Below, one piece after another: positions 1-64,000 of a stretch of 64,000 nucleotides of DNA; the stretch's first letter is position 1, and the number at the start of each line of letters is the position of its first letter. Below the pieces are notes generated by a model. It worked only from the letters and a program-made list of their open reading frames with translations, did not search any database and was not told the DNA's origin. A program made the translations under genes and the position numbers. Source of the stretch: Aradus depressus (Eukaryota; Arthropoda; Insecta; Hemiptera; Aradidae); the NCBI GenBank assembly GCA_963662175.1, contig OY759224.1, forward strand, positions 19,105,489 to 19,169,488, given 5' to 3'.

Positions 1-394
1 CCCACCAACCGTTAAAGAGTTTGCTCTATATTTATACTTAGGCCCCCCACAACCCCCCCTCCCGTTCAAAATTTTGGTACGCCACACACCTCATATTTCT
101 ATTTGGTCTTTAAGAATACTACATGTGAAATTTCGTGACAATCCGACCAACCGTAATGAGGTAGGACTATTTATATACTTAGGCCCCCCTTACAACCCTC
201 CCTACCGTTCAAAATTCTGGGACGCCACATAGCCTATTATTCAATCGGGCTCAAAAGAATGCTACATGTGAAGTTTCATGAAGATCCGTCCAGCGGTTTG
301 GGCGTGATGCTGGAACAAACATACATACATACAAACAAACAAACAAACAAACAAACAAACAAACAAACAAACCCCGTTTCAGCTTTATTAATAT
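1..394 (+). repeat. Family A repeat, 3' portion
   Basis: This is the right-hand part of a dispersed repeat that recurs at 2240-2628. It holds two degenerate units of about 145 bp (each with TTATACTTAGGCCCCCC and GACGCCACA blocks), then CCGTCCAGCGGTTTGGGCGT, a CAAA/CATA microsatellite at about 320-371, and an end reading CAGCTTTATTAATATAGAT. The left end lies outside the window. No coding potential is seen. The family resembles repeats common in arthropod genomes, but I cannot assign it to a class. Confidence 0.75.
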
Positions 395-1023
395 AGATTA
401 TATCACAATGTACACAAGTTTTAATTTGTGTTCATATCTATACATACATCTTTTTTTTTTGGCATTTTTCTTCCATAGTGGATCGGTGTCACCATATTTA
501 AAGTCAGTCTGAACGTTGTGCTGACGTTGGCATAATCCGAAACCAGCACACTCTATGGCTCGGTCAGTTAACAAATATTAAATCTATAAACCGTTAAAAA
601 GCAAGAAATTTGAAGAATGGAGTCTACCGAGCTTAGGATCGCCACTTAGAAATCTAGCTGAGGCACTTAGGTCAGATGTTTTAATCGGGAAGTTAAAAAT
701 AACTTTGAGCACTTCGTCCTTCGGATGGGACATTAAGCGATGATCCAGGGCTTTTTCGAATGTGAGGTACTCGATAATGAGACGTATGTTATGTAAATAA
801 ACCTGGGTAGGTCAATTTCCACTTAGGTTGAAAATAGCCTTGAGCACGTCGTCCGTCGGATGGGACTTTTCGGATATATCTGATTCTGTCGTATCAGTTT
901 TAACAATTATTAAGCCTATAAACCGTTAAATAGCGTGAATTTTTTGAAAAACATTTTTATTTTGATTTTTGTGTAGGATTCAGATAATCCGGCCGTTCTC
1001 TATCAGTTTTAACAAATATTAAA
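395..1023. other. AT-rich spacer with SINE body fragments
   Basis: No gene is seen. Two decayed copies of the SINE body occur at about 700-770 and 845-880, recognisable by CCTTCGGATGGGACATTAAG and CCGTCGGATGGGAC. A short phrase, TTAACAAATATTAAATCTATA, recurs three times (near 568, 900 and 1005), which suggests a locally duplicated repeat. Confidence 0.5.
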
Positions 1024-2628
1024 TCTATAGCAGTTATACCCGGCGTTGCCCGGGGAACTTTGATTTTTCTCCCAATATCTTCTATAACGCTATTCAGTTC
1101 CTCGACAGTACATTCATGATGTTATAATTTTCAATTATTCATACGGAATAAGGCTTATAGTCCTTCAGCTGTTGTAACGCTAGTAAGTTTTTAGGACCCC
1201 TGGGCACCACAGCTAGTATGCGCCTTTCAACGGCGGAAGCCACACCTAGTGAATACTTAGCATCGCTGGACGTCCTAGTCAGTGCGTAGTTAAGAACGTT
1301 TGTGACCACAGCTAGTATGTGGCTTGCAACGCTGAGCACCACAGCTAGTACGTAATTGGGAATGCTGGACATCATAGCTAGTATGTGCCTTGCGACGGCG
1401 GACCCAACAGCTAGTACGTAGTTAGGAACGCAGGTCACCACAGCTAGTATGTGCCTCGCAACAGCGGACCCCACAGCTAGTACGAAGTTAGGAACGCTGG
1501 GCATCACAGCTATTAAGTGCCTTGCAACAGCGGACCCCACAGCTAGTATGTAGTTAAATACGCTGGGCATTACAGTTAGTAAGTGCTTTGCAACAGCGAA
1601 CTTCACAGCTAGTACATAGTTAGGAACGCTGGGCACTACAGCTAGTAAATGCCTTGCAACAACGGACCCCACAGCTAGTACGAAGTTAGGAACGCTGGAC
1701 ACTACAGCTAGTAAATGCCTTGCAACAACGGACCCCACAGCTAGTACGATATTAGGAACCCTGGGCATCACAGCTAGTATGCTTTTGCAACGACGGACCC
1801 CACAGCTAGTACGTTTTTAGGAACGCTGGGCCCTACAGGTAGTAGGTGCCTTGCAACTGCGAACCCCACAGATAGTATGTAGTTAGAACCACAGGGCATC
1901 ACAGCTAGTATGAGTTTTGCAACGGCGGACCCCACAGCTAGTACCTACGAGTGAAATACGCTGGGCCACACTGCTAGCGCCTTGCAACAGCAGACCCCAC
2001 AGCTAGTACGTAATTAGAAACGCTGGGCATTACAGCTAGTAAATGTCTTATAGGTGCCTTGCAACAGCGAACCCCACAGCCAGTACATAGTTAGGAACGC
2101 TGGGGCTGAGCACTACAGCTAGTAAGTACCTTGCAACAGCGGACCCCACAGCTAGTACGATATTAGGAACGCTGGACATCACAGCTAGTAAATGTCTTGC
2201 AACAGTGAACCCCACAGCGAATACATAGTTACTACTACTACATGTGAAATTCATGACAATACGATCAACCGTTAATGAGTTAGCTCTATATTTATACTTA
2301 GGCCCCCCCACAACCCCCCCTCCCGTTCAAAACTTTGGGACGCCACACACCTTTTTTTCCTGTTTGGATTTTAAAAAGACTACGTGTGAAATTTCATGAC
2401 AATTCGACCATTAGTTAATGTGTTAGCACTATTTATATACTTAGGCCCCGCTTACAACCCCCCCTCCCGATCAAAATTTTGTGACGCCACATAGCCTATT
2501 ATTCAATCGGGCTCAGAAGAATGCTACATGGGCAGTTTCATAAAAATCCGTCCAGCGGTTTGGGCGTGATGCTGGAACAAACATACAAACAAACAAACAA
2601 ACCCCGTTTCAGCTTTATTAATATAGAT
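1024..2628 (+). repeat. Family A repeat, composite full copy
   Basis: The copy opens with GCAGTTATACCCGGCGTTGC and closes with TTTATTAATATAGAT. The opening 120 bases match the start of the copy at 15981 and the last 390 bases match the copy at 1-394. The middle is filled by a 66-bp tandem array (1181-2240) that the 15981 copy lacks. So the family keeps its ends while its body is replaced by local tandem repeats. The reverse strand has long open frames across the array, which reflect a repeat period divisible by three rather than a gene. Confidence 0.75.
1181..2240 (-). repeat. 66-bp tandem array (about 16 units)
   Basis: The unit is made of two similar halves, each ending CACAGCTAGTA, separated by TAGGAACGCTGGGCA or GTGCCTTGCAACAGCGGACC. 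The period is 66 bp, so the minus strand reads as a 22-residue repeat of the form VPNYVLAVGSAVARHLLAVV and stays open for 210 codons (1139-1771) and again for 87 codons (2048-2311). Units differ from each other by several bases and a few are truncated. Codon-phase conservation is worth a test, but no start context, signal or domain supports a real protein. Confidence 0.85.
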
Positions 2629-2730
2629 AAATAATATCATTATTAAAGTATGTTATCAAGTTTTATTCAACGCACCTATAGTTTAACTAAGACTTAAAAC
2701 TTTAAGTGAAGTTTATTAAGTTAATTTTAG

Positions 2731-2870
2731 GAAGCGTTGTGAAGTGAAAGAAGATGTAGTGTCGAAGATTGAGAAAGGTCTGTTGAGATGGTTTGAACAT
2801 ATATAGCATGAACGAAAGGAGATGGACGAAATAAGTATACAAGACGAGTGTGGACGAACAGTACCTCAAT
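2731..2870 (+). pseudogene. Non-LTR retrotransposon C-terminal remnant
   Basis: The frame reads KRCEVKEDVVSKIEKGLLRW then FEHI and a stop, followed by further related sequence. This matches the LRWFGHVERM-type block near the C-terminus of endonuclease/reverse-transcriptase proteins of non-LTR elements. It is short, has a stop, and no flanking RT is left. Assignment rests on motif recognition only. Confidence 0.5.
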
Positions 2871-2921
2871 CAGATTGAGTACGTTTTTAGCTTAGGAGAA
2901 AATGAGAAAGGAGAAAAAATG

Positions 2922-3158
2922 TCTCATTTAACCTACCCTCAATTTTTCCCCAGGAATCTAAATATGCAAAAAAAATAAATTGACGGTCAAAAAAATTTTT
3001 TTTTTTAATTCATAAAAAACGTAAAAATTGTCATTTCTTTAAAAATTACAGCAAATAATGCGGTCAATTCAGCTCTACATTTTTTGTCTCAAGCTTTTTT
3101 TGAGAAAATCATTATTTTTCGAGTTATTTACCTGGGTCAAGATAAAATGAACACCCTG
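2922..3158 (+). mobile_element. Solo right end of mariner-like element
   Basis: About 235 bases match the right terminal inverted repeat of the element at 25046-26049, ending in ATGAACACCCTG followed by TATATA. The block contains the same T-rich and A-rich runs and the phrase GAGTTATTTACCTGGGTCAA. No transposase sequence or left end is present nearby, so this is a truncated or solo end. Confidence 0.75.
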
Positions 3159-3339
3159 TATATATAACTTGACGATGGTGCAATGCCGAAATCCGTAGTT
3201 TAGTAAAACAATTTTTTTATTAAATAGATAATACTTCAAAAAAGAAGTTTATATAATTTATTATATAATTATAGATTTATTTATATTTTTTATATATTTT
3301 TTTGGAATACAAACGCCTGATGAAACTGTATAGGATTAA

Positions 3340-3436
3340 ATAGACTCTCACAGTAGAGTCGGGCTCATGGACCTATAAGGGGATAAATGACCTCATAGGT
3401 AAAGCCCGGGCATGAGTCACAATAACTAACTAAAGA
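3340..3436 (+). mobile_element. SINE-1 fragment, 3' end
   Basis: Matches the last 100 bases of SINE-1 (reference copy 36444-36783): CAGTAGAGTCGGGCTCATG, then AAAGCCCGGGCATGAGTCA and an AATAACTAACTAA tail. The conserved internal hairpin is deleted. Confidence 0.7.
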
Positions 3437-3692
3437 GGCAAACTTTATGTATTTGTCTTATGTGAAGGGGATTAGGGGATGGACTTAACACAAATGTCTT
3501 GCTTTCTGATAAAAACTCTAATACTGCTGTTGTAATGACTGCATCGATACGAAATTTCATATGTAAATTCAAAAAACCAAAAAGACGACACCTAATATTT
3601 TTTCCGGTTTTAGAGAAAAAACGAAAAATTAGTTGATTAATTCGAGCCGGTGAAGTACATAACTCGTGATTCACCGACGACTTACTGATACT
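3437..3692 (-). repeat. Family C repeat copy
   Basis: Read on the minus strand it begins with the family terminus (GTCGTCGGTGAATCACGAG), continues through AATTAATCAACTAA and ends near the CCCTAATCCCC block. About 250 bases of the roughly 610-bp reference (57287-57900) remain. The open frame on the minus strand here is incidental. Confidence 0.65.
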
Positions 3693-4423
3693 ATGATGCA
3701 GCAGTGACCACTACGACATGTGCATAAGTGCGGTGCATCAATGCACAATGTCACCATAAAGCACCGCCAATCGTATAATTGATAGCTCATAAATTCTCGT
3801 TGCTATTTCAGTTCGAATTCAGTATGTATCTATCATATCTATTCAAATGGGTTCTCTTCTCTCATCCTAGGCATCACTTCATCCCATGTATTAGCAAAGC
3901 TTTACACAAATCGTATATATGTGTATTGGCGTAGCTAGCATTTTTCTGTGGGGGGCTGAGGGGGGGGGCGACCACCACCGAGATAATAAAACAATAGTTT
4001 ACATTTTACTATCATATTTTTAGTTTAATTTTAATGACCGCGACTTACTGCCACCTTAATTCCTATTCCTTCTTAATATTTTTTTTTTTTACATTATTTT
4101 CCTTTACTTTTATTATCTCTCTTACCCATCCATCAAAATTGTCTTTCAATTCCTTTTTATTTATAATTTTTTTTTTCTATTTTTTTTATTTTTTTTAATT
4201 TTTTTATTTTTTTGTTCTTGTCCTAATAATTAATATAAATTTTTGTCCCGAGGACCTACCACTGGGTGGCCTTCCTCACATGCCATTCACGCCAACATAT
4301 CCATACCTACCATCATAGATGCTGGTTGTTGCACCCGAGTAACAGTTGCATCTTTATAAATAAAATACAAAAAAAAATAATTAAACTTAATAATTAACAA
4401 CCAGGTACCAGACACAAAATATT
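3693..4423. other. Spacer, T-rich, with a GGCGTAGC element remnant
   Basis: No gene is seen. At 3931-3985 the phrase GGCGTAGCTAGCA precedes a G-run, resembling the terminus of the MITE at 41766-42425. From 4075 to 4225 the sequence is mostly T with short interruptions. The rest is unremarkable AT-rich DNA. Confidence 0.5.
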
Positions 4424-4424
4424 A

Positions 4425-4705
4425 GGGGTTGGCCGGCGAGAGCGCAACAAAGTGGAGTGACGAACAAACAATTACATTCATTGAAATGTACCGCGAGCGT
4501 AATTTACTGTGGGATCCTACAAATCCCGAGTATAAAAATCGAAATAAACGACACGATGGCTTAATGGAAATCGCAGTTTCGTTTGGTATTGACAAACCAG
4601 AAGTTGAAAAAAAAAATCAAAAATTTGCAAAGCCATTTTAGCAGGGAGCGCAAGAAGGAGAAAGATTCCAAGACAACAGCTGACTTCCAGCAACTGCAAT
4701 TATAA
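4425..4705 (+). pseudogene. MADF-domain remnant (Harbinger-type accessory protein)
   Basis: The frame from 4429 reads KWSDEQTITFIEMYRERNLL then WDPTNPEYKNRNKRHDGLME, a typical MADF (Myb/SANT-like, DNA-binding) domain start with the W, the ERNLLWD block and conserved spacing. An A-run at 4607-4616 breaks the frame: dropping to the next frame continues the domain with KNLQSHFSRERKKEKDSK to a stop at 4703-4705. There is no ATG at the start, because the reading frame runs straight into GGGGTTGGCCGGCGAGAGCG, which is the inverse of a sequence at 15170-15191 and is preceded by TTA. MADF proteins are the second gene of PIF/Harbinger transposons, which duplicate TTA/TAA targets. I read it as a broken Harbinger fragment rather than a host gene. 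Confidence 0.65.
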
Positions 4706-5620
4706 TTGCCGCAGCCGCCGCTGCAGCATCATCCGAATCACTCATAAAATTAAAAATTAATATGAATCTGAAACAAATAACATTTATTTAAACACTTTTA
4801 AACTACGCATTTAAATTTATTTGTGCCGGTCGACACGTCCACACATACTGAGTTAATGTGGACAGGGCAAAAGCCGACCATGTCGTTCAACATTGCTGAT
4901 CGGCCTTGCCGATCGGCACAGTGTGGACACAGCTTTATAGCAAAATAATCAACACAAATTTAAATGCCGAAACATGAAAAAATAATAATAAAAAAAATAG
5001 TTTCTAATACATATTTACGATTAAATGAAGTGATTTGTGAGAATAATAATAATAAAAAATAAATATTACATGCAAAACTTGCACAATTATTGAACAAATT
5101 AATAAAACTAAATAAAAAAATGTTTAAATATGAATTACTGTTAAGATGATACTCAGAAATACTGATTTAAACCAATGGAAAACATTTGGAAGCAACAACG
5201 GCACAAGAAAACAAAAAAAAATACTAATAATGTTACGAGCACAAACAAGCTAATCAAGCAACACAATGACCTGTTTGTTTGAAATTGTCATTTCTTTTTT
5301 CAACTTACTTTGTCCATTGACCTTTGCTGTTTGTATTAACATCGCACCGAAAACAACCAAAAAAAATTCATGTCAAAAATAAAAATTGTAAGTAAATCAA
5401 ATAAATAAAAATTATAATATTAAAAAATAATTAAACGATAAAACGGATCACGGTAAGGGTAAGAAATTATAATTATACATATGCATACAGTTATAATATT
5501 AATTCAAAAAAATAAGTCAATAACTAAGCATGAACAAAATATACATCAAAGCAGTCAGCAAACTAAACATAGATCTCCTTTTGTGGAGAGGTAAATTTAG
5601 AAATTTATATTCAAAATTGT
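4706..5620. other. AT-rich spacer with small palindromes
   Basis: No gene is seen. A GC-richer patch at 4816-4932 holds short inverted repeats (GTCCACACAT with ATGTGGAC; GATCGGCCTTGCCGATC) and could be the terminal part of the broken Harbinger-type element beside it. The remainder is over 75 percent A/T with scattered A-runs. Confidence 0.45.
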
Positions 5621-5623
5621 TAA

Positions 5624-5791
5624 ACTAGCCACACATGCGAGGAACAGTCTCGTCGAGTTCGTATATTCCATCCATACTCAAACTGTAAAAACGGTGAGGG
5701 GGCAGGGACCATCACACTAGGTAAGTGGTATCCATGTAGAGTCAGGGACTGTTTGGATGTCACACGGTGCAATAAGTGCCAAGGCTTCGGG
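5624..5791 (+). pseudogene. R1-like ORF1 (gag) zinc-knuckle fragment
   Basis: An open stretch of 56 codons ends with GKWYPCRVRDCLDVTRCNKC and QGFG. The CX2C pair preceded by CRVRDCLDVTR is the usual start of the CCHC knuckle region of R1-type gag proteins, which bind the element RNA. The histidine and second knuckle are absent because the sequence switches directly to endonuclease coding in the adjacent frame at 5788-5794. Upstream, a stop at 5621-5623 closes the frame. Confidence 0.75.
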
Positions 5792-6721
5792 GAGAATCCC
5801 ATATAGATGTCACACTTGTGTCCGGCGGACTAGGCCAGGCCGTGGGAGGATGGCGTGTCAGAGAAGTCACATCTAGCGACCATTGCGTCATAGATGTTCA
5901 GCTCTTTGACCCGGGTCTTCCAGCGGTCAGGCCTAGAGACCCGCGCTTTGCCACACGCAAGGCCATCTCGGACGCCTTTGTGACCGCCGTTGCTACCTAC
6001 TCCTGCGACGAGGATTGGGAAGGCCTCGGGAGCTTTGACCCTGTTGACCAGATCGAGGAGGGAGTTGCACAGCTCGGTAGCATATTACTCCGAGCTGCCG
6101 ACGAAACCATCCCCAGGAAGGTAAACAGGCTCAAAAAGGTTCCCTGGTGGAGTGAGGAGCTTACCCTCGCTAAGAAGGTCGTATACCGCGCCAGGCGTAG
6201 GTACCAACGGTGCGGGAACCCGCTTCTGAAGATGTTAAGACGGGAAGAGTACCGACAACTGAATAATGCCTACAACCGAAGCATCGCCACTGCGAAGAAG
6301 GTAAGTTGGAGGAATTTCATAGAGGAGGAGAGTGTCAGAAACCCGTGGGGGATCCCTTACCGAGTCGCCACCGGGAGGCTGAGGCCGGTCGCCCCGCTGG
6401 CCTCCATCAGGGACGGGGACGTTTACGCCTTGTCCCTGGAGGAGGCAGGAAGGATGTACTTGGGGGTGGCCTTTCCGGCGGACGACCCGATGGAGGATAC
6501 CCCCGCCCAGGTAATTATAAGAGAGACTGCCCGTGCCTTGCCGGATACAGAGGACGCCCCGGACTGGGATGAATTAGATCTAAGCTTGGCGGTAGGGAGG
6601 CAGAGGAATGGCGGCGCCCCTGGGATAGATCTCATAGATGCCGCCATGATCAAGAAGGCATTCCCGGCCATAAAGGCGGATCTCCTTCATCTGGTCAACT
6701 CCTGCCTAAGGACATACCACT
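5788..6721 (+). pseudogene. R1-like ORF2, endonuclease C-terminus and linker
   Basis: The frame reads RGESHIDVTLVSGG then VTSSDHCVIDV, the last two conserved blocks (HIDVTL and SDH) of the apurinic-type endonuclease that nicks the target for reverse transcription. The catalytic N-terminal part is deleted. Residues further on form the basic linker and the first RT blocks, including NGGAPGIDLIDAAMIKKAFP. Homology moves to the next frame near 6710-6722, where WKQA precedes VCTFVKPGDRD, so there is a frameshift. No ATG start is meaningful here because the fragment is created by deletion. Confidence 0.85.
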
Positions 6722-8010
6722 TGGAAACAGGCACTTGTGTGCACGTTTGTCAAGCCTGGGGACAGGGACCTCTCCTTGGTGGGTAGCTACAGACCGATCA
6801 GCCTACTCCCAGTCTCCGGCAAGGTGTTGGAGACTCTGATCCTGTCGGGAATTCGGGCCCGGGTACAGGCCTTTGTTTCGCACAGACAATTCGGATGCAT
6901 GAGGGGCAGATCCACTGAGGATGCGTTGAGAATGCTAAGGGCGGATGTCGAGGAGGTCAGAGGGAAATACTCTCTCTGCATCTTCTTCGATGTAGCCGCG
7001 GCCTTCGACTGCGCCTGGTGGCCTGCCATTCTCTTGCGACTACGGTCTGTGGGAATACCTAGGAACCTATTCGGGCTCATCTCCAGCTTCCTCAGCGAGC
7101 GCTCTGCGACGGTGAGACAGCAATTCACCAGCACTACAGTGAACATCACCAGAGGGTGTCCCCAGGGCTCGGTCCTCGGACCAACACTCTGGAACATACT
7201 CTTTGATGGACTGCTTCGTCACCTCGAGACTCGTGGACACAGGGCAATAGCCTATGTTGACGACCTAGTGGTCACGGTGCACGCTGATAGTCGTGCCACT
7301 CTGACTGCCCGAGCCCAAGCCGCGATCGACTCTACTGACACTTGGTGCCGACTGAACAAGTTAACCCTCTCTCCCAGCAAGACAGCGGCTATGCTGATGA
7401 GAGGAAAAACTGACGCCCGCCACCCCCTGGTTCTTGCAGTACACGACCGACGCGTTGAATTTCCGGCCGTGATCACGTACCTGGGTGTGGGGATTGGGCC
7501 AGGATTCAACGTCACGCCCCACGCTGTTGCCATCAAGGATAGGACAACAGCTACCTTTAACGCTCTGAGCTACCTAGCCCGAGCGACGTGGGGTCTCGGC
7601 TACTCCGCGTGTAAAACTATTTACACCGGGGTTTTCGAGGCAGTAGCAAGGTACGCCGCTGCCGGATGGTGGGTTCACCCCACCAAGCGACGGCGTACGT
7701 TGCTACTTCAAGCTCAAAGAGCAGCCCTCCTCAGGATTACCAAAGCCTACCGTACAGTCTCCACGGCTGCGCTGCAGGTGCTGGCGGGGGTCCCACCCAT
7801 AGACCTTGTCTTGGATGGGGCCGTCGCCTCGTACTTCTGTAGACGCGGCTTACCAATAGAGGCAGACACGGACATGGCCTTGCGTCAAGCCCTGGAAAGG
7901 GAGATGCAAGGACGGGCGAGACCAGATCGCCTGAGGGGCATTGTCCAGGAATGGATCGTAGAAAGATGGCAACAGCGTTGGGCGCAATCGACAGATGGCC
8001 GTACACTTAC
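6722..8010 (+). pseudogene. R1-like ORF2, reverse transcriptase domain
   Basis: Copies element RNA into DNA at the nicked target. The order of blocks is complete: GSYRPISLLPVSGKVLE, QFGCMRGRSTEDA, FFDVAAAFDCAWW (around residues 83-92 counted from 6737), RGCPQGSVLGPTLWN, the catalytic AYVDDLVV at 7253-7264, and LNKLTLSPSKTAAM. The thumb and following R1-type region (VARYAAAGWW, LQAQRAALLRITKAYR, LQVLAGVPPIDLV) follow. All catalytic aspartates are kept, so this core is the least damaged piece in the window. A second frameshift near 8000-8015 moves homology to the third frame. Confidence 0.92.
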
Positions 8011-8345
8011 CGCCGTACTATTTCCCAGACGTCCAGACGCACCTTGACTCTCCATGGGTACAACCAGACCATTGGACGTCACAGATGCTATCAGGTCACG
8101 GCGACTTCAGCGCCAAGCTCTTCTTCTTTAAGAAGAAGAACAGCCCAGCCCGCTCGTGTGGCGGCGTCGAGACTGCGGAACACGTAGTTCTCGAATGCCC
8201 GCTATACGACGTGCCCAGGGCGGCGCTGATTCGCCAGACAGGATCGTACCTGGGACTGGACCTGCCGGGACAGATGACAGAGGCTGGCTACCTGGCTTTT
8301 GGTCGGTTCGTCTCCTCCTGGCGGAGAATCAAGAAAGCCTACTAA
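7995..8345 (+). pseudogene. R1-like ORF2, C-terminal Cys/His domain
   Basis: The frame holds YYFPDVQTHLDSPWVQPDHW, then SQMLSGHGDF, then SCGGVETAEHVVLECPLYD, a C-X-C...H-X4-C arrangement typical of the ORF2 C-terminus of R1-clade elements, proposed to help recognise nucleic acid. It ends in a stop at 8343-8345. Related copies at 34040-34338, 24165-24283 and 35840-36000 (the last two on the minus strand) allow the ancestral sequence to be compared. Confidence 0.85.
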
Positions 8346-8510
8346 CCCGGTGCCGGGGGCCCCACCGACCACCGACAGGCGTGCGGCGGCTGCCCCCGGC
8401 TCAGAACCCCCGATAAGATCCCGAGATCACTCGGCGTAAGAAGCCGGGCGAACATAGGGTGATGTGACCGACCCCCCTGTGTTGTCATCCAGTTTTATAC
8501 AATAAGTAGC

Positions 8511-9165
8511 AGTAAGTAAGTATCCTCAATTAAATAAACCTTAATTATTTTTTTTAGCAAATCGGTCCAACAATTTTTCAGCTGAAATTTATTTTTTACT
8601 ATTTCATTCTCGTTCAGCTGATAGCACTAAATGTACTCTACAAAACAATTATCTTAACTCTTTACGGCTTTTATTGAATAGGTACATCCTAAAATATGCA
8701 GTCTTATTAGTCTTTTTATTTTAGGTAAGCATTGCACCGTCCTGAGAAGTTTTTGGGAGAGATTTTTAAAATTGCCGCGAGTTTTGTTGTCATGCACGAT
8801 AATGCGTTCGCTAAACTCTCATACTTCATTCGTTGGAGTCAAAACTTTAAGAAAGCGTAATTTGACTCCGAATAACGTTTGACTGGGAACTGAAGCTTTC
8901 TATATCCTTGTCTTGACTGTAATGTTTGTGTTACAAGTTTTGAATGTGAATATAAAGATTCTGGAGGTGATGTGTTCCTCCGAACACTGATTCTTTGTTA
9001 ACCTTTAAGCTGCGGTCAGTCCATTGACACACACAGCTGAGGCATATATTTCACTTTGCGGTGTCTGTCTTTTACAGAGGAACCATGGCGGAGTTTTGGA
9101 TTTTTTTGAAGACATGGGTCAGACCACCAACTAAGGTGAGCCTGAGAAATTAATTATAGAAAAAA
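8511..9165. other. Spacer, nothing recognised
   Basis: AT-rich single-copy-looking sequence. I see no frame with domain similarity and no repeat shared with the rest of the window. Confidence 0.4.
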
Positions 9166-9451
9166 GTTGTCGGTGAATCACCGGCTATGTACTTCCCCAG
9201 CAGTGCCGGATTTAGCAATAAGCCCTGGCGTAGGGCGGCAAAGAAAGATTATATTTTTCAAATTTTCATAAAATTATTGTAAAAATCAGTTATTAACTTG
9301 TAAATTGTATATTTCTTGGTGGTAGATTGTATTTGGACTGTAAATGTTTATCTATTTGTATGTTCTGGTGAAAGAAGCTTTTCTTGTCTAAAAAGAGTGG
9401 AAAAGTTAATTGATTAATTTGTTCTGGGGAAGTACACTGTCGGTGATTCAC
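9166..9451. mobile_element. Family C deletion derivative with inverted ends
   Basis: The left end reads GTCGGTGAATCACCGGCTA and GTACTTCCCCAG; the right end reads CTGGGGAAGTACACTGTCGG and TGATTCAC, its inverse. This is the clearest sign that family C has terminal inverted repeats of about 30 bp. Just inside the left end, 9205-9245 (GTGCCGGATTTAG and GGGCGGCAA) resembles the hAT element terminus at 45286, so a second element may have been captured. Confidence 0.6.
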
Positions 9452-10049
9452 ATTACATGACAACAAACAAAAACAAAATAAATATTCCGATCAGCTATAC
9501 TTAAGTATAGTTTTTGTTTTGTTCAACTTAACAAACATAATTGCTCCTATCTTTTCGCTATTTATATTTTAAATATTTTCCTAAAAACAGAAAAACAAAG
9601 TTACATAAGAATTGTTTTAATTATGAATGTTTTTGTTTTCAATGTGTTGTGACTCTTTATTTAATTTTTTCTCTCTATTTTAAATAGTTATAAAGAGAAC
9701 CATGATAATGGTTCTGTTATTTAGTGAATTTTAATTTGTACTCTTGTTCAAAAAATTGTTATTTAATTTCCAAGCTATATGAAGTATATATCTAAGGTCA
9801 CAGGGAATAAATGGGCAAAATGAGTTGTGTATTGTGATGATCTCCCAAGCCATTTAAGCACTGTGAAGAAGTTGGGAACTCAGGACTCTAATAGGTACTT
9901 TCGGAATTATAAAGATGTGGGTTTCTTGGTATCTCGTAAAATTGTATATGTTCTCGGTTAAATCAACGTAATCTACTTCTTTGAGGAATCATTCACAAGA
10001 TAACTGCATTTAACCATTTATATCACGAGTATTTCAAAAAGTATGGTTA
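9452..10049. other. AT-rich spacer
   Basis: No gene or shared repeat is recognised. Confidence 0.4.
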
Positions 10050-10200
10050 ATAATTAGGTAAGTGTGCAATGAAGACGGGATCACATTGCTTATGTAATGA
10101 ATACATCGACACAAAATTAATTTAAACGTTCAATTGGTTTTGGAGGGAGAGTGGAAACTTAATTGATTAATTCGTGCAAGAGCTACATGCTGCACCAAAT
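10050..10200 (-). repeat. Family C fragment
   Basis: Matches the middle of family C read on the minus strand: TGTCGATGTATTCATTACAT, then CTCCCTCCAAAACCAATTG and AATTAATCAATTAAG. Confidence 0.6.
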
Positions 10201-10726
10201 CCAGTTTCTGGAAGGTCGAGGACCCTGCAGGTTGTTTGGTTGTCACTCGAAGCTAAAAATATTTACTGAGCCGTCACGATTTTTGTTTATGTTTTCTGAA
10301 AGTAATTAACATAATTCCAGTTTAAACCCCAACATTTTACCTCATTTTCTCGTATTATTTATTTATTTTTTGAGAATGAAACTTTGTCTTTGATGATACT
10401 CAAAAGAGTTCCGAAATATTTTGAAAAAAATAAATAAAAAATGAATAATAAAAACCTGTTTTTAGTCAGTAAAATCAAATAAAAATGTGATGAAGACAAG
10501 CCAGGATAATCCCATTACATATGATTTCTTGAAGATATATACGCTGTATCAAACGAAAAATTACTTACATTAATTAGGATTTGTTTAGCGCAGATGTGAT
10601 TAGCGGTAGCGAAAAGCAGCACAGCTAATGAGATATCTGTCAGTAAAAATCTTCTCAGCATTAATCAACTACGTTTTTGCTCTATCTCCAACACTATATG
10701 ACAGTTTTGGCTAAAACTCATAGGTT
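10201..10726. other. AT-rich spacer
   Basis: No gene is recognised. The only GC-richer patch (10600-10680) shows no similarity to other parts of the window. Confidence 0.4.
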
Positions 10727-10860
10727 TTTCAACGCAACAGCGTCATCATCAGTGGTACATCCCAAGCACACAACACAGCGGTTAAATGACGCCAGTTGAT
10801 GTGCTGTGTAGGTGGGATGTACCACTGATGATGATGCTGTTGCGTTGAAAGCCGGTTCCC
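10727..10860. ncRNA. Inverted pair of hammerhead-like motifs (family S)
   Basis: Two inverted 38-base arms flank a 50-base centre. The plus copy reads ACCACTGATGATGATGCTG then TTGCGTTGAAAGCCGGTTC; the minus copy reads CTGATGATGACGCTGTTGCG then TTGAAAAACC. Each has a CTGATGA core, an extra T, a short hairpin with TGTT loop, GAAA and a GCCGGTT or related block. CCA before the core could pair with TGG found after it in the related copy at 27798-27835. Other copies are at 36880 and 60351. Hammerhead activity is an inference. Confidence 0.5.
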
Positions 10861-10873
10861 TACACTTCATATA

Positions 10874-11375
10874 CAGTAGATTCGACTTGTAGAGGTTAAG
10901 ATTCATTCTAACTAATTTTGAGTTAGAGAGGTGAAATAAATAAAAATTCAAGTTACAGAGGTAACAAACATAGGTTTTATAAAAAAGTCAGTAATTTTTT
11001 TTTGCTTTAGATAATTGGTAATCCTATTTATTATATACTCCTGAATTGTTTTCTAAGAAACAATGGTGTACATTGTCGGCAAATTCTTAAAGTCGGTAAC
11101 TTATTTTTCTTCGAGCTATAGAGGTAATAAGTTTCAAATAATCGAGTTGTAAAGGTTATAATATAAAACATTGCTATGTTCGAGATATAGAGGTCAATTC
11201 ATTTTTTCGAGTTATAGAGGGAAAATATGTACCAAAATGGCTTGTAGGGACTCACTGATTATTTCGACTAATAGAGGGTTGAGATTTTGAGTAATGGAGG
11301 TTTTGGGGCTTGAAGGGAAAGGAACAAAACTTTTTTTCGAGTTTTGGAGGTTTTCGACTTAAAGAGGTTCCACTG
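10874..11375. mobile_element. Pogo/Tigger-like MITE, 502 bp
   Basis: The ends read CAGTAGATTCGACTTG and AAGAGGTTCCACTG and are flanked by TA on both sides, as expected for pogo-group Tc1/mariner elements. Terminal complementarity is short. The interior has several subterminal direct repeats of the form CGAGTTATAGAGGT. There is no transposase, so the copy is non-autonomous. Confidence 0.6.
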
Positions 11376-12159
11376 TAGCTGGGGAAGTGAATGTTTTTCT
11401 CGATCCATTCATTCTAGCAGGACATCATGTAGTTACGATGAAAACTCGAACTCGGATTTTCACACAATTATGAAAAATGTCTACTCTGAAAAAACATTTT
11501 TAGTCTAAAAATAAATGTTTTTATAAGTTGGGACTGTCAAGTTGGGCGGAACTAAAAGGTTTTTTGATAAAAGGATCTGTTTGTTATGAAATAAGGAAAA
11601 GTCAAAGAATTTTTTTGTGTTGTGCCATGGTAAGGCTACAAAAACCGGTTGAATGATCCGGATCCTATTGGCGTGGTGTGTGTGTGTGTGGGTGAGTGTG
11701 GGGACAGGGTGTGAAAGCAGCGGTGCGTGCTGAAGCGAGCTACCTTCTGGACTTGTCGAGGTGTCGAGAACGTCCTCTACCGACAAAGAGATGAAAGAGC
11801 CCAGGTCCGTCGATCCGTCATGGAGGCCCAGGATAGAGATGTCAACCCCCGCCGACAAAGCTAAGACTTCAGTGGGGGTCTTGACTTTTGGAAACACCGC
11901 CAATTATACCTACCCTCTGACCAGAAAGATAAATACATTATGGGCCGTCAGGGGGTGTGGAGTCAAACACAAACCTCCAGGGTTTTTCGGCCCTTTGATC
12001 CTTTCTGCGGCCCTTCTGTGGGCTCACTTTGTCCTATTATGCCCTTTAGGCTAACTTCCTCACAGATGTTTTCCTGGAAGACTCACTTTTCATTTCAACC
12101 CGCAAATTAAGGCATCACACCAAGGATCGGGGTATAGATGGAACATATCTACGGTAATT
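11376..12159. other. Spacer with a GC-rich patch and open frames of unknown meaning
   Basis: A GT microsatellite lies at about 11677-11700. Between 11505 and 12054 both strands have open frames: minus strand 132 codons with GVDISILGLHDGSTDLGSF and SLSVEDVLDTSTSPEGSS, plus strand 97 codons. I do not recognise either product. The patch 11700-11900 is distinctly GC-richer than its surroundings, like the retrotransposon remnants elsewhere, so it may be a piece of an element. Confidence 0.35.
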
Positions 12160-12275
12160 TAGGGTAGGCAAAATTTAGGACTCCCATTGTAGAGTCGGGC
12201 TCATGTCCACCAGAGTGACGACAGAGCGCGATATGAGCTTGTGGTTAAAGCCCAGGTATCAGTCATAATAACTAA
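12160..12275 (+). mobile_element. SINE-1 fragment, 3' end
   Basis: Matches the SINE-1 3' third: TAGGGTAGGCAAAATTTAGG, AGAGTCGGGCTCATGTCC, ACCAGAGTGACGA, then a degenerate end CAGTCATAATAACTAATTC. The right arm of the internal hairpin is lost. Confidence 0.7.
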
Positions 12276-12753
12276 TTCTACGATGTAAAGACCAAAGGGC
12301 ATAACTCTCAAATCATCATAGTACATAATAAAACGCGCTCGATTGTCGCAATGAACTTGAAATTTAATATGAAGATATGACCTAACAAAAAATCTCTTCA
12401 AATAAAAGTTATTGAAAAAACTAAAAGGGATTTTTTATATGACACAATATTTTTCACAGGACCCCCAGCTTGGGAGATACATGACGAAAACCGTCTTAAA
12501 ATGTTTTTAGTACAAGTTTTTTAGACATTTGGTTGATTCACGCGAAAACGGTTAGTCCTATCGAAAAATTGGTTCTCACAAAAACTTGTACTTATAAAAT
12601 TTCCAATCGCTAGAACGTCCTTAGATTCCTGACAGATCTAGTACAACTAATGTTATAGCGTCCTGAAGAATGTAATGTTGAAATGCAGCAACGGAGTTTC
12701 AGTTTGGTATAAGAACGTCCTTTATGTTCACTTGTGTGCCTGAGTGTCTAATA
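12276..12753. repeat. Family E repeat fragment
   Basis: Shares phrases with 43070-43260, 49990-50150 and 54560-54780: TCGAAAAATTGGTTCTCACA, ACGGTTAGTCCTATCG, GACATTTGGTTGATTC and ATATGACCTAA. The family is AT-rich and non-coding, and its edges cannot be set by eye. Confidence 0.45.
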
Positions 12754-13330
12754 TATCTAATTTATAAACTATCTTGATGAGATCATTTTTATGATGAATC
12801 CTATGGATGCCTGAGTTAATAGCTGTTTATGTATCTAATTTATAAACTATCTTGATGAGATCATTTTTATGATGAATCCTATGGATGCCTGAGTTAATAG
12901 CTGTTTATGTATCTAATTTATAAACTATCTTGATGAGATCATTTTTATGATGAATCCTATGGATGCCTGAGTTAATAGCTGTTTATGTATCTAATTTATA
13001 AACTATCTTGATGAGATCATTTTTATGATGAATCCTATGGATGCCTGAGTTAATAGCTGTTTATGTATCTAATTTATAAACTATCTTGATGAGATCATTT
13101 TTATGATGAATCCTATGGATGCCTGAGTTAATAGCTGTTTATGTATCTAATTTATAAACTATCTTGATGAGATCATTTTTATGATGAATCCTATGGATGC
13201 CTGAGTTAATAGCTGTTTATGTATCTAATTTATAAACTATCTTGATGAGATCATTTTTATGATGAATCCTATGGATGCCTGAGTTAATAGCTGTTTATGT
13301 ATCTAATTTATAAACTATCTTGATGAGATT
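12754..13330 (+). repeat. 78-bp tandem array, about 7.4 near-identical units
   Basis: The unit starts TATCTAATTTATAAACTATC and ends GAGTTAATAGCTGTTTATG. Adjacent units appear identical, so the array is young or kept uniform. Diverged single relatives lie at 22550-22660 (plus) and 32420-32525 (minus), both followed by GGTTTAACGGAAATAAA, which marks the ancestral dispersed repeat. The array ends at 13330 where the last unit drifts. Confidence 0.95.
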
Positions 13331-13837
13331 ATTTTGAATGACGTCATTAAAGTCTGTGCACAAGGCCGCAAGAGGTCCTTCGCGCAATACCGGGGACGTC
13401 TTACCCAATTTAATGTGCATATTTCTTTATCCTTAACGAAACTGACTTACGAGCCTATGCGCTGGGAAGGGGGGGGGGGGGGGGGGGACTTCTGCTTTCA
13501 CCCCACTGCTTGGAAGATACACAACCACTGGACGCTTACCACGCTGAGCTTACACATCATTACATTATCCATTGGCGTGGAGGGAAAAAACACGCTGAGG
13601 AGTGTGCGCCAGATGATGTGTAGTTCGCCTGAACGGGTGCATATAAATTCATTTAAGTACATTGCATTGTTGACGTCAACAATGTTAGAGTTGACAGGGT
13701 GACAGAGCGGTACATCGGTCTTGAGTGCGGTGCACTGTCCCATGAATGGGGGTGTGGGAGGGGGGTACACGAGTCATGATCGGGGTGGGAACATTGCAAC
13801 TCTACACTACATCTCTCTCAGGGTAAGTTTGTATGTA
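13331..13837. other. Spacer with a G homopolymer
   Basis: A run of about 20 G lies at 13468-13488. Open frames on both strands (13334-13702 plus; 13498-13770 minus) span the run and show no domain I recognise. Short inverted phrases TGTTGACGTCAACAATG occur at 13668-13684. Confidence 0.4.
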
Positions 13838-14373
13838 CAGTAGACTTTCCCTGATCGTGACGCCGGATAACAGAAAACGCCGGATAACGGAAATTATCAA
13901 TTAATGAGACAAAATATATCAATTAAATCATAAAAAAAAAGTGTTTTTAGTTGATCTAAGGAATAAAACACATATGTATCTTGTTGATAACATTTATTAA
14001 ATTGACAAATATGTACATACTGAACATTGATTTATTATATGTACGTATATAAGTGCATATGCACATAAAATAAAAATACCTAAAAGATTCGTGAGTTACG
14101 GAATTATTATGTGCTCGTAAATACATGTGGCTCATATAATTGATAATCTAATAATTGAATGTTAATTTTAGTTTTCGGTTACGTACCTCAGCAGTACAGC
14201 GACACACTTGCCACAGCACATCATCACAATCACTAGTGACAAATGTTGTCTTTGTGAATATGTAAATAAATAAAAAAAAAAAAAATTTTAGTTTAACAAA
14301 TTTGATATTATTTTGCAAGCGCCGGATAAGGGAGCGCGCCGGTTAACAGAACAGCGGATAAGGGAGCGTACTG
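13838..14373. mobile_element. Pogo-like MITE, 536 bp
   Basis: Ends CAGTAGACTTTCCCTGATCG and, on the other strand, CAGTACGCTCCCTTATCCG, flanked by TA on both sides. Each end carries two copies of CCGGATAA, directed inwards. The 400-bp centre is AT-rich with no transposase. Style of termini fits pogo/Tigger-type elements. Confidence 0.7.
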
Positions 14374-14471
14374 TAATATCAAATTTATCTATTGCTTACA
14401 GGATCGATAATACATTCCATAGCAAGGAGTTGGTCCTTAAGTAAGCTACATTACAAAAATAAATTAAAAAA

Positions 14472-14720
14472 TTGTCGGTGAATCAATAAATCGATTAATT
14501 TCGCACCTTCTCTGTTTCTACCCTTCTCTTTGGCTGGTTTCGCGGAAAATTAATAGATTCTGTTCTTATGCGGTTTCAAATTTAAATTTTAAATTTCGTG
14601 TCGATACATTCAGGCATCTACGGCCAGAGCGCAGATAATAATAATTTATCCCATTTTTATACGTCGAGAGCACAATCGTTTTAATTAAGTTTTTAATTTA
14701 TTTTAAAGTTGCTCGTCTCG
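14472..14720 (+). repeat. Family C copy
   Basis: Starts TTGTCGGTGAATCA, continues through TTTCGCGGAAAATTAATAG and TTTCGTGTCGATACATTCA. The right half is missing. Confidence 0.6.
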
Positions 14721-15014
14721 CCCGCCCCAAAGGCCGCCACTGCAAAGGCCTACTGATTACACGTTGCTGATGTGTTTTCAAAGGCTCCGCTACCATCAAA
14801 TCGAATCACAAATAAATATGAGGAGTGCAAATATACTCAATCCTACAGTGAATATGTCCAGTGTTCGGAAAAAGGAAAGTATCAGCGAGTAACAACGCGA
14901 ATACAGTGCAGGAAGACGTCATTTATTCGACTATATTTTCAATGCTTCAAAATATTATTTAAAAAAAAAATTATAATGAAAAACAAAAAAAAGCAAATAC
15001 CTGATATATAAAAT
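14721..15014. other. Spacer with an unrecognised 79-codon frame
   Basis: The plus frame 14772-15011 is rich in K, S and T and shows no domain. The sequence ends in A-runs. Nothing supports a gene. Confidence 0.35.
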
Positions 15015-15191
15015 CATTGCGCTCTTGTCGTATAGTGACCCTTATAATTAAAATTTAAAATCAGCTTTGCGCTCTCACCGGCCAACGGCTTTGTTTGAAG
15101 TACTGTGATAAATAATATTAATTAATTTGCGCTCTCGTCGTATAGTGACCCTCATAATAAAAATCAGCTTTGCGCTCTCGCCGGCCAACCC
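15015..15191. repeat. Direct duplication with Harbinger-like terminal sequence
   Basis: A 70-base unit occurs twice, at 15019-15087 and 15126-15191: TTGCGCTCT..GTCGTATAGTG then GCTTTGCGCTCTC.CCGGCC. The last 22 bases are the inverse of the sequence that abuts the MADF remnant at 4425. I read the units as terminal segments of a PIF/Harbinger-type non-autonomous element. Confidence 0.5.
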
Positions 15192-15194
15192 CAT

Positions 15195-15515
15195 ACATTC
15201 ATTACATCGACAGTTATTAGGGCTTTTGTGTTAAGCCCCCCTTATCTTTGGCTGAAAATCGATAGGTGTCGTCGTTATGTGGTTCTGGATACACATATAA
15301 AATGTATCGATACGTCGATAGTGATTATAGACACTGAACACACTGACGCATAGACAGACATTTTTTTTTTTCATTGTTGGAATCAGGGATTGTAAAACAT
15401 GAAATTCCGTTGAAAATTGTTTTTTTTTATCTCAAATGGTCGATTGATTTTGGAGGGGGAGCGGTAACTTAATTAATTAATTTCTTCTGGGGAAGTACAT
15501 ACTTTTGTGACCATT
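15195..15515 (+). repeat. Family C copy, right part, then inverted end
   Basis: Includes TTACATCGACAGTTATTAGG, GTCGTCGTTATGTGGTTCTG, ACAGACATTTTTTTTTTTC and GAAATTCCGTTGAAAATTG in family order, then at 15440-15510 an inverted piece ending TTCTGGGGAAGTACAT. So both directions of the family meet here. Confidence 0.65.
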
Positions 15516-15970
15516 GAATTCCTGCATTACCATATTAGAAATGTTATTTTACTTGTAAGTTTTGGTTGGACTGAAGGAGTGTGTGACAAAGACTGTCTAG
15601 GTTCAATTACTTGTGGTCTGACACCTGAGTGGTATGTTAAGCAGAGAGTCTAGGATGCAGACCACGCAGTCTCTCCTGGACTACCGTGCGTTTGTCATGC
15701 GTTCTCTGGAAGTCTCACCTGGAATTATAATAAGGTACTGCCGTTCGACTCTGTTCTCATCCAGCTGCCGCTTCAGTCTTATATGGTCACTACTAGAACA
15801 GACTCCAGTCAGGAACAGTTGCAGCTAACGCACTCTAAGCACTTACTGACTCTTCTCGATCCGTCTCTACTCACACTAAAAAACAGCTGATGGCCGTGTT
15901 TTGTTTTTTACTGGCATTTGTTTTAAAAGAAATGGTTTCTTATTATTTATTTACTAATTCAGTTTCTTTT
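15516..15970. other. Spacer, nothing recognised
   Basis: Moderate GC, short open frames on the plus strand (15634-15828, 15890-16081) without recognisable domains; the second runs into the family A repeat. Confidence 0.4.
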
Positions 15971-15980
15971 TATAGAAAAA

Positions 15981-16497
15981 CTAGCAGTAATACCCGGCGT
16001 TGCCCGGGGAACTTTGACTTTTCTCCCAATATCTCCTATAAGGCTATTCACTTCCTCGACAGTACATTCATGATGTTATAATTTTCAATTATTCATACGG
16101 AATAAGGATTATAGTTCTTCAACTGTAGTAACGCTAGCTTTGGAGCTAAAACTAATTTATTCAAAAAGATTTCTCATTAATCGTTGCAATGGTTTTCGAG
16201 TTACAAAGATTGCGTGAGTGGATGCTGGGATGGACCAGGGGTTGATTAAAAAATAGACCTTAACCTTCCGGTAGATAAAACTTATCTATTCAAAAAGATT
16301 CCTCATTAATCATTGCAGTGGTTTTTGAGTTACAAAGATTGCGTGGGTGGATGCTGGGATGGACCAGATATTGAGGTACTAATACGCCTATAACCTTCCA
16401 CAGACTATGACGAACAAATTTTTTAAAAAATTAATCAAATCCATCAAGCCGTTCGTGAGTTATAGCGGTACAACGCACAGACATTTTCAGCTTTATA
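15981..16497 (+). repeat. Family A repeat, short complete copy
   Basis: Begins CTAGCAGTAATACCCGGCG and ends CATTTTCAGCTTTATA. The centre holds an internal duplication of about 125 bp (each with GAGTTACAAAGATTGCGTG and GATGCTGGGATGGACCAG). TATAGAAAAA stands on both sides (15971-15980 and 16498-16507), which would be a 10-bp target duplication, but TATAGA also ends other copies, so part of it may belong to the element. No coding potential. Confidence 0.7.
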
Positions 16498-16507
16498 TAT
16501 AGAAAAA

Positions 16508-17098
16508 TAAATATAATTAATTTTTTTTTTTATTATTAATAATTTAATATGTGTATTATTTTTATACATCACACCTTATCTTCAGATTCAGATAAGACTA
16601 GATGATAAGGTAAGAAGAAAGCCCAGCGTTTACAGGGTATGGGTAAGATTGGATGCTTAGGTCCCTAGGCGCAAGCAGTAGTCTACCCGGCAAGGGGAAC
16701 CAGTGAAAACGTGTCTGCAACCACCCTACAGTGTGATTTGAACCAAAGAGACTGTGATATGTGAACTCTTCACTTCAAAATAATATTACTGCCGCCTGTT
16801 GAAGTCATTGAACCCTCGTTCAAGATGCATCTCTGCAATCCTCCATTTTCTCCACCTGTTGATGCAACTCCGCCCTCTTCTAAGCCCTTCCCATACTTGC
16901 AGTCTGATGAAGTTCATTTATAATATGAATCAGCGACATTGTACTTCCCCAAGTAAGTTTTCGCTCTCTCTAAAAACAATGAGTCTATTTCACATTCATT
17001 TACCGTCAGGGACTCCTAATACTAAATTTCTTGTGGCTACTCAGGGCTATTCTCAGTCCCCCTCCACTCCCAAGGATTATATTAAGGACATTATTATA
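16508..17098. other. Spacer with a short dispersed phrase
   Basis: The block 16640-16690 (CCCAGCG, then TGCTTAGGTCCCTAGG) recurs at 34695-34745, so it belongs to another repeat. A 101-codon frame at 16799-17104 is serine- and leucine-rich and not recognised. Confidence 0.4.
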
Positions 17099-17439
17099 GG
17101 TTAGGTTAGGTTTTATAACTCATGCCCGGGCTTTAACTACAAGGTCGCCTACTACCAGAGCGCTCTTTCGTCACTCTGGTGGACATGAGCCCGACTCTAC
17201 TGTGGGAGTCCTAAATTTTGCCTACCCTAAATTTTTATTCACCTAAGGCAGGGGTCTTTAACGAGTACCTGACATCGTACAGGCTCGGGACCATCGCTTA
17301 ACGTCCCATCCGAAGGTTGGCGTGCTTAAGTTTATTTTACCTGCCAGATAAAATAAACTAAGGGCCTCGGTCGGGTTTCGAACCCACGTTCTTGAGCTCA
17401 AAAGACAAGCACGCATACCACTGAGCTACCGGCGCCCTC
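17099..17439 (-). mobile_element. SINE-1, full-length copy
   Basis: Read on the minus strand: GAGGGCGCCGGTAGCTCAGT (tRNA-like A box), GTGGGTTCGAAACCCG-type B box, body with GGGACGTTAAGCGATGGTCC, the conserved hairpin CCAGAGTGACGAAAGAGCGC with CTCTGG, and a CCTAACCTAACC tail. The head can drive RNA polymerase III transcription; mobilisation would depend on a LINE. It faces a second copy at 17524, head to head 84 bases apart. Confidence 0.9.
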
Positions 17440-17523
17440 AACATTATTATATATTAAGGAAACAAAATAGATGAAATATAATTTATAATATTCTTCACTT
17501 TATAATTTTACTTATACACTCAA

Positions 17524-17762
17524 GAGGGCGCCTGTAGCTGAGTGGCTTACTGAGCTAAAGATCGCGGGTTTGAAACTAGGAGATAAAAAAAACCTTCAGA
17601 TGGGACGTTAAGTGATGGTCCTGAGCCTGTACGATGTCAGGAACTCGTTAAAGAACCCAATCCTATGGTGACTAAACCTCATGTCCACCAGAGCCATATA
17701 AAAGCCCTCTGGTAATAGGCGATTTACCAAGTCAAGCCCGGGCATGATTCACAATAACTAAC
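17524..17762 (+). mobile_element. SINE-1, diverged copy
   Basis: Same order as the reference but with deletions: GAGGGCGCCTGTAGCTGAGT, CGCGGGTTTGAAACTAGG, GGGACGTTAAGTGATGGTCC, and an ACAATAACTAAC tail. Inverted relative to its neighbour at 17099-17439. Confidence 0.85.
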
Positions 17763-18032
17763 TTATTATAATAATCAAATTATTTAATGTTTTAAAATTA
17801 AATTTCCTTCTTAAAAACTAAAGAACCAATCATTGATTTATATCGTTTTACAAAGAAAGATGGAACAAATGTGTACCAGTATTATTAACGAAATAACTTT
17901 CATTTTTATTTTTGTTTTTATTTTATATTTATTCAACAAGTAACAGTTTTACTTAAGAAATAATTTAATTTAGGAACAATTCTTAAAATTCAATATCAAC
18001 TAGTCATTTTCTTTTTTTTTTTTTTTTTTTTT

Positions 18033-18490
18033 CATCCATTTTAAAATGTATTTTCTGATTTCTTCTGTTGAAAGAGCAGTAGACTCAAAACCTCCCTCAA
18101 ATGCCCCAGATTTGAGGAGGGAAGGAAAAATCTGGAGTGCAGCATGGGCGCCCCGCTGACTGCTACCAGTTACGTGGACGCTATGCTGCGCTCCCAGGAG
18201 TCGTGGGATGAAGGCTGCGATTTTGCAGCGCTCATCATGGGCGGGTTGGCCCTTCAGGAGAGGGCTGACAAAGAACAGTAGCGGTAATAAAACAGAAGAA
18301 GGGGCGTTACCAGCCACCCTTCCTCCCTTCCGCGAAGTAATGACAGACAGTCAGTTCCGCGGAAGGGAATCAGGATCGGCAAGGAGGGGGTTTTAGTGGG
18401 TATGGTGATGGTGAATCGTCTCGAGTCCCACACTATCCAGGGCTACCTTCCCTGGATGTGCGTCACAGCATTTCCCCCTCCAATGCAAAG

Positions 18491-18545
<55 letters not shown>
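18033..18545 (+). mobile_element. R1-type retrotransposon 3' end with 55-base poly(A)
   Basis: The frame at 18139-18272 reads TATSYVDAMLRSQESWDEGC then DFAALIMGGLALQERADKE and a stop, resembling the ORF2 C-termini of R1-clade elements that have W..V..FA..IM..KE.ER. After it come a GC-rich 3' UTR, the phrase TTTAGTGGGTATGG, GAGTCCCACACTATCC, and a run of 55 A at 18491-18545. The insertion is 5'-truncated. A T-run of about 23 at 18010-18032 marks the opposite side. The intact poly(A) suggests a recent event. Confidence 0.6.
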
Positions 18546-18548
<3 letters not shown>

Positions 18549-19092
18549 CCAAAAAGAGACTTTTGTTCTAAAAGAGTGTCAATAAAGCTATTTTATTTTA
18601 TTTTTATTTTATTTTCACAGGCTAAAGACGTATTTTTATTAATTTGGATATTTTAAAATTTCTGTATCATTTTAATTGTGTCCGCGTTTTGTTAGGTTAA
18701 GAAACTCGTTATGTCTGCAACTAACGAAATTTAGCCTTTTTGGCGGTATAAAACTTATCGCCTCTGATATATTTAAGAAATTCCAGAAGATATGTACACA
18801 TTTAGTTTAAATAGCTAATCAAGAATTTGGAGGATTGAGTGGTGTGTGATAACATATGGAACATAACACATTCTCACGCGATGTGTTATGTTCCAGCTTC
18901 ATGTTAACACCAAATATATCATAGAGATGTAAAGCGGTCTGCGGTCCTTCCACTGTGATCCTGGGAAAGTAGTTCTCAGCTAAATCTTAACTGGATAACC
19001 AACTAGACCAGATGTGGGCAAACCTTTGGTATGGGGCCTTTCTTTATTATACCAACCACATTTGTACAGACCACTCTCTCTATCTCTCTCTC
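18546..19092. other. AT-rich spacer
   Basis: No gene. An inverted phrase around 18850-18905 (GATAACATATGGAACATAAC versus GTTATGTTCCAGCTTCATG) can form a hairpin. Otherwise nothing is shared with other parts of the window. Confidence 0.4.
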
Positions 19093-20277
19093 GACGTTAA
19101 GCGATGGTCCCGAGCCTGTGCGATGTCAGGTACTCGTTAAAGACCCCTGCCCTATGTGAATAAAAATTTAGGGTAGGCAAAGGACCCCGCACATTTCTTA
19201 TGTAAATTGGCCCCCGGTTAAATTGGTTGAAAGTGTTACCTGTGATAGATACTGACTGAGCTCCTGAACAAATGTCTCCATAGTCTCGAAGCTAGAAGAA
19301 TCGAATATTTTGGAAAAAAACGCATTCAAAGTCAACCGTTTTCACAACTGTCTCAAACCTGTGAAGTGCTATTTTTTCGAAAGGAATTTGTTTTCTTTTC
19401 TTTTTCTTTTTTTAAATATTGTTTATTCTTCCTATATGATATTTTATTTTATCATTATTAGGACCAATCCGAGGCATATTGCGCGCATTACCTAGACGAT
19501 TACAAACGTAGCACCGCATTTGTCCTTATTCGTTTTGGTGACTAAAAAAATCCTTAATATCAAACAAACAAACTGAATTATTATCGGAGATGTATCAAGA
19601 ATTAACTTGATGTGTGCTGTATGAATACAAACCGACGACTAAAATTGAGTATTTACATCGGCATTAAAATCAAAACATTGCATGTTTATTTCAATTCACT
19701 CGATAAAATCATATACAATCAATTGAGGTATTCAATATTTAAAGAGTAAATAATGTTAAGCCATAACGGCAATCGTTCTTACAACAATTATTGCAATTGT
19801 CATAAATAATTGAGTTGAATATCAGTGATGAATTTTTTCGATGGTTATTTTATTATTTTTTGTCTAAAAATCCCTTTTTTTTTCGTAAAATATCATATAG
19901 GAAGAATAAACAATATTTAAAAAAACAAAAGAAAACAATTTGCAGAAAAATGAATTTCCTTTCGAAAAAATAGCACTTCACAGGTTTGAGACAGTTGTGA
20001 AAACGGTTGACTTTGAATGCGTTTTTTTCCAAAATATTCGATTCTTCTAGCTTCGAGTCTATGGAGACATTTGTTCAGGAGCTCAGTATCTATCACAGGT
20101 AACTCTTTCAACCAATTTAACCGGGGGCCAATTTACATAAGAAATGTGCGGGGTCCTTTAGGACTACAATAGAGTCGGGCTCATGTCCACCAGGGTGACG
20201 AAAGAGCGCTCTGGTAGTAGGCGATATGACCTCGTAGTTAAAGCCCGGGCATGAGTCATAAAACCTAACCTAACCTG
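19093..20277 (+). mobile_element. SINE-1 copy split by a foldback element
   Basis: The left part 19093-19181 carries GACGTTAAGCGATGGTCCC to TTTAGGGTAGGCAAA; the right part 20157-20277 resumes with TTTAGGACTACAATAGAGTC and runs to an AAACCTAACCTAACCT tail. Joined across the insertion, the two parts restore the SINE order to within one base, so little or no target duplication is visible. The tRNA-like head is missing. Confidence 0.85.
19182..20156. mobile_element. Foldback element, 975 bp with 268-bp inverted arms
   Basis: The arms 19182-19449 and 19887-20156 are inverted near-copies starting GGACCCCGCACATTTCTTAT. They contain GGCCCCCGGTTAAATTGG and TCAAAGTCAACCGTTTTC. The 440-bp centre is AT-rich without coding sequence. 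No transposase, so a non-autonomous DNA element; superfamily unknown. It interrupts SINE-1 and is therefore younger than that SINE copy. Confidence 0.85.
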
Positions 20278-20574
20278 CAATCATTTTATATGAGTTAGGA
20301 AATTGATTTAACTTAATTTCTATTCGCCATATTGTGCATCTCTCTACTACCTTCGTTAGCCAAAGACAGATTCTGTAAGCTCTTATACAGGGAGTCCCAG
20401 AACTTATTAGTAATAATTTTTTTATTGCAAAATTCCTAGTTGTTATGTTTTCTATTTTAGAATTTTTTAAAAATAATTTTATTGTATACATAATCTACAT
20501 TCTATCTGACATTATCGATTATATGAAATGTCAATTACTTATGCTTAGCCTTTGAACTCAAAACTACTCCATCG
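20278..20574. other. AT-rich spacer
   Basis: Contains ATACAGGGAGTCCCAGAAC at 20384-20402, which resembles the terminus of a DNA transposon, but no matching second end was found. Confidence 0.35.
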
Positions 20575-21024
20575 GTAGATACTGCACTTCTCCTTATGAG
20601 GGCAGTATACTATAAGCGTTATTATCGGCGAATTTTATGTAGAACTCTTAAATATGTTATATTATAAGTAGATACTGCACTTCTCCTTATGAAAGCAGTA
20701 TACTATAAGCGTTATTATCGGTGAATTTTATGTAGAACTCTTAAATATGTTATATTATAAGTAGATACTGCACTTCTCCTTATGAAAGCAGTATACTATA
20801 AGCGTTAGTATCGGCGAATTTTATGTAGAACTCTTAAATATGTTATATTATAAGTAGATACTGCACTTCTCCTTATGAAAGCAGTATACTATAAGCGTTA
20901 TTATCGGCGAATTTTATGTAGAACTCTTAAATATGTTATATTATAAGTAGATACTGCACTTCTCCTTATGAAAGCAGTATACTATAAGCGTTAGTATCGG
21001 CGAATTTTATGTAGAACTCTTAAA
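20575..21024 (+). repeat. 93-bp tandem array, about 4.8 units
   Basis: The unit begins GTAGATACTGCACTTCTCCT and includes AGCAGTATACTATAAGCG. Units are almost identical. At one site they read TTATTATCGG in units 1, 2 and 4 and TTAGTATCGG in units 3 and 5; the first unit also has GAGGG for GAAAG. This pattern suggests that the last two units were copied as a pair. Confidence 0.95.
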
Positions 21025-21865
21025 AACCTAAATTTCTTTAATATATTGTTAAGATATTAGATATTAACTCTTATAGTTTACACTAAGCATTCTCGTATTT
21101 CGCGAAAAACGCGATTTGATGTCACAAATGGTTAATGGATTATACAGAAATATATCATTTTTTTCCGAATGAGCCCCTTCGGATTTGTAAAATATTTTTC
21201 GTGAAGCGTTTTAAAGAAATGACTACGGCCGACATCACGTTATAACCAAATTAGAGTTCATGAATTATTAAAAACAAAACAGAAGGACCCCGTCTTGTCG
21301 TCCTGCCGAGGAAGAACAACAAATGACAGTGACATTACCAGAAGCTAAGGAAATGTAAAGATGGTGAGGTGTTAACGTGTGCATTCTAAATAGGCCTCAA
21401 TCAGAGGTCCTCTGCAGTGGGCAAAGAAGCCGCTGCATTGAGTCAACCAGGACCTCATTTGAATAATCTTGAAAGCGGGAAGGATTATCCATAATTTTCA
21501 TTCGTGTGAAGGCTCCATTCTATGGTGAAGACATGAGGGAATCCGACGTGAAGAGTGGGAGGTTTCTATCAAAATAATCCCTAATATGGTAAGCGGCAGC
21601 AAAGAAAAGTTTCCAGGACATTACCACAACAAAAAAGGAGACTTGACTCGTACAGGTTGACAATTGGGGACAATAGCAACCCCCAAAGTGAAATATATCT
21701 CAAAAGTTGAGTCGTCAATTAGTTTGGGTTCAGGGTGAGATGTTAATAAGAAACAGGAGGATTCTTTGTTGGTGCCGGCATCCCTCATGAAAAATAGGAG
21801 ACATCGGTTACCGACCCTGACTCATCCATGAGCCTTTGAAACCTTTCATCCCTTAAGATAAAATA
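21025..21865. other. Spacer, nothing recognised
   Basis: Moderate GC from 21270 to 21850 with purine-rich strands but frequent stops in all frames. No repeat from this window matches it. Confidence 0.4.
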
Positions 21866-21960
21866 AAAAACAGTCAATCACCGGCAATCTACTTCCCCAG
21901 AACGAATTAATCAATTAACTTTTCGCCCCCTCCAAACCAGTCGGTCATTTATGCCAGTTG
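21866..21960 (+). repeat. Family C left end
   Basis: CAGTCAATCACCGGCAATCT, ACTTCCCCAGAACGAATTAA and CCCCCTCCAAACCAGTCGG. Truncated on the right by the hAT-like terminus below. Confidence 0.65.
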
Positions 21961-22015
21961 TTCTCAACCTATAGGTCGCAGATTTTGTTTTAAATTCGGA
22001 TCGCGACCCACTTTT
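21961..22015. mobile_element. hAT-like terminus
   Basis: GTTGTTCTCAACCTATAGGT, then CGCAG and GGATCGCGACCCAC, is the style of hAT (Charlie/MER5-like) termini that read CAGTGGTTCTCAA..GGTCGC. The other end was not located. Confidence 0.4.
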
Positions 22016-23640
22016 TTATCAAATAGAGCCATGGCACATTAAAAAAAAAAAAATAAAATAAATAAAAAAATTTAAACTACAACTAAAAATGTTTATGTTA
22101 GAGGAAACCCTTTAACGGAAACAAAATTTTATTCTCACTGTTCAAAAATAATAATACAATCACAATAAAAAATTGTGTTGTTTTATTTATTAATTTATAA
22201 TTTTTATTTATTCATTTTTTATTGATTAATATATGTTTATAAATATTTTATTTTATTTTTTTATATATTGTTATAGTTACATTGTTTTCTTTTTCTTTTC
22301 TATATCATTGCGACCTGATGATGGGACGTAAGAACATCCCAAAACATCGTTGGGATAAAGACACTTCCGAAGAGTTTATTGAAAAATAGTTACCTTAATT
22401 TTTATTACATTGAAAAATGTGTCAACTTATTATAAATGTATATATGTATTAATTTTTTTTTATACTCATATATTTTTAAACATTTATTTATTCAGTTTTT
22501 ATCAATTTCATTTTACTTTTTAATAGTTTTGTTATTACTAATCATAGATGTGTTAGACTCAAGTAGTTATAAATCTAATTTATAAGCTATCTGAATGTAT
22601 AAATTCTTTTGACGTATCCTATTAACCATGTATTGGTTTAACGGAAATAAATTTATTATGATTATTTCTTTCTTTATTTTTTAATTATACCTATTTATTA
22701 TTTTTTTAAAACAATCTTCAGTCAAGGTTTCATATTATAATATTTTCTTTTAAACTAGAATCACCTTTAAGTCTTGCATCCGTGGCGCTCCAAGCGGAAT
22801 TCATTTAATGCTGCTAGCTCTCCTCTTATTATTTGCTCCTCCAAAATATGTTATCGCTGTAGTCAGGTGTGTTCTAGTCCTAGTTACTATTAGTGCTAGT
22901 CCTAGTTACTATTAGTTCTAGTCTTAGTACTATTAGTCCTAGTCCTAGTTACTATTAGTTCTAGTCCTAAATTAAATATTGTGATATAGGTAGTTTATGA
23001 AAATATATTGATAATATATGAAATAAGATTTTTTTTAGATTTAAGATGATCTATAGTTGATAGAACATCGGGAACTTCTACCAGAATATAAAGAAAATGT
23101 CAAAGTTGAAAAATGTTGTCTGAAGACAGGACATTATCCGAAGTGGAGTGAATGGTATTATTGGGTGATTGGCCAGGTTGAATGAGGTATGACCACTCAT
23201 CTATCCCTGACACAAGAACAGTCATTCAACTCCAAGTTTGTGAATGATTAAGGATCTCTGTGTTACTTGCTTTTGTGTTGTATCATCTGGAGTTGAAATA
23301 TTGTACAGTACGTCATATCACACAAAACCTACTACAATCGAGTTACTCGAAAAACTATTTTTGTCAGGGCAGAAATTTAGAGATCATTTCATAATTAGAT
23401 ATAGTTGTGTAGTTGTAGTAAGCAGTTTCTGTATTTATATATAATATATATTTATCACAGCTACATTTATCTCTTTTATTTTCTGATCTGCTACAATTTA
23501 GCAACTACAGATGTTTGGGGAAATACTAGCATCGTCAGTATCTGGAGGAGAATCCGGAGGCTTCCGAGCCAGTGGCCCCATCCAGGCACCGCCGGACAAT
23601 TTGACATAGATACAGCATGTAGAGGTTGATAGGTCATATA
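22016..23640. other. AT-rich spacer with small repeats
   Basis: No gene is seen. At 22313-22350 a single hammerhead-like motif (family R) reads CCTGATGATGGGACGTAAG, AACATCCC and AAAAC; the core and hairpin fit but the G before the A-run is changed. 22550-22660 is a diverged single relative of the 78-bp unit. 22875-22973 is a 22-bp tandem repeat (AGTTACTATTAGTTCTAGTC), about 4.5 units. 23100-23500 shows nothing. Confidence 0.5.
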
Positions 23641-24019
23641 CGAGTGGTGGTCTTGACATCTTTGGCCCCACCTAGGAGGAGGGCGTCTGGCGCATCCGAC
23701 ACAACCAGGAGTTGTATGCACTCTATACAGAGCCAAAATTGTCGCACTGGATTAGAGTTGCCAGACTCCGTTGGGCTGGACACGTAAGACGGATGAACGA
23801 GGACCTTATACCCAGGAAACTCGTGAATGTGACACCGGAGGGTAGGAGAAGAGTGGAACGACCCAGAAGAAGATGGCTAGAGACCGTGAACAGAGACGCA
23901 AGACGGTTTGGTGCGGTGGGCTGGTGGAGACTGGCCCAGCACAGAGCTGCATGGGGACATTTCCTGGAGGAGGCCAAGGCTCTTGACGGGCTATAGCGCC
24001 TATGATGATGATGATGATA
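23641..24019 (+). pseudogene. Endonuclease/reverse-transcriptase C-terminal remnant
   Basis: The frame reads IFGPT, a stop, EEGVWRIRHNQELYALY, VARLRWAGHVRRMNED, then VERPRRRWLETVNRDARRFG and AEEAKALDGL-like ending before a stop at about 23994-23996. This is the characteristic C-terminal block (LRW.GH..RM and RPR.RW) of a large group of non-LTR retrotransposons. The copy is 5'-truncated and has an in-frame stop near 23671. Its 3' end is an ATG microsatellite (24002-24018), a common tail for this group. Same protein family as 62787-63314. Confidence 0.85.
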
Positions 24020-24149
24020 CGAGGGGTGGGGAGATTCCTGAAGAAAGGTCTACATTTGGAGGCGGCCATCCAGACACTCAGCCAGGCGAGGGGACAGCAG
24101 AAGATACCACCCATCTTGAGAATAACCTCCATTTACCGAGAGAATTACC

Positions 24150-24420
24150 GAGTTATTCTTCCTCTTAAAGAAAAAGAGTTTTGAGTTAAAATCTCCGTGA
24201 TCTAACAACATCTGGGACATGCAGTGGTCAGGCTGCACCCACTGAAGAGTCGAAGCGTACCCAAACGACCGAAATGTACGCATACGTCGTTCGGCCCTCT
24301 GAACTTCGTTGCCATTTCCCGTTATCCATTCCTGAACAATGCCCTTTCAACGCTCTGGTCTAGACTCTTCATGCATATCTTCTTCCAGGGCAAGTAAAGC
24401 TTACCCCGATAAGGATTGTT
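24150..24420 (-). pseudogene. R1-like ORF2 C-terminal fragment
   Basis: On the minus strand ALEEDMHEESRPER, a stop, KGIVQEWITGNGNEVQRAER aligns with ALEREMQGRARPDRLRGIVQ and following residues of the element at 5624-8510; further on, TLQWVQPDHCMSQMLLDHGD matches its PWVQPDHWTSQMLSGHGD. Several stops and a deletion are present. It lies tail to tail with the remnant at 23641-24019. Confidence 0.75.
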
Positions 24421-24757
24421 TTAAAGCTTCATACTAGAAAGCTAATTGAATTAGGCATTATTCATAGTAGGAGTGAGGTTTTATATGCATTTTTATGGTC
24501 CCGACTGACTGTAGAGTTGCATTTCCTGTCTGGTTTAGTATTGTTTCTTTAATGGCTAACAATTAACAATTCAACATTAATGAAAGTTAATCTCGATTGG
24601 ATTAAAAGATCTTTTTCACTGTTAACCATTTCAATTTATTATTGTGCAGATAGGTTTTTATAATTTCATCGCTTCAGGCCCGTTCTTGTATACCACGTTT
24701 TATTAAGATAATGCTTGCAATGTTTCCTTTGTATGAATATAGATTTTCGTTTATTTA
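24421..24757. other. AT-rich spacer
   Basis: Nothing recognised. Confidence 0.35.
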
Positions 24758-24985
24758 CTTCCCCGCCAGGAATTAATCAATTATGTTTTCGCTCTCCCTT
24801 CAAAACCAATTGACAGGTTGGTGCTAAAAATCAAATTGGCAGTTATTATGCTTTTTGAGACGAGACACGCTCCTCTCATTCCCTCGGCTGACTTCAAGGA
24901 AGCTATCGTGTTCACAGAGAGCAGATATTGTTTTCCTTTTTTGGCATCAGGGGCCGGAAAACATGAAATTCCAGTGGTAACTTGA
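24758..24985 (+). repeat. Family C copy with internal replacement
   Basis: Left part TACTTCCCCGCCAGGAATTA and CCTTCAAAACCAATTGAC; right part GGGGCCGGAAAACATGAAAT. The 100 bases between them do not match other copies. Confidence 0.55.
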
Positions 24986-25045
24986 CATTTTAAATTTATT
25001 ATTTATTCAGACTTTTTTATATATAGACTTCTGAATATACATATA

Positions 25046-26049
25046 CAGGGTGTTCATTTTATCTTGACCCAGGTAAATAACTCGAAAAATAATGATTTTC
25101 TCAAAAAAAGCTTGAGACAAAAAATGTAGAGTAGAATTGACCGCATTATTTGCTGTAATCTAATTTTTAAACAAATGAAAATTTTTAACATTTTTTATGA
25201 ATAAAAAAAAAACTTTTTTTGACTGCCAACCTATTTTTTTTTTTTGCGGTTAAATTAAGGGGAGGTTAAATGAGATATTTTTTTTTTAGACCAATATTAA
25301 ACCTAATAAATGAATTTTATTGTAGTAAATGTTGAACTGATGTCCTGCAACTTCAATACATTTATCGAAGTTGTTCTAGAAAATTGCTCAAGGTAATTCC
25401 CTATTAAGAAAGTTTTGATATGTCTGACCATTTAAAAAAGGGATCAATTACTTTGTCATTGATGATTCCAGCCCAAACATTAACTGACCATGGATGTTGT
25501 TTATTCATTTGACGAAACCAGCGGGGATTTTCTGCACTCCAGTAATGCATATTATGCCTATTTACTATTCCAATATTGGTGAAAGTTGATTCGTCTGAAA
25601 ACATTGTTTACCGAAAAAAATCTCGTTCACGCGTATAGGGTGACATTTATGATTCTTCAATATTTTATGAACACTACCAACAGAAATCCTAGAACCTTGA
25701 GAAATTTTCCAGAGCAACTTCGATAAATGTATTGAAGTTACAGGACATCAGTTCAAACATTTACTACAAAATTCATTAATATTGGTGTAACAAAAAAATG
25801 TCTCATTTAATCTCCCCTTAATTTTTTCCCAGACTAAACATGCAAAAAAAAAAAAAAAAATAGGTTGACGGTCAAAAAAGTTTTTTTTTTTAATTCATAA
25901 AAAATGTTAAAAATTTTCATTGGTTTAAAAATTAGATTACAGCAAAAAATGCGGTAAATTCTACACTACATTTTTTCTCTCAAGCTTTTTTTGAGAAAAT
26001 CATTATTTTGCGAGTTATTTACCTGGGTCAAGATAGAATGAACACCCTG
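25046..26049 (-). mobile_element. Mariner-like element with long inverted repeats
   Basis: The ends start CAGGGTGTTCATTTTATCTT and are inverted over about 250 bases (25046-25300 and 25800-26049), flanked by TA on each side. Between them the minus strand keeps two transposase pieces. Most of the coding region is deleted, giving a 1,004-bp copy. TA targets and the protein style place it in the Tc1/mariner superfamily. A solo right end of the same family is at 2922-3158. Confidence 0.9.
25404..25710 (-). pseudogene. Mariner-type transposase fragments
   Basis: The upstream piece (about 25620-25710) reads KISQGSRISVGSVHKILKNH then KCHPIRVNE, part of the DNA-binding helix-turn-helix region. The second (25404-25604) reads MFSDESTFTNIGIVNRHNMH then PWSVNVWAGIINDKVIDP, containing the SDE block of the catalytic DDE core. 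The segment between them, which should hold the linker and preceding catalytic region, is missing, and the C-terminus after FFKW is lost. Non-functional. Confidence 0.85.
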
Positions 26050-26054
26050 TATAT

Positions 26055-26541
26055 ATGTTACGGGTTAGATTAACAGTTAAACCTAGGATTACCCGGGTAA
26101 ACCTAGTAGTACCCGCTGCCGCTTGGTTAAAGTTGGGTACACTAATAATGACAAGGCCATTAGTGGACGTATGTTCCACTATAAAGATTAGGTACTTATT
26201 AATTAGCTCGACCACACCTCAATTTCCATTGTTGTAAGCTGTCTAACAGCGATAATCATTCATCTGGGTACATAAATTCCTAGAACAAACATAAATCGAA
26301 ATATTACAAAATTTGGGGGCGTATTTGCCGGCGTTCCGCGGGACGATATATCTGCCCCTCCCGTCGTGCCTATATTTGAAGTAGTACAGGTTCTAGCTTT
26401 AACATATACTTTACCCGGGTAAAGCCCGAAACGTGAACTATTTCAATTATATTTCGGACTTTAACCAAGCGGCAGCGGGTACTACTAGGTTTACCCGGGT
26501 AATCCTAGGTTTAACCGTTAATCTAACTTTACCCGTAGCAT
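26055..26541. mobile_element. MITE with 80-bp inverted repeats, 487 bp
   Basis: The two ends share ATTACCCGGGTAAACCTAG and CCCGCTGCCGCTTGGTTAA in inverted order; the left end lacks five bases present in the right. TATAT lies on both sides. There is no coding sequence. It begins immediately outside the mariner-like element, so one of the two inserted into the TATATA at the edge of the other. Confidence 0.85.
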
Positions 26542-26544
26542 ATA

Positions 26545-27204
26545 TATACACGGATGGGCTGGTACCAAGGGACCTAAGCAACAAATTCTATTATCTGAAT
26601 TTGTGACCAATTACATAATTTCTTCTATGCTTCCTGTATCTGGTGAAGTAAAAGTTTATGTTTGAGTATATAAATGTTCACAGCATTTATCTGGTGACTG
26701 AAACCATTCGTTCCACTTGTCTGATGAATGTAGCCACCGGGGGTAGATGAAGCAGTGAAACAAAGACATTTTGGGTAGATGGTGATTGATGAGTGGTACA
26801 TAAAAGAGCATGAAATCAGCCCTACCGGTCCTCCATTGACGGTAGTCAGGGACACATTAGGAAGGCTAAATTTCCCCATTCGGAGTAAATTTCCCTGTCT
26901 CTGGACATTCATCAGACTCTTAGTGTTCTCACAATGGCACAAACAATCCGACACAGCTGATGACAATCTCAGTCGGGCCCCCAACCGTCCTATTTTTCCT
27001 CCTTGACATTTTCTAGCCTTTTTCTTTTTTCTGCTTCTGTATTTGTTTATTTTAGAATGTACAAAATGTAGGAGTCTCTTGGAAAAATCGAGAAAGAAGA
27101 AGTGGGCGTTATGATAATATTTTTTTGCGCTAAACGTTTATATGGTAAGAAGATACGTCATAAAAATCATCAAGATTATATATAACAATATACAAAAATA
27201 ATTA
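26545..27204. other. Spacer with an unrecognised 119-codon frame
   Basis: The minus strand is open from 26984 to 26625 (MGARLRLSSAVSDCLCHCEN at the start). I do not recognise it; the plus strand is also open for 75 codons. No splice or domain signal supports a gene. Confidence 0.35.
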
Positions 27205-27487
27205 TTAGTTAGTTATTGTGACTCATGTCCGCTCTTTAACTACGAGGTCATATCGCCTGCTACCAGAGCGCTCTTTCGTCACTCTGGTGGGCATGAGCCC
27301 GACTCTACTCTGTGTTCTAAATTTTGCTTATTTAGGTTTATTTACCTAGGTTAGACGTCTTAAAACGAGTACCTGGGCATTGCTCAAGATTTTTCTCCTC
27401 CCAGATAAAAAACCTAAAGACCTCGGCCGGGTTTTGAACCCGCTTTCTTGAACTCAATAGGCTAGCACTGAGCTACCGACCCTCTCT
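27205..27487 (-). mobile_element. SINE-1 copy
   Basis: Minus strand: GAGAGGGTCGGTAGCTCAGT, GGGTTCAAAACCCGGCCGAG, the hairpin CCAGAGTGACGAAAGAGCGC and CTCTGGTAGC, tail CACAATAACTAACTAAT. The body between head and hairpin is shortened. Head to head with the next copy. Confidence 0.85.
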
Positions 27488-27497
27488 ATTTTAAAGT

Positions 27498-27712
27498 AAT
27501 GAGCCTGCACGATGTCATACTCGTTAAAAACCCCTACCCCTACGTGAATGGACCTGGGTAGACAAAATTTAGAACTCTCGCTGTAGAGTCGGTCTCATGT
27601 CAACCAGAGCGCTCTTTCCTGAACCAGAGCGAAGAAAGAGCGCTCTGTTAGTAGGCGATATGACCTAGCAGTTAGAGCCCCGGCATGAGTCATAAAAACT
27701 AACTAATATTCA
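27498..27712 (+). mobile_element. SINE-1 copy, headless
   Basis: Starts inside the body (GAGCCTGCACGATGTCATAC) and runs to CATGAGTCATAAAAACTAAC. A local duplication near 27605-27640 repeats the hairpin arm (AGAGCGCTCTTTCCTGAACC). Confidence 0.8.
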
Positions 27713-27943
27713 TATGTGTTAGTAAGTCGTTGTGGGACGAGATTTCTCATTGAAATAAAAGACGTTGTCTTCCCACTGTTTTATTTTTGACCAGAACCGG
27801 TTTTCAACGCAATAGCGTCATCCTCAGTTGTACAGCGTAGTGGTTAAAGGAGAACTGGCTAACATTGCAGGCCTTTCTTAAATCAACCAGGCTTACAGAT
27901 CTCTCTCTCCGCTTTCTCAAATCATTTCATTCTAGCGTTACTG
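27713..27943 (-). ncRNA. Hammerhead-like motif, family S (27798-27835)
   Basis: Minus strand: CTGAGGATGACGCTATTGCG, TTGAAA, ACCGGTTC, TGG. The core has G at the variable position of CTGANGA, the hairpin GACGC/GCGTT is intact, GAAA is followed by the palindrome AACCGGTT and then C. The downstream flank (AAAAATAAAACAGTGGGAAG) is shared with the copy at 60351. The rest of this interval is not recognised. Confidence 0.5.
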
Positions 27944-28028
27944 GGTATAAGAAAGTCACTCTCAGAATGACGTAGTATAATGAAACTTAAAAAATAATAT
28001 ATGTTATATAAATAATGTTACATAAAAA

Positions 28029-28255
28029 TAACAAAAACAGACACCGATAATTGCAGCGCCCTAATCAAACACCATAGCCTGAACAAACATAAATTTGATT
28101 TCGCTAATACTAAAAATCTCGACAGAGAAATCAATTGCTATAAAAGGCTGACACTGGAAATGGTGTATATTGCCAAAACACTCAAATACTGTCAATTTTC
28201 GCACAGATACCAATACCTAAGCAACATTTATGCCAATTTGCTTCAAAACTGCTGA
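28029..28255 (+). pseudogene. PLE GIY-YIG protein, C-terminal end
   Basis: The frame reads DNCSALIKHHSLNKHKFDFA, NTKNLDREINCYKRLTLEMV, YIAKTLKYCQ and ends LSNIYANLLQN at a stop (28253-28255). The order A-L-x-x-H, H-x-FDF, D-x-E-x-N-x-x-KR and L-EM is the distal part of Penelope-type endonuclease domains, including the conserved E and N. There is no start and no RT upstream, so this is a 5'-truncated copy. Confidence 0.7.
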
Positions 28256-28819
28256 ATCCATAGTTCTGTCTCCAATTATATTTAAAATATAAAACTTAAT
28301 TTCATTATGTGTCTATTTATTTTTTATTATGTATTATTTCATTTTTGGTTAGTGTCACTTCTGTCGAAAATTCTTCATTTAATTAATAAGTTAAAATTTT
28401 GTTACTATTTATATAATTATTGAGTTACTATTTATATAATTATTAAGTTTTTTTTGTATTTTTTCTTAACATAGTAAAATATCTGTTAGCCAGTAAGTAG
28501 TTCTCTACAAATTTGAGTCCCGTTAACTGGGGTTTTCCCCGGATTTATTATCTGTTACCCTCTACCCTTCTGTACCCTTAGTTGAACGTAAGACTTCACA
28601 GTCTTCATGCCTTCTCCTCAACCATCTATATTCATAGTAAGTTTTCTTGTTGTTCATCATTGTGTATATGTATGTGTATGTATATGGATGTATAGTTATG
28701 TATTTATGTGGATATGTGTATGTTGTGAGAGTATATTTATGTACCTATATATAATTTTAATCGATCACTCATTATATTTTTCCAATCTTGATACCCCCAT
28801 GTTTGTCTTGTTTTTGTTA

Positions 28820-28850
28820 GGCCCTGATGATGATATGAAATATATTTGAA
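28820..28850 (+). ncRNA. Hammerhead-like motif, family Q, decayed
   Basis: GCCCTGATGATGATATGAAA then TATATTTGAA. Core CTGATGA plus T and hairpin GATATgaaATATat are kept; GAAA is changed to TGAA. Better copies are 47507-47545 and 54376-54413. Confidence 0.4.
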
Positions 28851-28905
28851 TAGTGTTTTCATCATTGACTGACCCTCAATACCTCAATAGAATTCAGAAT
28901 TTAAA

Positions 28906-29368
28906 AGAATAATGTTGACGCCAACTTAGTACTTTCATATACCCACTAATATCAGTATGAAATGATTTTGAGAAGGAGGTGAAGTGAAAGTGATCTGTAA
29001 TAGCCATACCACATTTTTTTTATTCGCTTGAAACATTGTTCTCAAGACAGTGTCCATGATACAATCAGTCTTTTGTTTCATTCCAGTGGGCCAAGTGAGA
29101 AGGCAGTAGCCTGGAGACTATTAGTGTTGAGGGTGGGTTCTTGGGAACTCCTGGAGAACAATACCATAGGTTGTTGGACACGGTAGTAAATCTGCAGAGC
29201 ACCCTGGGGGGCAGCACCTCTCCACATCCTTGGTAATCAGCCAAGGGACATGGGAACGAAGGAGGTTATGGCACTCACCATTGTAATGTACAGAAGCTGC
29301 CATTCTCCAGTAGGTACCCCTGGAACTGGAAATAACCAATTAGCCACTATTTTAACTTAATAAAAAAA
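28906..29368. other. Spacer, nothing recognised
   Basis: Moderately GC-rich from 29080 to 29300; a 72-codon minus frame there has no recognisable domain. Confidence 0.35.
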
Positions 29369-29485
29369 GTCCGTCAGTGTACTTCCCCAGCTCGAATTAA
29401 TCAAGTTAGTGTCCGCTCTCCCGTAAAACATGTTATCTATTTGTTTGAAAAACAACTGTGTTGATATATTCGTTACATCGAGAGT
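29369..29485 (+). repeat. Family C fragment
   Basis: CGTCAGTGTACTTCCCCAGC, CGAATTAATCAAGTTAG, GATATATTCGTTACATCGAG. Interrupted on the right by the hAT MITE. Confidence 0.6.
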
Positions 29486-29496
29486 TACTATAGTGA

Positions 29497-29647
29497 GGTC
29501 TATCTAGGGATCTATCGATACAAGTAAATACAAGTAAAGTATCGATACTTTTTATTCGATACTTGAGTAGTATCGAAAGTTTTATTCGATACTACTCAGA
29601 GTAAAAGTATCGATACTATGTGGTATCGATTGAGCCCTAGGTCTATC
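29497..29647. mobile_element. hAT MITE, 135 bp, with 8-bp target duplication
   Basis: The element runs 29505-29639, from TAGGGATC to GAGCCCTA, and is bracketed by GGTCTATC on both sides (29497-29504 and 29640-29647). An 8-bp duplication and TAGGG-type termini fit hAT elements. The inside is a series of TATCGATACT-type phrases in both orientations. No coding capacity. Confidence 0.8.
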
Positions 29648-29926
29648 TGCCAAGTTCTATCTTAAAATCAGTTACAAAAATAATGTATACACCCTTAATC
29701 CCCAGGAACTTTGTACAATCTGCAATAAAAATGAATTGAAAGACGTATACCACCTGTTAATATCCTGTCCGATATACTTCCCCAAGCCACTTCCTGCCTC
29801 AGAGTTCAGTATAGACCGATCCAACTTTCATACATTACTCCTGGCCCATAATAAGAATGATATCTCAAACATTTTCTATTATTTGATCAGCGCTCTGAAA
29901 CTTAGAGCATTCATTGTTAACGGATA
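29648..29926 (+). pseudogene. Non-LTR retrotransposon C-terminal Cys/His remnant
   Basis: The frame reads AKFYLKISYKNNVYTLNPQE, LCTICNKNELKDVYHLLISC, PIYFPKPL and ends LRAFIVNG at a stop (29924-29926). The C-X2-C...H-X4-C spacing and the following residues match the ORF2 C-termini of several LINE groups. Upstream coding is lost. Confidence 0.6.
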
Positions 29927-30175
29927 ATGTACTTCAACTTACATATTATATTGATATTCAATACCTACATCCCCACTCCATTTTTACTGTCTTTGTTACA
30001 TTATTATTAATTTGTAATTACTTATTTTATTCATACTTTTATATTTACTTTATTTTACTATGCATCACTAGATGGTTTTATTTATTTATAGTCTGATTTT
30101 ATTATAAAAAAAATTTAATTTTATTTATTAAAATATTTTAGTTAGGTTAATTTAGAAAAAAAAATATTTATCAGA
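29927..30175. other. AT-rich spacer
   Basis: Extremely AT-rich; likely 3' UTR of the LINE remnant followed by the non-coding part of a PLE end. Confidence 0.4.
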
Positions 30176-30310
30176 CTGCCTGATGATGAGGGCAACCTCG
30201 AAAGCCGGCTAGCTAATACAAATTAAAAATCTGTGAGAGGACAGACTACATCTCATTTGTGAAACTGTGAAACTAGGGAGTGTCACCACTCATGGTGACT
30301 GAGAAGTGAT
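30176..30310 (+). mobile_element. PLE terminal sequence, family P, with hammerhead-like motif
   Basis: The motif 30176-30216 reads TGCCTGATGATGAGGGCAAC, CTCGAAA, GCCGGCTAGC. It has core CTGATGA plus T, hairpin GAGGgcaaCCTC, GAAA, palindrome AGCCGGCT, then A; TGC before and GC after can pair. The downstream flank (AAATCTGTGAGAGG) matches the ends of the PLE at 52550-54060. Only one end is present. Confidence 0.6.
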
Positions 30311-30478
30311 TTCTCCCCTCTTGACATTTTGACATTGCCATTATCTCTTTATTAGCACATTTGCTTGTTGTATTTATTTTTATATAGTTGTAAATATCTA
30401 TTTGTAAATAAATAAATAAATCGTTTTCAAATCAATTTTTTTAGACATTTCCTTGATTTCTAGTGGAATATTAGAGAA

Positions 30479-30553
30479 AAAGGTCGATTGGTTTTGGAGG
30501 GGGAGGTTAATTGATTAATTATTTCTGGGGAAGTAAATTTCTGGTGATTCACT
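30479..30553 (-). repeat. Family C left end
   Basis: Minus strand: AAGTGAATCACCAGAAATTT, ACTTCCCCAGAAATAATTAA, CCCCCTCCAAAACCAATCG. Confidence 0.6.
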
Positions 30554-31437
30554 TTAATCATTCCGTTATTACTTGGCATATTACTTGGAATATTTTGCTC
30601 CACTTAGGTAGATTGGATTATAATCCTGTAATAATCTTTTTTTTTTTATTGCTCTGTGAATAAGCCGACCAGACAGATAAACGGTTAGAGACTCATCCTC
30701 TTCTAAATGCGATAACTATCTGAAGATGAGTATGTTAAAAGGTGTTTAGTACTGTCTTCTGGGACCTCTCCTATAACAGATATTACTTGATTATTTCATA
30801 ATTGTCTTATCTGAGACTCATCTCAGACTAATATTGAAATATTTTATTACACTTTGACAAAATTGTTTTATCAAATTTATTGTTCACAAAGTAAAATTGT
30901 TTAAGGGTTATTACAGGACTAGTAACATTGGGTAGACATTCAAAAAGTTTGGGCTATATTTGGCAGCAGTTAAGATGAAAAAGTTAATAATTATTATAAT
31001 TTTAAAAAAAAAGTGGGTGCGTGCAACTTCGATGCGTGGCGAAATGAGCGTGACTACGTCTGAGTTGCGAGATAGTGAACAATTTACTGTATTTGACGTA
31101 GAAGGAATTTGCACATCGACATCTATGAGTGATGTATTGGCTACTAGAGGCAATAGTTCGTCCGGATGTGCCGCCATAATTGTATCATCCTGTCATAAAT
31201 AATACTAATAATAATATTAAAATGATAATATAATTTTCACGTTTATGATTTTCAAATTAATTTTATTGCAACAAAGTTTTTTTTATTGTAAAAAATATCA
31301 ATTTTAAATTAATTGTATTTATCAATAAACATTTACTAATGAAAATGTTTTTTTAATGTTTTAAATAATAAATTATACAATTTATAAATACGTACTCATT
31401 TCGTTTTGTTTTGAAATAATATTTTTTCAATGAGAAC
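30554..31437. other. AT-rich spacer with one better-looking minus-strand frame
   Basis: The minus frame 31177-30911 begins MAAHPDELLPLVANTSLIDV in a favourable ATGGCG context, then DVQIPSTSNTVNCSLSRNSD and PRIEVARTH, before running into AT-rich sequence. It could be a first exon or a transposon protein end. I do not recognise it. Confidence 0.35.
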
Positions 31438-31524
31438 TTGATTTTATTTGTAATTAAAGTCGATGTTGCAACCGATGCACTAGCATTGGCGAGACGAAAA
31501 TGCATACGATTACGAACAGAAAAA

Positions 31525-31735
31525 ATGTCGAAAAATTTCCAAAAAAATTTTTCAAAACATTTTCAAAAAAATTTTTTCGAAAAAATTTTCAAAAGAAATT
31601 TTCAAAAAACATTTTTCGAAAAAATTTCCAAAAAAATTTTTTTTAAAAATTTCCAAAAGAATTTTTTAAAAAAATTCCCAAAAAGAATTTTTCAAGAAAA
31701 TTTTCCAAAAAAATTTTCAAAAAAATTATTTAAAG
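31525..31735 (+). repeat. Degenerate AAAATTTTC-type low-complexity repeat
   Basis: A run of about 210 bases alternating A-runs and T-runs with a loose 15-18 base period (TTCCAAAAAAATTTTTC). The plus strand stays open and reads as lysine/asparagine/phenylalanine repeats, which is a by-product of composition. Confidence 0.8.
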
Positions 31736-33057
31736 TATTAATATATTCATAAAGAACATACAAGGTGAGAAGTTACTGACGTAGGTTATCTCGTTATTCA
31801 AGTATCTTATTGTGTGACGTAGGGTAACTTGGAAGATAATGTATCTTAAAGATAACGTATCTTGTAAGATACTGTATCTTATAAGATAGTATTTGGTCAG
31901 ATAACGCATCTTGCAAGATAACGTGCCAGATTAGTTGAATAACGAAAGTATCTTGACTAATGTATCTTGTTATTCATGATAACTTGGTTATCTTTCAGTT
32001 AGTATCTGAGATAGTATTTCAGATACGTTTTGCCCAGGTCTGATCTGTATATGACAGACGTAGAGATTCTAGTTTCATAAAATGACATCTATTAGGGGTC
32101 ATCTTCTATCGTATAAAGATATAATCACTTTGTATGTCGCTGGAGATAATTCATTTATAATTCTCCCTAATAAAATTATGATTATAGCTGTATAAAGTTA
32201 TGACAGAAAATTATACAACTGTTTATAAACAATATAATAATTATCATGGATATTCAATTTAGAGTCTGAATATATCTTACTAATAGCGGTCAAAACCTGT
32301 CAGTTGAGCGCCAAAAGAAACTATTCCTATCTTAGTAATATAAAAAAAATTAATTGATGAATAGAATTAATAAATTCAGATGAAATAGAGAGATAGTAAG
32401 ATATTTCAATAATAATATTTATTTCCGTTAAACCATAACATGGTAATATGATATATCATAAAAATGTGTACATTAAGATAGTTTAAAAATTAAATAGACA
32501 AACAGTTCTTAATTCATGGAAATACATGTGATTAGTAATAATATGAATAGTAAAAAATACATAATCAATGAGTACAAAAATAATTGAGCTGAGTTTACGA
32601 AGCTTTTTCTTAGGCGACTCATCTATCTCGTTGTACTCGTACTCCTCCTAAACCCCTTTACCGATCACATTGAAATTTGCCACGATGGTAGTGGGCACTG
32701 TGACGATGGTTTACTACTAATAAAATCTGAAATCGAACATACCACGGAGGAATAATCACCGAAAAACGAAATCCCCATTGAAATCAATTGAGAGACAAAA
32801 TTCTCGCGGAAAATAGAATTTTTCGATTTCAAATGTAAAAATCCGGGCGAAGCCCTTTTCGGTTTACCATCGGACACCACTTTTTTTGAACCGTTTTTTT
32901 CAGTGTTCTAACGTACAAACTTCGACTTTTTTTCGATAAAAATATTCACAGCTGTTGTTGTCTACAAAAAGGCTAGAAAAAATTCATTTAATTCAATTGA
33001 AATTTATTTAAAGTATTAATATATTCATAAAGAACATACAAGGTGAGAAGTTACTGA
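31726..33057. repeat. 1.28-kb segment bracketed by a 54-bp direct repeat
   Basis: 31726-31779 and 33004-33057 appear identical (TTATTTAAAGTATTAATATA to GTGAGAAGTTACTGA). Between them lie a patch rich in AAGATA/TATCTT (31785-32040), a minus-strand relative of the 78-bp unit (32420-32525), and sequence with no assignment. A 71-codon minus frame at 32665-32880 is not recognised. The direct repeats could be very short terminal repeats or a duplication. Confidence 0.7.
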
Positions 33058-33430
33058 TAATTATTAAAACATTAACTGAGTTTTTTATATAGATATGCCT
33101 GACTCAGCTCAGTTTTTGCAAACAGCAGAATGTATTGCACACCTAGTTATATTAATTAACAGAAGAAGAAGAAGAAGAGTTTATTATAATAGTCGTATTT
33201 ACAAAGGTACAATTATACAATAAGGTTACTTAACCATTACCCTTATACACTAAATACAAATCAAAACCAATCTCGTATTGGCATTACTGGGTATAACAAA
33301 GTCACTCTCAGAATTACTCTGTACAATGAAATATAAAAATACCTCTGATGCCAACGCATTACTTTTATATAGCCAATAATACGAGTATGAAATAATTTTG
33401 AGAAGGCCAACTGGCCAAGGAAGGTTCAAG
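33058..33430. other. Spacer with dispersed repeat block
   Basis: 33285-33400 (TACTGGGTATAACAAAGTCA, CTCTCAGAATTACTC, GAAATAATTTTGAGAAGG) matches the two flanks of the PLE at 28029-28905. A GAA microsatellite lies at 33163-33179. Confidence 0.45.
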
Positions 33431-33469
33431 TAAGCCTTTCAGGCATATCGAATACGAAAAAGAAGGCTG

Positions 33470-33660
33470 CCACCAGACTTACCTCGAGGACACTCGGCCT
33501 GCTTCCGACTGCTGACCGGACACGATTATCTTTAGGGACACCTTCATCGGATCGGAGTAGTGGACAACCCCGACTGCGTCCTCTGCGAGATAGAGCAACA
33601 CATGACAGCGCAGCATCTTGACGTGTGCCCTGCTCTCCAGGACGTCAGAACTGCATAACG
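33470..33660 (+). pseudogene. Non-LTR retrotransposon C-terminal fragment
   Basis: The frame reads LLTGHDYL, a stop, GHLHRIGVVDNPDCVLCEIE, QHMTAQHLDVCPALQDVRT. The HRIG..D.P.C.LC..E...H.L..CP.L pattern is the usual end of LINE ORF2 after an RNase H domain. Truncated upstream and interrupted by a stop. Confidence 0.65.
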
Positions 33661-33822
33661 AGAAGACTGCATTACGACGAAAAAATCTGCAGTGTATTGG
33701 CGAAACTAGCTAGCGTACTGGCATAGGAAAAAAAAAAAAAAAGGTCTAGGTAATTCCGATTCATTAGTCTCGCTAAAGATGTTTCATTTCTAAAAGTGAA
33801 CTAGACACCTTTTGGAGAAGTC

Positions 33823-34525
33823 ATGGAAATAAAGAACCAAATGCAGGACAGTCGAAGATGTTCCTGGATGAGGAATCCAAGGTGTTGGAATCTCACCAGG
33901 AGCGAGCTTCGTCGTCTGAGAAGAATTCTCATAAGTCACCGATGGTCACAATCATCAGACGGCCGAACGACCTGGGCTTACTTCCCAAACGTCTGGGCAA
34001 GACTTGAGTCGGTTTGGGTAAAGCCGGACCACTGGACGTCCCAGATACTATCGGGTCACGGGGATTTCAACTACATGCTCTTCTTTTTCAAGAAGAAGGA
34101 CAGCCCGAACTGCTCGTGCGGCGGCGTCGAGACTGCAGAACATGTAGTTCTCGAATGCCCACTGTACGACGGGCCTAGGGTGAAGTTGATACGCCGGACA
34201 GGATCGTACCTGGAACTAAACCCGAGAAAGCTGATGAGTGAGGCTGACTACCCGGAGTTCGGACGATTCGTCGCCTCCTGGCGGAAGGTAAAGAAAAGTC
34301 TAACGTGGTTAGTTCTCTCGGGAAAGCCGAAAAGGTAGGTTGGAGGACCCAACCGATCGCTCCGGTGATTGGCGGGTTCCTACAACTGCCGTAGCAGCAA
34401 ATAAATAAATTTTTAAAAAAACCTAAAATATGACCTAATTTCCCCCCCACGCGGCGGACGAGTGTTATTGACCCCCCTTCAAGGGCCGGTACACCCGAAA
34501 AAAATAATAATAATAATAAGTCACC
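33823..34525 (+). mobile_element. R1-like element, 5'-truncated second copy
   Basis: The open frame to 34338 ends the ORF2 protein: SSDGRTTWAYFPNVWARLES, VWVKPDHWTSQILSGHGDFN, FFFKKKDSPNCSCGGVETAE, HVVLECPLYDGPR. This last domain is intact and closely matches the element at 5624-8510. The 3' UTR contains GGCGGGTTCCTACAACTGCC and ends in AATAATAATAATAATAAG (about 34505-34520). Confidence 0.85.
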
Positions 34526-35799
34526 GTCCGTTCTACAGAAAACTACCAGTGACAGATGTGGAGAAAACGAGAAAGGCAATTCACTTCCTCTGGATATGCT
34601 TGAACGAGATTCCGTAGAGATATAGTCGTAGAGGAAGACTAGACTGCGGAAGTAGGGTGGAAAACGGGAGGCTGGGTCCTTCAAGGTAAAGAGGAATCCC
34701 AGCGCTTCCAGGAAAGGGATAAGAGTATTGCTTAGGTCCCTAGGTACATGCAACTCTGTCCTCCAGATATCTTCAACAGTATTCCATGTTCCCCATCCAA
34801 CACTTCAGGTGGTCCAGACATTAATCCTTCTCCACTTATCCTGGTATAAATTTAACATCTCCCGCAAGATCTCTAGATCATATATAAATATATAAAAAGA
34901 AGTAGACACATTTTTTATGTTGGGAATGGCTATAACCAAACTGACTCACCGGCTGACGAGTGGTCAAATCCATTTAATGTTTGAGAATCTCATCAGTAAA
35001 ACTTTTTAATGTCATACCCTGATGAGAGAGTATTAAATTTTTTATTTTTATTCAGAATTTTTTAACATAAAAACAAAAGAGAACGTGATCGGAAATCTTT
35101 TCTGAGGATTATCAGAAGACAAAGATGAATCACTGACTTCGGGGTAGGTTTGGAGATAGTGTATCGACAATAAAGACATAAAAAAGAAGAATTTTAAAAA
35201 GAAAGAATATAATTTAAACGAGTAATAAACTAATAAAAAAAGGGTTGCCTAGTGAAAAGAGTAGAGAGATGCAATAAAGCGGAGTTTTAGTAGGCAATCG
35301 TGTTTAACTCATCCCCTCAACATGGTATAGGAGGCATGAAACCAACTGGGATGGGTCCAACGACTTGTGTTATCAAAACATCAACCCAGGCCGTCAACAT
35401 CCCATCTGAGCCAATAGGGCTCGTTCAACAGGCAAATATCAGTGTCTAATTGTAACCTCTTACCTAACCAAAGGAGACATCAACCAATGGTTTAATATAC
35501 TAATTGCCTAGTATCGTAACCAACATATCGATACTATTATATCATTGGACGATACTGCCACGATTGGAGAATGCAAAATCTCGTTTATGTTTTGATACTC
35601 TTAAGGTATCGATATCAATAAGGGAAGTGGTCTCAAAGTAAATATCGATTCCGTAATCGGAATTAGGGGCGGCGCCAAGAGATCGGGATAAATGTAGGGT
35701 CAGAGTGCTTTCTTATTTCTCCGCCCGGCGGCGACAAATCGGCTGAACACTGGGTAGCAGGTTTCAGTCATCAGCTGCCGTAAGTCGAGTTCTAGGTAA
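34526..35799. other. Spacer, mostly unrecognised
   Basis: 34695-34745 shares CCCAGCGCTTCCAGG and TGCTTAGGTCCCTAGG with 16640-16690. 35505-35640 contains TATCGATA-type phrases like those in the hAT MITE at 29505. No gene seen. Confidence 0.4.
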
Positions 35800-36335
35800 G
35801 ATCCTGTCCCTCGTATCAACTATACCCCTAGGCCCATATATAGCGGACATTCGAGGACCACAAGCTCTGCAGTCTCGACTCCGCCGAAAGAACAATTCGG
35901 GTTGTTCTTCCTTTTAAATTGATAATCCAGTGGTCCGGCAGTACCCAGATAACAGGAAATATCCGTTGATCGTGACCACCGCTGTCTTTGCAACGCGCTA
36001 GTCTGGACTGTCCGCGCATCTCTTCCACCAAGACAAGACGTAAGGGCTCATCTATATCTGCTTCTAAAAGCAAATTCCATCTACTGAAGTACGAGGTGAC
36101 AGCCCCGTCCAAGGTCGTCAATGGGCGAAGCTCTTGCCAGCAGCTGTAGCGATGCAGCCTTTGTAACCCTTAAAAGGTCTGCTCTCTGGGCTTGCACCAG
36201 AATCAAGCGTAGTCGCTTCATGAGGCGATGCCACCATCCAGCAGCGACGTACCTTGCTACAGTCTCAAATACTGCAGTGTACACCTACACGCAGAGTAGC
36301 CGAGCCCACATGTCGCGGATCTTGCCATAGAAAGG
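35800..36335 (-). pseudogene. R1-like ORF2 fragment, internally deleted
   Basis: Minus strand: MYTAVFETVARYVAAGWWHR, VQAQRADLLRVTKA, LQLLARASPID, LDGAVTSYFSRWNLLLEADI, then PDHWIIN and in another frame FKRKNNPNCSFGGVETAELV. These align in order with residues of the element at 5624-8510, with several frame changes and deletions. Confidence 0.8.
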
Positions 36336-36440
36336 ACGGCGTGCTCGAGGTTTTCTCCCCTCCCAGATAAAAAAACCTAAGGCTGGGTTTCACTAGCTCA
36401 ATAGGCTAGCATTCTACCTCTGAGCTACGAACGCTCTCAA
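36322..36440 (-). mobile_element. SINE-1 head fragment
   Basis: Minus strand: GAGAGCGTTCGTAGCTCAGA, then a shortened B-box region and CGAGCACGCCGTCCTTTC. Only the head and start of the body remain; head to head with the next copy. Confidence 0.7.
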
Positions 36441-36443
36441 TGG

Positions 36444-36783
36444 AATCATATAGCTCAGTGGTATGCGTGCTTGCCTTCTGAGCTCGAAATCGTGGGTTCG
36501 AAACCCGGCCGAGGCCCTTAGTTTATTTTATCTGGGAGTTAAAATAAACTTAAGCATGCCGACCTTCGGATGGGACGTTAAGCGATGGTCCCGAGCCTGT
36601 ACGATGTCAGGTACTCGTTAAAGACCCCTGCCCTAGGTGAATAAAAATTTAGGGTAGGCAAAATTTAGGACTCCCACAGTAGAGTCGGGCTCATGTCCAC
36701 CAGAGTGATGAAAGAGCGCTCTGGTAGTAGGCGATATGACGTAGTTAAAGCCCGGGCATGAATCATATAACCTAACCTAACCT
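36444..36783 (+). mobile_element. SINE-1, best full-length copy
   Basis: Reference for the family. Head: TAGCTCAGTGGTATGCGTGC (A box) and GTGGGTTCGAAACCCGGC (B box), at tRNA spacing. Body: CCTTCGGATGGGACGTTAAG, CGATGGTCCCGAGCCTGTAC, AAAAATTTAGGGTAGGC. Then the hairpin CCAGAGTGATGAAAGAGCGC with CTCTGG. Tail: ATAACCTAACCTAACCT. About 340 bp. Such elements are transcribed by RNA polymerase III and moved by a partner LINE, which I could not identify here. Confidence 0.93.
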
Positions 36784-37642
36784 ATATATATATTTGTTCA
36801 CTTCAATTTAACGCTAGGTACTTGAAAACCATCAATAGAGTATCTCATAAAAAAAATATATAGTTTGTAATGAATGGTTCTGGCTTTCAACGCAACTGCG
36901 TCATCATCAGTCGCACATCCCAACCGTATAGTATGGTGTCTGAATCACTTTCCTTCATTGTCCATCATTAAGTAACTTTACATAAGTGGGCTTCCTGACT
37001 GAGAAGTGCAGTGTCTCAAGTGCAGTTCAAAAATCAAAGAAGAACAAACAACAAACATAAGAGTAGAAAGTGTAAGAACCATTAACAGTAGTGGATTGGC
37101 AGTTCCTATAGTCGTTGGACTGTTGTACAGTGTAGTGTAGGTACAGTGTGTTCAAGATCACAATCGTTTCTTCTAAGTAAGGGTAAGTGAGGCATTACCA
37201 GTCTACAATACATCCTCGCAATGGGTGGGCCCCCCTGCCCAATGGGGCCCTTTTGTGGGGCCCATGTCAAAACAACCATAAATCCATCTATAGAGGGTGT
37301 GCAATAAAATAATAAAAGTTGGTATTGTCAAAATTGGGAAACTGTTCAAAAGTTAACAATAAGACATGTTCTCTGAGTACGGTAATAGTGGGTAACAATG
37401 AGTAGCACAGTTCCTTTCCAAAAACCTACAAATGTGTTTTTTTTTTTGTTTTTTTTTGAAAAAATGGCTTTTCAAAAACACGGAAAAAAGGTCGGTAGGT
37501 CATTTCAGGAAATGCTATATAAACAAAATTTTTTATTATAGCGGTGTCTCCCTATTTGCGTATACCCAGAATGCGTACAGCTACGAAATATACCCATTAT
37601 GAACTTGAATGAAATAAAACTCGTTTATTTGTGGTGAATATA
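36784..37642. other. Spacer with hammerhead-like motif at 36880-36916
   Basis: On the minus strand 36916-36880 reads GACTGATGATGACGCAGTTG, CGTTGAAAGCCAGAACC: core plus T, hairpin GACGC/GCGTT, GAAA (family S). The rest, including a GC-rich patch 37195-37270 and T-runs at 37437-37460, is not recognised. Confidence 0.45.
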
Positions 37643-38016
37643 GCCTTGCTTCAAAAGTGCCACAACTCAAAAAACTCAGTTTTTCAGGAAATGCGAAAAA
37701 CAGCTTCCAGCTAGGTTAGGTAAATTTTAGTTGATCTAGTGACATCACCAAGGAAAACTATGCGTATAATTTATGATAGATTGTGGTCCTGCAGATTTTC
37801 CAAGTTTTCAACTATAAATCTCGGTTTTTTGAGTTGGGGCCCTTTTGTTGCCTAACAAAGACTAATGAGTGCAAACATAAAAAACGACACAACTGTTACC
37901 TAGCGGCTGAATTTTCAGTGCATTATCTTGCGCTTTAGGTGATTGCCGAATGGCAGTCTTAACTAAAAAACCCGAATTTTTGAGTTGTGGCACTTTTGAA
38001 GCAAGGGTGCGATATA
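37643..38016. mobile_element. MITE family M1, first copy
   Basis: Inverted ends share CTTGCTTCAAAAGTGCCACA and ACTCAAAAA. The inside matches the copy at 41451-41757 with one extra segment of about 60 bases. No coding sequence. Confidence 0.8.
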
Positions 38017-38025
38017 TACATGGGA

Positions 38026-38318
38026 GTACTTTCGATATTTCTACCATCCGCAGCCAAAAGCATAAGAGATAAGACTGACGAGTTTTATTTTATTCAAGTT
38101 CATTTGAATTATTTCACAATATCTCTGCAATAATGTCAGTTTTCATTGATAATGCGTGTCGGGCAAATAATGCAGTTAAGTTTAAGAGATTAAGTGTTAA
38201 GTTCGCAAAAGCTAACAGAAACATTTGTTTCATCAAACAATTCCTAAAAGAATATGTTATATAGTCTTAACTCTTATGCTTTTGGCTGAGGATGGTAGAA
38301 ATACCGAAAGTATTCCTA
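38026..38318. ncRNA. Inverted pair of hammerhead-like motifs (family U)
   Basis: The plus copy 38282-38318 reads TTGGCTGAGGATGGTAGAAA, TACCGAAAGTATTCC: core CTGAGGA, T, hairpin GGTAgaaaTACC, GAAA. The minus copy 38058-38026 reads GGCTGCGGATGGTAGAAATA, TCGAAAGTACTCCCATG, with the palindrome AGTACT followed by C, and CCA that can pair with TGG before the core. The arms extend through AAGCATAAGAG. The centre (about 220 bases) is AT-rich. Confidence 0.5.
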
Positions 38319-39012
38319 TGTATATGTCGTGGGCTTACTGCAAGAACCCATTAAGTCATTTTTTCGCTGATTTGAGATATTGGTTGTTTCTTATAGAAAA
38401 AAATGCGCTCGTTCCAATGAAAAAACCAACAAAGTCGCTGCTTATACAAGCTATACAGCTGTTGAAATAAACAGGAAAAACAAAATCTATTAAGACAATA
38501 TCTTGCAAATGTAGGCTGCAAATTACAACTAAGTAATAATACTTGGGGTTCTTGCAGTAAGCCCACGATATATTCTGTGAAATTAGACAATGCAACAAAT
38601 AAACGTGTTTTATTTAATTCAAGTTCATTTGAATTATTTCAAAATATCTCTGCAATAATGTCAGTTTTCATACCCATTATGCATACAACCTTTTTATCAC
38701 TTGAGGGGTAGGGAAGATTTTTTTCAGAGTCGATATTGCAGCCGGTTCGAAGTCAATATTCACTTTTTCAGGGCTCCAAACAGGCGCAACAACCTCTCGT
38801 AAGTTACTAGCAACTTGTTCGGCAAAAGTGCAAAAACTACTGGAACAATGTTGGTCTCCTGATGTGTACTACCCAAATCTGCATAAATTATGTATATCTC
38901 CATGATGGCAAGTTTTTAAATAAATAAATTCAATTAATGGTCGAATAGAAAAAATTAAATTAATTTCTAATAACTGCCGAAGTAATGAATATATCGACAC
39001 AAAATATAGATA
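38319..39012. other. Spacer with short internal duplication
   Basis: 38600-38680 repeats 38095-38150 (TTCAAGTTCATTTGAATTAT, AATATCTCTGCAATAATGTC), so this region and the family-U element share a history. GTGGGCTTACTGCAAGAACC occurs in inverted copies at 38329-38349 and 38545-38570. Confidence 0.5.
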
Positions 39013-39230
39013 GTTATCGTGTTTCATGGCTGGGCTGCAACTACAAGATTATATCGCCTACTACCAAAGCGCTCTTTCGTCACTCTGGTGAACATGTTCA
39101 AATAACCTAAATTTTTATTTCCCTGGGGTCTATAAAGAGTACCTACCTGACACCGTACAGGCTCGGGACCTTCTGAAGAACCTCCCGGATAAAATGAATT
39201 AAGGGCCTCATCCGGATTTCGAGTGAAGGT
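39013..39230 (-). mobile_element. SINE-1 fragment
   Basis: Minus strand: CCGGATGAGGCCCTTAATTC, GGTCCCGAGCCTGTACGGTG, CCAGAGTGACGAAAGAGCGC, with several internal deletions. Both the head and the repeat tail are degraded. Confidence 0.7.
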
Positions 39231-39430
39231 AACTTGAACATATTTACCATTATTGATCTTAATTCTCCATAACTCACACCATCTGGAGATCTCGTCTAGA
39301 TGCTCTTGCAGGCTTAGGAACGCGTTATTTGAATCAGGATCTGGAGCAAGGATGGCTGTGTCATCAGCGTAGGTAGTAAGAATGGTTTTCGGCTGGGTTG
39401 GGTCGATATAATGAATATATCGAGATGAAA
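39231..39430 (-). pseudogene. Jockey-like reverse transcriptase fragment
   Basis: Minus strand: DPTQPKTILTTYADDTAILA, PDPDSNNAFLSLQEHLDEIS, RWCELWRIKINNGKYVQVTF TR. TYADDTAIL is the catalytic YXDD block of Jockey-type LINEs, followed by the usual LQ.HLD.I..W...WRIKIN segment. About 65 codons remain. On its other side it joins family C at GGTCGATATAATGAATATAT, the same junction as at 49847. Confidence 0.85.
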
Positions 39431-39560
39431 TTTTATACTTTAAGTCAAAAGTCAATAAGGGACATAATCTGACAAATTTCAGCAATATCAGCAGATGGGA
39501 AAAAGAAGTTTAGGGAAGGGGGCTCAATGCAAAAACCAAATATCTGCCGCTGTGATGAAT
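39405..39560 (-). repeat. Family C piece fused to RT fragment
   Basis: Minus strand order: TTGAGCCCCCTTCCC, GCTGATATTGCTGAAATTTG, TCAGATTATGTCCC, TCATCTCGATATATTCATT then the RT fragment. Confidence 0.65.
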
Positions 39561-39897
39561 TTAGCGCAAACGGAATTGTTTTGGCGAGATCAAAATTACA
39601 TTGCCAGTGGTTTTGATTTTTTTTCTCTGTTATAATTTATATTATTTATTTATTCTAACACTCAACACCAGGATCGCTTCATTTCGTCCCAGAGAACCAA
39701 ATACAAGTCCTAGTAGCCCGCCCTATACATTGAAAAAAGGTTATTCCTCGATTTAAACATTCACTGAATGCGGTTCCTCTCATTCAGTTTTACTTCGTGA
39801 CCACTTTAGTTAGTACCAACATTTCCACGACTTAGCTTTTCAGATGAAGTTAACTTTCATTTACCTTTCACCTCCTTCACACTGTCATTTTTTCACT
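39561..39897. other. Spacer, nothing recognised
   Basis: AT-rich; no shared repeat. At 39898-39930 the phrase AGCAGTATTACCTTGCGTTG resembles a decayed family A start. Confidence 0.4.
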
Positions 39898-40085
39898 AGC
39901 AGTATTACCTTGCGTTGTCCGGGGAACTTGACTCGACCGCTCTTCGGCATCATTCATGTTACATTGCTCCCTCCTCTGGTGTCCATCTTTATAATAGGAT
40001 TTTGTAATTCAAATATACAATTTCACTCAATTATATTGGGAGCATTCATTCTATCTACAGACACACACACAGACAGACAGAAGTT

Positions 40086-40230
40086 TTACTTCCCCAGTGA
40101 TGAATAGGGGAAGTTATGAAATCGATCAAAATCATGTCTGTCTGTCTGTATGCTTGAGAACACGATAACTCCTGAGAGAATGAATTAATCAACAGGAAAT
40201 TTTGTATATGTTTCCGGAACCCTTTATAGA
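40086..40230 (-). repeat. Family C copy, terminal part
   Basis: TACTTCCCCAGTGATGAATA and GGGGAAGTTATGAAATCGAT stand side by side, then TGTCTGTCTGTATGCTTGAG and CACGATAACTCC, as on the right end of the family read backwards. Confidence 0.6.
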
Positions 40231-40244
40231 GTATATTCGAAGAG

Positions 40245-40475
40245 GAGTTCCTTAACCCAGATGAGTTCAGGATCGTGGGTTCGAAACACGGCTCTTAGGG
40301 AGGTGAAAAAACCTTGAGCTGGCCATCCTTCGGATGGGATAAGCCATGGTCTGTGCGATGTCAGGTGTACGTTAAAGACCCCTGGTAACAAAACCTGAGT
40401 AGGTTAAATTTAGTACTCCAACTGTAGAGTCGGGCTCAAGTCCACCACAGTGAAAGAGCGGTAGCTCTGAGAGTC
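40245..40475 (+). mobile_element. SINE-1 diverged copy
   Basis: CAGGATCGTGGGTTCGAAAC, CCTTCGGATGGGATAAGCC, GTCAGGTGTACGTTAAAGAC, TAGAGTCGGGCTCAAGTCC. The hairpin region is degraded and there is no tail. Confidence 0.75.
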
Positions 40476-40870
40476 ATTGGTGAGTAGAGTCAGGAGAGCA
40501 TTAAAATCACTGGACGATCCGAATGTGACTCAACTAAGATTTCAGTCTCCTTCTAAATTCTTCTGTCAATTTGGCACAATTTCATTTTTTTCGACCTCCT
40601 AATTCCAAGAAGGTAAAAAACAAATGTCTCTGTATGTGTGAACACGATAACACCCGATAAAATACCGACACAAACTTTATATGTTTATCCAGAACCCTCT
40701 AACGATGACATATAAATTTTCAGTACAAATCGGCCGAAGGGAAGAAGGGATTAAGGGAAGAATTACACAAAAACTCTAAAAATTGCCAATGTAATGAAGG
40801 TATTGACACAACATTTTATATGTAAATTCAAAGCCATATAAGGACGACAATTATTAATTTTCAGCGGTAT
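40476..40870 (-). repeat. Family C copy plus flank shared with 48770-49155
   Basis: GAGAGTCATTGGTGAGTAGA, TCTCCTTCTAAATTCTTCTG and GTGTGAACACGATAACACCC occur in the same order as at 48770-48960, so the same larger unit was copied. TGTAATGAAGGTATTGACAC and ATTTTCAGCGGTATC follow. Confidence 0.65.
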
Positions 40871-41450
40871 CAGACGAAGCGGAGGGTGGAGGGTCCCCTG
40901 TACTTCGTATATCTGAGAAAGCAAATAACCTCGCAGCCGAGAAAGAGCTTCCCATGCTAAACAACGATTCAACGTTAACAACGAAGGTGTTTGTGACACG
41001 TCTTATGTGATGGTACTGAAGCGATATAACAAGCTTAGTGGACAACAAGAGAGGAACAGGGATAGAACGGGGGATTGACTTGTCAGAGACCAGGATGGAA
41101 GTCGATGTGGTTGGGGATTCTCTTTGTTGAAACACTTAAGGACACATCCAGCAGGGTTCTATGCTTGGTTGAACAGTTTTAATGCCCTCTAAAGCGTTCG
41201 TTTGGTTTGGGGGTAAGTGCCTTGTAACCCTTCAGTGTCAGGTAGATCATCTGCCCGGTCTGTCTGTCATTCATGGACGTGGGGAATGTCAAGGATTTAC
41301 TGTTCAGGTTTCTTAAGAGATTTTAATTCTAGAACTAACTCTTACCCTGTACATTTTTAAAAATGTTTGTGTTCCTTGTCCACCAATAAATCTAACAATA
41401 AGACTTCTGCACATCTTCATTATTGTATCAATATGTAATACATATAACAT
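40871..41450. other. Spacer with unrecognised minus-strand frames
   Basis: Minus frames at 40763-40999 and 40854-41135 are open for 78 and 93 codons without recognisable domains. No shared repeats seen. Confidence 0.35.
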
Positions 41451-41757
41451 ATGTCGCACCCTTGCTTCAAATGTGCCACAACTCAAAAAAACTCAGTTTT
41501 TCAGGAAATGCGAAAAACAACTTCGAGCTGGGTTAGGTAAATTTTAGTTGATCTAGTGACGCCACCAAGCAAAACTATGCGTATGAGTTGTGGCCCTTTT
41601 GTTGCCTAACAAAGACTAATGAGTGCAAACATAAAAAACGACACAACTGTTACCTAGCGGCTGAAATTTCAGTGCATTATCTACCAAGTCGAATGGCAGT
41701 CTTAACTAAAAAACCGAATTTTTGAGTTGTGGCACTTTTGAAGCAAGGGTGCGACAT
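41451..41757. mobile_element. MITE family M1, second copy, 307 bp
   Basis: Ends ATGTCGCACCCTTGCTTCAA and its inverse; the inverted ends cover about 38 bases. The inside repeats GCGAAAAACAACTTCGAGCT and CAAAGACTAATGAGTGCAAA of the copy at 37643. Flanked by TA-rich sequence. Confidence 0.85.
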
Positions 41758-41765
41758 ATTATGTC

Positions 41766-42425
41766 CAGGGGCGTAGCCAGGGGGCAGGGGGGGGGGGGGG
41801 GGAGAGGGGCGCGTGCCCCCCTGGTCAGAGCATAAAACCAAGATAAAAATTAAATAAACTAAAAAAAATAGTTTTTATTAAAAATGTATTGCTTGCAAGT
41901 TACCAATAGGATCTTCAAATTTCCAGTGCGTCTGATTCCTAAATCAGCAATCAGCTGTTACATAAATGTACATGTACAAAACAAGTCATATTACATTTAA
42001 ATATACATGAATTCGATCATTTCATTTCCTCGGTCAAAATTGTCATTTATGTTATACTTTATACTCTTAAAGCTGATTTTACATGCGCAGTAAAAATGCA
42101 AAGCGCAGCAGCAGCAAATTCACGCTATTGGATGTGAGTCATTTAATTCTAAAAGCACAGAAACCACAGTGTGCATTTGCCGCTGCTGCGCTTTGCATTT
42201 TTGCTGCTCATGTAAAGTCAGCGTAAGTATTACAGTCAGTGGTTACCTCAGGGGGAGCTTCTAGAGGTCCGAGTCTCCCAAATTAATAACAAAAAGTCTG
42301 TAGCGCTAACCACGGAAAATGCAGGCTGTGCTCCCGGGAGTCTATAGCCCCCACCCCTGTAGCCTAACTTTGCCCCCCCCCCCCCCCCCCCCCCTCCCCT
42401 GCTCAAAATCATAGCTACGCCCCTG
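41766..42425. mobile_element. hAT-like MITE with CAGGGGCGTAGC ends, 660 bp
   Basis: Ends read CAGGGGCGTAGCCAGG and CATAGCTACGCCCCTG. Flanking 8-mers ATTATGTC and TATATGTC agree at six or seven positions, close to the 8-bp duplication of hAT elements. Just inside are G- and C-homopolymers (41790-41803, 42373-42394). The interior holds an inverted repeat AAAATGCAAAGCGCAGCAGC (42095-42218). A second, left-truncated copy lies at 56430-56790. Confidence 0.75.
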
Positions 42426-43337
42426 TATATGTCTCATATGTATGGTGAATGAGATCAATAATATATTACATCTTGTTTGACTTCTATCTATCATGTATTC
42501 ATTGGCGTAGCTATCATTATGTTGCCTACCATGGTTTATTCACTTTGGGTTGGGCTCATTACGCTACCACTGAACTACCCGCGCGCCGCGGCATGCCACA
42601 CCGTTATAATTTATATATTTAGGAAAGCGTTATCAAAATTGGTGTTGAAGTGTTATTGAAAATGTTTTGAAACGTTGGCCAGACGAGGCCAAAGTTATTA
42701 AGTTGAGCTCGCATGAAAAGTCGTGATGAAATTGTACTAGCATTGCTTCATTCCTCACAACTTTCGGTCACTCAAATTGGCAGCTATTTCAAATTTTGCA
42801 ACACTTTCAGTGAGTTGAAAAACAGCTATGAATATAAATCTTTAATGAAAATTGTCAAATCTTATTGTTTTTACTTAGTACTGTAATCGTGGGGAAATCC
42901 GAGATCGAGTTTTCGACTGATTTTCACGTTTCAAGGTCCCCTGAATAAGTTTTGACCATTTTCGAGATGATGTCTGTCTGTGTGGCCATGTGATTGAAAA
43001 GTTGTGAGCTCTCTACTGCAAAACGATTGTAGCTATCAACTTGGAATGTGGAGTGAAGGTCACATGTTGTAACTTAGATCTGATTAAATTTTGGTCAAAA
43101 TCAAACGAAAATTGAGACCACTTTCCCTCGGAACCTAACTTACAAGATACAGCTTATGTTTATGACCTAATCAAATATCTTTTCAAATAATAGTTGTATG
43201 TACATATTTTTAGACGTTTCCTTCATTTACCTGAAAAAGGTTAATCCAGTCGTCTAAAACGAAGTTGGCCGCGGGACCTGCTACGAAATGAAGAATTAGA
43301 GATGTTTTCGCCAGAGATCTTGTAGAAGTTCATTGTA
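42426..43337. other. Spacer with tRNA-like fragment and family E sequence
   Basis: 42555-42592 on the minus strand reads GCGCGCGGGTAGTTCAGTGG TAGCG, an A-box region of a different tRNA-derived repeat. 42910-43260 carries family E phrases (CCTGAATAAGTTTTGACCAT, TTTTGGTCAAAATC) also found at 54840 and 60900. No gene. Confidence 0.45.
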
Positions 43338-43562
43338 AATACTACTGAATAAAACACTTAGAACAAGTCAAAAAATTCCACTTTATTTATATAAAATATC
43401 CCATATATTTCGCTGGCTAGAGCATTCTCAAGTGTACAGGATACCAGTCATAAGTCTGTATCCTGTACACTTGAGAATGCTCTAACCAGCGAAATATATT
43501 GTGTTTTTCATAAAAATAAAGTGGAATTTTTTGACTCGTTCTAAGTGTTTTATTCAGTAGTA
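43338..43562. mobile_element. Foldback element, 225 bp
   Basis: Arms of about 105 bases: AATACTACTGAATAAAACAC to GTGTACAGGATA and its inverse, around a 15-base centre. Each arm includes ACACTTGAGAATGCTCT, CCAGCGAAA, which is built like the CTGANGA-hairpin-GAAA motif but with a weakened core. Possibly the inverted terminal repeats of another PLE. Confidence 0.75.
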
Positions 43563-43644
43563 TTCGAAATGAAGAATGTTAGAAATGTCTCAGCACTGAA
43601 TCCTTCGTTTTAATATCCTAGATATACGATATATATGAGATGTA

Positions 43645-44438
43645 CAGGGTGGCCCAGATGAGCGGGTCACAAGTGAAATAACTCCTAAACGGTTAGAGAT
43701 ATCAAAATTGTGCACAGGAATAAAGTTGTAGTACTTGCCGAGAGCTATAGTATGGAGTCCTCGAAAAGAAAAAAATGACCCTTCTTATGGCTCAAACAGC
43801 CCTTCGAAGGGCGGGGTTACATTTTGACCCTTAAGTTTCATTACATTTTATTAAAGTACTAAAGAAACAAGGAAGAACTATGCAAACAGAATTTTGATAC
43901 GTCAAGTAGTTCTCGGGGAAAAAAATGTTTAAAGTTGCACGTTTTTCTTATTCTGAAGTATTAAATTGCAACAAACTTGATGCAAAGGAATTACAAAGGT
44001 ATTAGAGAAGTTTAAGGATTACGAGAGAACGACTTACAGTGATAAGGAATTACTTATTTACAGCATTTGCAATGTACTCTAGCGAAATTGTGGATATGGT
44101 GTGATTGGTGAGTGCGCGGAAAATAATAACTTCAGAATAAGAAAAAAGTGCAACTTTAAACGTTTTTTATCCGAGAACTACTTGACGTATCAAAAATCTG
44201 TTTGCACAGTTCTTCCTTGTTTCTTTAGTACTTTAATAAAATGTAATGAACCTTAAGGGTCAAAAAAGAACACCACCCTTCGAAGGGCTGTTTGAGCCAT
44301 TAAACGGGTCATTTTTGTCTTTTCGAGGACGCCATACTATAGCACTCGGCAAGTGCTACAACTTTAGTACTATGCACAATTTTGATATCTCTAACCGTTT
44401 AGGAGTTATGTCACTTGTGGCCCGCTTATCTGGGAAAT
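43645..44438. mobile_element. Inverted-repeat element, 794 bp with 320-bp arms
   Basis: The left end CAGGGTGGCCCAGATGAGCG follows TA; the arms (about 43645-43970 and 44130-44438) share CCTAAACGGTTAGAGATATC and TAGTTCTCGG..AAAA with small differences. The right end has decayed to TTATCTGGG. The short centre is non-coding. A 72-codon plus frame in the right arm is incidental. Confidence 0.85.
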
Positions 44439-44465
44439 TTAACGGAATTTTATCATTTCAATAAA

Positions 44466-44680
44466 AGAAAAAAAAAACAATTTCATATCTGTCTATATGC
44501 CTTTGTCATATAACACCCGATAGAATAAATCGATTGGAAATTTGATTTGTAAATCCAAAACTCCATAAAGACGGCACCTATTAATTTTCAGCGGATTGAG
44601 CAGAAGAGAAGTGGAGGATCAGAGGGGAGCATAGGTTTAATTCGTTGTGGGGAAGTACATTGCAAGTAATTCACTTTATT
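44466..44680 (-). repeat. Family C copy
   Basis: CATATAACACCCGATAGAAT, GACGGCACCTATTAATTTTC, TGTGGGGAAGTACATTGCAA. Reaches the family terminus AGTAATTCACTT. Confidence 0.65.
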
Positions 44681-45259
44681 TTTATTTTCCTACATGAGAA
44701 CTCCTTCCCTATCTTTGTGTTCTTTAATATTCTGAACATATGGTCGATACTGTCTCGGTGATATATCGTGCCTCTTGAGTAGCCAGTGGGGGAGATTGAC
44801 TGCCAAAGAAACTAATTTAGCAAGTGTCTGGCAAAAAGGCAATTAAAAAATCGTTTTTCACAGTCTTCCTCAGCCAACAATAATTTATAAGTGATGTGGT
44901 TATAAAGGGTTCTGTCAATGTGAACGGTCGTATATGTCGGACAGACGGGCCGTATATGTCATTGATCGGTCATTTTTTTACGAAGGGGATATTTTGAATC
45001 ATGCTTAAAAAAAAAAAAAAAAATTGTCGTTGGAACAGTGTGACATGTCGAATGACCAGTGTAAGTTATGGGTACATTAGTCGACTGAATTTCATACTGC
45101 ACTTCAGTCAGTGATACATAAGAGGATTTATAAACCTGCTCTTTCTGGACCTAAACATGAACTAATAACTTCGCGCAGTATTCCATTAACACACAAAAAA
45201 AAAAAAAAAAAAACAATGAATCAATTCATATTTTCTTGTTCTACTTAGCCAACTGTACA
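44681..45259. other. Spacer, nothing recognised
   Basis: A-runs at 45007-45022 and 45195-45212. The phrase GTCGTATATGTCGGACAGAC with GGGCCGTATATGTC is a small local duplication (44925-44960). Confidence 0.35.
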
Positions 45260-45285
45260 AAGTATAGGGGAAGTTACGTAATGGG

Positions 45286-45995
45286 CAGGCCCGGATTTAC
45301 CATGCAGGCAGAGTAGGCAGTTGCCTAGGGCGGCAAGAATTGAAGGGCGGCATATTTTGGCGGAAACTTTGAAAACTTGTTATATTCGTGGTAATTGAAT
45401 TTCTCGCCTATTTCTTTGGCACGCGTACCAGCATTATAAGTGAAAAATGCCCGAATCGAGAAAAGAATCGATTTATACAAGTCTCGATATTGGCCTAATA
45501 TCGAATATTCGATAAGTTTCTGTATCGAAAATCATCTCATTATCAAATTGTAGCGCTGAACGATCATTTTCCGTACTGCGGCGAGTGAAAAACTACTTGA
45601 GATCAAAACTGGTTGCAGAACGATTAAACGCACTCGCTTTGTTAACTATAGAGTCAGATTTGCTTATGTCTTTAGATTTTGATTCCATTATCGATGAGTT
45701 TGCCATCCGAAAATCGAGACGTAAAAATTTCAACCAATAAGCAATAATTTCTCTACAAAAAAAATCGCATACATAATGGTAATTGTTGAATGATGACATA
45801 TACTTCATGATTATAAGGATACTGACAATAATAAAATAAAATATTTGCTCTCAGACCGGTGCATATTATTTATTGAAAAACTTTTCGTACCAAACTTATT
45901 CCACCATTGAGGAAGTTTTGAGGGGCGGGGGGGAGGGGGGGGGGCGGCAATTTCCGCAACTGCCCAGGGGCGGCAAATTTCTAAATCCGGGCCTG
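45286..45995 (+). mobile_element. hAT element, internally deleted, 710 bp
   Basis: Ends CAGGCCCGGATTTACCATGC and its inverse (CTAAATCCGGGCCTG). Inside the ends GGGCGGCAA blocks and G-runs occur. Flanking 8-mers GTAATGGG and GTAATAAG agree at six positions. It carries the C-terminal part of a hAT transposase on the plus strand, so the classification does not rest on the ends alone. Confidence 0.85.
45528..45740 (+). pseudogene. hAT transposase dimerisation domain remnant
   Basis: The frame reads SKIISLSNCSAERSFSVLRR, VKNYLRSKLVAERLNALALL, TIESDLLMSLDFDSIIDEFA, IRKSRRKNFNQ and a stop at 45738-45740. The S-x-ERSFS-LRR-KNYLRS..-RLN-LALL-IE pattern is the C-terminal hAT dimerisation domain that is needed for transposase assembly. 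The catalytic core and DNA-binding domain are deleted, so this copy cannot act by itself. Confidence 0.9.
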
Positions 45996-46290
45996 GTAAT
46001 AAGTTAAAAATTCAATGGGGAGGTTTTAACGGAATTTCATGTTTTCCAAATATGATGAAAAAATGTCTACCGGTCAGTGAACACGATAACTGACGATAGA
46101 ATGAATATATCGACACGAAAATGTATATGTGAATTCAGAACTCTCTAACGAAGACACCTATTGTATAAATACCGATATTTTCGGTGGAATCGGGAGAAGG
46201 GGAGGGGGGGATCGGAAGGGGCTCAACTTCAATAATTGCCGCTGCAATGAATGTATCGACATGAAATTTAGTATGAGGATACAACCATAC

Positions 46291-47099
46291 ATACCTTTTT
46301 GATCCATATTTAATTATCTTTCTAGTTCTTCAAATTCTGCGATTGTCCAAATAAATAAGTTATTTACTGTGGTAATAAAAAAGTAAGAGTTTTAATCTTA
46401 AATAAATGATTCAAATAATAATAAATAAATAATGAAATAATTTTACTTAAATAATTAAATAAACAATAAGAATTACCATATTTCCTGTAGAAATTTTATA
46501 ACTGGTCTTCTACTTAATTTTGATTTCTACAGTAATTTCGAAAAAGGGCCCTAAAAAAATATCAAAAGTTTAAGACGTGCAATTTTGAAGAAAGTGCACG
46601 TATATTTTTAAAAAATTTCAATTAACAAACTTTTCATTTGGATTTCTAAATAGATGCCATCTTGTCTTCTAAATTTTGCAAAAATATAAAATCTAATCCA
46701 AAGGTTTTCAAATAATCTTACTGGGAAAATGAATAGAATAGAATTTCCGAGAATAAATATTTGGTTGGAAAAAAAAAAAAACATTGAAACGAACAAAAAA
46801 TCAAAGGAAAAAATCTTAAAAACTAACTTCTTAAAACTAATTCATTCTATTCAGTTTTATATTTTGGCCATTTTTTAAATTTAAGTTATATTTTTCTGGG
46901 CATATATTCTGTACATATAAACAAACAACAGTAGGTACCTTCTTTTTGGATTAATTCACTTATATTTAGTTCATCACCATTTAAGCCTTAAAACAAAACC
47001 TTAGTAATTGTGAATTAAAAAGGTTACTTAGCCAAAGCAGACACCATATTTCTCCAATTTCAATGATTATATTTATATTATTGTCAACATATCTGGCTG
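46291..47099. other. AT-rich spacer
   Basis: Over 75 percent A/T. No gene or shared repeat recognised. Confidence 0.4.
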
Positions 47100-47590
47100 G
47101 AATGTGACATTTATGACGGGGTTTTCCTTCAGCACCCCTGCATTATTGTACCATTTCATTGCAATGTAAGACTCCATCCAGTGTACATGCCTTCTCCCCA
47201 ACCCTGCTTATTCATAATAAGTCAGTTTAATTTTTACTCTCATTATGTTCTACCTATTTGTCTATTTCCGTGATTATTAATGTTTTAGTAATTTATTCAT
47301 AGTTAATTTTTAATTGTATTAGTGTACGTTCATGTTTATGGTTAACAATGTATCTATATTTAATTTTAATGTTTAGTAACGTATTCATACTAAGTCATGT
47401 TCAATTTTTAACTTGTTACAATGTCTATTTTAACGTTCAGTAATGTTTATCAACACACTAATGTTGTTTAATTGTGATTCTAATCTTGATTCCCCCCCAT
47501 GTTTGTAGGCCCAGATGATGATATAAAATATATCGAAATTTTGAATAGTATTGTCTGTTCTCTTCCATCTTTGACTGACCCTCAATATTC
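47100..47590 (+). mobile_element. Family Q PLE 3' region with hammerhead-like motif
   Basis: Matches the non-coding part downstream of the PLE C-terminus at 28029. The motif 47507-47545 reads GGCCCAGATGATGATATAAA, ATATATCGAAATTTTG: hairpin GATATAaaaTATATC and GAAA intact, core CTGATGA changed to CAGATGA. The flank GACTGACCCTCAATATTCCT follows. Confidence 0.6.
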
Positions 47591-47992
47591 CTACAATAAC
47601 AATAATAATAGAAGACAAGCCGATTAGTCGAAAAATAATTGTAGCTGTCGTTGGCCTGTGGAGAACGGAGAATGACTGGAGCCAGGAGATGTGTCCTGTG
47701 TTTCTGCCAGTTGTCTCTGGAATAGAGTAAACAAGATGAATGTTGTAGTGGCCCCAGGAGAGCCCCAGGAGACAGGCTAAACTGGGGGCCAAGGGGCCTG
47801 TGGGAACCTACCAAGGAGCGGCCCTCTTTGTCATGGAAGACAGGGGGCTTTTCAGAATCACTTATGTCAGAGGGGTGTGTGGGAAACCGCGGGGGTGGCA
47901 CATCACCACTACCTCTCAGAGCAACATCTTACTGACAACCAAAGTTGGAGACAATTTTCTCTTTATTTTTTAAACTTCTATAAAACTACAGG
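47591..47992. other. Spacer with overlapping unrecognised minus frames
   Basis: Minus frames of 120 and 147 codons (47430-47792, 47458-47901) overlap in different phases; the longer begins MPPPRFPTHPSDISDSEKPP. Neither is recognised and the GC-rich patch 47660-47910 is isolated. Confidence 0.35.
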
Positions 47993-48450
47993 GGAAGTTA
48001 AGTAATCGAACAGAAATTCGATGTTGAGTTATCAATGGAATTTCATAGGTTGTCAAATAACATATAGTCTGACCTCTCACAGATTTTTATTTGTATTAGC
48101 TAGCTGGCTTTCGAGGTTGCCCTCATCATCAGGCAGTCTGATAAAATAAAAAAAAATTTGAAATTTTAATGAAATAAAATATTTAATACAATTTAAAATT
48201 TTTATTATAAACATTTTAAATGTTATTTATTAAAATATTTTATTTCATTCAAATTTCAATTTTATTTTATTTTATCAGACTGTCGATGATGAGGGCAACC
48301 TCGAAAGACGGCTAGCTAATACAAATAAAAATCTGTTTATGAGACTATATCTTATTTGACAACCTGTGAAATAATCACTTCTCACTACATCAGCCATAAA
48401 CTAATTAATTCGAGTTGGGGAAGTACACTATCAGTGATTTACTGACGACT
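47993..48450 (-). repeat. Family C copy interrupted by a PLE foldback
   Basis: 47993-48060 (GGGGAAGTTAAGTAATCGAA, TCAATGGAATTTCATAGG) and 48395-48450 (TAATTAATTCGAGTTGGGGA, AGTACACTATCAGTGATT) are two parts of one family C copy, with the foldback between them. Confidence 0.65.
48050..48380. mobile_element. PLE-derived foldback with paired hammerhead-like motifs (family P)
   Basis: Inverted arms of about 150 bases share AGGTTGTCAAATAA, CTGACC-like sequence, AAATCTG and the motif. The left motif (minus, 48096-48137) reads CTGATGATGAGGGCAACCTC, GAAAGCCAGCTAGC; the right (plus, 48276-48316) reads TCGATGATGAGGGCAACCTC, GAAAGACGGCTAGC. The AT-rich centre has no coding sequence. It looks like two PLE ends joined without the gene. 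Confidence 0.7.
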
Positions 48451-48779
48451 TTTTTAAATGTACGACCTGACCGACTCTAGACAAAAGGAGCCATTAGTGT
48501 GTCAAAAAAGATAAATATAGTGTATCTTTCTGAGAATTCACTTGTATAGTGGGTAGAGAGTGATATCAGCAGTCGGTATCTAACTGTCAGCGACCCTTGA
48601 CATCTTGTTTGTCTGTAGAGTGGAGCAGTACCTACTGACTGATGGCTAAGGGACAGAAATGTATATGTTACAGTAAATGTGAGTACAGATATACAGAGGC
48701 TAATGTATATATTCACCGGTCAATGTGGAAATTGAGTACAACAATATTTTTGATCCACAATAACTAACTGAGAGTCATT
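48451..48779. other. Spacer, nothing recognised
   Basis: A 79-codon minus frame (48477-48716) has no domain. Confidence 0.35.
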
Positions 48780-49155
48780 GGTGAGTAGAGTCAGGAGGGC
48801 ATTAAAATCACTGGAAGATCCGAATGTAGAGATTTCTGTCTCCTTCTAAACTCTTCTGTCAATTTGGCTCAATTTCATGTTTTCTGACCTCTTAATTCCA
48901 AAAATGTAAAAAAAATATGTCTCTGTGAGTGTGAACACGATAACTCCCGATAAAATACCGACACAAACTTTATATGTTTATCTACAACCCCTAAAAGGAT
49001 ACCTATTTATTTTATTTATTTTCAAATCAAATGAGAGGGGGAAATTCAATTATATCGACACAAAATGTATTATGAGGATTCAGAAGCCACTATATTGCGT
49101 TTTAGCCCAAACGGTCGATTTTGCTGGGGAAGTTCACAGCCGATGATTCGACGAC
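48780..49155 (-). repeat. Family C copy, same larger unit as 40476-40870
   Basis: GTGAGTAGAGTCAGGAGGGC, CTCTGTGAGTGTGAACACGA, TAAAATACCGACACAAACTT, then GGGGAAGTTCACAGCCGATG. Confidence 0.65.
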
Positions 49156-49584
49156 TTTTCTTTTTTGTTATTATTATTATGTTTTTTTATAAAATGCCAT
49201 CAGTTTAGGATTTAAGATATGTCAAAATAGGTTGCTTCTGGCCCGGAAAGTGGACAGGAGTTGAAGGTGGAACTAGAGGAAGCATTGAGTAATGAGGATA
49301 GACAAGAGAGCAGGGGGCTGTGAAGAGCTCAGCAGGGAGTCTGTTGGACAATACGACAGACTGGAGAACAGAGGTCATTGTCTAAACTACTGATGCAGGT
49401 ATCTCCAACTACCTGCAGTCAGCAAAGTGTCTAAGTACTACTACTACTAAGGAAGCTTGCTGGACTGAGCATTATGTCCTAAACTCGCATCGTCTAATAT
49501 ACCGTAGATCAAATTAAGGCGTACCTTGGTGGACCATTTTTTGGGACAATTTCAATGAAGGCATATGGGTATAAGGGATCAAGC
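49156..49584. other. Spacer, nothing recognised
   Basis: Purine-rich patch at 49240-49380 with stops in all frames; CTACTACTA microsatellite at 49438-49449. Confidence 0.35.
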
Positions 49585-49860
49585 GACAAACTTTTGCTCC
49601 CCCTCCAAAACCAGTCGACCGTTTGCGCTAATATTCAACAGTTGACTTACATAGATGCTCCTAAATCCTCATACTAAATTTTGTGTCGATATATTCATCA
49701 CAGCGGCAGATATTAGGGTTTTTGCAATGGGCCCCCTTCCCTGAACTTCTTTTTCCCTTCTGCTGATATTGCTGAAATTTGTCAGATTATGTCCCTCATT
49801 GGCTTTTGACTTTAAATATAAAATTTCATGTCGATACATTCATTATATCGACCCAACCCA
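49585..49860 (+). repeat. Family C copy fused to RT fragment
   Basis: CCCCCTCCAAAACCAGTCGA, GCGCTAATATTCAACAGTTG, TTTTGTGTCGATATATTCAT, CTGATATTGCTGAAATTTGT, then CATTATATCGACCCAACCCA where the RT piece begins. Same order and junction as at 39405-39560. Confidence 0.75.
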
Positions 49861-49990
49861 CCCGAAAACAATTCTCACTACCTACGCTGATGACAGCCAT
49901 CCTTGCTCCAGATCCTGATCCCAATAATGCGTTCCTAAGCCTGCAAGAGCATCTAGATGAGGTCCTCCAAATGGTGTGAGCTATGGATCG
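49847..49990 (+). pseudogene. Jockey-like reverse transcriptase fragment
   Basis: THPKTILTTYADD in one frame, then AILAPDPDPNNAFLSLQEHL DEV in the next, so one base is lost just after the catalytic YADD. Same protein segment as 39231-39430 and joined to family C at the same point. Beyond 49975 the two copies diverge. Confidence 0.85.
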
Positions 49991-50370
49991 GCAGTTTTTG
50001 GGGTATTTCAGTATAGCCCCCGTCTGATTACTTCTCTTCTGCCGATTCCGTATCTTTTCGATAGGACTAATAGTTTTTAAGTAAATCGAGCAAACATCGG
50101 AAAAGTAGGTTTTAAAACGGTTACGCCTCATGGTAGAATCGCCATTGCGATTAAATTCAAATAAGCTTATGTAGAAGCTAGAACACAGACCATCGATGCT
50201 CAACTTTACTCTAGCGCAGCAACTTGAGTTTTCCTGTCGATGGGCGTGGTTCTACTTCAGAGAATTGATTGATTGTAGGGTTGTGTTTTGTACCCATCTT
50301 AACCAAAGTGTATAGGCCCAAATAACAACCCCTCGCTAGTATTTAACTACCATTCCTTTCCTCAACACAT
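49991..50370. repeat. Family E sequence and unassigned DNA
   Basis: 50040-50120 carries CTTTTCGATAGGACTAATAG, AAACATCGGAAAAGTAGG, similar to 54583-54670. The remainder is not recognised. Confidence 0.4.
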
Positions 50371-50545
50371 CTGGAGTGAGGAGACGCCTCTTCGATGATT
50401 CTCCATCGAAGGCGTTTCCATCATTTCACATCTTCTGCAGAATGGATTTGGAACAAGTCCCATTATAAAGAGATGTTCAACTGCGTCTGTATGGCATTGC
50501 AGGTAATGAGTCAGCAGGTAAGAATGCCAGGCGCGCCATACTAGA
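50371..50545 (-). pseudogene. Possible LINE C-terminal fragment
   Basis: Minus strand: EHLFIMGLVPNPFCRRCEMM ETPS. H-L..MGL..NPFCRRCE is similar to the end of LINE ORF2 proteins. It overlaps by about 50 bases the plus-strand fragment that starts near 50484, so one edge must be wrong. Confidence 0.4.
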
Positions 50546-51145
50546 AGGACTACCCACATCCGAAGTCCCTGTAAGTGACTTCGTTGCCTACATCAAGGAA
50601 AGAGTTTGGATCAAATGGCAGATTCGGTGGCTCGGTATGACCGATAATAAGCTAAGGACCATCAAAAGCTCCACTCGAGTTTGGAACACCTCAATAAGAG
50701 AAAAAAGGAAAGAAGAAGTAATTAGTAAGACCAGGCTGACCCATGGATATCTGATGGCTCAGGAACCCTCTTCTCTGTGTCAGTGCTGCTAGATCGGACT
50801 GTCTGTCAGACACATTCTGACTGAATGCATGGCATATAGTCCCCAGCGTGAAAATTTCAACCTTGCGGTGGATATTTCCGAAATTCTATCCAATAATAGC
50901 TTCCAAATTACCCAACTATTTCATTTCTTACAATTCACAAACCTCTTAACTAAAGTATAAAACAAAATTATCTTCACCACATAGCCTTTCTATCCCGTAT
51001 ACAGCAATCTCCTTTATTATTATTAATCTGCGCCTATCCAAATTAGCCCGCTAGGATCCCCAGAGACTTGCTTCCATGACCCTCGTGGTCGAAATGACTT
51101 AAAGAAGAAAAACAAATAAAAAAATAAATAAATAAAAAAAGAGAT
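50484..51145 (+). mobile_element. LINE 3' end with RNase H edge
   Basis: The frame reads YGIAGNESAGKNARRAILEG, VAYIKERVWIKWQIRWLGMT, SKTRLTHGYLMAQEPSSLCQ, CC, a stop, then VRHILTECMAYSPQRENF. GIAGNE is the last block of the RNase H domain (G.GNE.AD), followed by a C-X2-C..H..C domain. I- or Jockey-group LINEs have this order. The 3' UTR includes CCCGCTAGGATCC and GACCCTCGTGGTCGAAATGA and ends in an AAATA-type tail (51108-51140). Confidence 0.75.
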
Positions 51146-52127
51146 GTTTTCTTACCGAGTGTCCTGTTAGATATCAATGTCCTGGAGTTGGTCAACAAGA
51201 GTTGTACTTCATCAAGTCTTTTCACTATCAAAAACCCGGTTGAACGTGATGAGTTTCCTTTCTTATATGCCCTCTGTTTTACACTGTGCTTTCGGGATCC
51301 ATATTGACGAGTTGGGTCCAATAAGATCCTCTACTAGAGAAACTACAAGCTTTTTCCTCTACATGAACTTAAGGTAAAAAGGTCCTAATTGTTGCTCGTT
51401 ATTTGTTACGCTACTGGTACGGTTCAGGTTCAGTTATACGCTTTAATTTCAGTACTGTTCCAAGTACGCTGAAGAAAAACTAGTATAAAAGAAATGTGAA
51501 GAAGAAAAAAAAAAAAAAAAAAAGTCTATTCTTTTCTATTAAGAGAGAATGCTCATTTAAAGGTTTGCCTTTTCTCCAGTTGTACAACACATGGTGGATC
51601 GTACAGAGGGCAGTACCTCCCCAAGACAATGGGCAGGTTCCAGGAGTCTTGGGTACCGTCCGGGGGTCCAGACCCCTGCGGCGTACCCTCACTTCTTGGA
51701 GAAGTGTGTTGTCACAACGGAGGAACATCCACACGACAGGAGATCTGCACGCCGTGATACAATACACCCATATGTTTGTTTCTTGGTCCGGATACTATAC
51801 ATCAGTTTGGCACGTGAACCATTCTTCACATCTGACAAAACCTAATGCGTTTCACGACTGTGTTTCACAAAATACATTCAAAATGGATTTGTAGTTCATC
51901 AAAGGCAGAGACATCCATTAAAGTTATATGGTTCACCTGAAGGCAAAATCTTAATTGATAAGGTAGAAAGGGCCCGAAGTGGGCTTTTGTGTGGACCCAC
52001 CAAGGTCGTGGGTTCGTATTCCATACGCTAAAAAGTTATATTTCATAGATAAACATCTCTCCCGGGGAAATGGATGTTGTGTAAATAATCAATAACCAAA
52101 ATATAGTGTCATGGCTAAAGTTAGTAC
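51146..52127. other. Spacer with open frames of unknown meaning
   Basis: An A-run lies at 51505-51524. The GC-rich patch 51590-51760 is open on both strands (plus 132 and 84 codons, minus 95 codons) and reads for example GSTSPRQWAGSRSLGYRPGV; I do not recognise it. 52000-52030 (GTCGTGGGTTCGTATTCC) may be another decayed B-box region. Confidence 0.35.
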
Positions 52128-52380
52128 TGTCACTCATGCCCGGGCTTTAACTACGAGGTCATATCACCTACTACCAGAGCGCTGTTTCGTGGACATTGAG
52201 CACGACTCTATTATGGAAGGGGACCTACATTTTTATTCATAGGGTCTTTAACAAGTACCTGACATCGTACAGGCCCGAGACCATTGCTTAACGTCCCATC
52301 CGAAGGACGGCGTGCTTCAAGTTTACCTCCAAAATATAAAACCTAATGGCTTCGCCCGGTTTTTGAACCCTCGATTTTAA
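52128..52380 (-). mobile_element. SINE-1 copy, diverged
   Basis: Minus strand: GAGGGTTCAAAAACCGGGCG, GGATGGGACGTTAAGCAATG, GTCCTGGTAGT-like hairpin remnant, AAAGCCCGGGCATGAGTGA. The A-box part is missing. Confidence 0.8.
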
Positions 52381-52601
52381 ATAAAGATACTATGAAAGAA
52401 ACTACAATTTTGGATGCTCTTAGAGTTTTAGTTTGAACGGAGCCTCCTCCCAAAATTTATTAAGGAAACCAATTCGGATGAGGTTAAGTAGAGTAGGGTA
52501 AGAAGAAAATATATGAAGATGGCTGATGTAGTGAGAAGTGATTATTTCGCAGGATGTCAAAAATAAGTTAGTCTGACCTCTCACAGATTTTTTATTTAAG
52601 T

Positions 52602-52645
52602 AAGCTAGCCGGCTTTCGAGGTTTCCCTCATCATCAGGCAGTCTA
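52602..52645 (-). ncRNA. Hammerhead-like motif, family P, downstream of PLE gene
   Basis: GACTGCCTGATGATGAGGG, AAACCTCGAAAGCCGGCT, AGC. Core CTGATGA plus T, hairpin GAGGgaaaCCTC, GAAA, palindrome AGCCGGCT, A at the cleavage position, GC..GC pairing outside. It lies about 135 bases after the PLE stop on the same strand. The loop GAAA differs from GCAA in the copies at 30176 and 48096 while the stem is kept. Confidence 0.55.
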
Positions 52646-52780
52646 CAAAAGAACATCCTTAATATGTAATATGAATAGCAAATAAATAATAAAAACACAA
52701 TTTTTGATAAAACATACCTGATAAAAATTTGAATAAACTAAATAATAAAAATATAAATAAATAAAAATCTACAACAAACA

Positions 52781-53962
52781 TTAACAATTTAAAATATCAT
52801 GGATGGGGACAGACGAGTTATTCCTGTCCACCATCTGAGTCACAACTGGGAGAACGGTGTACGTGAGACTGGACAAACCTCCCATCCCCTCTTTAGAGTT
52901 GAGGAGGGGGGACTCTCTCTTCCTCCTTTCCAATTTTATTTCGATACTTTCCAATGTATCCATTTTTCTACCTTTTTGGACATGATGCAGTAATGAGACT
53001 GAACCGGCCTCATGTCCTGTGTTCTGGAGGTGTTGGAAAAATTCAGAGTCGCCCCTCCTCAAATGCTCCCTCACTCTAGTCCTCAGCTTCCGGCCCGTCT
53101 GCCCAAGATAAAAACATTCACAGTCTTTACAAGTAATCCTGTACACGCCGGATTTGTCAGGGAGGTCCACACGATCTTTGGTTTTTGAGAGCATCCCCTT
53201 AAGAGAAGTCCTACTTTTGAAACCCACATTCACGTCATCTCCCTTTATTATCCGAGATAATTTCTCAGAGAGTCTGGGGAGGTACGGCAGAACACACCAG
53301 CCACCCCCGCCATCCCTCTCCTTAGTTTGGTTACACCCTCCGTACACTGACGTTACCATTTTCTCCTCCGTCTTTCTTTTCAATATACGTTCTACCAGGT
53401 CGGTTGTGTAACCATTAACGACGGCGAGGTGTCTGATGTGCTCCAACTCTCTTTCGTAGGAGTCACGGGAAACAGGGAGTTTGAGTAGTCTGTCTATGAA
53501 AGAGTGAAATGCTGCATGTTTATGTTTTGTGTGATGAGATGAACTGTTTGGTATTAATGTTTCTGTACTGGTGGGTTTCCTGTAAATGTCGAAGGTGTAG
53601 CTCTTGTCCTGTTTTGTAATTTGTAGATCTAAATAATTGATACTATTGTTTTGTTCTAGGTCTATGGTGAATTTTATAGTGTCTGTAAGTGAGTTTATGT
53701 AGTCGTGTAAGCTGTTTAGTTCAGTATTGGTTCCCGTGAACTCCACCAAAATATCATCCACGTACCTCGTCCAGAGCGCTATTTTGTGGAAATGTGGGTT
53801 TCTGGGGTTCATTATAAACTCCCTCTCCAACCAATCCATGTAGACCTCCGCTGCTAGAGGACTAAAGGGGGAGCCCATGGGTGTTCCCATTTTTTGGTGA
53901 TAAAATTTATCTTTAAATTTGAAATAATTTTGTTCTAGACAAAGATTTATTAGGGTTGTCAA
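52781..53962 (-). CDS. Penelope-type RT / GIY-YIG endonuclease, 5'-truncated
   Basis: The 393-residue open frame starts inside the RT domain: GTPMGSPFSPLAAEVYMDW (residues 26-44), the catalytic RYVDDIL (66-72; YVDD 67-70), and INYLDLQITK in the thumb. A linker with SRDSYERELEHIRHLAVVNG follows. The C-terminal GIY-YIG nuclease has GVY (272-274), YLG (285-287), the conserved arginine in RTRVREH (around 297), E in LESIE (338-341) and N355 in LLNSKEG. So all nuclease residues are present. RT blocks before the GSP motif are absent: the frame runs into the inverted terminal repeat. The ATG at 53962 is just the first in frame. No frameshift or stop damages the remaining 393 codons, which suggests a young insertion. 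The product as it stands cannot be an active RT. Confidence 0.93.
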   Translation of the reverse strand: MTTLINLCLEQNYFKFKDKFYHQKMGTPMGSPFSPLAAEVYMDWLEREFIMNPRNPHFHKIALWTRYVDDILVEFTGTNTELNSLHDYINSLTDTIKFTIDLEQNNSINYLDLQITKQDKSYTFDIYRKPTSTETLIPNSSSHHTKHKHAAFHSFIDRLLKLPVSRDSYERELEHIRHLAVVNGYTTDLVERILKRKTEEKMVTSVYGGCNQTKERDGGGGWCVLPYLPRLSEKLSRIIKGDDVNVGFKSRTSLKGMLSKTKDRVDLPDKSGVYRITCKDCECFYLGQTGRKLRTRVREHLRRGDSEFFQHLQNTGHEAGSVSLLHHVQKGRKMDTLESIEIKLERRKRESPLLNSKEGMGGLSSLTYTVLPVVTQMVDRNNSSVPIHDILNC

Positions 53963-54060
53963 CTCACCTCGAGGGAAACCTCGAAAGCCGGCTAGCTTAC
54001 TTAAATAAAAAATCTGTGAGAGGTCAGACTAACTTATTTTTGACATCCTGCGAAAGAAAA

Positions 54061-54375
54061 TATATATTAAAATACATGCATTGAATATACATACATTTGT
54101 TTTTTATATTTATAACGGTAGTAAAGAAATGTGATGTATAAAAATAATACACACATTAAAAAGATTAAATTATAAACATTAAAAAATTAATTATATTTAT
54201 TTTTATATAAAAAGCTTTCTTTTTAAACAAATGAGTAAAAAAACAAAACACTACCATCAGCTGTTTTGTGAGTGGAGAGTAGAGTCGAGGCCTGGGTTGA
54301 AAGCGACGGTCTCAGTGAAGATGTGGAGTTGTGTTAATTGTGATTCTAATCTTGATTCCCCCCCCCATGTTTGTA
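54061..54375. other. AT-rich spacer and start of family Q block
   Basis: 54061-54250 is AT-rich without features. From 54335 (TTGTGATTCTAATCTTGATT) the sequence matches 47465-47510. Confidence 0.5.
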
Positions 54376-54413
54376 GGCCCTGATGATGATATAAAATATA
54401 TCGAAACGTTGGC
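54376..54413 (+). ncRNA. Hammerhead-like motif, family Q, best copy
   Basis: GGCCCTGATGATGATATAAA, ATATATCGAAACGTT, GGC. Core CTGATGA plus T, hairpin GATATAaaaTATATC, GAAA, palindrome ACGT, then T; GCC before the core and GGC after the site pair perfectly. Downstream TTTGAATAGTGTTGCC and GACTGACCCTCAATA are shared with 28850 and 47545. This family is linked to PLE coding at 28029. Confidence 0.55.
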
Positions 54414-55102
54414 ATTTGAATAGTGTTGCCTGTTCTCTTCCATCTTTGACTGACCCTCAATATTCCTACAATTAGAATCTACAGTCGCTAATCAACATCT
54501 ATTATTGTTATTATTTACACTCTTATGTATTGATTGTTCCTCAAATCCAAGGACACATTAACTATTGGGAACATTTTTTGTAAGAACCAATTTTTCGATA
54601 GGACTAACAGTTTTCGGGTGAATCAAGGAAACGTCTAAAATTATCTGATTCAAAACCACATTTTAGAACGTTTTTCGGCTCATATCTCGCAAACCGAACA
54701 ACCTAAAAAAATATTATTTCAAATAAAATGTGTCTTTTAGTTTTCTCTACTACTCTAACTTTTATTTGAAGATATTTTCGATTAGGTTAAAAATATAAGA
54801 AGTATCTTGTAAAAAGCACTTAGGCCCCAGAATAAAGTTGTCTTAATTTTCGTCCGATTTTGGTCAAAATCTAAACACGATAACTCCCGATAGTATGAAT
54901 TACTATGTTTTCGCTTTCCCTCAAAAATTAATTGACCCTTATGGCTAATTGATAATTTATTGTTGATATAGATAGATAAACTAAATTGCACTAAAGGATA
55001 CAAGAGTGGTTTACAAAATACATATTATTATAGTTATACAAAAGAAAATAATAACAATAAACAATAAGAGTAGTAACTAAATAAAAATATACAAATAATA
55101 GT
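54414..55102. repeat. Family E and family C fragments
   Basis: 54583-54800 belongs to family E (TTTTTCGATAGGACTAACAG, TTCGGCTCATATCTCGCAAA). 54880-54945 has CACGATAACTCCCGATAGTA and TTTTCGCTTTCCCTCAAAAA of family C. The rest is AT-rich. Confidence 0.45.
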
Positions 55103-55423
55103 GAGGGCGCCGGTAGCTCAGTGGTATGCGTGCTTGACTTCTGAGCTCAAGGTAGTGGGTTCGTAACCCGACCGAGGCCCTTAGTTTATTTTATCTGGGA
55201 GGTCAAATAAACTTAAGCACGCCGTCCTTCGGATGGGACGTTAAGCGATGGTCCCGAGCCTGTACGATGTCAGATACTCGTTAAAGACCCCTACCCTAGT
55301 AGGGTCGGGCTCATGTCCACCAGAGTGACGAAAGAGCGCTCTGGTAGTAGGCGATATGACCTCGTTGTTAAAGCCCGGGCATGAGTCATAAAACCTAACC
55401 TAACCTAACCGACAAATAATAGT
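55091..55423 (+). mobile_element. SINE-1 with 12-bp target duplication
   Basis: The element 55103-55411 is bracketed by ACAAATAATAGT (55091-55102 and 55412-55423). Head GAGGGCGCCGGTAGCTCAGT, B box GTGGGTTCGTAACCCG, body and hairpin as in the reference, tail AAAACCTAACCTAACCTAAC. About 40 bases between the body and the hairpin (the GTGAATAAAAATTTAGGG part) are missing. The perfect duplication identifies exact ends and shows retrotransposition. Confidence 0.93.
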
Positions 55424-56059
55424 AGAATAAATAAACATGGACATACTCTTTAGTAGAAACAGAAGGAAATTCTGGAAGCAATTAGAAAACAAAAACAATG
55501 CAAATTAAAAATAACAAGACCTTTGAAAAGGGAGGAATTGTAAAAAAAGCAGTAGCCATAACAGATACATAAAAAAATAATAATAATAAAAAATTGCAAG
55601 AATAAAAAATATTTTGTGTCGATACATTCATTCTATCGGGATACACTAGGTATACCATTGATATCAGGAGTCGGAAAATATGAAATAATAAAATTATAAT
55701 TATAAACTCAGCGGTTTCACAGGTGTTGAACGAAGGATTGTGTTAGCGGGGGAGTTAGAAGTTATCTGCCGCCCCCGCCAAAGTAGGCGTGTCACAAGAA
55801 ACCACGCCCCCTCCTGACCACGCCTTCCCCGCCATGTCTACCTGCCCCCTATCCTCACCTCCACATTACATCACATCCCCATCATATCAATGTTTGTCAT
55901 TGGTCCAGGTCATTGTATACTTGTAACATATGTCGCACGTGACCATGTTGTCATCAATATGTCATAGTCGTATCACGTTTCCAACAAAGAAATTGAGAAA
56001 GCTGGTTTGGTTCGCCATCCTCCCCCAAACTCCTTCACGGTAAATCAACCGTTTATATA
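55424..56059. other. AT-rich spacer, small family C piece
   Basis: 55608-55690 has TTTTGTGTCGATACATTCAT and GTCGGAAAATATGAAAT of family C. 55730-56040 is GC-richer and not recognised; stops occur in every frame. Confidence 0.4.
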
Positions 56060-56400
56060 ATAACCGTTCAGCAAGAATTAATCAATTAATTTTTCGCTCT
56101 CGCTCCGAAGCCAAACTATCGTTTGGGCTAAAACACAATATTTGAGTTATATAGTTATTATATTCATTACGTCGGCAGTTATTAGGATATTCAAGTTGAG
56201 CACCTCTTCTTTGGTCCTCCTTTCCTTCAACCGACATCGCGGAAAATTAATAGGTTAGTTGGTCCATCCTTATGATGTTTGGAATTAAATTATATAATTT
56301 CATATCGATACATTAATGAATTATGTATGTAATGAATTCATTACAACGGCAGTTATTAGTGTTTTTGTGTTAAGCCTCTCCCCTAATCCCTCCCCTATTT
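56060..56400 (+). repeat. Family C copy
   Basis: CAGCAAGAATTAATCAATTA, TTTTCGCTCTCGCTCCGAAG, CATCGCGGAAAATTAATAGG, TTACAACGGCAGTTATTAG. Truncated at the right by the following MITE. Confidence 0.65.
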
Positions 56401-56429
56401 ATTTAAATATATATATATATTCGATCATT

Positions 56430-56790
56430 TCATTTCCTCGCTCAAAATCGTCAAAAATGCAAAGCGCAGCAGCAGCAAATGCACGATATTGAATGTGAGT
56501 CATTCAATTCTAAAAGCTCAGAAAGCATAGCGTGCATTTGCTGCTGCTGCGCTTTGCATTTTTTCTGTTCATGTAAAGTAAGTCACGAGTATTACAGTCA
56601 GTGGTTACCTCAGGGGGAGCTTCTAGAGATCCGAGTCTCCCAAATTAATAACAAAAAGTCTGCAACGCTAACCACGGAAACTGCGGGCTGTGCCCCCGGG
56701 TGTCTATACCCCCCACCCTCGTAGCCTAACTTTGCCCCCCCCCCCCCCCCCCCCTGCTCAAAATACTGGCTACGCCCCCGTAGAAAACAC
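56430..56790. mobile_element. Second, left-truncated copy of the GGCGTAGC MITE
   Basis: Matches 42010-42425: CATTTCATTTCCTCG, the inverted AAAATGCAAAGCGCAGCAGC pair (56452-56560), GGTTACCTCAGGGGGAGCTT, ACTTTGCCCC followed by a C-run, and GGCTACGCCCCCG at the end. Confidence 0.8.
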
Positions 56791-57286
56791 GTCTTTCCCG
56801 GGTTCATGGATGTTTGTAAATATAACCCCGGTAATGTAGACCGCCCCTGTGATGCCAAAATAAAAATGGAAGAAAGTTCCATAAGGGTGGGTGTTATAAA
56901 AATAATAATAATAATAATAATTTATGAAATATCTATTTTTTAGGTGACCGATTGGTCAAAAATTCGATGCGGAGTTTTCAACGGATTTTTATATGTGACC
57001 CAGAATCCTCTGGCGACGACACCTACTGTTTTTCAGCTAAATCGACCAAAGGGAAGGGATGGATTAGGGGTGAGACTTAACTAAAAAATCTGAATAACTG
57101 CCCATGTAATGAACTTATCTACACAAAATTTAGTATATGGATTAATGAGCCCTTGACATAAAATAAATAAATAATTTATTTTTTTAAATTGAAGTCATGG
57201 TTTTCTGTTTATAGTAATAAAGCCCTACTATTAAGGATAATATCCTACGTATTTTTAACAAATACAAAAAAAATAAATAAAAAATT
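56791..57286 (-). repeat. Family C copy (56930-57170) and spacer
   Basis: ACCGATTGGTCAAAAATTCG, ATGCGGAGTTTTCAACGG, GACGACACCTACTGTTTTTC, AACTGCCCATGTAATGAACT. It converges with the copy at 57287 from the opposite direction. Confidence 0.65.
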
Positions 57287-57900
57287 TCGTCGGTGAATTA
57301 CCAACAATGGAATCCCCCAGAACGAATTATTACGAATAATTGATTAATTGAATTTTCGCTCCTCCTCCAAAAACATTCGACCGTTTGCGCTAATATTCAA
57401 CAGTTGACTTACATAGGGGCTCTTTAATCCTCACACTAAATTTTGTGTCGATAAATTCATTACATCGGCAGTTTAATAACTAGTTGAATTGAGCCCCCTT
57501 CTCTGAGAACCCCCTTCCCTTGGGTCGATATCGCTGAAAATTGACAGGTTATGTCCTCATTGGCTTTTGAATTTAAATATGAAATTTCATGTCGATTCAT
57601 TCATTACATCGTTAGTTATTGGGATTTTTCATTTGAAACTCTCCCCTAATCCCCCCCTTCCCTTTGGTCGATTTAGCTGAAAAACAATAGTTGTCATCGT
57701 TAGAGGATTCTGGGTTCACATATAAAATTTCGTGTCGATACATTCATTATATCGGTAGTTAACGTGTTCACCGACACAAAGACAGACAGATTTTTTTTTT
57801 TCATATTTGGAATCTAAAGGCTGGAAAACAACAAAATCCGTTGAAAACTCCGCATCGAATTTTTGACCGATTACACAACTGCCCCTACTTCGTAAATAAA
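57287..57900 (+). repeat. Family C, best copy (about 614 bp)
   Basis: Order of landmarks: CGTCGGTGAATTACC, CCCCCAGAACGAATTATTAC, TCCTCCAAAAACATTCGACC, TTTTGTGTCGATAAATTCAT, GATATCGCTGAAAATTGACA, TTTCATGTCGATTCATTCAT, TTCGTGTCGATACATTCATT, a T-run with ACAGACAGA, CCGTTGAAAACTCCGCATCG, and TTACACAACTGCCCCTACTT. The middle has repeated CGATACATTCATTACATCG-type units, about 190 bases apart, so the family grew by internal duplication. It has inverted ends (see 9166-9451) but no protein. More than 20 copies or pieces occur, in both orientations; smaller ones not listed separately are near 38940, 58640, 60890. Confidence 0.75.
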
Positions 57901-57905
57901 AGTGA

Positions 57906-58121
57906 AGCATATATAAAAATTAATTAATTATGTACATGGCTTTCTTAGGCTTCTCTGGGGTTACTTTTCCAACATTTATTTCAGAGATGCCTTCAACTTC
58001 TTTTGACAATATTTCGAGATCCATCCAACCCCTTCTTCGGATCAAAATATATCTGACCTCTAGGAGGTGCGTTATGGGCACATCGATCACGGTGCCTCTA
58101 CCGTTAACTGCTTGAAGGTCT
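57906..58121 (-). other. Unrecognised open frame cut by a PLE end
   Basis: On the minus strand 67 or more codons are open from 58121: DLQAVNGRGTVIDVPITHLL, EVRYILIRRRGWMDLEILSK, EVEGISEINVGKVTPEKPKK and AMYIIN before a stop. There is no ATG at the start because the PLE sequence begins at 58122. Composition looks coding. It may be a truncated exon or a retroelement piece; no family recognised. Confidence 0.4.
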
Positions 58122-58251
58122 GCTAGCCGGCTTTCGAGGCTGACATCATCAGGCAGTCTACAAAAAAAACATCATTTAGCAACAAAGAAACAGGCATAAA
58201 GTTCTGTTCGTTAATATCCATAAAATATTGTGGTAATAAACTATTAAATAA
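58122..58251 (-). mobile_element. PLE terminal sequence, family P variant, with motif
   Basis: Minus-strand motif 58162-58122: GACTGCCTGATGATGTCAGC, CTCGAAAGCCGGCTAGCA. Core plus T is intact, GAAA and the palindrome AGCCGGCT are intact, TGC and GCA pair fully, but the hairpin has decayed. Upstream sequence (CAACAAAGAAACAGGC, TAAAATATTGTGGTAATAAA) is shared with 59758-59840. Confidence 0.55.
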
Positions 58252-58598
58252 AGGTTAGGTTAGGTTTTATGAGTCATGCCCCGGCTTTAACTACGAGGTC
58301 ATATCGCCTACTACCAGAGCGCTCTTTCGTCACTCTGGTGGACATGAGCCCGACTCTACTATGGGAGTCCTAAATTTGGCCTACCCTAAATGTGTATTCA
58401 CCTAGGGTAGGGGTCTTTAACTAGTACCTGACATCGTACAGGCTCGGGACCATTGCTTAACGTCCCATCCGAAGGATGGCGTGCTTAAGTTTATTTTACC
58501 TCCCAGATAAAATAAACTAAGGGCCTAGGTCGGGTTACGAACCCACGTTCTTGAACTCAGAAGACAAGCACGCATACCACTGAGCTACCGGCGCCCTC
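58252..58598 (-). mobile_element. SINE-1, full-length copy
   Basis: Minus strand: GAGGGCGCCGGTAGCTCAGT, GTGGGTTCGTAACCCGACC, CCATCCTTCGGATGGGACG, the hairpin CCAGAGTGACGAAAGAGCGC with CTCTGG, AAAACCTAACCTAACCT. Inserted at the end of the PLE block (ATTAAATA). Confidence 0.92.
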
Positions 58599-59326
58599 TA
58601 ACGCTCTTGTACCAACACAACTTTTTCTAGGTTTTTTATGGAGTGCAAAAACTTAATTAATTCGTTCCAGGGAAGTAAATTGCCAGTAATTCATCATTTT
58701 TGAAATGAGAATTTCGGAAAATCTGAAATTTCGTTGAAAATTCAAAACAATTTCAGACCGATTAGTTATATAACTTCCCCTATACCTCGTACACCTGAGG
58801 AAGTAAAAAAAAAAACAATAAAATTGGAGAGTTTTAATGAATGTAATTTGTATGTTAAAATCCCAGTCTTTATAATTTATATTCTAAAATTTCAACTGTT
58901 AAGAAAATACTCATTTTATTTTGCCAAATATTGACTATTATTAATAAAATATAACCCTCTCCACATCTCTCCAAGTATATTTGACCGCATAAAGAATGAG
59001 AAGATCGTGTTGACTTAGAAGTTAAGTCAACTGACTTAGAATGGAGTGGAATATTTAAATGAGAGGTTCACAAAACGTCTCATAAAGGTTAACTTATTGA
59101 CAGACAGACCGTCCACTCAACTAATTCAAACCAAAAACTGACATCATCATTTGTATGTTTCAAAATCTTTCATCTTTACCGACAGTTTGGCATGAATAAT
59201 AAATTTATAATTTAAATATTGCTAATTTGCATTAGTTTATCCATTTATTGGATGTTTTTCCAGGCGTTAAGTCACTAACCTTTATCAATTTTGTCCCGTT
59301 TTACATTAATCAAGTGTCGCTAGTTA
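58599..59326. other. Spacer with a family C right end
   Basis: 58640-58810 contains TTAATTAATTCGTTCCAGGG, AAGTAAATTGCCAGTAATTC, then CCGTTGAAA-like sequence and ACTTCCCCTATACCTCGTAC. 58811-59326 is AT-rich and unassigned. Confidence 0.45.
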
Positions 59327-59480
59327 TTGTAACTCATGCCCGGACTTTACTTATGAGGTCATATCGTCTACTACCAGAGCGCTCTTTCATCGCTCTGATA
59401 AAAATGAGTACTCTACAGTGGGAGTCCTAAATTTGAACGACTGACATCGCACAGACATGAATCATCGCTTGAAAATCAAT
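59327..59480 (-). mobile_element. SINE-1 3' fragment
   Basis: Minus strand: TCAAGCGATGATTCATGTCT, TAGGACTCCCACTGTAGAGT, the hairpin AGAGCGATGAAAGAGCGCTC, AAAGTCCGGGCATGAGTTAC. Confidence 0.75.
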
Positions 59481-59660
59481 CGATATCAAACTGAAGTACA
59501 TCGACAGTTATTTCCGTTTTCGAACCCTTCCTCTGACCCCCATTTCCCTCTGGGCGATTTGGCTGAAAATCACTAAGGGTCGTCTTTACTGGTTTCTGAA
59601 TGCACATAAAAATTTATTTGTGTCGATACATTCAATCTAATGGGAGTTATCATTGCACTG
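59481..59660 (+). repeat. Family C right part
   Basis: CAATCGATATCAAACTGAAG, ACATCGACAGTTATTTCCG, CCCATTTCCCTCTGGGCGAT, TTTGTGTCGATACATTCAAT. Confidence 0.6.
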
Positions 59661-59684
59661 GTAGTGAGTATTTATAAGTAAAAT

Positions 59685-59880
59685 AAAATATAGTCTGACT
59701 CACAGGTTTTATTAATTTTTGCTAGCCGGCTTTCGAGGTTGTCCTCATCATCATGCTACAAAAAAAACTACCATTTAGCAACAAAGAAACAGACTAAATC
59801 CATAAAATATTGTGGTAATAAAATATTAAATAAACATATCTGATAAATTTCATGTTTGTTTTTAAAGATTGTTATCAACT
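59685..59880 (-). mobile_element. PLE terminal sequence, family P variant
   Basis: Minus-strand motif 59757-59721: GTAGCATGATGATGAGGACA, ACCTCGAAAGCCGGCTAGCA. Hairpin GAGGacaaCCTC, GAAA and palindrome intact, but the C of CTGATGA is changed. AT-rich PLE sequence with TAAAATATTGTGGTAATAAA follows. Confidence 0.5.
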
Positions 59881-59902
59881 TAATTGTTGTTACTTTTTAT
59901 TA

Positions 59903-60090
59903 GGTAGCTCAGTGGTATGCGTGCTTGCCTTCTATGCTCAAGATCGTGAGCTGGAAACTCAACCGAGGTCCTTAGTTTATTTTATCAACTAATAAACTTA
60001 AGCACGCCGTCCTTCGGGTGGGACGTTAAGCGATGGTCCCGAGCCTGTACGTTGTCAGGTACTCCTTAAAGACCCCTGCCCTAGGTGAAT
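59903..60090 (+). mobile_element. SINE-1, 3'-truncated copy
   Basis: GTAGCTCAGTGGTATGCGTG, ACTTAAGCACGCCGTCCTTC, GGGACGTTAAGCGATGGTCC, AAAGACCCCTGCCCTAGGTG; stops at GAATAAATATA before the hairpin. Confidence 0.8.
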
Positions 60091-60350
60091 AAATATACTG
60101 GGGGAAATGTTGTTCTACTATAACCTAATAGTTTGATTTTAGGATCGCATTATTTATCTGACTTTATGAAAAGTATTATAAGTTATAACACCTTCTAGTA
60201 CATATACGCCTGCTTACAGTTACCAAAATGTGTAAAGTTACTAACCTGCTTAAAGTTACTAATCTGCTTAAAGTTACTAACCTGTGTGAAGTAACTCCGG
60301 GCGAAGCTGGGTAACCTCCTTGTATTTTATATTTATTCAATCATAGATGT
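60091..60350 (+). repeat. 18-bp tandem repeat and flank
   Basis: 60220-60292 holds about four units of CTTAAAGTTACTAACCTG. It is followed by TCCGGGCGAAGCTGGGTAAC, resembling the GC-rich start of family A-type repeats read in the other orientation. Confidence 0.6.
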
Positions 60351-60381
60351 GCCACTGATGACGCTGTTGCGTTGAAAATAG
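60351..60381 (+). ncRNA. Hammerhead-like motif, family S
   Basis: GCCACTGATGACGCTGTTGC, GTTGAAAATAG. The core is followed directly by hairpin CGCtgttGCG, lacking the TGA present in other S copies, then TT and GAAA. The palindromic block is changed. Shares the flank AAAAATAAAACAGTGGGAAG with 27771-27790 (inverted). Confidence 0.4.
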
Positions 60382-60989
60382 TTTCTGCTCAAAAATAAAA
60401 CAGTGGGAAGACATATTTTATTTCTATAAGGAATTATTCTTATTAAACTAATATTTCTAAATGTTCGATTTACCAGGTTCAATACGTTTTGTCAATTTAG
60501 AATTGATAATGAAACAATAAAGAGATGAAATAGTGGAAATAAAGGGGATCTACCTTGGGCAAACAATGTTGTGTTTGCCCTCCTATCAGACATGAAAAGA
60601 CCTTTTGCCGGAGCCTATATCAATGTCAATTAGTCTACAGATATCCCAAGGGGAGGGGGAGATGGCATTAAAGGATTGGATTGGATAGGTAAACACAAGA
60701 AGAAATATTAATGGAGACGGACCAATCAGAAAGTCTTGTTGAGGCCTTGTTTGAGAAGCACTCTCTTTGATAGTTCATTGACAAGGGATCTTTGTTTTTT
60801 GGTGTTTGCTTTGTTTGATATCTGGCAAAGATGGATATTAGATAATCAAATATTCCTATTTGTTGTTCTAGATGTACAGTCAACTCTAAGTCGGGTTCTC
60901 TGAATACGTTTTGACCATTTTCGCGAAGATGACTGTCTGCGAACGTTTGCGAAACCAAAATCAAAACTTTCTACTGCCAACAAACTGAC
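60382..60989. other. Spacer with family E phrase
   Basis: 60890-60945 (GGGTTCTCTGAATACGTTTT, GACCATTTTCGCGAAGATGA) matches 42940-42975. A 98-codon minus frame (60668-60964) is not recognised. Confidence 0.4.
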
Positions 60990-61350
60990 AATAACAACCT
61001 GTCTCTACTCAGCCAAATCCTCCGTATAATTGTAAATGCTCCCTTATATGTCACCAATAAATTACTCTATGAAGACCTAAACATCCCAACAGTCCAGGAA
61101 CTAATCTAATCCCGATTTTTAATTTTCCACAATGCACTTTCATCCTATCCTAACCCATTTGAGTCCTATCCACTCAATTATATCCTAACAATCCTTCACG
61201 CTGTCTAAATAGGAGATGGCCTCGAGAACTTCATAGTCAAATTTAAATATTTTATTGTTTTCTTTGGAATGTCAGCACTTACTTATTCATGTAAATAGTT
61301 TTCAAATTTGCTTATTATGTATATTGTATATATAGCAAATAAATGAAAAA
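60990..61350 (+). mobile_element. Jockey-like LINE 3' end
   Basis: The frame reads NNNLSLLSQILRIIVNAPLY, VTNKLLYEDLNIPTVQELI, a stop, SRFLIFHNALSSYPNPFE. LR.I..AP.YV.N..L..DL.IPTV.E.I is the standard C-terminus of Jockey-clade ORF2. A 140-base 3' UTR ends with ATAAATGAAAAAAAA. It could belong to the same family as the RT pieces at 39231 and 49847. Confidence 0.8.
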
Positions 61351-61379
61351 AAATTATATCCAAAGCAATCGGTAAATTG

Positions 61380-62110
61380 GTTTCACTGGCAATCAGGGGT
61401 CGAAGAACATCAAAATTCTCCCAGGACGATTAACTGTTCGCTCCCCCCATAACCAGTTGAGCGTATGCGCTAACTTATGTCGTCCTTATGGGGTTTTCAA
61501 TGAACATATATCATTTTGTGTCGATAAATTCGTTACAACGGCAATTATTAAAGTTTTTGAGTCAAGCCACTCGCTAATCCCTCCTCCCCTTTGGCCGATT
61601 TGACTAACAAATAATAATTTCTAACATTTTTGCAGAGAGATTGTGAAACACTTAATAAATTATAAAGAAAACACGAATGTTTTTTAAATATTGTCTATTT
61701 CACAAGATAAATAAAATAGTATTTTCGGTATTGCTACCATCTTCAGCCACGACAAATACCAGTATTTGTTAAGTCGTGACTGAAGATGGTAGCAATACCG
61801 AAAGTACTCCCATATACTCGTATTTTATATACATATCTTGTGAAATAGACAATATTTAAAAAACATTCGTGTTTTCTTTATAATTTAACAAATAATAGAG
61901 TAGAGGGTTCTGGATTCACATAAAAAATTTCGTGTCGATACATTCATTCTATCGGCAGTTATCGTGTTATATGTATTATCGTGTACACACATGGACAGAC
62001 TTTTTTTTCATATTTGGTGTCAAGGTCGGAAAACATGAAATTCCATTGAAATCTCCACGATTACATAACTTCCCCTATACTTCGTATTGCTGAGAAAGTA
62101 AAAACCGAAG
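61380..62110 (+). repeat. Family C copy interrupted by a foldback
   Basis: The left part 61380-61616 runs from AATCGGTAAATTGGTTTCAC to CCTTTGGCCGATTTGACTAA; the right part 61886-62110 resumes TAGAGGGTTCTGGATTCACA and continues through TTCGTGTCGATACATTCATT and GATTACATAACTTCCCCTAT to GAGAAAGTAAA. Confidence 0.8.
61605..61897. mobile_element. Foldback with paired hammerhead-like motifs and 12-bp target duplication
   Basis: TAACAAATAATA stands at 61605-61616 and 61886-61897. The insert 61617-61885 is a near-palindrome with arms of about 115 bases (ATTATAAAGAAAACACGAAT to TTCAGCCACGA and inverse). Each arm carries the family U motif: plus 61776-61815 reads GACTGAAGATGGTAGCAATA, CCGAAAGTACTCCCATA; minus 61751-61721 reads GGCTGAAGATGGTAGCAATA, CCGAAAATAC. 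Core CTGAAGA, T, hairpin GGTAgcaaTACC, GAAA, palindrome AGTACT, C. A clean duplication shows it moved as a unit. Confidence 0.8.
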
Positions 62111-62786
62111 TAAAAAGGTTTCGAGCCCAAGATCTTGTTCTATATAAATGAAACCTGGTTGTTACCATACACTGAACAACAATGGATAACAATATTCAAA
62201 AGGCATCCCCAGTAAAATAGTGTTCAGTGGACATGTATTGTTTGTCTCCAATATTAACCGAGAATAGCCGTTATAATGTCAATGGTTAGTTGAAATGAAA
62301 GGTTTCTCTAGAGGCAGCAATCAACCATGCTGTTAGAAGCTAATGACCGTTGTTCAATCATTAATACATAACCACCCTCTCTATGATCATAAAGTTGGAC
62401 CCAGGTCATACTCAAGACAACCAACTCAAAAATATTTCTTATTTATAATATTTTTTTTTTGAGAAATAATTGTTCAATTGTTAAATCAGTAAGACAAGCA
62501 CTATATTTACATTGGCCTAATAAATTTTCGTGAACTGTGTGGATATAGTGAAAAATAAAAAAAAAATCTAAAAAATACATTTATATTGTCTAATTTCACA
62601 AAAAACATCAGGTCGGAGACGTCTTCGACAGATGTATGGGTGTCATCTTCACTAGCTACGAGTATTTCCATCGGTTCGAGTACAACAGCGGTAGAGGTGC
62701 TAGCTCCGTCGTTCATCAGGCAAGAGGTGATACAATAAAGTCCTCATAATTCCACATGGAATTTGCTGCACTTACTTTCCCTGGCG
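62111..62786. other. Spacer, nothing recognised
   Basis: A minus frame at 62716-62507 begins MNDGASTSTAVVLEPMEILV and SEDDTHTSVEDVSDLMFFVK, coding-like but not recognised. The rest is AT-rich. Confidence 0.35.
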
Positions 62787-63314
62787 CTAGGGTCCTTGTA
62801 GAACCTGGGCCTCGGCAACGATCTTCCGCCATTCTTCTCTATCCTCGGCCTCTCGTCTCCATCTTTTCACACCCATCGTTCTGAGGTCGTCCTCCACGTC
62901 CTTTAGCCAACGTAAGCGGGGTCTACCTCTTCTTATCTGACCTCCTGGGTGTCCCTCCAATGTTCTCCACGGCAAACTGTCTGGCTTCATCCTCTGTAGA
63001 TGTCCCAGCTGCTTCATGAAGGCCACCAGTTCCTCTAGACTCTTGTACAGGTCCCTCAGCTCCCTGTTGGTCCGTATACTCCATCTATCCACCTCAGAAG
63101 TAGGACCGTATATCTTCCACAATACCTTCCTCTCCCACGTATTGAGTAAGACTTCGTCCCTCCTAGTGAGGACCCAGGTTTCACTCGCATATGTGACGAC
63201 CGGTCTCAGGACTGTTTTATAAATTGCTATTTTGGCGTCTCGGGACACAGTCCTCAATCCGAGCACCTTCTGAAATTCGCTGCACTCTAAACTATATTTG
63301 ATCCAAAAAAACAC
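62787..63314 (-). pseudogene. Endonuclease/reverse-transcriptase, C-terminal 170 residues
   Basis: Open without stops: TVSRDAKIAIYKTVLRPVVT, YASETWVLTRRDEVLLNTWE, RKVLWKIYGPTSEVDRWSIR, TNRELRDLYKSL, then GRPRLRWLKDVEDDLRTMGV and EEWRKIVAEAQVLQGP at the end. This is the segment after the RT palm plus the LRW/GRPR C-terminal block of a widespread insect LINE group. The RT itself is missing at the 5' side (about 63290). No damage within the fragment, so the insertion is fairly recent. Confidence 0.9.
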
Positions 63315-63339
63315 AATTAAAACAAAAAAATGAGATTTT

Positions 63340-63492
63340 CAGAGTCAGGTACACGTGAATGAAAATTTAGGGTAGGAAAAATCTCACGGTAGAGTCGGGC
63401 TCACGTTCACCAGAGTGATGAAAACCAGAGCTCTGGTAGTAGGCGATATGACCTCGTAGTTAAAGCCCGGGCATGAGTCATAATAACTAACT
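63340..63492 (+). mobile_element. SINE-1 3' fragment
   Basis: GTCAGGTACACGTGAATGAA, ACGGTAGAGTCGGGCTCACG, CCAGAGTGATGAAAACCAGA, AAAGCCCGGGCATGAGTCAT, AATAACTAACTA tail. Confidence 0.8.
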
Positions 63493-64000
63493 ATAGGGAT
63501 ATTTCATTTTGCATGTTCAACCTAAATTCATTGAGAATTTTTTTTTCACCAAAATTATGCGATGAGTTTCATCTTTAGGTTAACTGAATAAAAAATGTGG
63601 GAATACTTGTGATTAAAAGTAGATATGAAAAAAAAAAGAAACGTGACGTGATTATAGGTTTATTAGGGTGCCATAAAGGATCGTCTCTGCCATAAACATG
63701 TAATATAACACAGACTGGGGAGAGTAACACTCCGATCCCGCGGTCTTGGGAACTATAAAATTAATCATGTGGGGTTTGTTTTTAATAGGATCAGTCTGAC
63801 ATGGGTTAATACCGACCATATAAATGTACAACTATCATCAGTCAGCCACCTGTGTGCCCCAACTCCCTGTTGGAATCGAACCCGGAATTATAGAATGTGG
63901 TTTTACTTAAAATTTTAAGGGTTGGTTGGTGTACACTAGAATTTTATGTTTTTGTTTTTACCGTAAAAATTGTTTGTTTACTTATAGGGACTTCTGAATT
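63493..64000. other. Spacer with a B-box-like fragment
   Basis: 63868-63885 on the minus strand reads TCCGGGTTCGATTCCAAC, a perfect B-box type sequence without an A box at the proper distance, so a fragment of another tRNA-derived repeat at most. The remainder is AT-rich. Confidence 0.4.

Follow-up and report, generated by a model that had tools for sequence, protein, structure and literature searches.

Four families of minimal type I hammerhead motifs associated with Penelope-like elements in the Aradus depressus genome

The window analysed here is a 64,000-nucleotide stretch of the Aradus depressus genome (assembly GCA_963662175.1, contig OY759224.1, positions 19,105,489 to 19,169,488). It contains a truncated Penelope-like ORF within an insertion, a second, minimal insertion, and repeated copies of a short motif that fall into four families, here called P, Q, S and U (Table 1). 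The ORF ends in a TAA stop codon at 52781-52783, is 38% identical to a Phthorimaea reverse transcriptase (RT) and has 99% identical copies elsewhere in the genome; its homology to another Penelope protein spans 52859-53965. We checked one P and one U insertion for target site duplications (TSDs). The P insertion is flanked by 11-bp direct repeats, AGAAAATATAT, at 52504-52514 and 54055-54065, and the U insertion by 12-bp direct repeats, TAACAAATAATA, at 61605-61616 and 61886-61897. On the + strand, each of these sequences occurs within the window at those two places only. The region 61656-61887 folds into a single hairpin (z = -23).

Table 1. Penelope-like features and hammerhead motif copies in the window.
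Feature	Position	Strand	Evidence
S motif, intact core, altered stem III, left arm of inverted pair	10718..10756	-	descriptor scan, covariance model
S motif, right arm of pair with 10718..10756	10825..10858	+	descriptor scan, covariance model
Weak fifth-family copy; stem II GGGACGT/ACATCCC, T at position 10, G12 changed	22311..22351	+	covariance model E=0.13
S hammerhead motif	27791..27831	-	descriptor scan, covariance model
Q motif, decayed	28824..28858	+	covariance model E=1.5
P hammerhead motif, core intact	30176..30214	+	descriptor scan, covariance model
S motif, stem III altered	36871..36914	-	descriptor scan, covariance model
U motif, core A6 altered, left arm	38021..38057	-	covariance model E=4e-6
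U hammerhead motif, right arm (partner 38021..38057)	38282..38318	+	descriptor scan, covariance model
Q motif, altered core and stem III	47508..47545	+	covariance model E=0.0008
P hammerhead motif, left arm of inverted pair	48098..48136	-	descriptor scan, covariance model
P motif, right arm of pair with 48098..48136; 5' end of core altered	48280..48317	+	covariance model
P insertion: tail, P motif, ORF, inverted partial terminal copy	52515..54054	-	88-nt inverted arms 99% identical
P hammerhead motif of P insertion; C3 144 nt past ORF stop	52603..52641	-	covariance model E=3.4e-9 (copy used in model)
Penelope-like ORF, 5'-truncated (RT part and GIY-YIG endonuclease), 415-aa open frame	52784..54028	-	Pfam RVT_1 E=4.2e-7, GIY-YIG E=5.7e-7
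Incomplete P motif, inverted, spanning stems II to III only; 5' junction of P insertion	53971..53993	+	covariance model E=0.09
Q hammerhead motif, core intact	54376..54413	+	descriptor scan, covariance model
P motif, stem II deletion	58121..58156	-	covariance model
P motif, C3 changed	59720..59758	-	covariance model
S motif, 3 nt lost from TGATGATGA run	60351..60388	+	covariance model E=0.0019
Minimal U insertion: two inverted U termini, one with longer end	61617..61885	.	54-nt arms 100% complementary
U motif, intact core, left arm	61714..61750	-	descriptor scan, covariance model
U hammerhead motif, right arm (partner 61714..61750)	61776..61812	+	descriptor scan, covariance model

A sequence-only reading of the window had listed 18 copies of the four families, each said to combine CTGANGA, an extra T, a hairpin, GAAA, a self-complementary block and a U-H position. 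All 18 places, read in the window, show the motif or a recognisable remnant of it. The complete architecture is less general: 11 of the 18 retain the core plus stem II under a strict descriptor, and the other seven miss at least one element. That descriptor (CTGANGA, 0-2 extra bases, a stem II with 3 bp or more, then GAA) gave 13 matches in the window, 11 of them from the listed families, versus 0-3 (mean 0.7) in 40 dinucleotide shuffles; the core and stem II are far above chance. All 11 have exactly one extra base, which is always T. A covariance model built from 12 copies, 11 of which were taken from outside the window, recovered 17 of the 18 at E<0.002. The lone miss, the Q copy at 28820, scored E=1.5 because its GAAA and cleavage side have decayed. 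Beyond the listed copies, the window contains a partial P copy and a weak fifth-family copy, whose stem II resembles one found elsewhere in the genome.

To establish what these motifs are, we compared 12 copies of the four families. The CUGANGA core before stem II, the GAAA after it and the A15.1-U16.1 pair are each invariant in 12 of 12 rows, while the N of the core is T, A or G, as first described. At the U-H cleavage site, H17 is A, U, C and C in P, Q, S and U, respectively. From family to family all three stems vary by compensatory change, with both sides changed in nine of 12 pairs, and 96.7% of cells in the cross-family comparison are paired. The covariation score was 0.672 versus 0.257 in shuffles (reached by 0 of 500), and sliding the stem partners out of register destroyed the signal. 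This combination of a fixed core and compensatory changes in all three stems supports the hammerhead reading, and the hairpins indeed differ between families yet stay paired. Variation inside a family is mostly decay. The outer pairings GCC/GGC, CCA/TGG and TGG/CCA given for Q, S and U are right, but TGC/GCA is wrong for P, where the 3' strand reads GCT and stem I consists of two G-C pairs and a U-U mismatch.

A lack of excess compensatory change in stem II had been named as one outcome that would refute the reading; on our sample, 12 copies of four families rather than all genome copies, the reading passed this check. Three of five covariation measures beat every shuffle, among them the stem II score (0.641 versus 0.277; 0 of 500 shuffles). 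Two did not: the count of pairs changed on both sides was reached by 51 of 500 shuffles (stem II alone, 108) and that of further pair types by 493 of 500 (stem II alone, 499). These two fail because only four lineages are compared.

The results from existing models and folding programs count against the reading. No Rfam hammerhead model matched any window copy at E up to 10, nor did one match when a Q copy (171 bases) or the U pair (141 bases) was scanned separately. The 28 Rfam matches obtained in the window at that threshold were to microRNA, snoRNA, lncRNA and tRNA models, all under their gathering scores, and were rejected; many were triggered by palindromes and simple sequence. Genome-wide, Rfam scores were obtained for only 73 of 144,117 candidates and weigh on neither side. 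The minimum-energy folds computed for monomers and dimers never matched the hammerhead fold, and we did not use them as support.

The motifs had been linked to Penelope-like elements, and this was borne out in all four families: each has at least one element with the motif 3' of a co-oriented RT/endonuclease ORF (for P in the window, for Q at L016, for S at L049, and for U at L070, L076 and L078). RT and GIY-YIG endonuclease share one ORF in the P element of the window, with homologous stretches at the Q, S and U loci. Of nine loci with Penelope coding matches, two (L082 and L095) have endonuclease fragments on the strand opposite to the motif, and a third, L033, is ambiguous. The anatomy of Penelope terminal repeats (pLTRs) is also present, with an inverted terminal copy, an optional tail, TSDs and tandems. 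The conserved length downstream of the motif has two main peaks, at about 80-95 and 110-135 nt, as expected of an optional 30-40-bp tail (PMC11167929; available parts of PMC3846280). Four head-to-tail tandem pairs of P ORFs have a spacing of exactly 2,819 bp. Among the P elements are copies that are 99% identical and keep 859-aa open frames; the P elements were therefore recently active.

Close copies of the motif number 32,232 in the 698-Mb genome (P 7,190, Q 2,925, S 6,260 and U 15,857), whereas reversed-pattern controls gave 0 matches genome-wide. Neighbouring motifs within 3 kb are inverted in 27 of 32 pairs; such an arrangement would hide the motif and counts against the main reading. The few direct tandems include three U motifs 123 bp apart (C1:20881304-20881580), a pair of S motifs 201 bp apart at L068 and a pair of U motifs at a distance of 706 bp at L095. 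Across 53 inverted pairs, the shared upstream length is scattered (0-162 nt) with no pile-up of junctions at the predicted cut site, and therefore there is no sign of cut templates.

Taken together, the motifs of the four families are probably minimal type I hammerheads, placed 3' of Penelope-like ORFs and predicted to cut RNA as pairs. The prediction of paired action is made because no family has its own stem III hairpin and each has a self-complementary block able to form stem III between copies. The palindromes do not fold alone, and their dimer energies are -14.9, -1.7, -10.1 and -4.8 kcal/mol. Some stems are weak, including the two-pair stem I of P and stem III of Q, which is only ACGU (-1.7 kcal/mol), and contacts between stem I and loop II are reported absent in minimal Penelope hammerheads (available parts of PMC7761336). 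Pairing through a palindromic stem III, which we infer here, is published behaviour of Penelope hammerheads according to the available parts of two articles reporting Lunse 2017 (PMC7761336, PMC6466107). Two motifs, in the transcript of a tandem copy or between two transcripts, would pair via the palindrome, the partner supplying each core with a U-H cleavage site and a 3' strand for stem I. Cutting after H17 would free unit-length element RNA with 5'-OH ends. In the many solo insertions, where the motif lies beside its own inverted copy, a hairpin would form in the RNA and likely hide the ribozyme, and tandem copies would be the site of cutting. The protein encoded by the element may assist, something already published for the lizard element PAc.

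That protein might instead do the partner's work. Hammerheads acting singly, with the element protein binding the adjacent tail and steadying the weak junction, would resemble PAc, whose hammerhead cleaves only with the PAc protein, even when the endonuclease site is mutated (PMC11167929), and the motif in this genome does adjoin a tail. We consider this unlikely, as it gives no account of a stem III that is perfectly palindromic and differs in sequence from family to family, and dimer cutting is reported for this kind in the title of Lunse 2017, as cited in the available part of PMC7761336. The motifs could also be relics whose structure was selected in an ancestor and which persist through element copying while no longer cutting in the cell. 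The seven broken window copies, the very short stems I and III, and the finding that PAc insertion in vitro does not need cutting (PMC11167929) fit such relics. The recent activity of the P elements and the differing stem II sequences that remain paired around an unchanged core argue against them, and make this explanation an improbable one.

The main doubt raised about the hammerhead reading was the extra T. It lies between A9 and G10.1, at position 10, where the textbook hammerhead has no nucleotide before stem II, a spacing that is usual rather than required. An insertion at this position is known from a viroid hammerhead (available parts of PMC3705267), and insertions of 1-2 nt at the boundary of A9 and stem II occur in known hammerhead alignments (available parts of PMC10085705). 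In the viroid, hammerheads with A10 and U10 are both active, U raising the cleavage rate 3-4 fold and A slightly lowering it, for an order of U > A >> C, G (available parts of PMC3705267). Genome-wide counts of the pattern, which are dominated by a few large families, were 40,032 with T at position 10 (control 383), 6,928 with A (control 98), 733 with C (control 92) and 621 without an insertion, the canonical motif (control 218). Their order by base agrees with the viroid kinetics. The genome also holds three or more additional stem II families with A at position 10. The extra letter is thus likely to be harmless: it is compatible with activity and leaves the core unbroken. Published as tolerated and even faster, U at position 10 has likely been kept since it is helpful or at least harmless.

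It is conceivable, if doubtful, that more is at work. Position 10 may be built into Penelope hammerheads that lack their own stem III, with U (then A, rarely C) speeding the core and the genome's base counts mirroring in vitro kinetics, and the layout may act as a switch, in which inverted solo copies hide the ribozyme and head-to-tail tandems cut out unit-length RNA. A coding role for the extra T, on the other hand, is very unlikely. An AUG lies within CTGANG-ATG, spanning A9, T10 and G10.1 in all four families; the lizard element has one too, and its ORF begins at stem II. Read directly, the AUG in P, Q and S runs into a stop by the ninth codon, and other matches in this genome, whose position 10 is A or C, have no AUG there; we therefore rejected the role for P, Q and S.

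Two remaining explanations are highly improbable. The block might act at the level of DNA or reverse transcription, as an integration signal, priming palindrome or protein binding site that only resembles a hammerhead; it does lie near insertion ends beside palindromes and inverted copies of the sort tied to self-priming in Penelope papers (available parts of PMC3846280), but a DNA signal does not need paired changes, and here the nested stems show covariation between families, the fixed letters being exactly those of the hammerhead core. Retrozymes, in which the hammerheads of short non-coding tandem repeats give rise to small circular RNAs, would fit the few direct tandems, but neighbours are mostly inverted, some elements encode Penelope proteins, insertion-free hammerheads are rare, and the copies do not fit the retrozyme plan of canonical hammerheads in non-coding direct tandems with 150-400-bp repeats.

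The extra T, then, is a recognised and activity-compatible insertion. The four families, together with at least three more stem II families, form a large natural set with varied stems and position-10 letters. The role of Penelope hammerheads is therefore directly testable in tandem or inverted copies, with U10, A10 or no insertion, and with or without the element protein. Novelty of kind is not supported, since minimal type I hammerheads of Penelope-like elements have already been published, and the surprise to specialists is accordingly moderate.

The A10 hammerhead of CChMVd (+) was reportedly described by De la Pena and Flores in 2001. Like the motifs described here, it has one extra nucleotide between A9 and G10.1 (available parts of PMC3705267), although it is a viroid ribozyme and not part of a retrotransposon. 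Published Penelope hammerheads are likewise type I with a short or missing helix III, occur in terminal repeats in thousands of copies and are proposed to act as dimers (available parts of PMC7761336 and PMC7229834); here, by comparison, a position-10 nucleotide is present in most matches and its base was counted genome-wide. Metazoan retrozymes are also type I hammerheads in animal-genome repeats, but consist of direct tandem non-coding repeats with canonical motifs (available parts of PMC7229834), whereas ours are mostly inverted, Penelope-linked and have the insertion. The Penelope elements of Adineta vaga share an inverted 5' terminal repeat, a one-sided 31-bp tail, TSDs of 8-10 bp and head-to-head palindromes, while the available part of that article mentions the hammerhead zero times (PMC3846280). 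PAc (Poseidon, Anolis carolinensis) likewise has a Penelope hammerhead, located at the pLTR-ORF junction of a tandem element; its ribozyme mutants left insertion unchanged, and no RNA-seq ends fell at the cut site (PMC11167929), findings that count against the main reading of the motifs described here. The AUG of PAc opens the main ORF, whereas the corresponding AUG in P, Q and S meets an early stop. The PAc hammerhead needs the protein of its element to cut (PMC11167929), which likewise counts against that reading.

The sequence-only reading had proposed that four repeat families in the window, P, Q, S and U, share one plan, and direct reading of its 18 places bore this out: CTGANGA is followed by a T, a hairpin, GAAA, a self-complementary block, a U-H position and a short outer helix. 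One detail differed, as the outer helix of P, described as TGC/GCA, consists of two G-C pairs and a U-U mismatch. We scanned the 64-kb window with a descriptor (CTGANGA, 0-2 extra bases, stem II of at least 3 bp, GAA) and identified 13 matches, 11 of them in the four families and each of these with exactly one inserted base. Forty dinucleotide shuffles of the window gave a mean of 0.7 matches and a maximum of 3. Some descriptor element is broken in 7 of the 18 listed copies.

We next scored covariation in an unambiguous alignment of 12 copies, three per family, on a hand-written hammerhead structure with stem III taken as pairing inside the palindromic block. Paired cells made up 96.7%, and changes on both sides occurred in 9 of 12 pairs. 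The covariation score was 0.672 versus 0.257 in shuffles, with none of 500 reaching it, and sliding the partners by one column lowered pairing to about 31%. Stem II alone was 100% paired and scored 0.641 versus 0.277 (0 of 500 shuffles). Two of five measures, the number of pairs with both-side change (reached by 51 of 500 shuffles) and further pair types (493 of 500), did not exceed the shuffles, which is expected because only four lineages were compared. The T, GAAA and A15.1-U16.1 were invariant across the 12 rows. A covariance model built from these 12 rows recovered 17 of the 18 listed copies at E<0.002 and, in 98 fetched genomic loci that partly overlap, gave 191 matches with E no higher than 0.05. 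Rfam hammerhead models reported no copy in the window and none in two short stretches scanned alone; genome-wide, their scoring covered 73 of 144,117 candidates. The core and stems of the hammerhead reading hold up by descriptor, covariation and covariance model, with cleavage itself a prediction.

The T lies outside the textbook core, which had been the main doubt. The hammerhead numbering scheme places it at position 10, between A9 and G10.1, and it matches a known insertion: A10 is present in the plus-strand hammerhead of chrysanthemum chlorotic mottle viroid, where A carries a slight cost, C and G are strongly deleterious and U gives a 3-4 fold higher rate (PMC3705267). One- or two-base insertions adjoining CUGAnGA are also known in alignments (PMC10085705). 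Using the genome pattern CTGANGA-x-G..CGAAA and its reversed control, we counted 40,032 matches for x=T (control 383), 6,928 for A (98), 733 for C (92) and 649 for G (49). An inserted G cannot be distinguished from a stem that begins with GG, and about 40 of the 100 listed G matches have a length of 21 nt, as expected for P copies minus three bases. The pattern lacking an insertion, CTGANGA-G-H, gave 621 (218). Because the patterns require CGAAA and G10.1, S copies whose closing pair is G-U escape them, as do canonical motifs without G10.1. Among 100 listed non-T matches, 67 were distinct and 31 of these had four or more pairs in stem II (shuffled mean 3.7, maximum 9). At least three further families, identified here from stem II alone, have A10: GGAAA/TTTCC, GGCAC/GTGCC and GGGACGT/ACGTCCC. 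A weak copy of a fifth family at 22311-22351 in the window has stem II GGGACGT/ACATCCC and T at position 10; other GGGACGT copies, which came from the search for non-T bases, carry A or C there. The genomic base order fits the published kinetics, but a few families dominate the counts, which do not represent independent events. The literature searched contained no statement on position 10 in Penelope hammerheads; the two primary papers on this kind of hammerhead lay outside that search.

Pattern searches of the 698-Mb assembly (74 contigs), allowing two mismatches for P and three for the others, found 7,190 copies of P, 2,925 of Q, 6,260 of S and 15,857 of U, and none with reversed patterns. 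The suggested link to Penelope-like elements was right, as was the structure: each of the four families includes at least one element with a reverse transcriptase (RT)/endonuclease 5' of the motif. The P motif starts 144 nt past the stop codon of the window ORF, whose closest named relative is a Phthorimaea protein (38% identity). When the 98 loci were queried with this protein and two relatives, nine, including the overlapping L016 and L017, contained Penelope coding sequence. It was 5' of the motif and co-oriented with it in L016 (Q), L049 (S), L070, L076 and L078 (U); L082 and L095 had antisense endonuclease fragments and L033 was not clear-cut. In L095, U motifs and these fragments recur about every 700 bp, forming a satellite-like Penelope-derived array. 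Among 101 of 7,329 candidates scored, P ORFs formed head-to-tail pairs spaced exactly 2,819 bp on four contigs, and three of the 99% identical P copies had open frames of 859 aa. Elsewhere in the window, a second reverse transcriptase has named relatives that include the true bugs Nesidiocoris and Apolygus.

Coordinates of coding regions, insertions and tandem arrays in the window
Feature	Position	Strand	Description
Two long ORFs	5776-8044		second ORF, 6710-8044, is a reverse transcriptase
Tandem array	12754-13335		nearly perfect; 78 bp x 7.5, 99%
Tandem array	20575-21024		nearly perfect; 93 bp x 4.8, 98%
P insertion	52515-54054		between 11-bp direct repeats; starts with inverted partial copy of its own end
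Penelope-like coding region	52784-54028	-	RT and GIY-YIG endonuclease
U insertion	61617-61885		12-bp duplication at flanks; barely more than two inverted ends

Neighbouring motif copies are largely inverted. Within 3 kb, the first 100 T10-pattern places had 27 inverted (-/+), 3 direct and 2 convergent neighbours; the 27 are not independent because eight come from a single segment that is repeated where contig C1 begins. Adjacent same-family pairs in the fetched loci, overlapping ones counted twice, were -/+ in 4 of 4 (P), 21 of 23 (Q), 16 of 21 (S) and 14 of 18 (U). RNA of the U insertion is predicted to form a single hairpin, pairing the motif with its own complement. On contig C1 of the genome (G000), T10 triplets (-, -, +; last two starts 68 bp apart) reappear across 112535-748165, mostly at intervals of 65-77 kb, suggesting that the contig start holds a large tandem duplication. 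At 20881304-20881673, three direct U motifs with a 123-bp period precede one inverted motif, possibly a small circular-RNA or rolling-circle product. A splice-acceptor-like ...AG often occurs just 5' of the motif in all families (loci L039-L068, L009-L038). In S copies, either of two upstream sequences, ..CTATCATAG or ..GTGGGTGGG, runs into the same ATGAACCA-like stretch, a pattern expected of unspliced and spliced templates.

The palindromes of P, Q, S and U (AGCCGGCU, ACGU, AACCGGUU and AGUACU) close no hairpin alone; computed pairing between copies is -14.9, -1.7, -10.1 and -4.8 kcal/mol, respectively. Because they would pair between copies and not alone, we infer that two motifs, carried by one tandem transcript or by separate RNAs, would share stem III and cut each other. 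Lunse (2017) reportedly described dimer cutting by the same kind of hammerhead. Dimer behaviour of such hammerheads is also reported in PMC7761336. In Poseidon of Anolis carolinensis (PAc), a lizard Penelope element, the hammerhead cut only once element protein was added, and endonuclease mutants still helped; ribozyme mutants left insertion unchanged, and RNA-seq revealed no ends at the cut site (PMC11167929). Based on these PAc results, the element protein likely aids cutting here, by analogy, and cutting is an unproven requirement for transposition.

Hammerheads of this class are already in the literature, as minimal motifs that number in the thousands across animal genomes (PMC7761336, PMC7229834). 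To this class we add, from one genome, four families with good support plus at least three others recognised by stem II, with a position-10 insertion that is mostly U, and an element layout that could determine which copies are able to cut. The conserved length 3' of the motif falls into two main classes, about 80-95 and 110-135 nt, in all four families (P: 8 loci), and seven inverted Q pairs, read by eye, have the short version in one arm and the long in the other. These two-length ends match both the optional 31-bp tail on one inverted Penelope terminal repeat (pLTR) of Adineta elements (PMC3846280) and the 30-40-bp tail that separates two RT start sites in PAc (PMC11167929).
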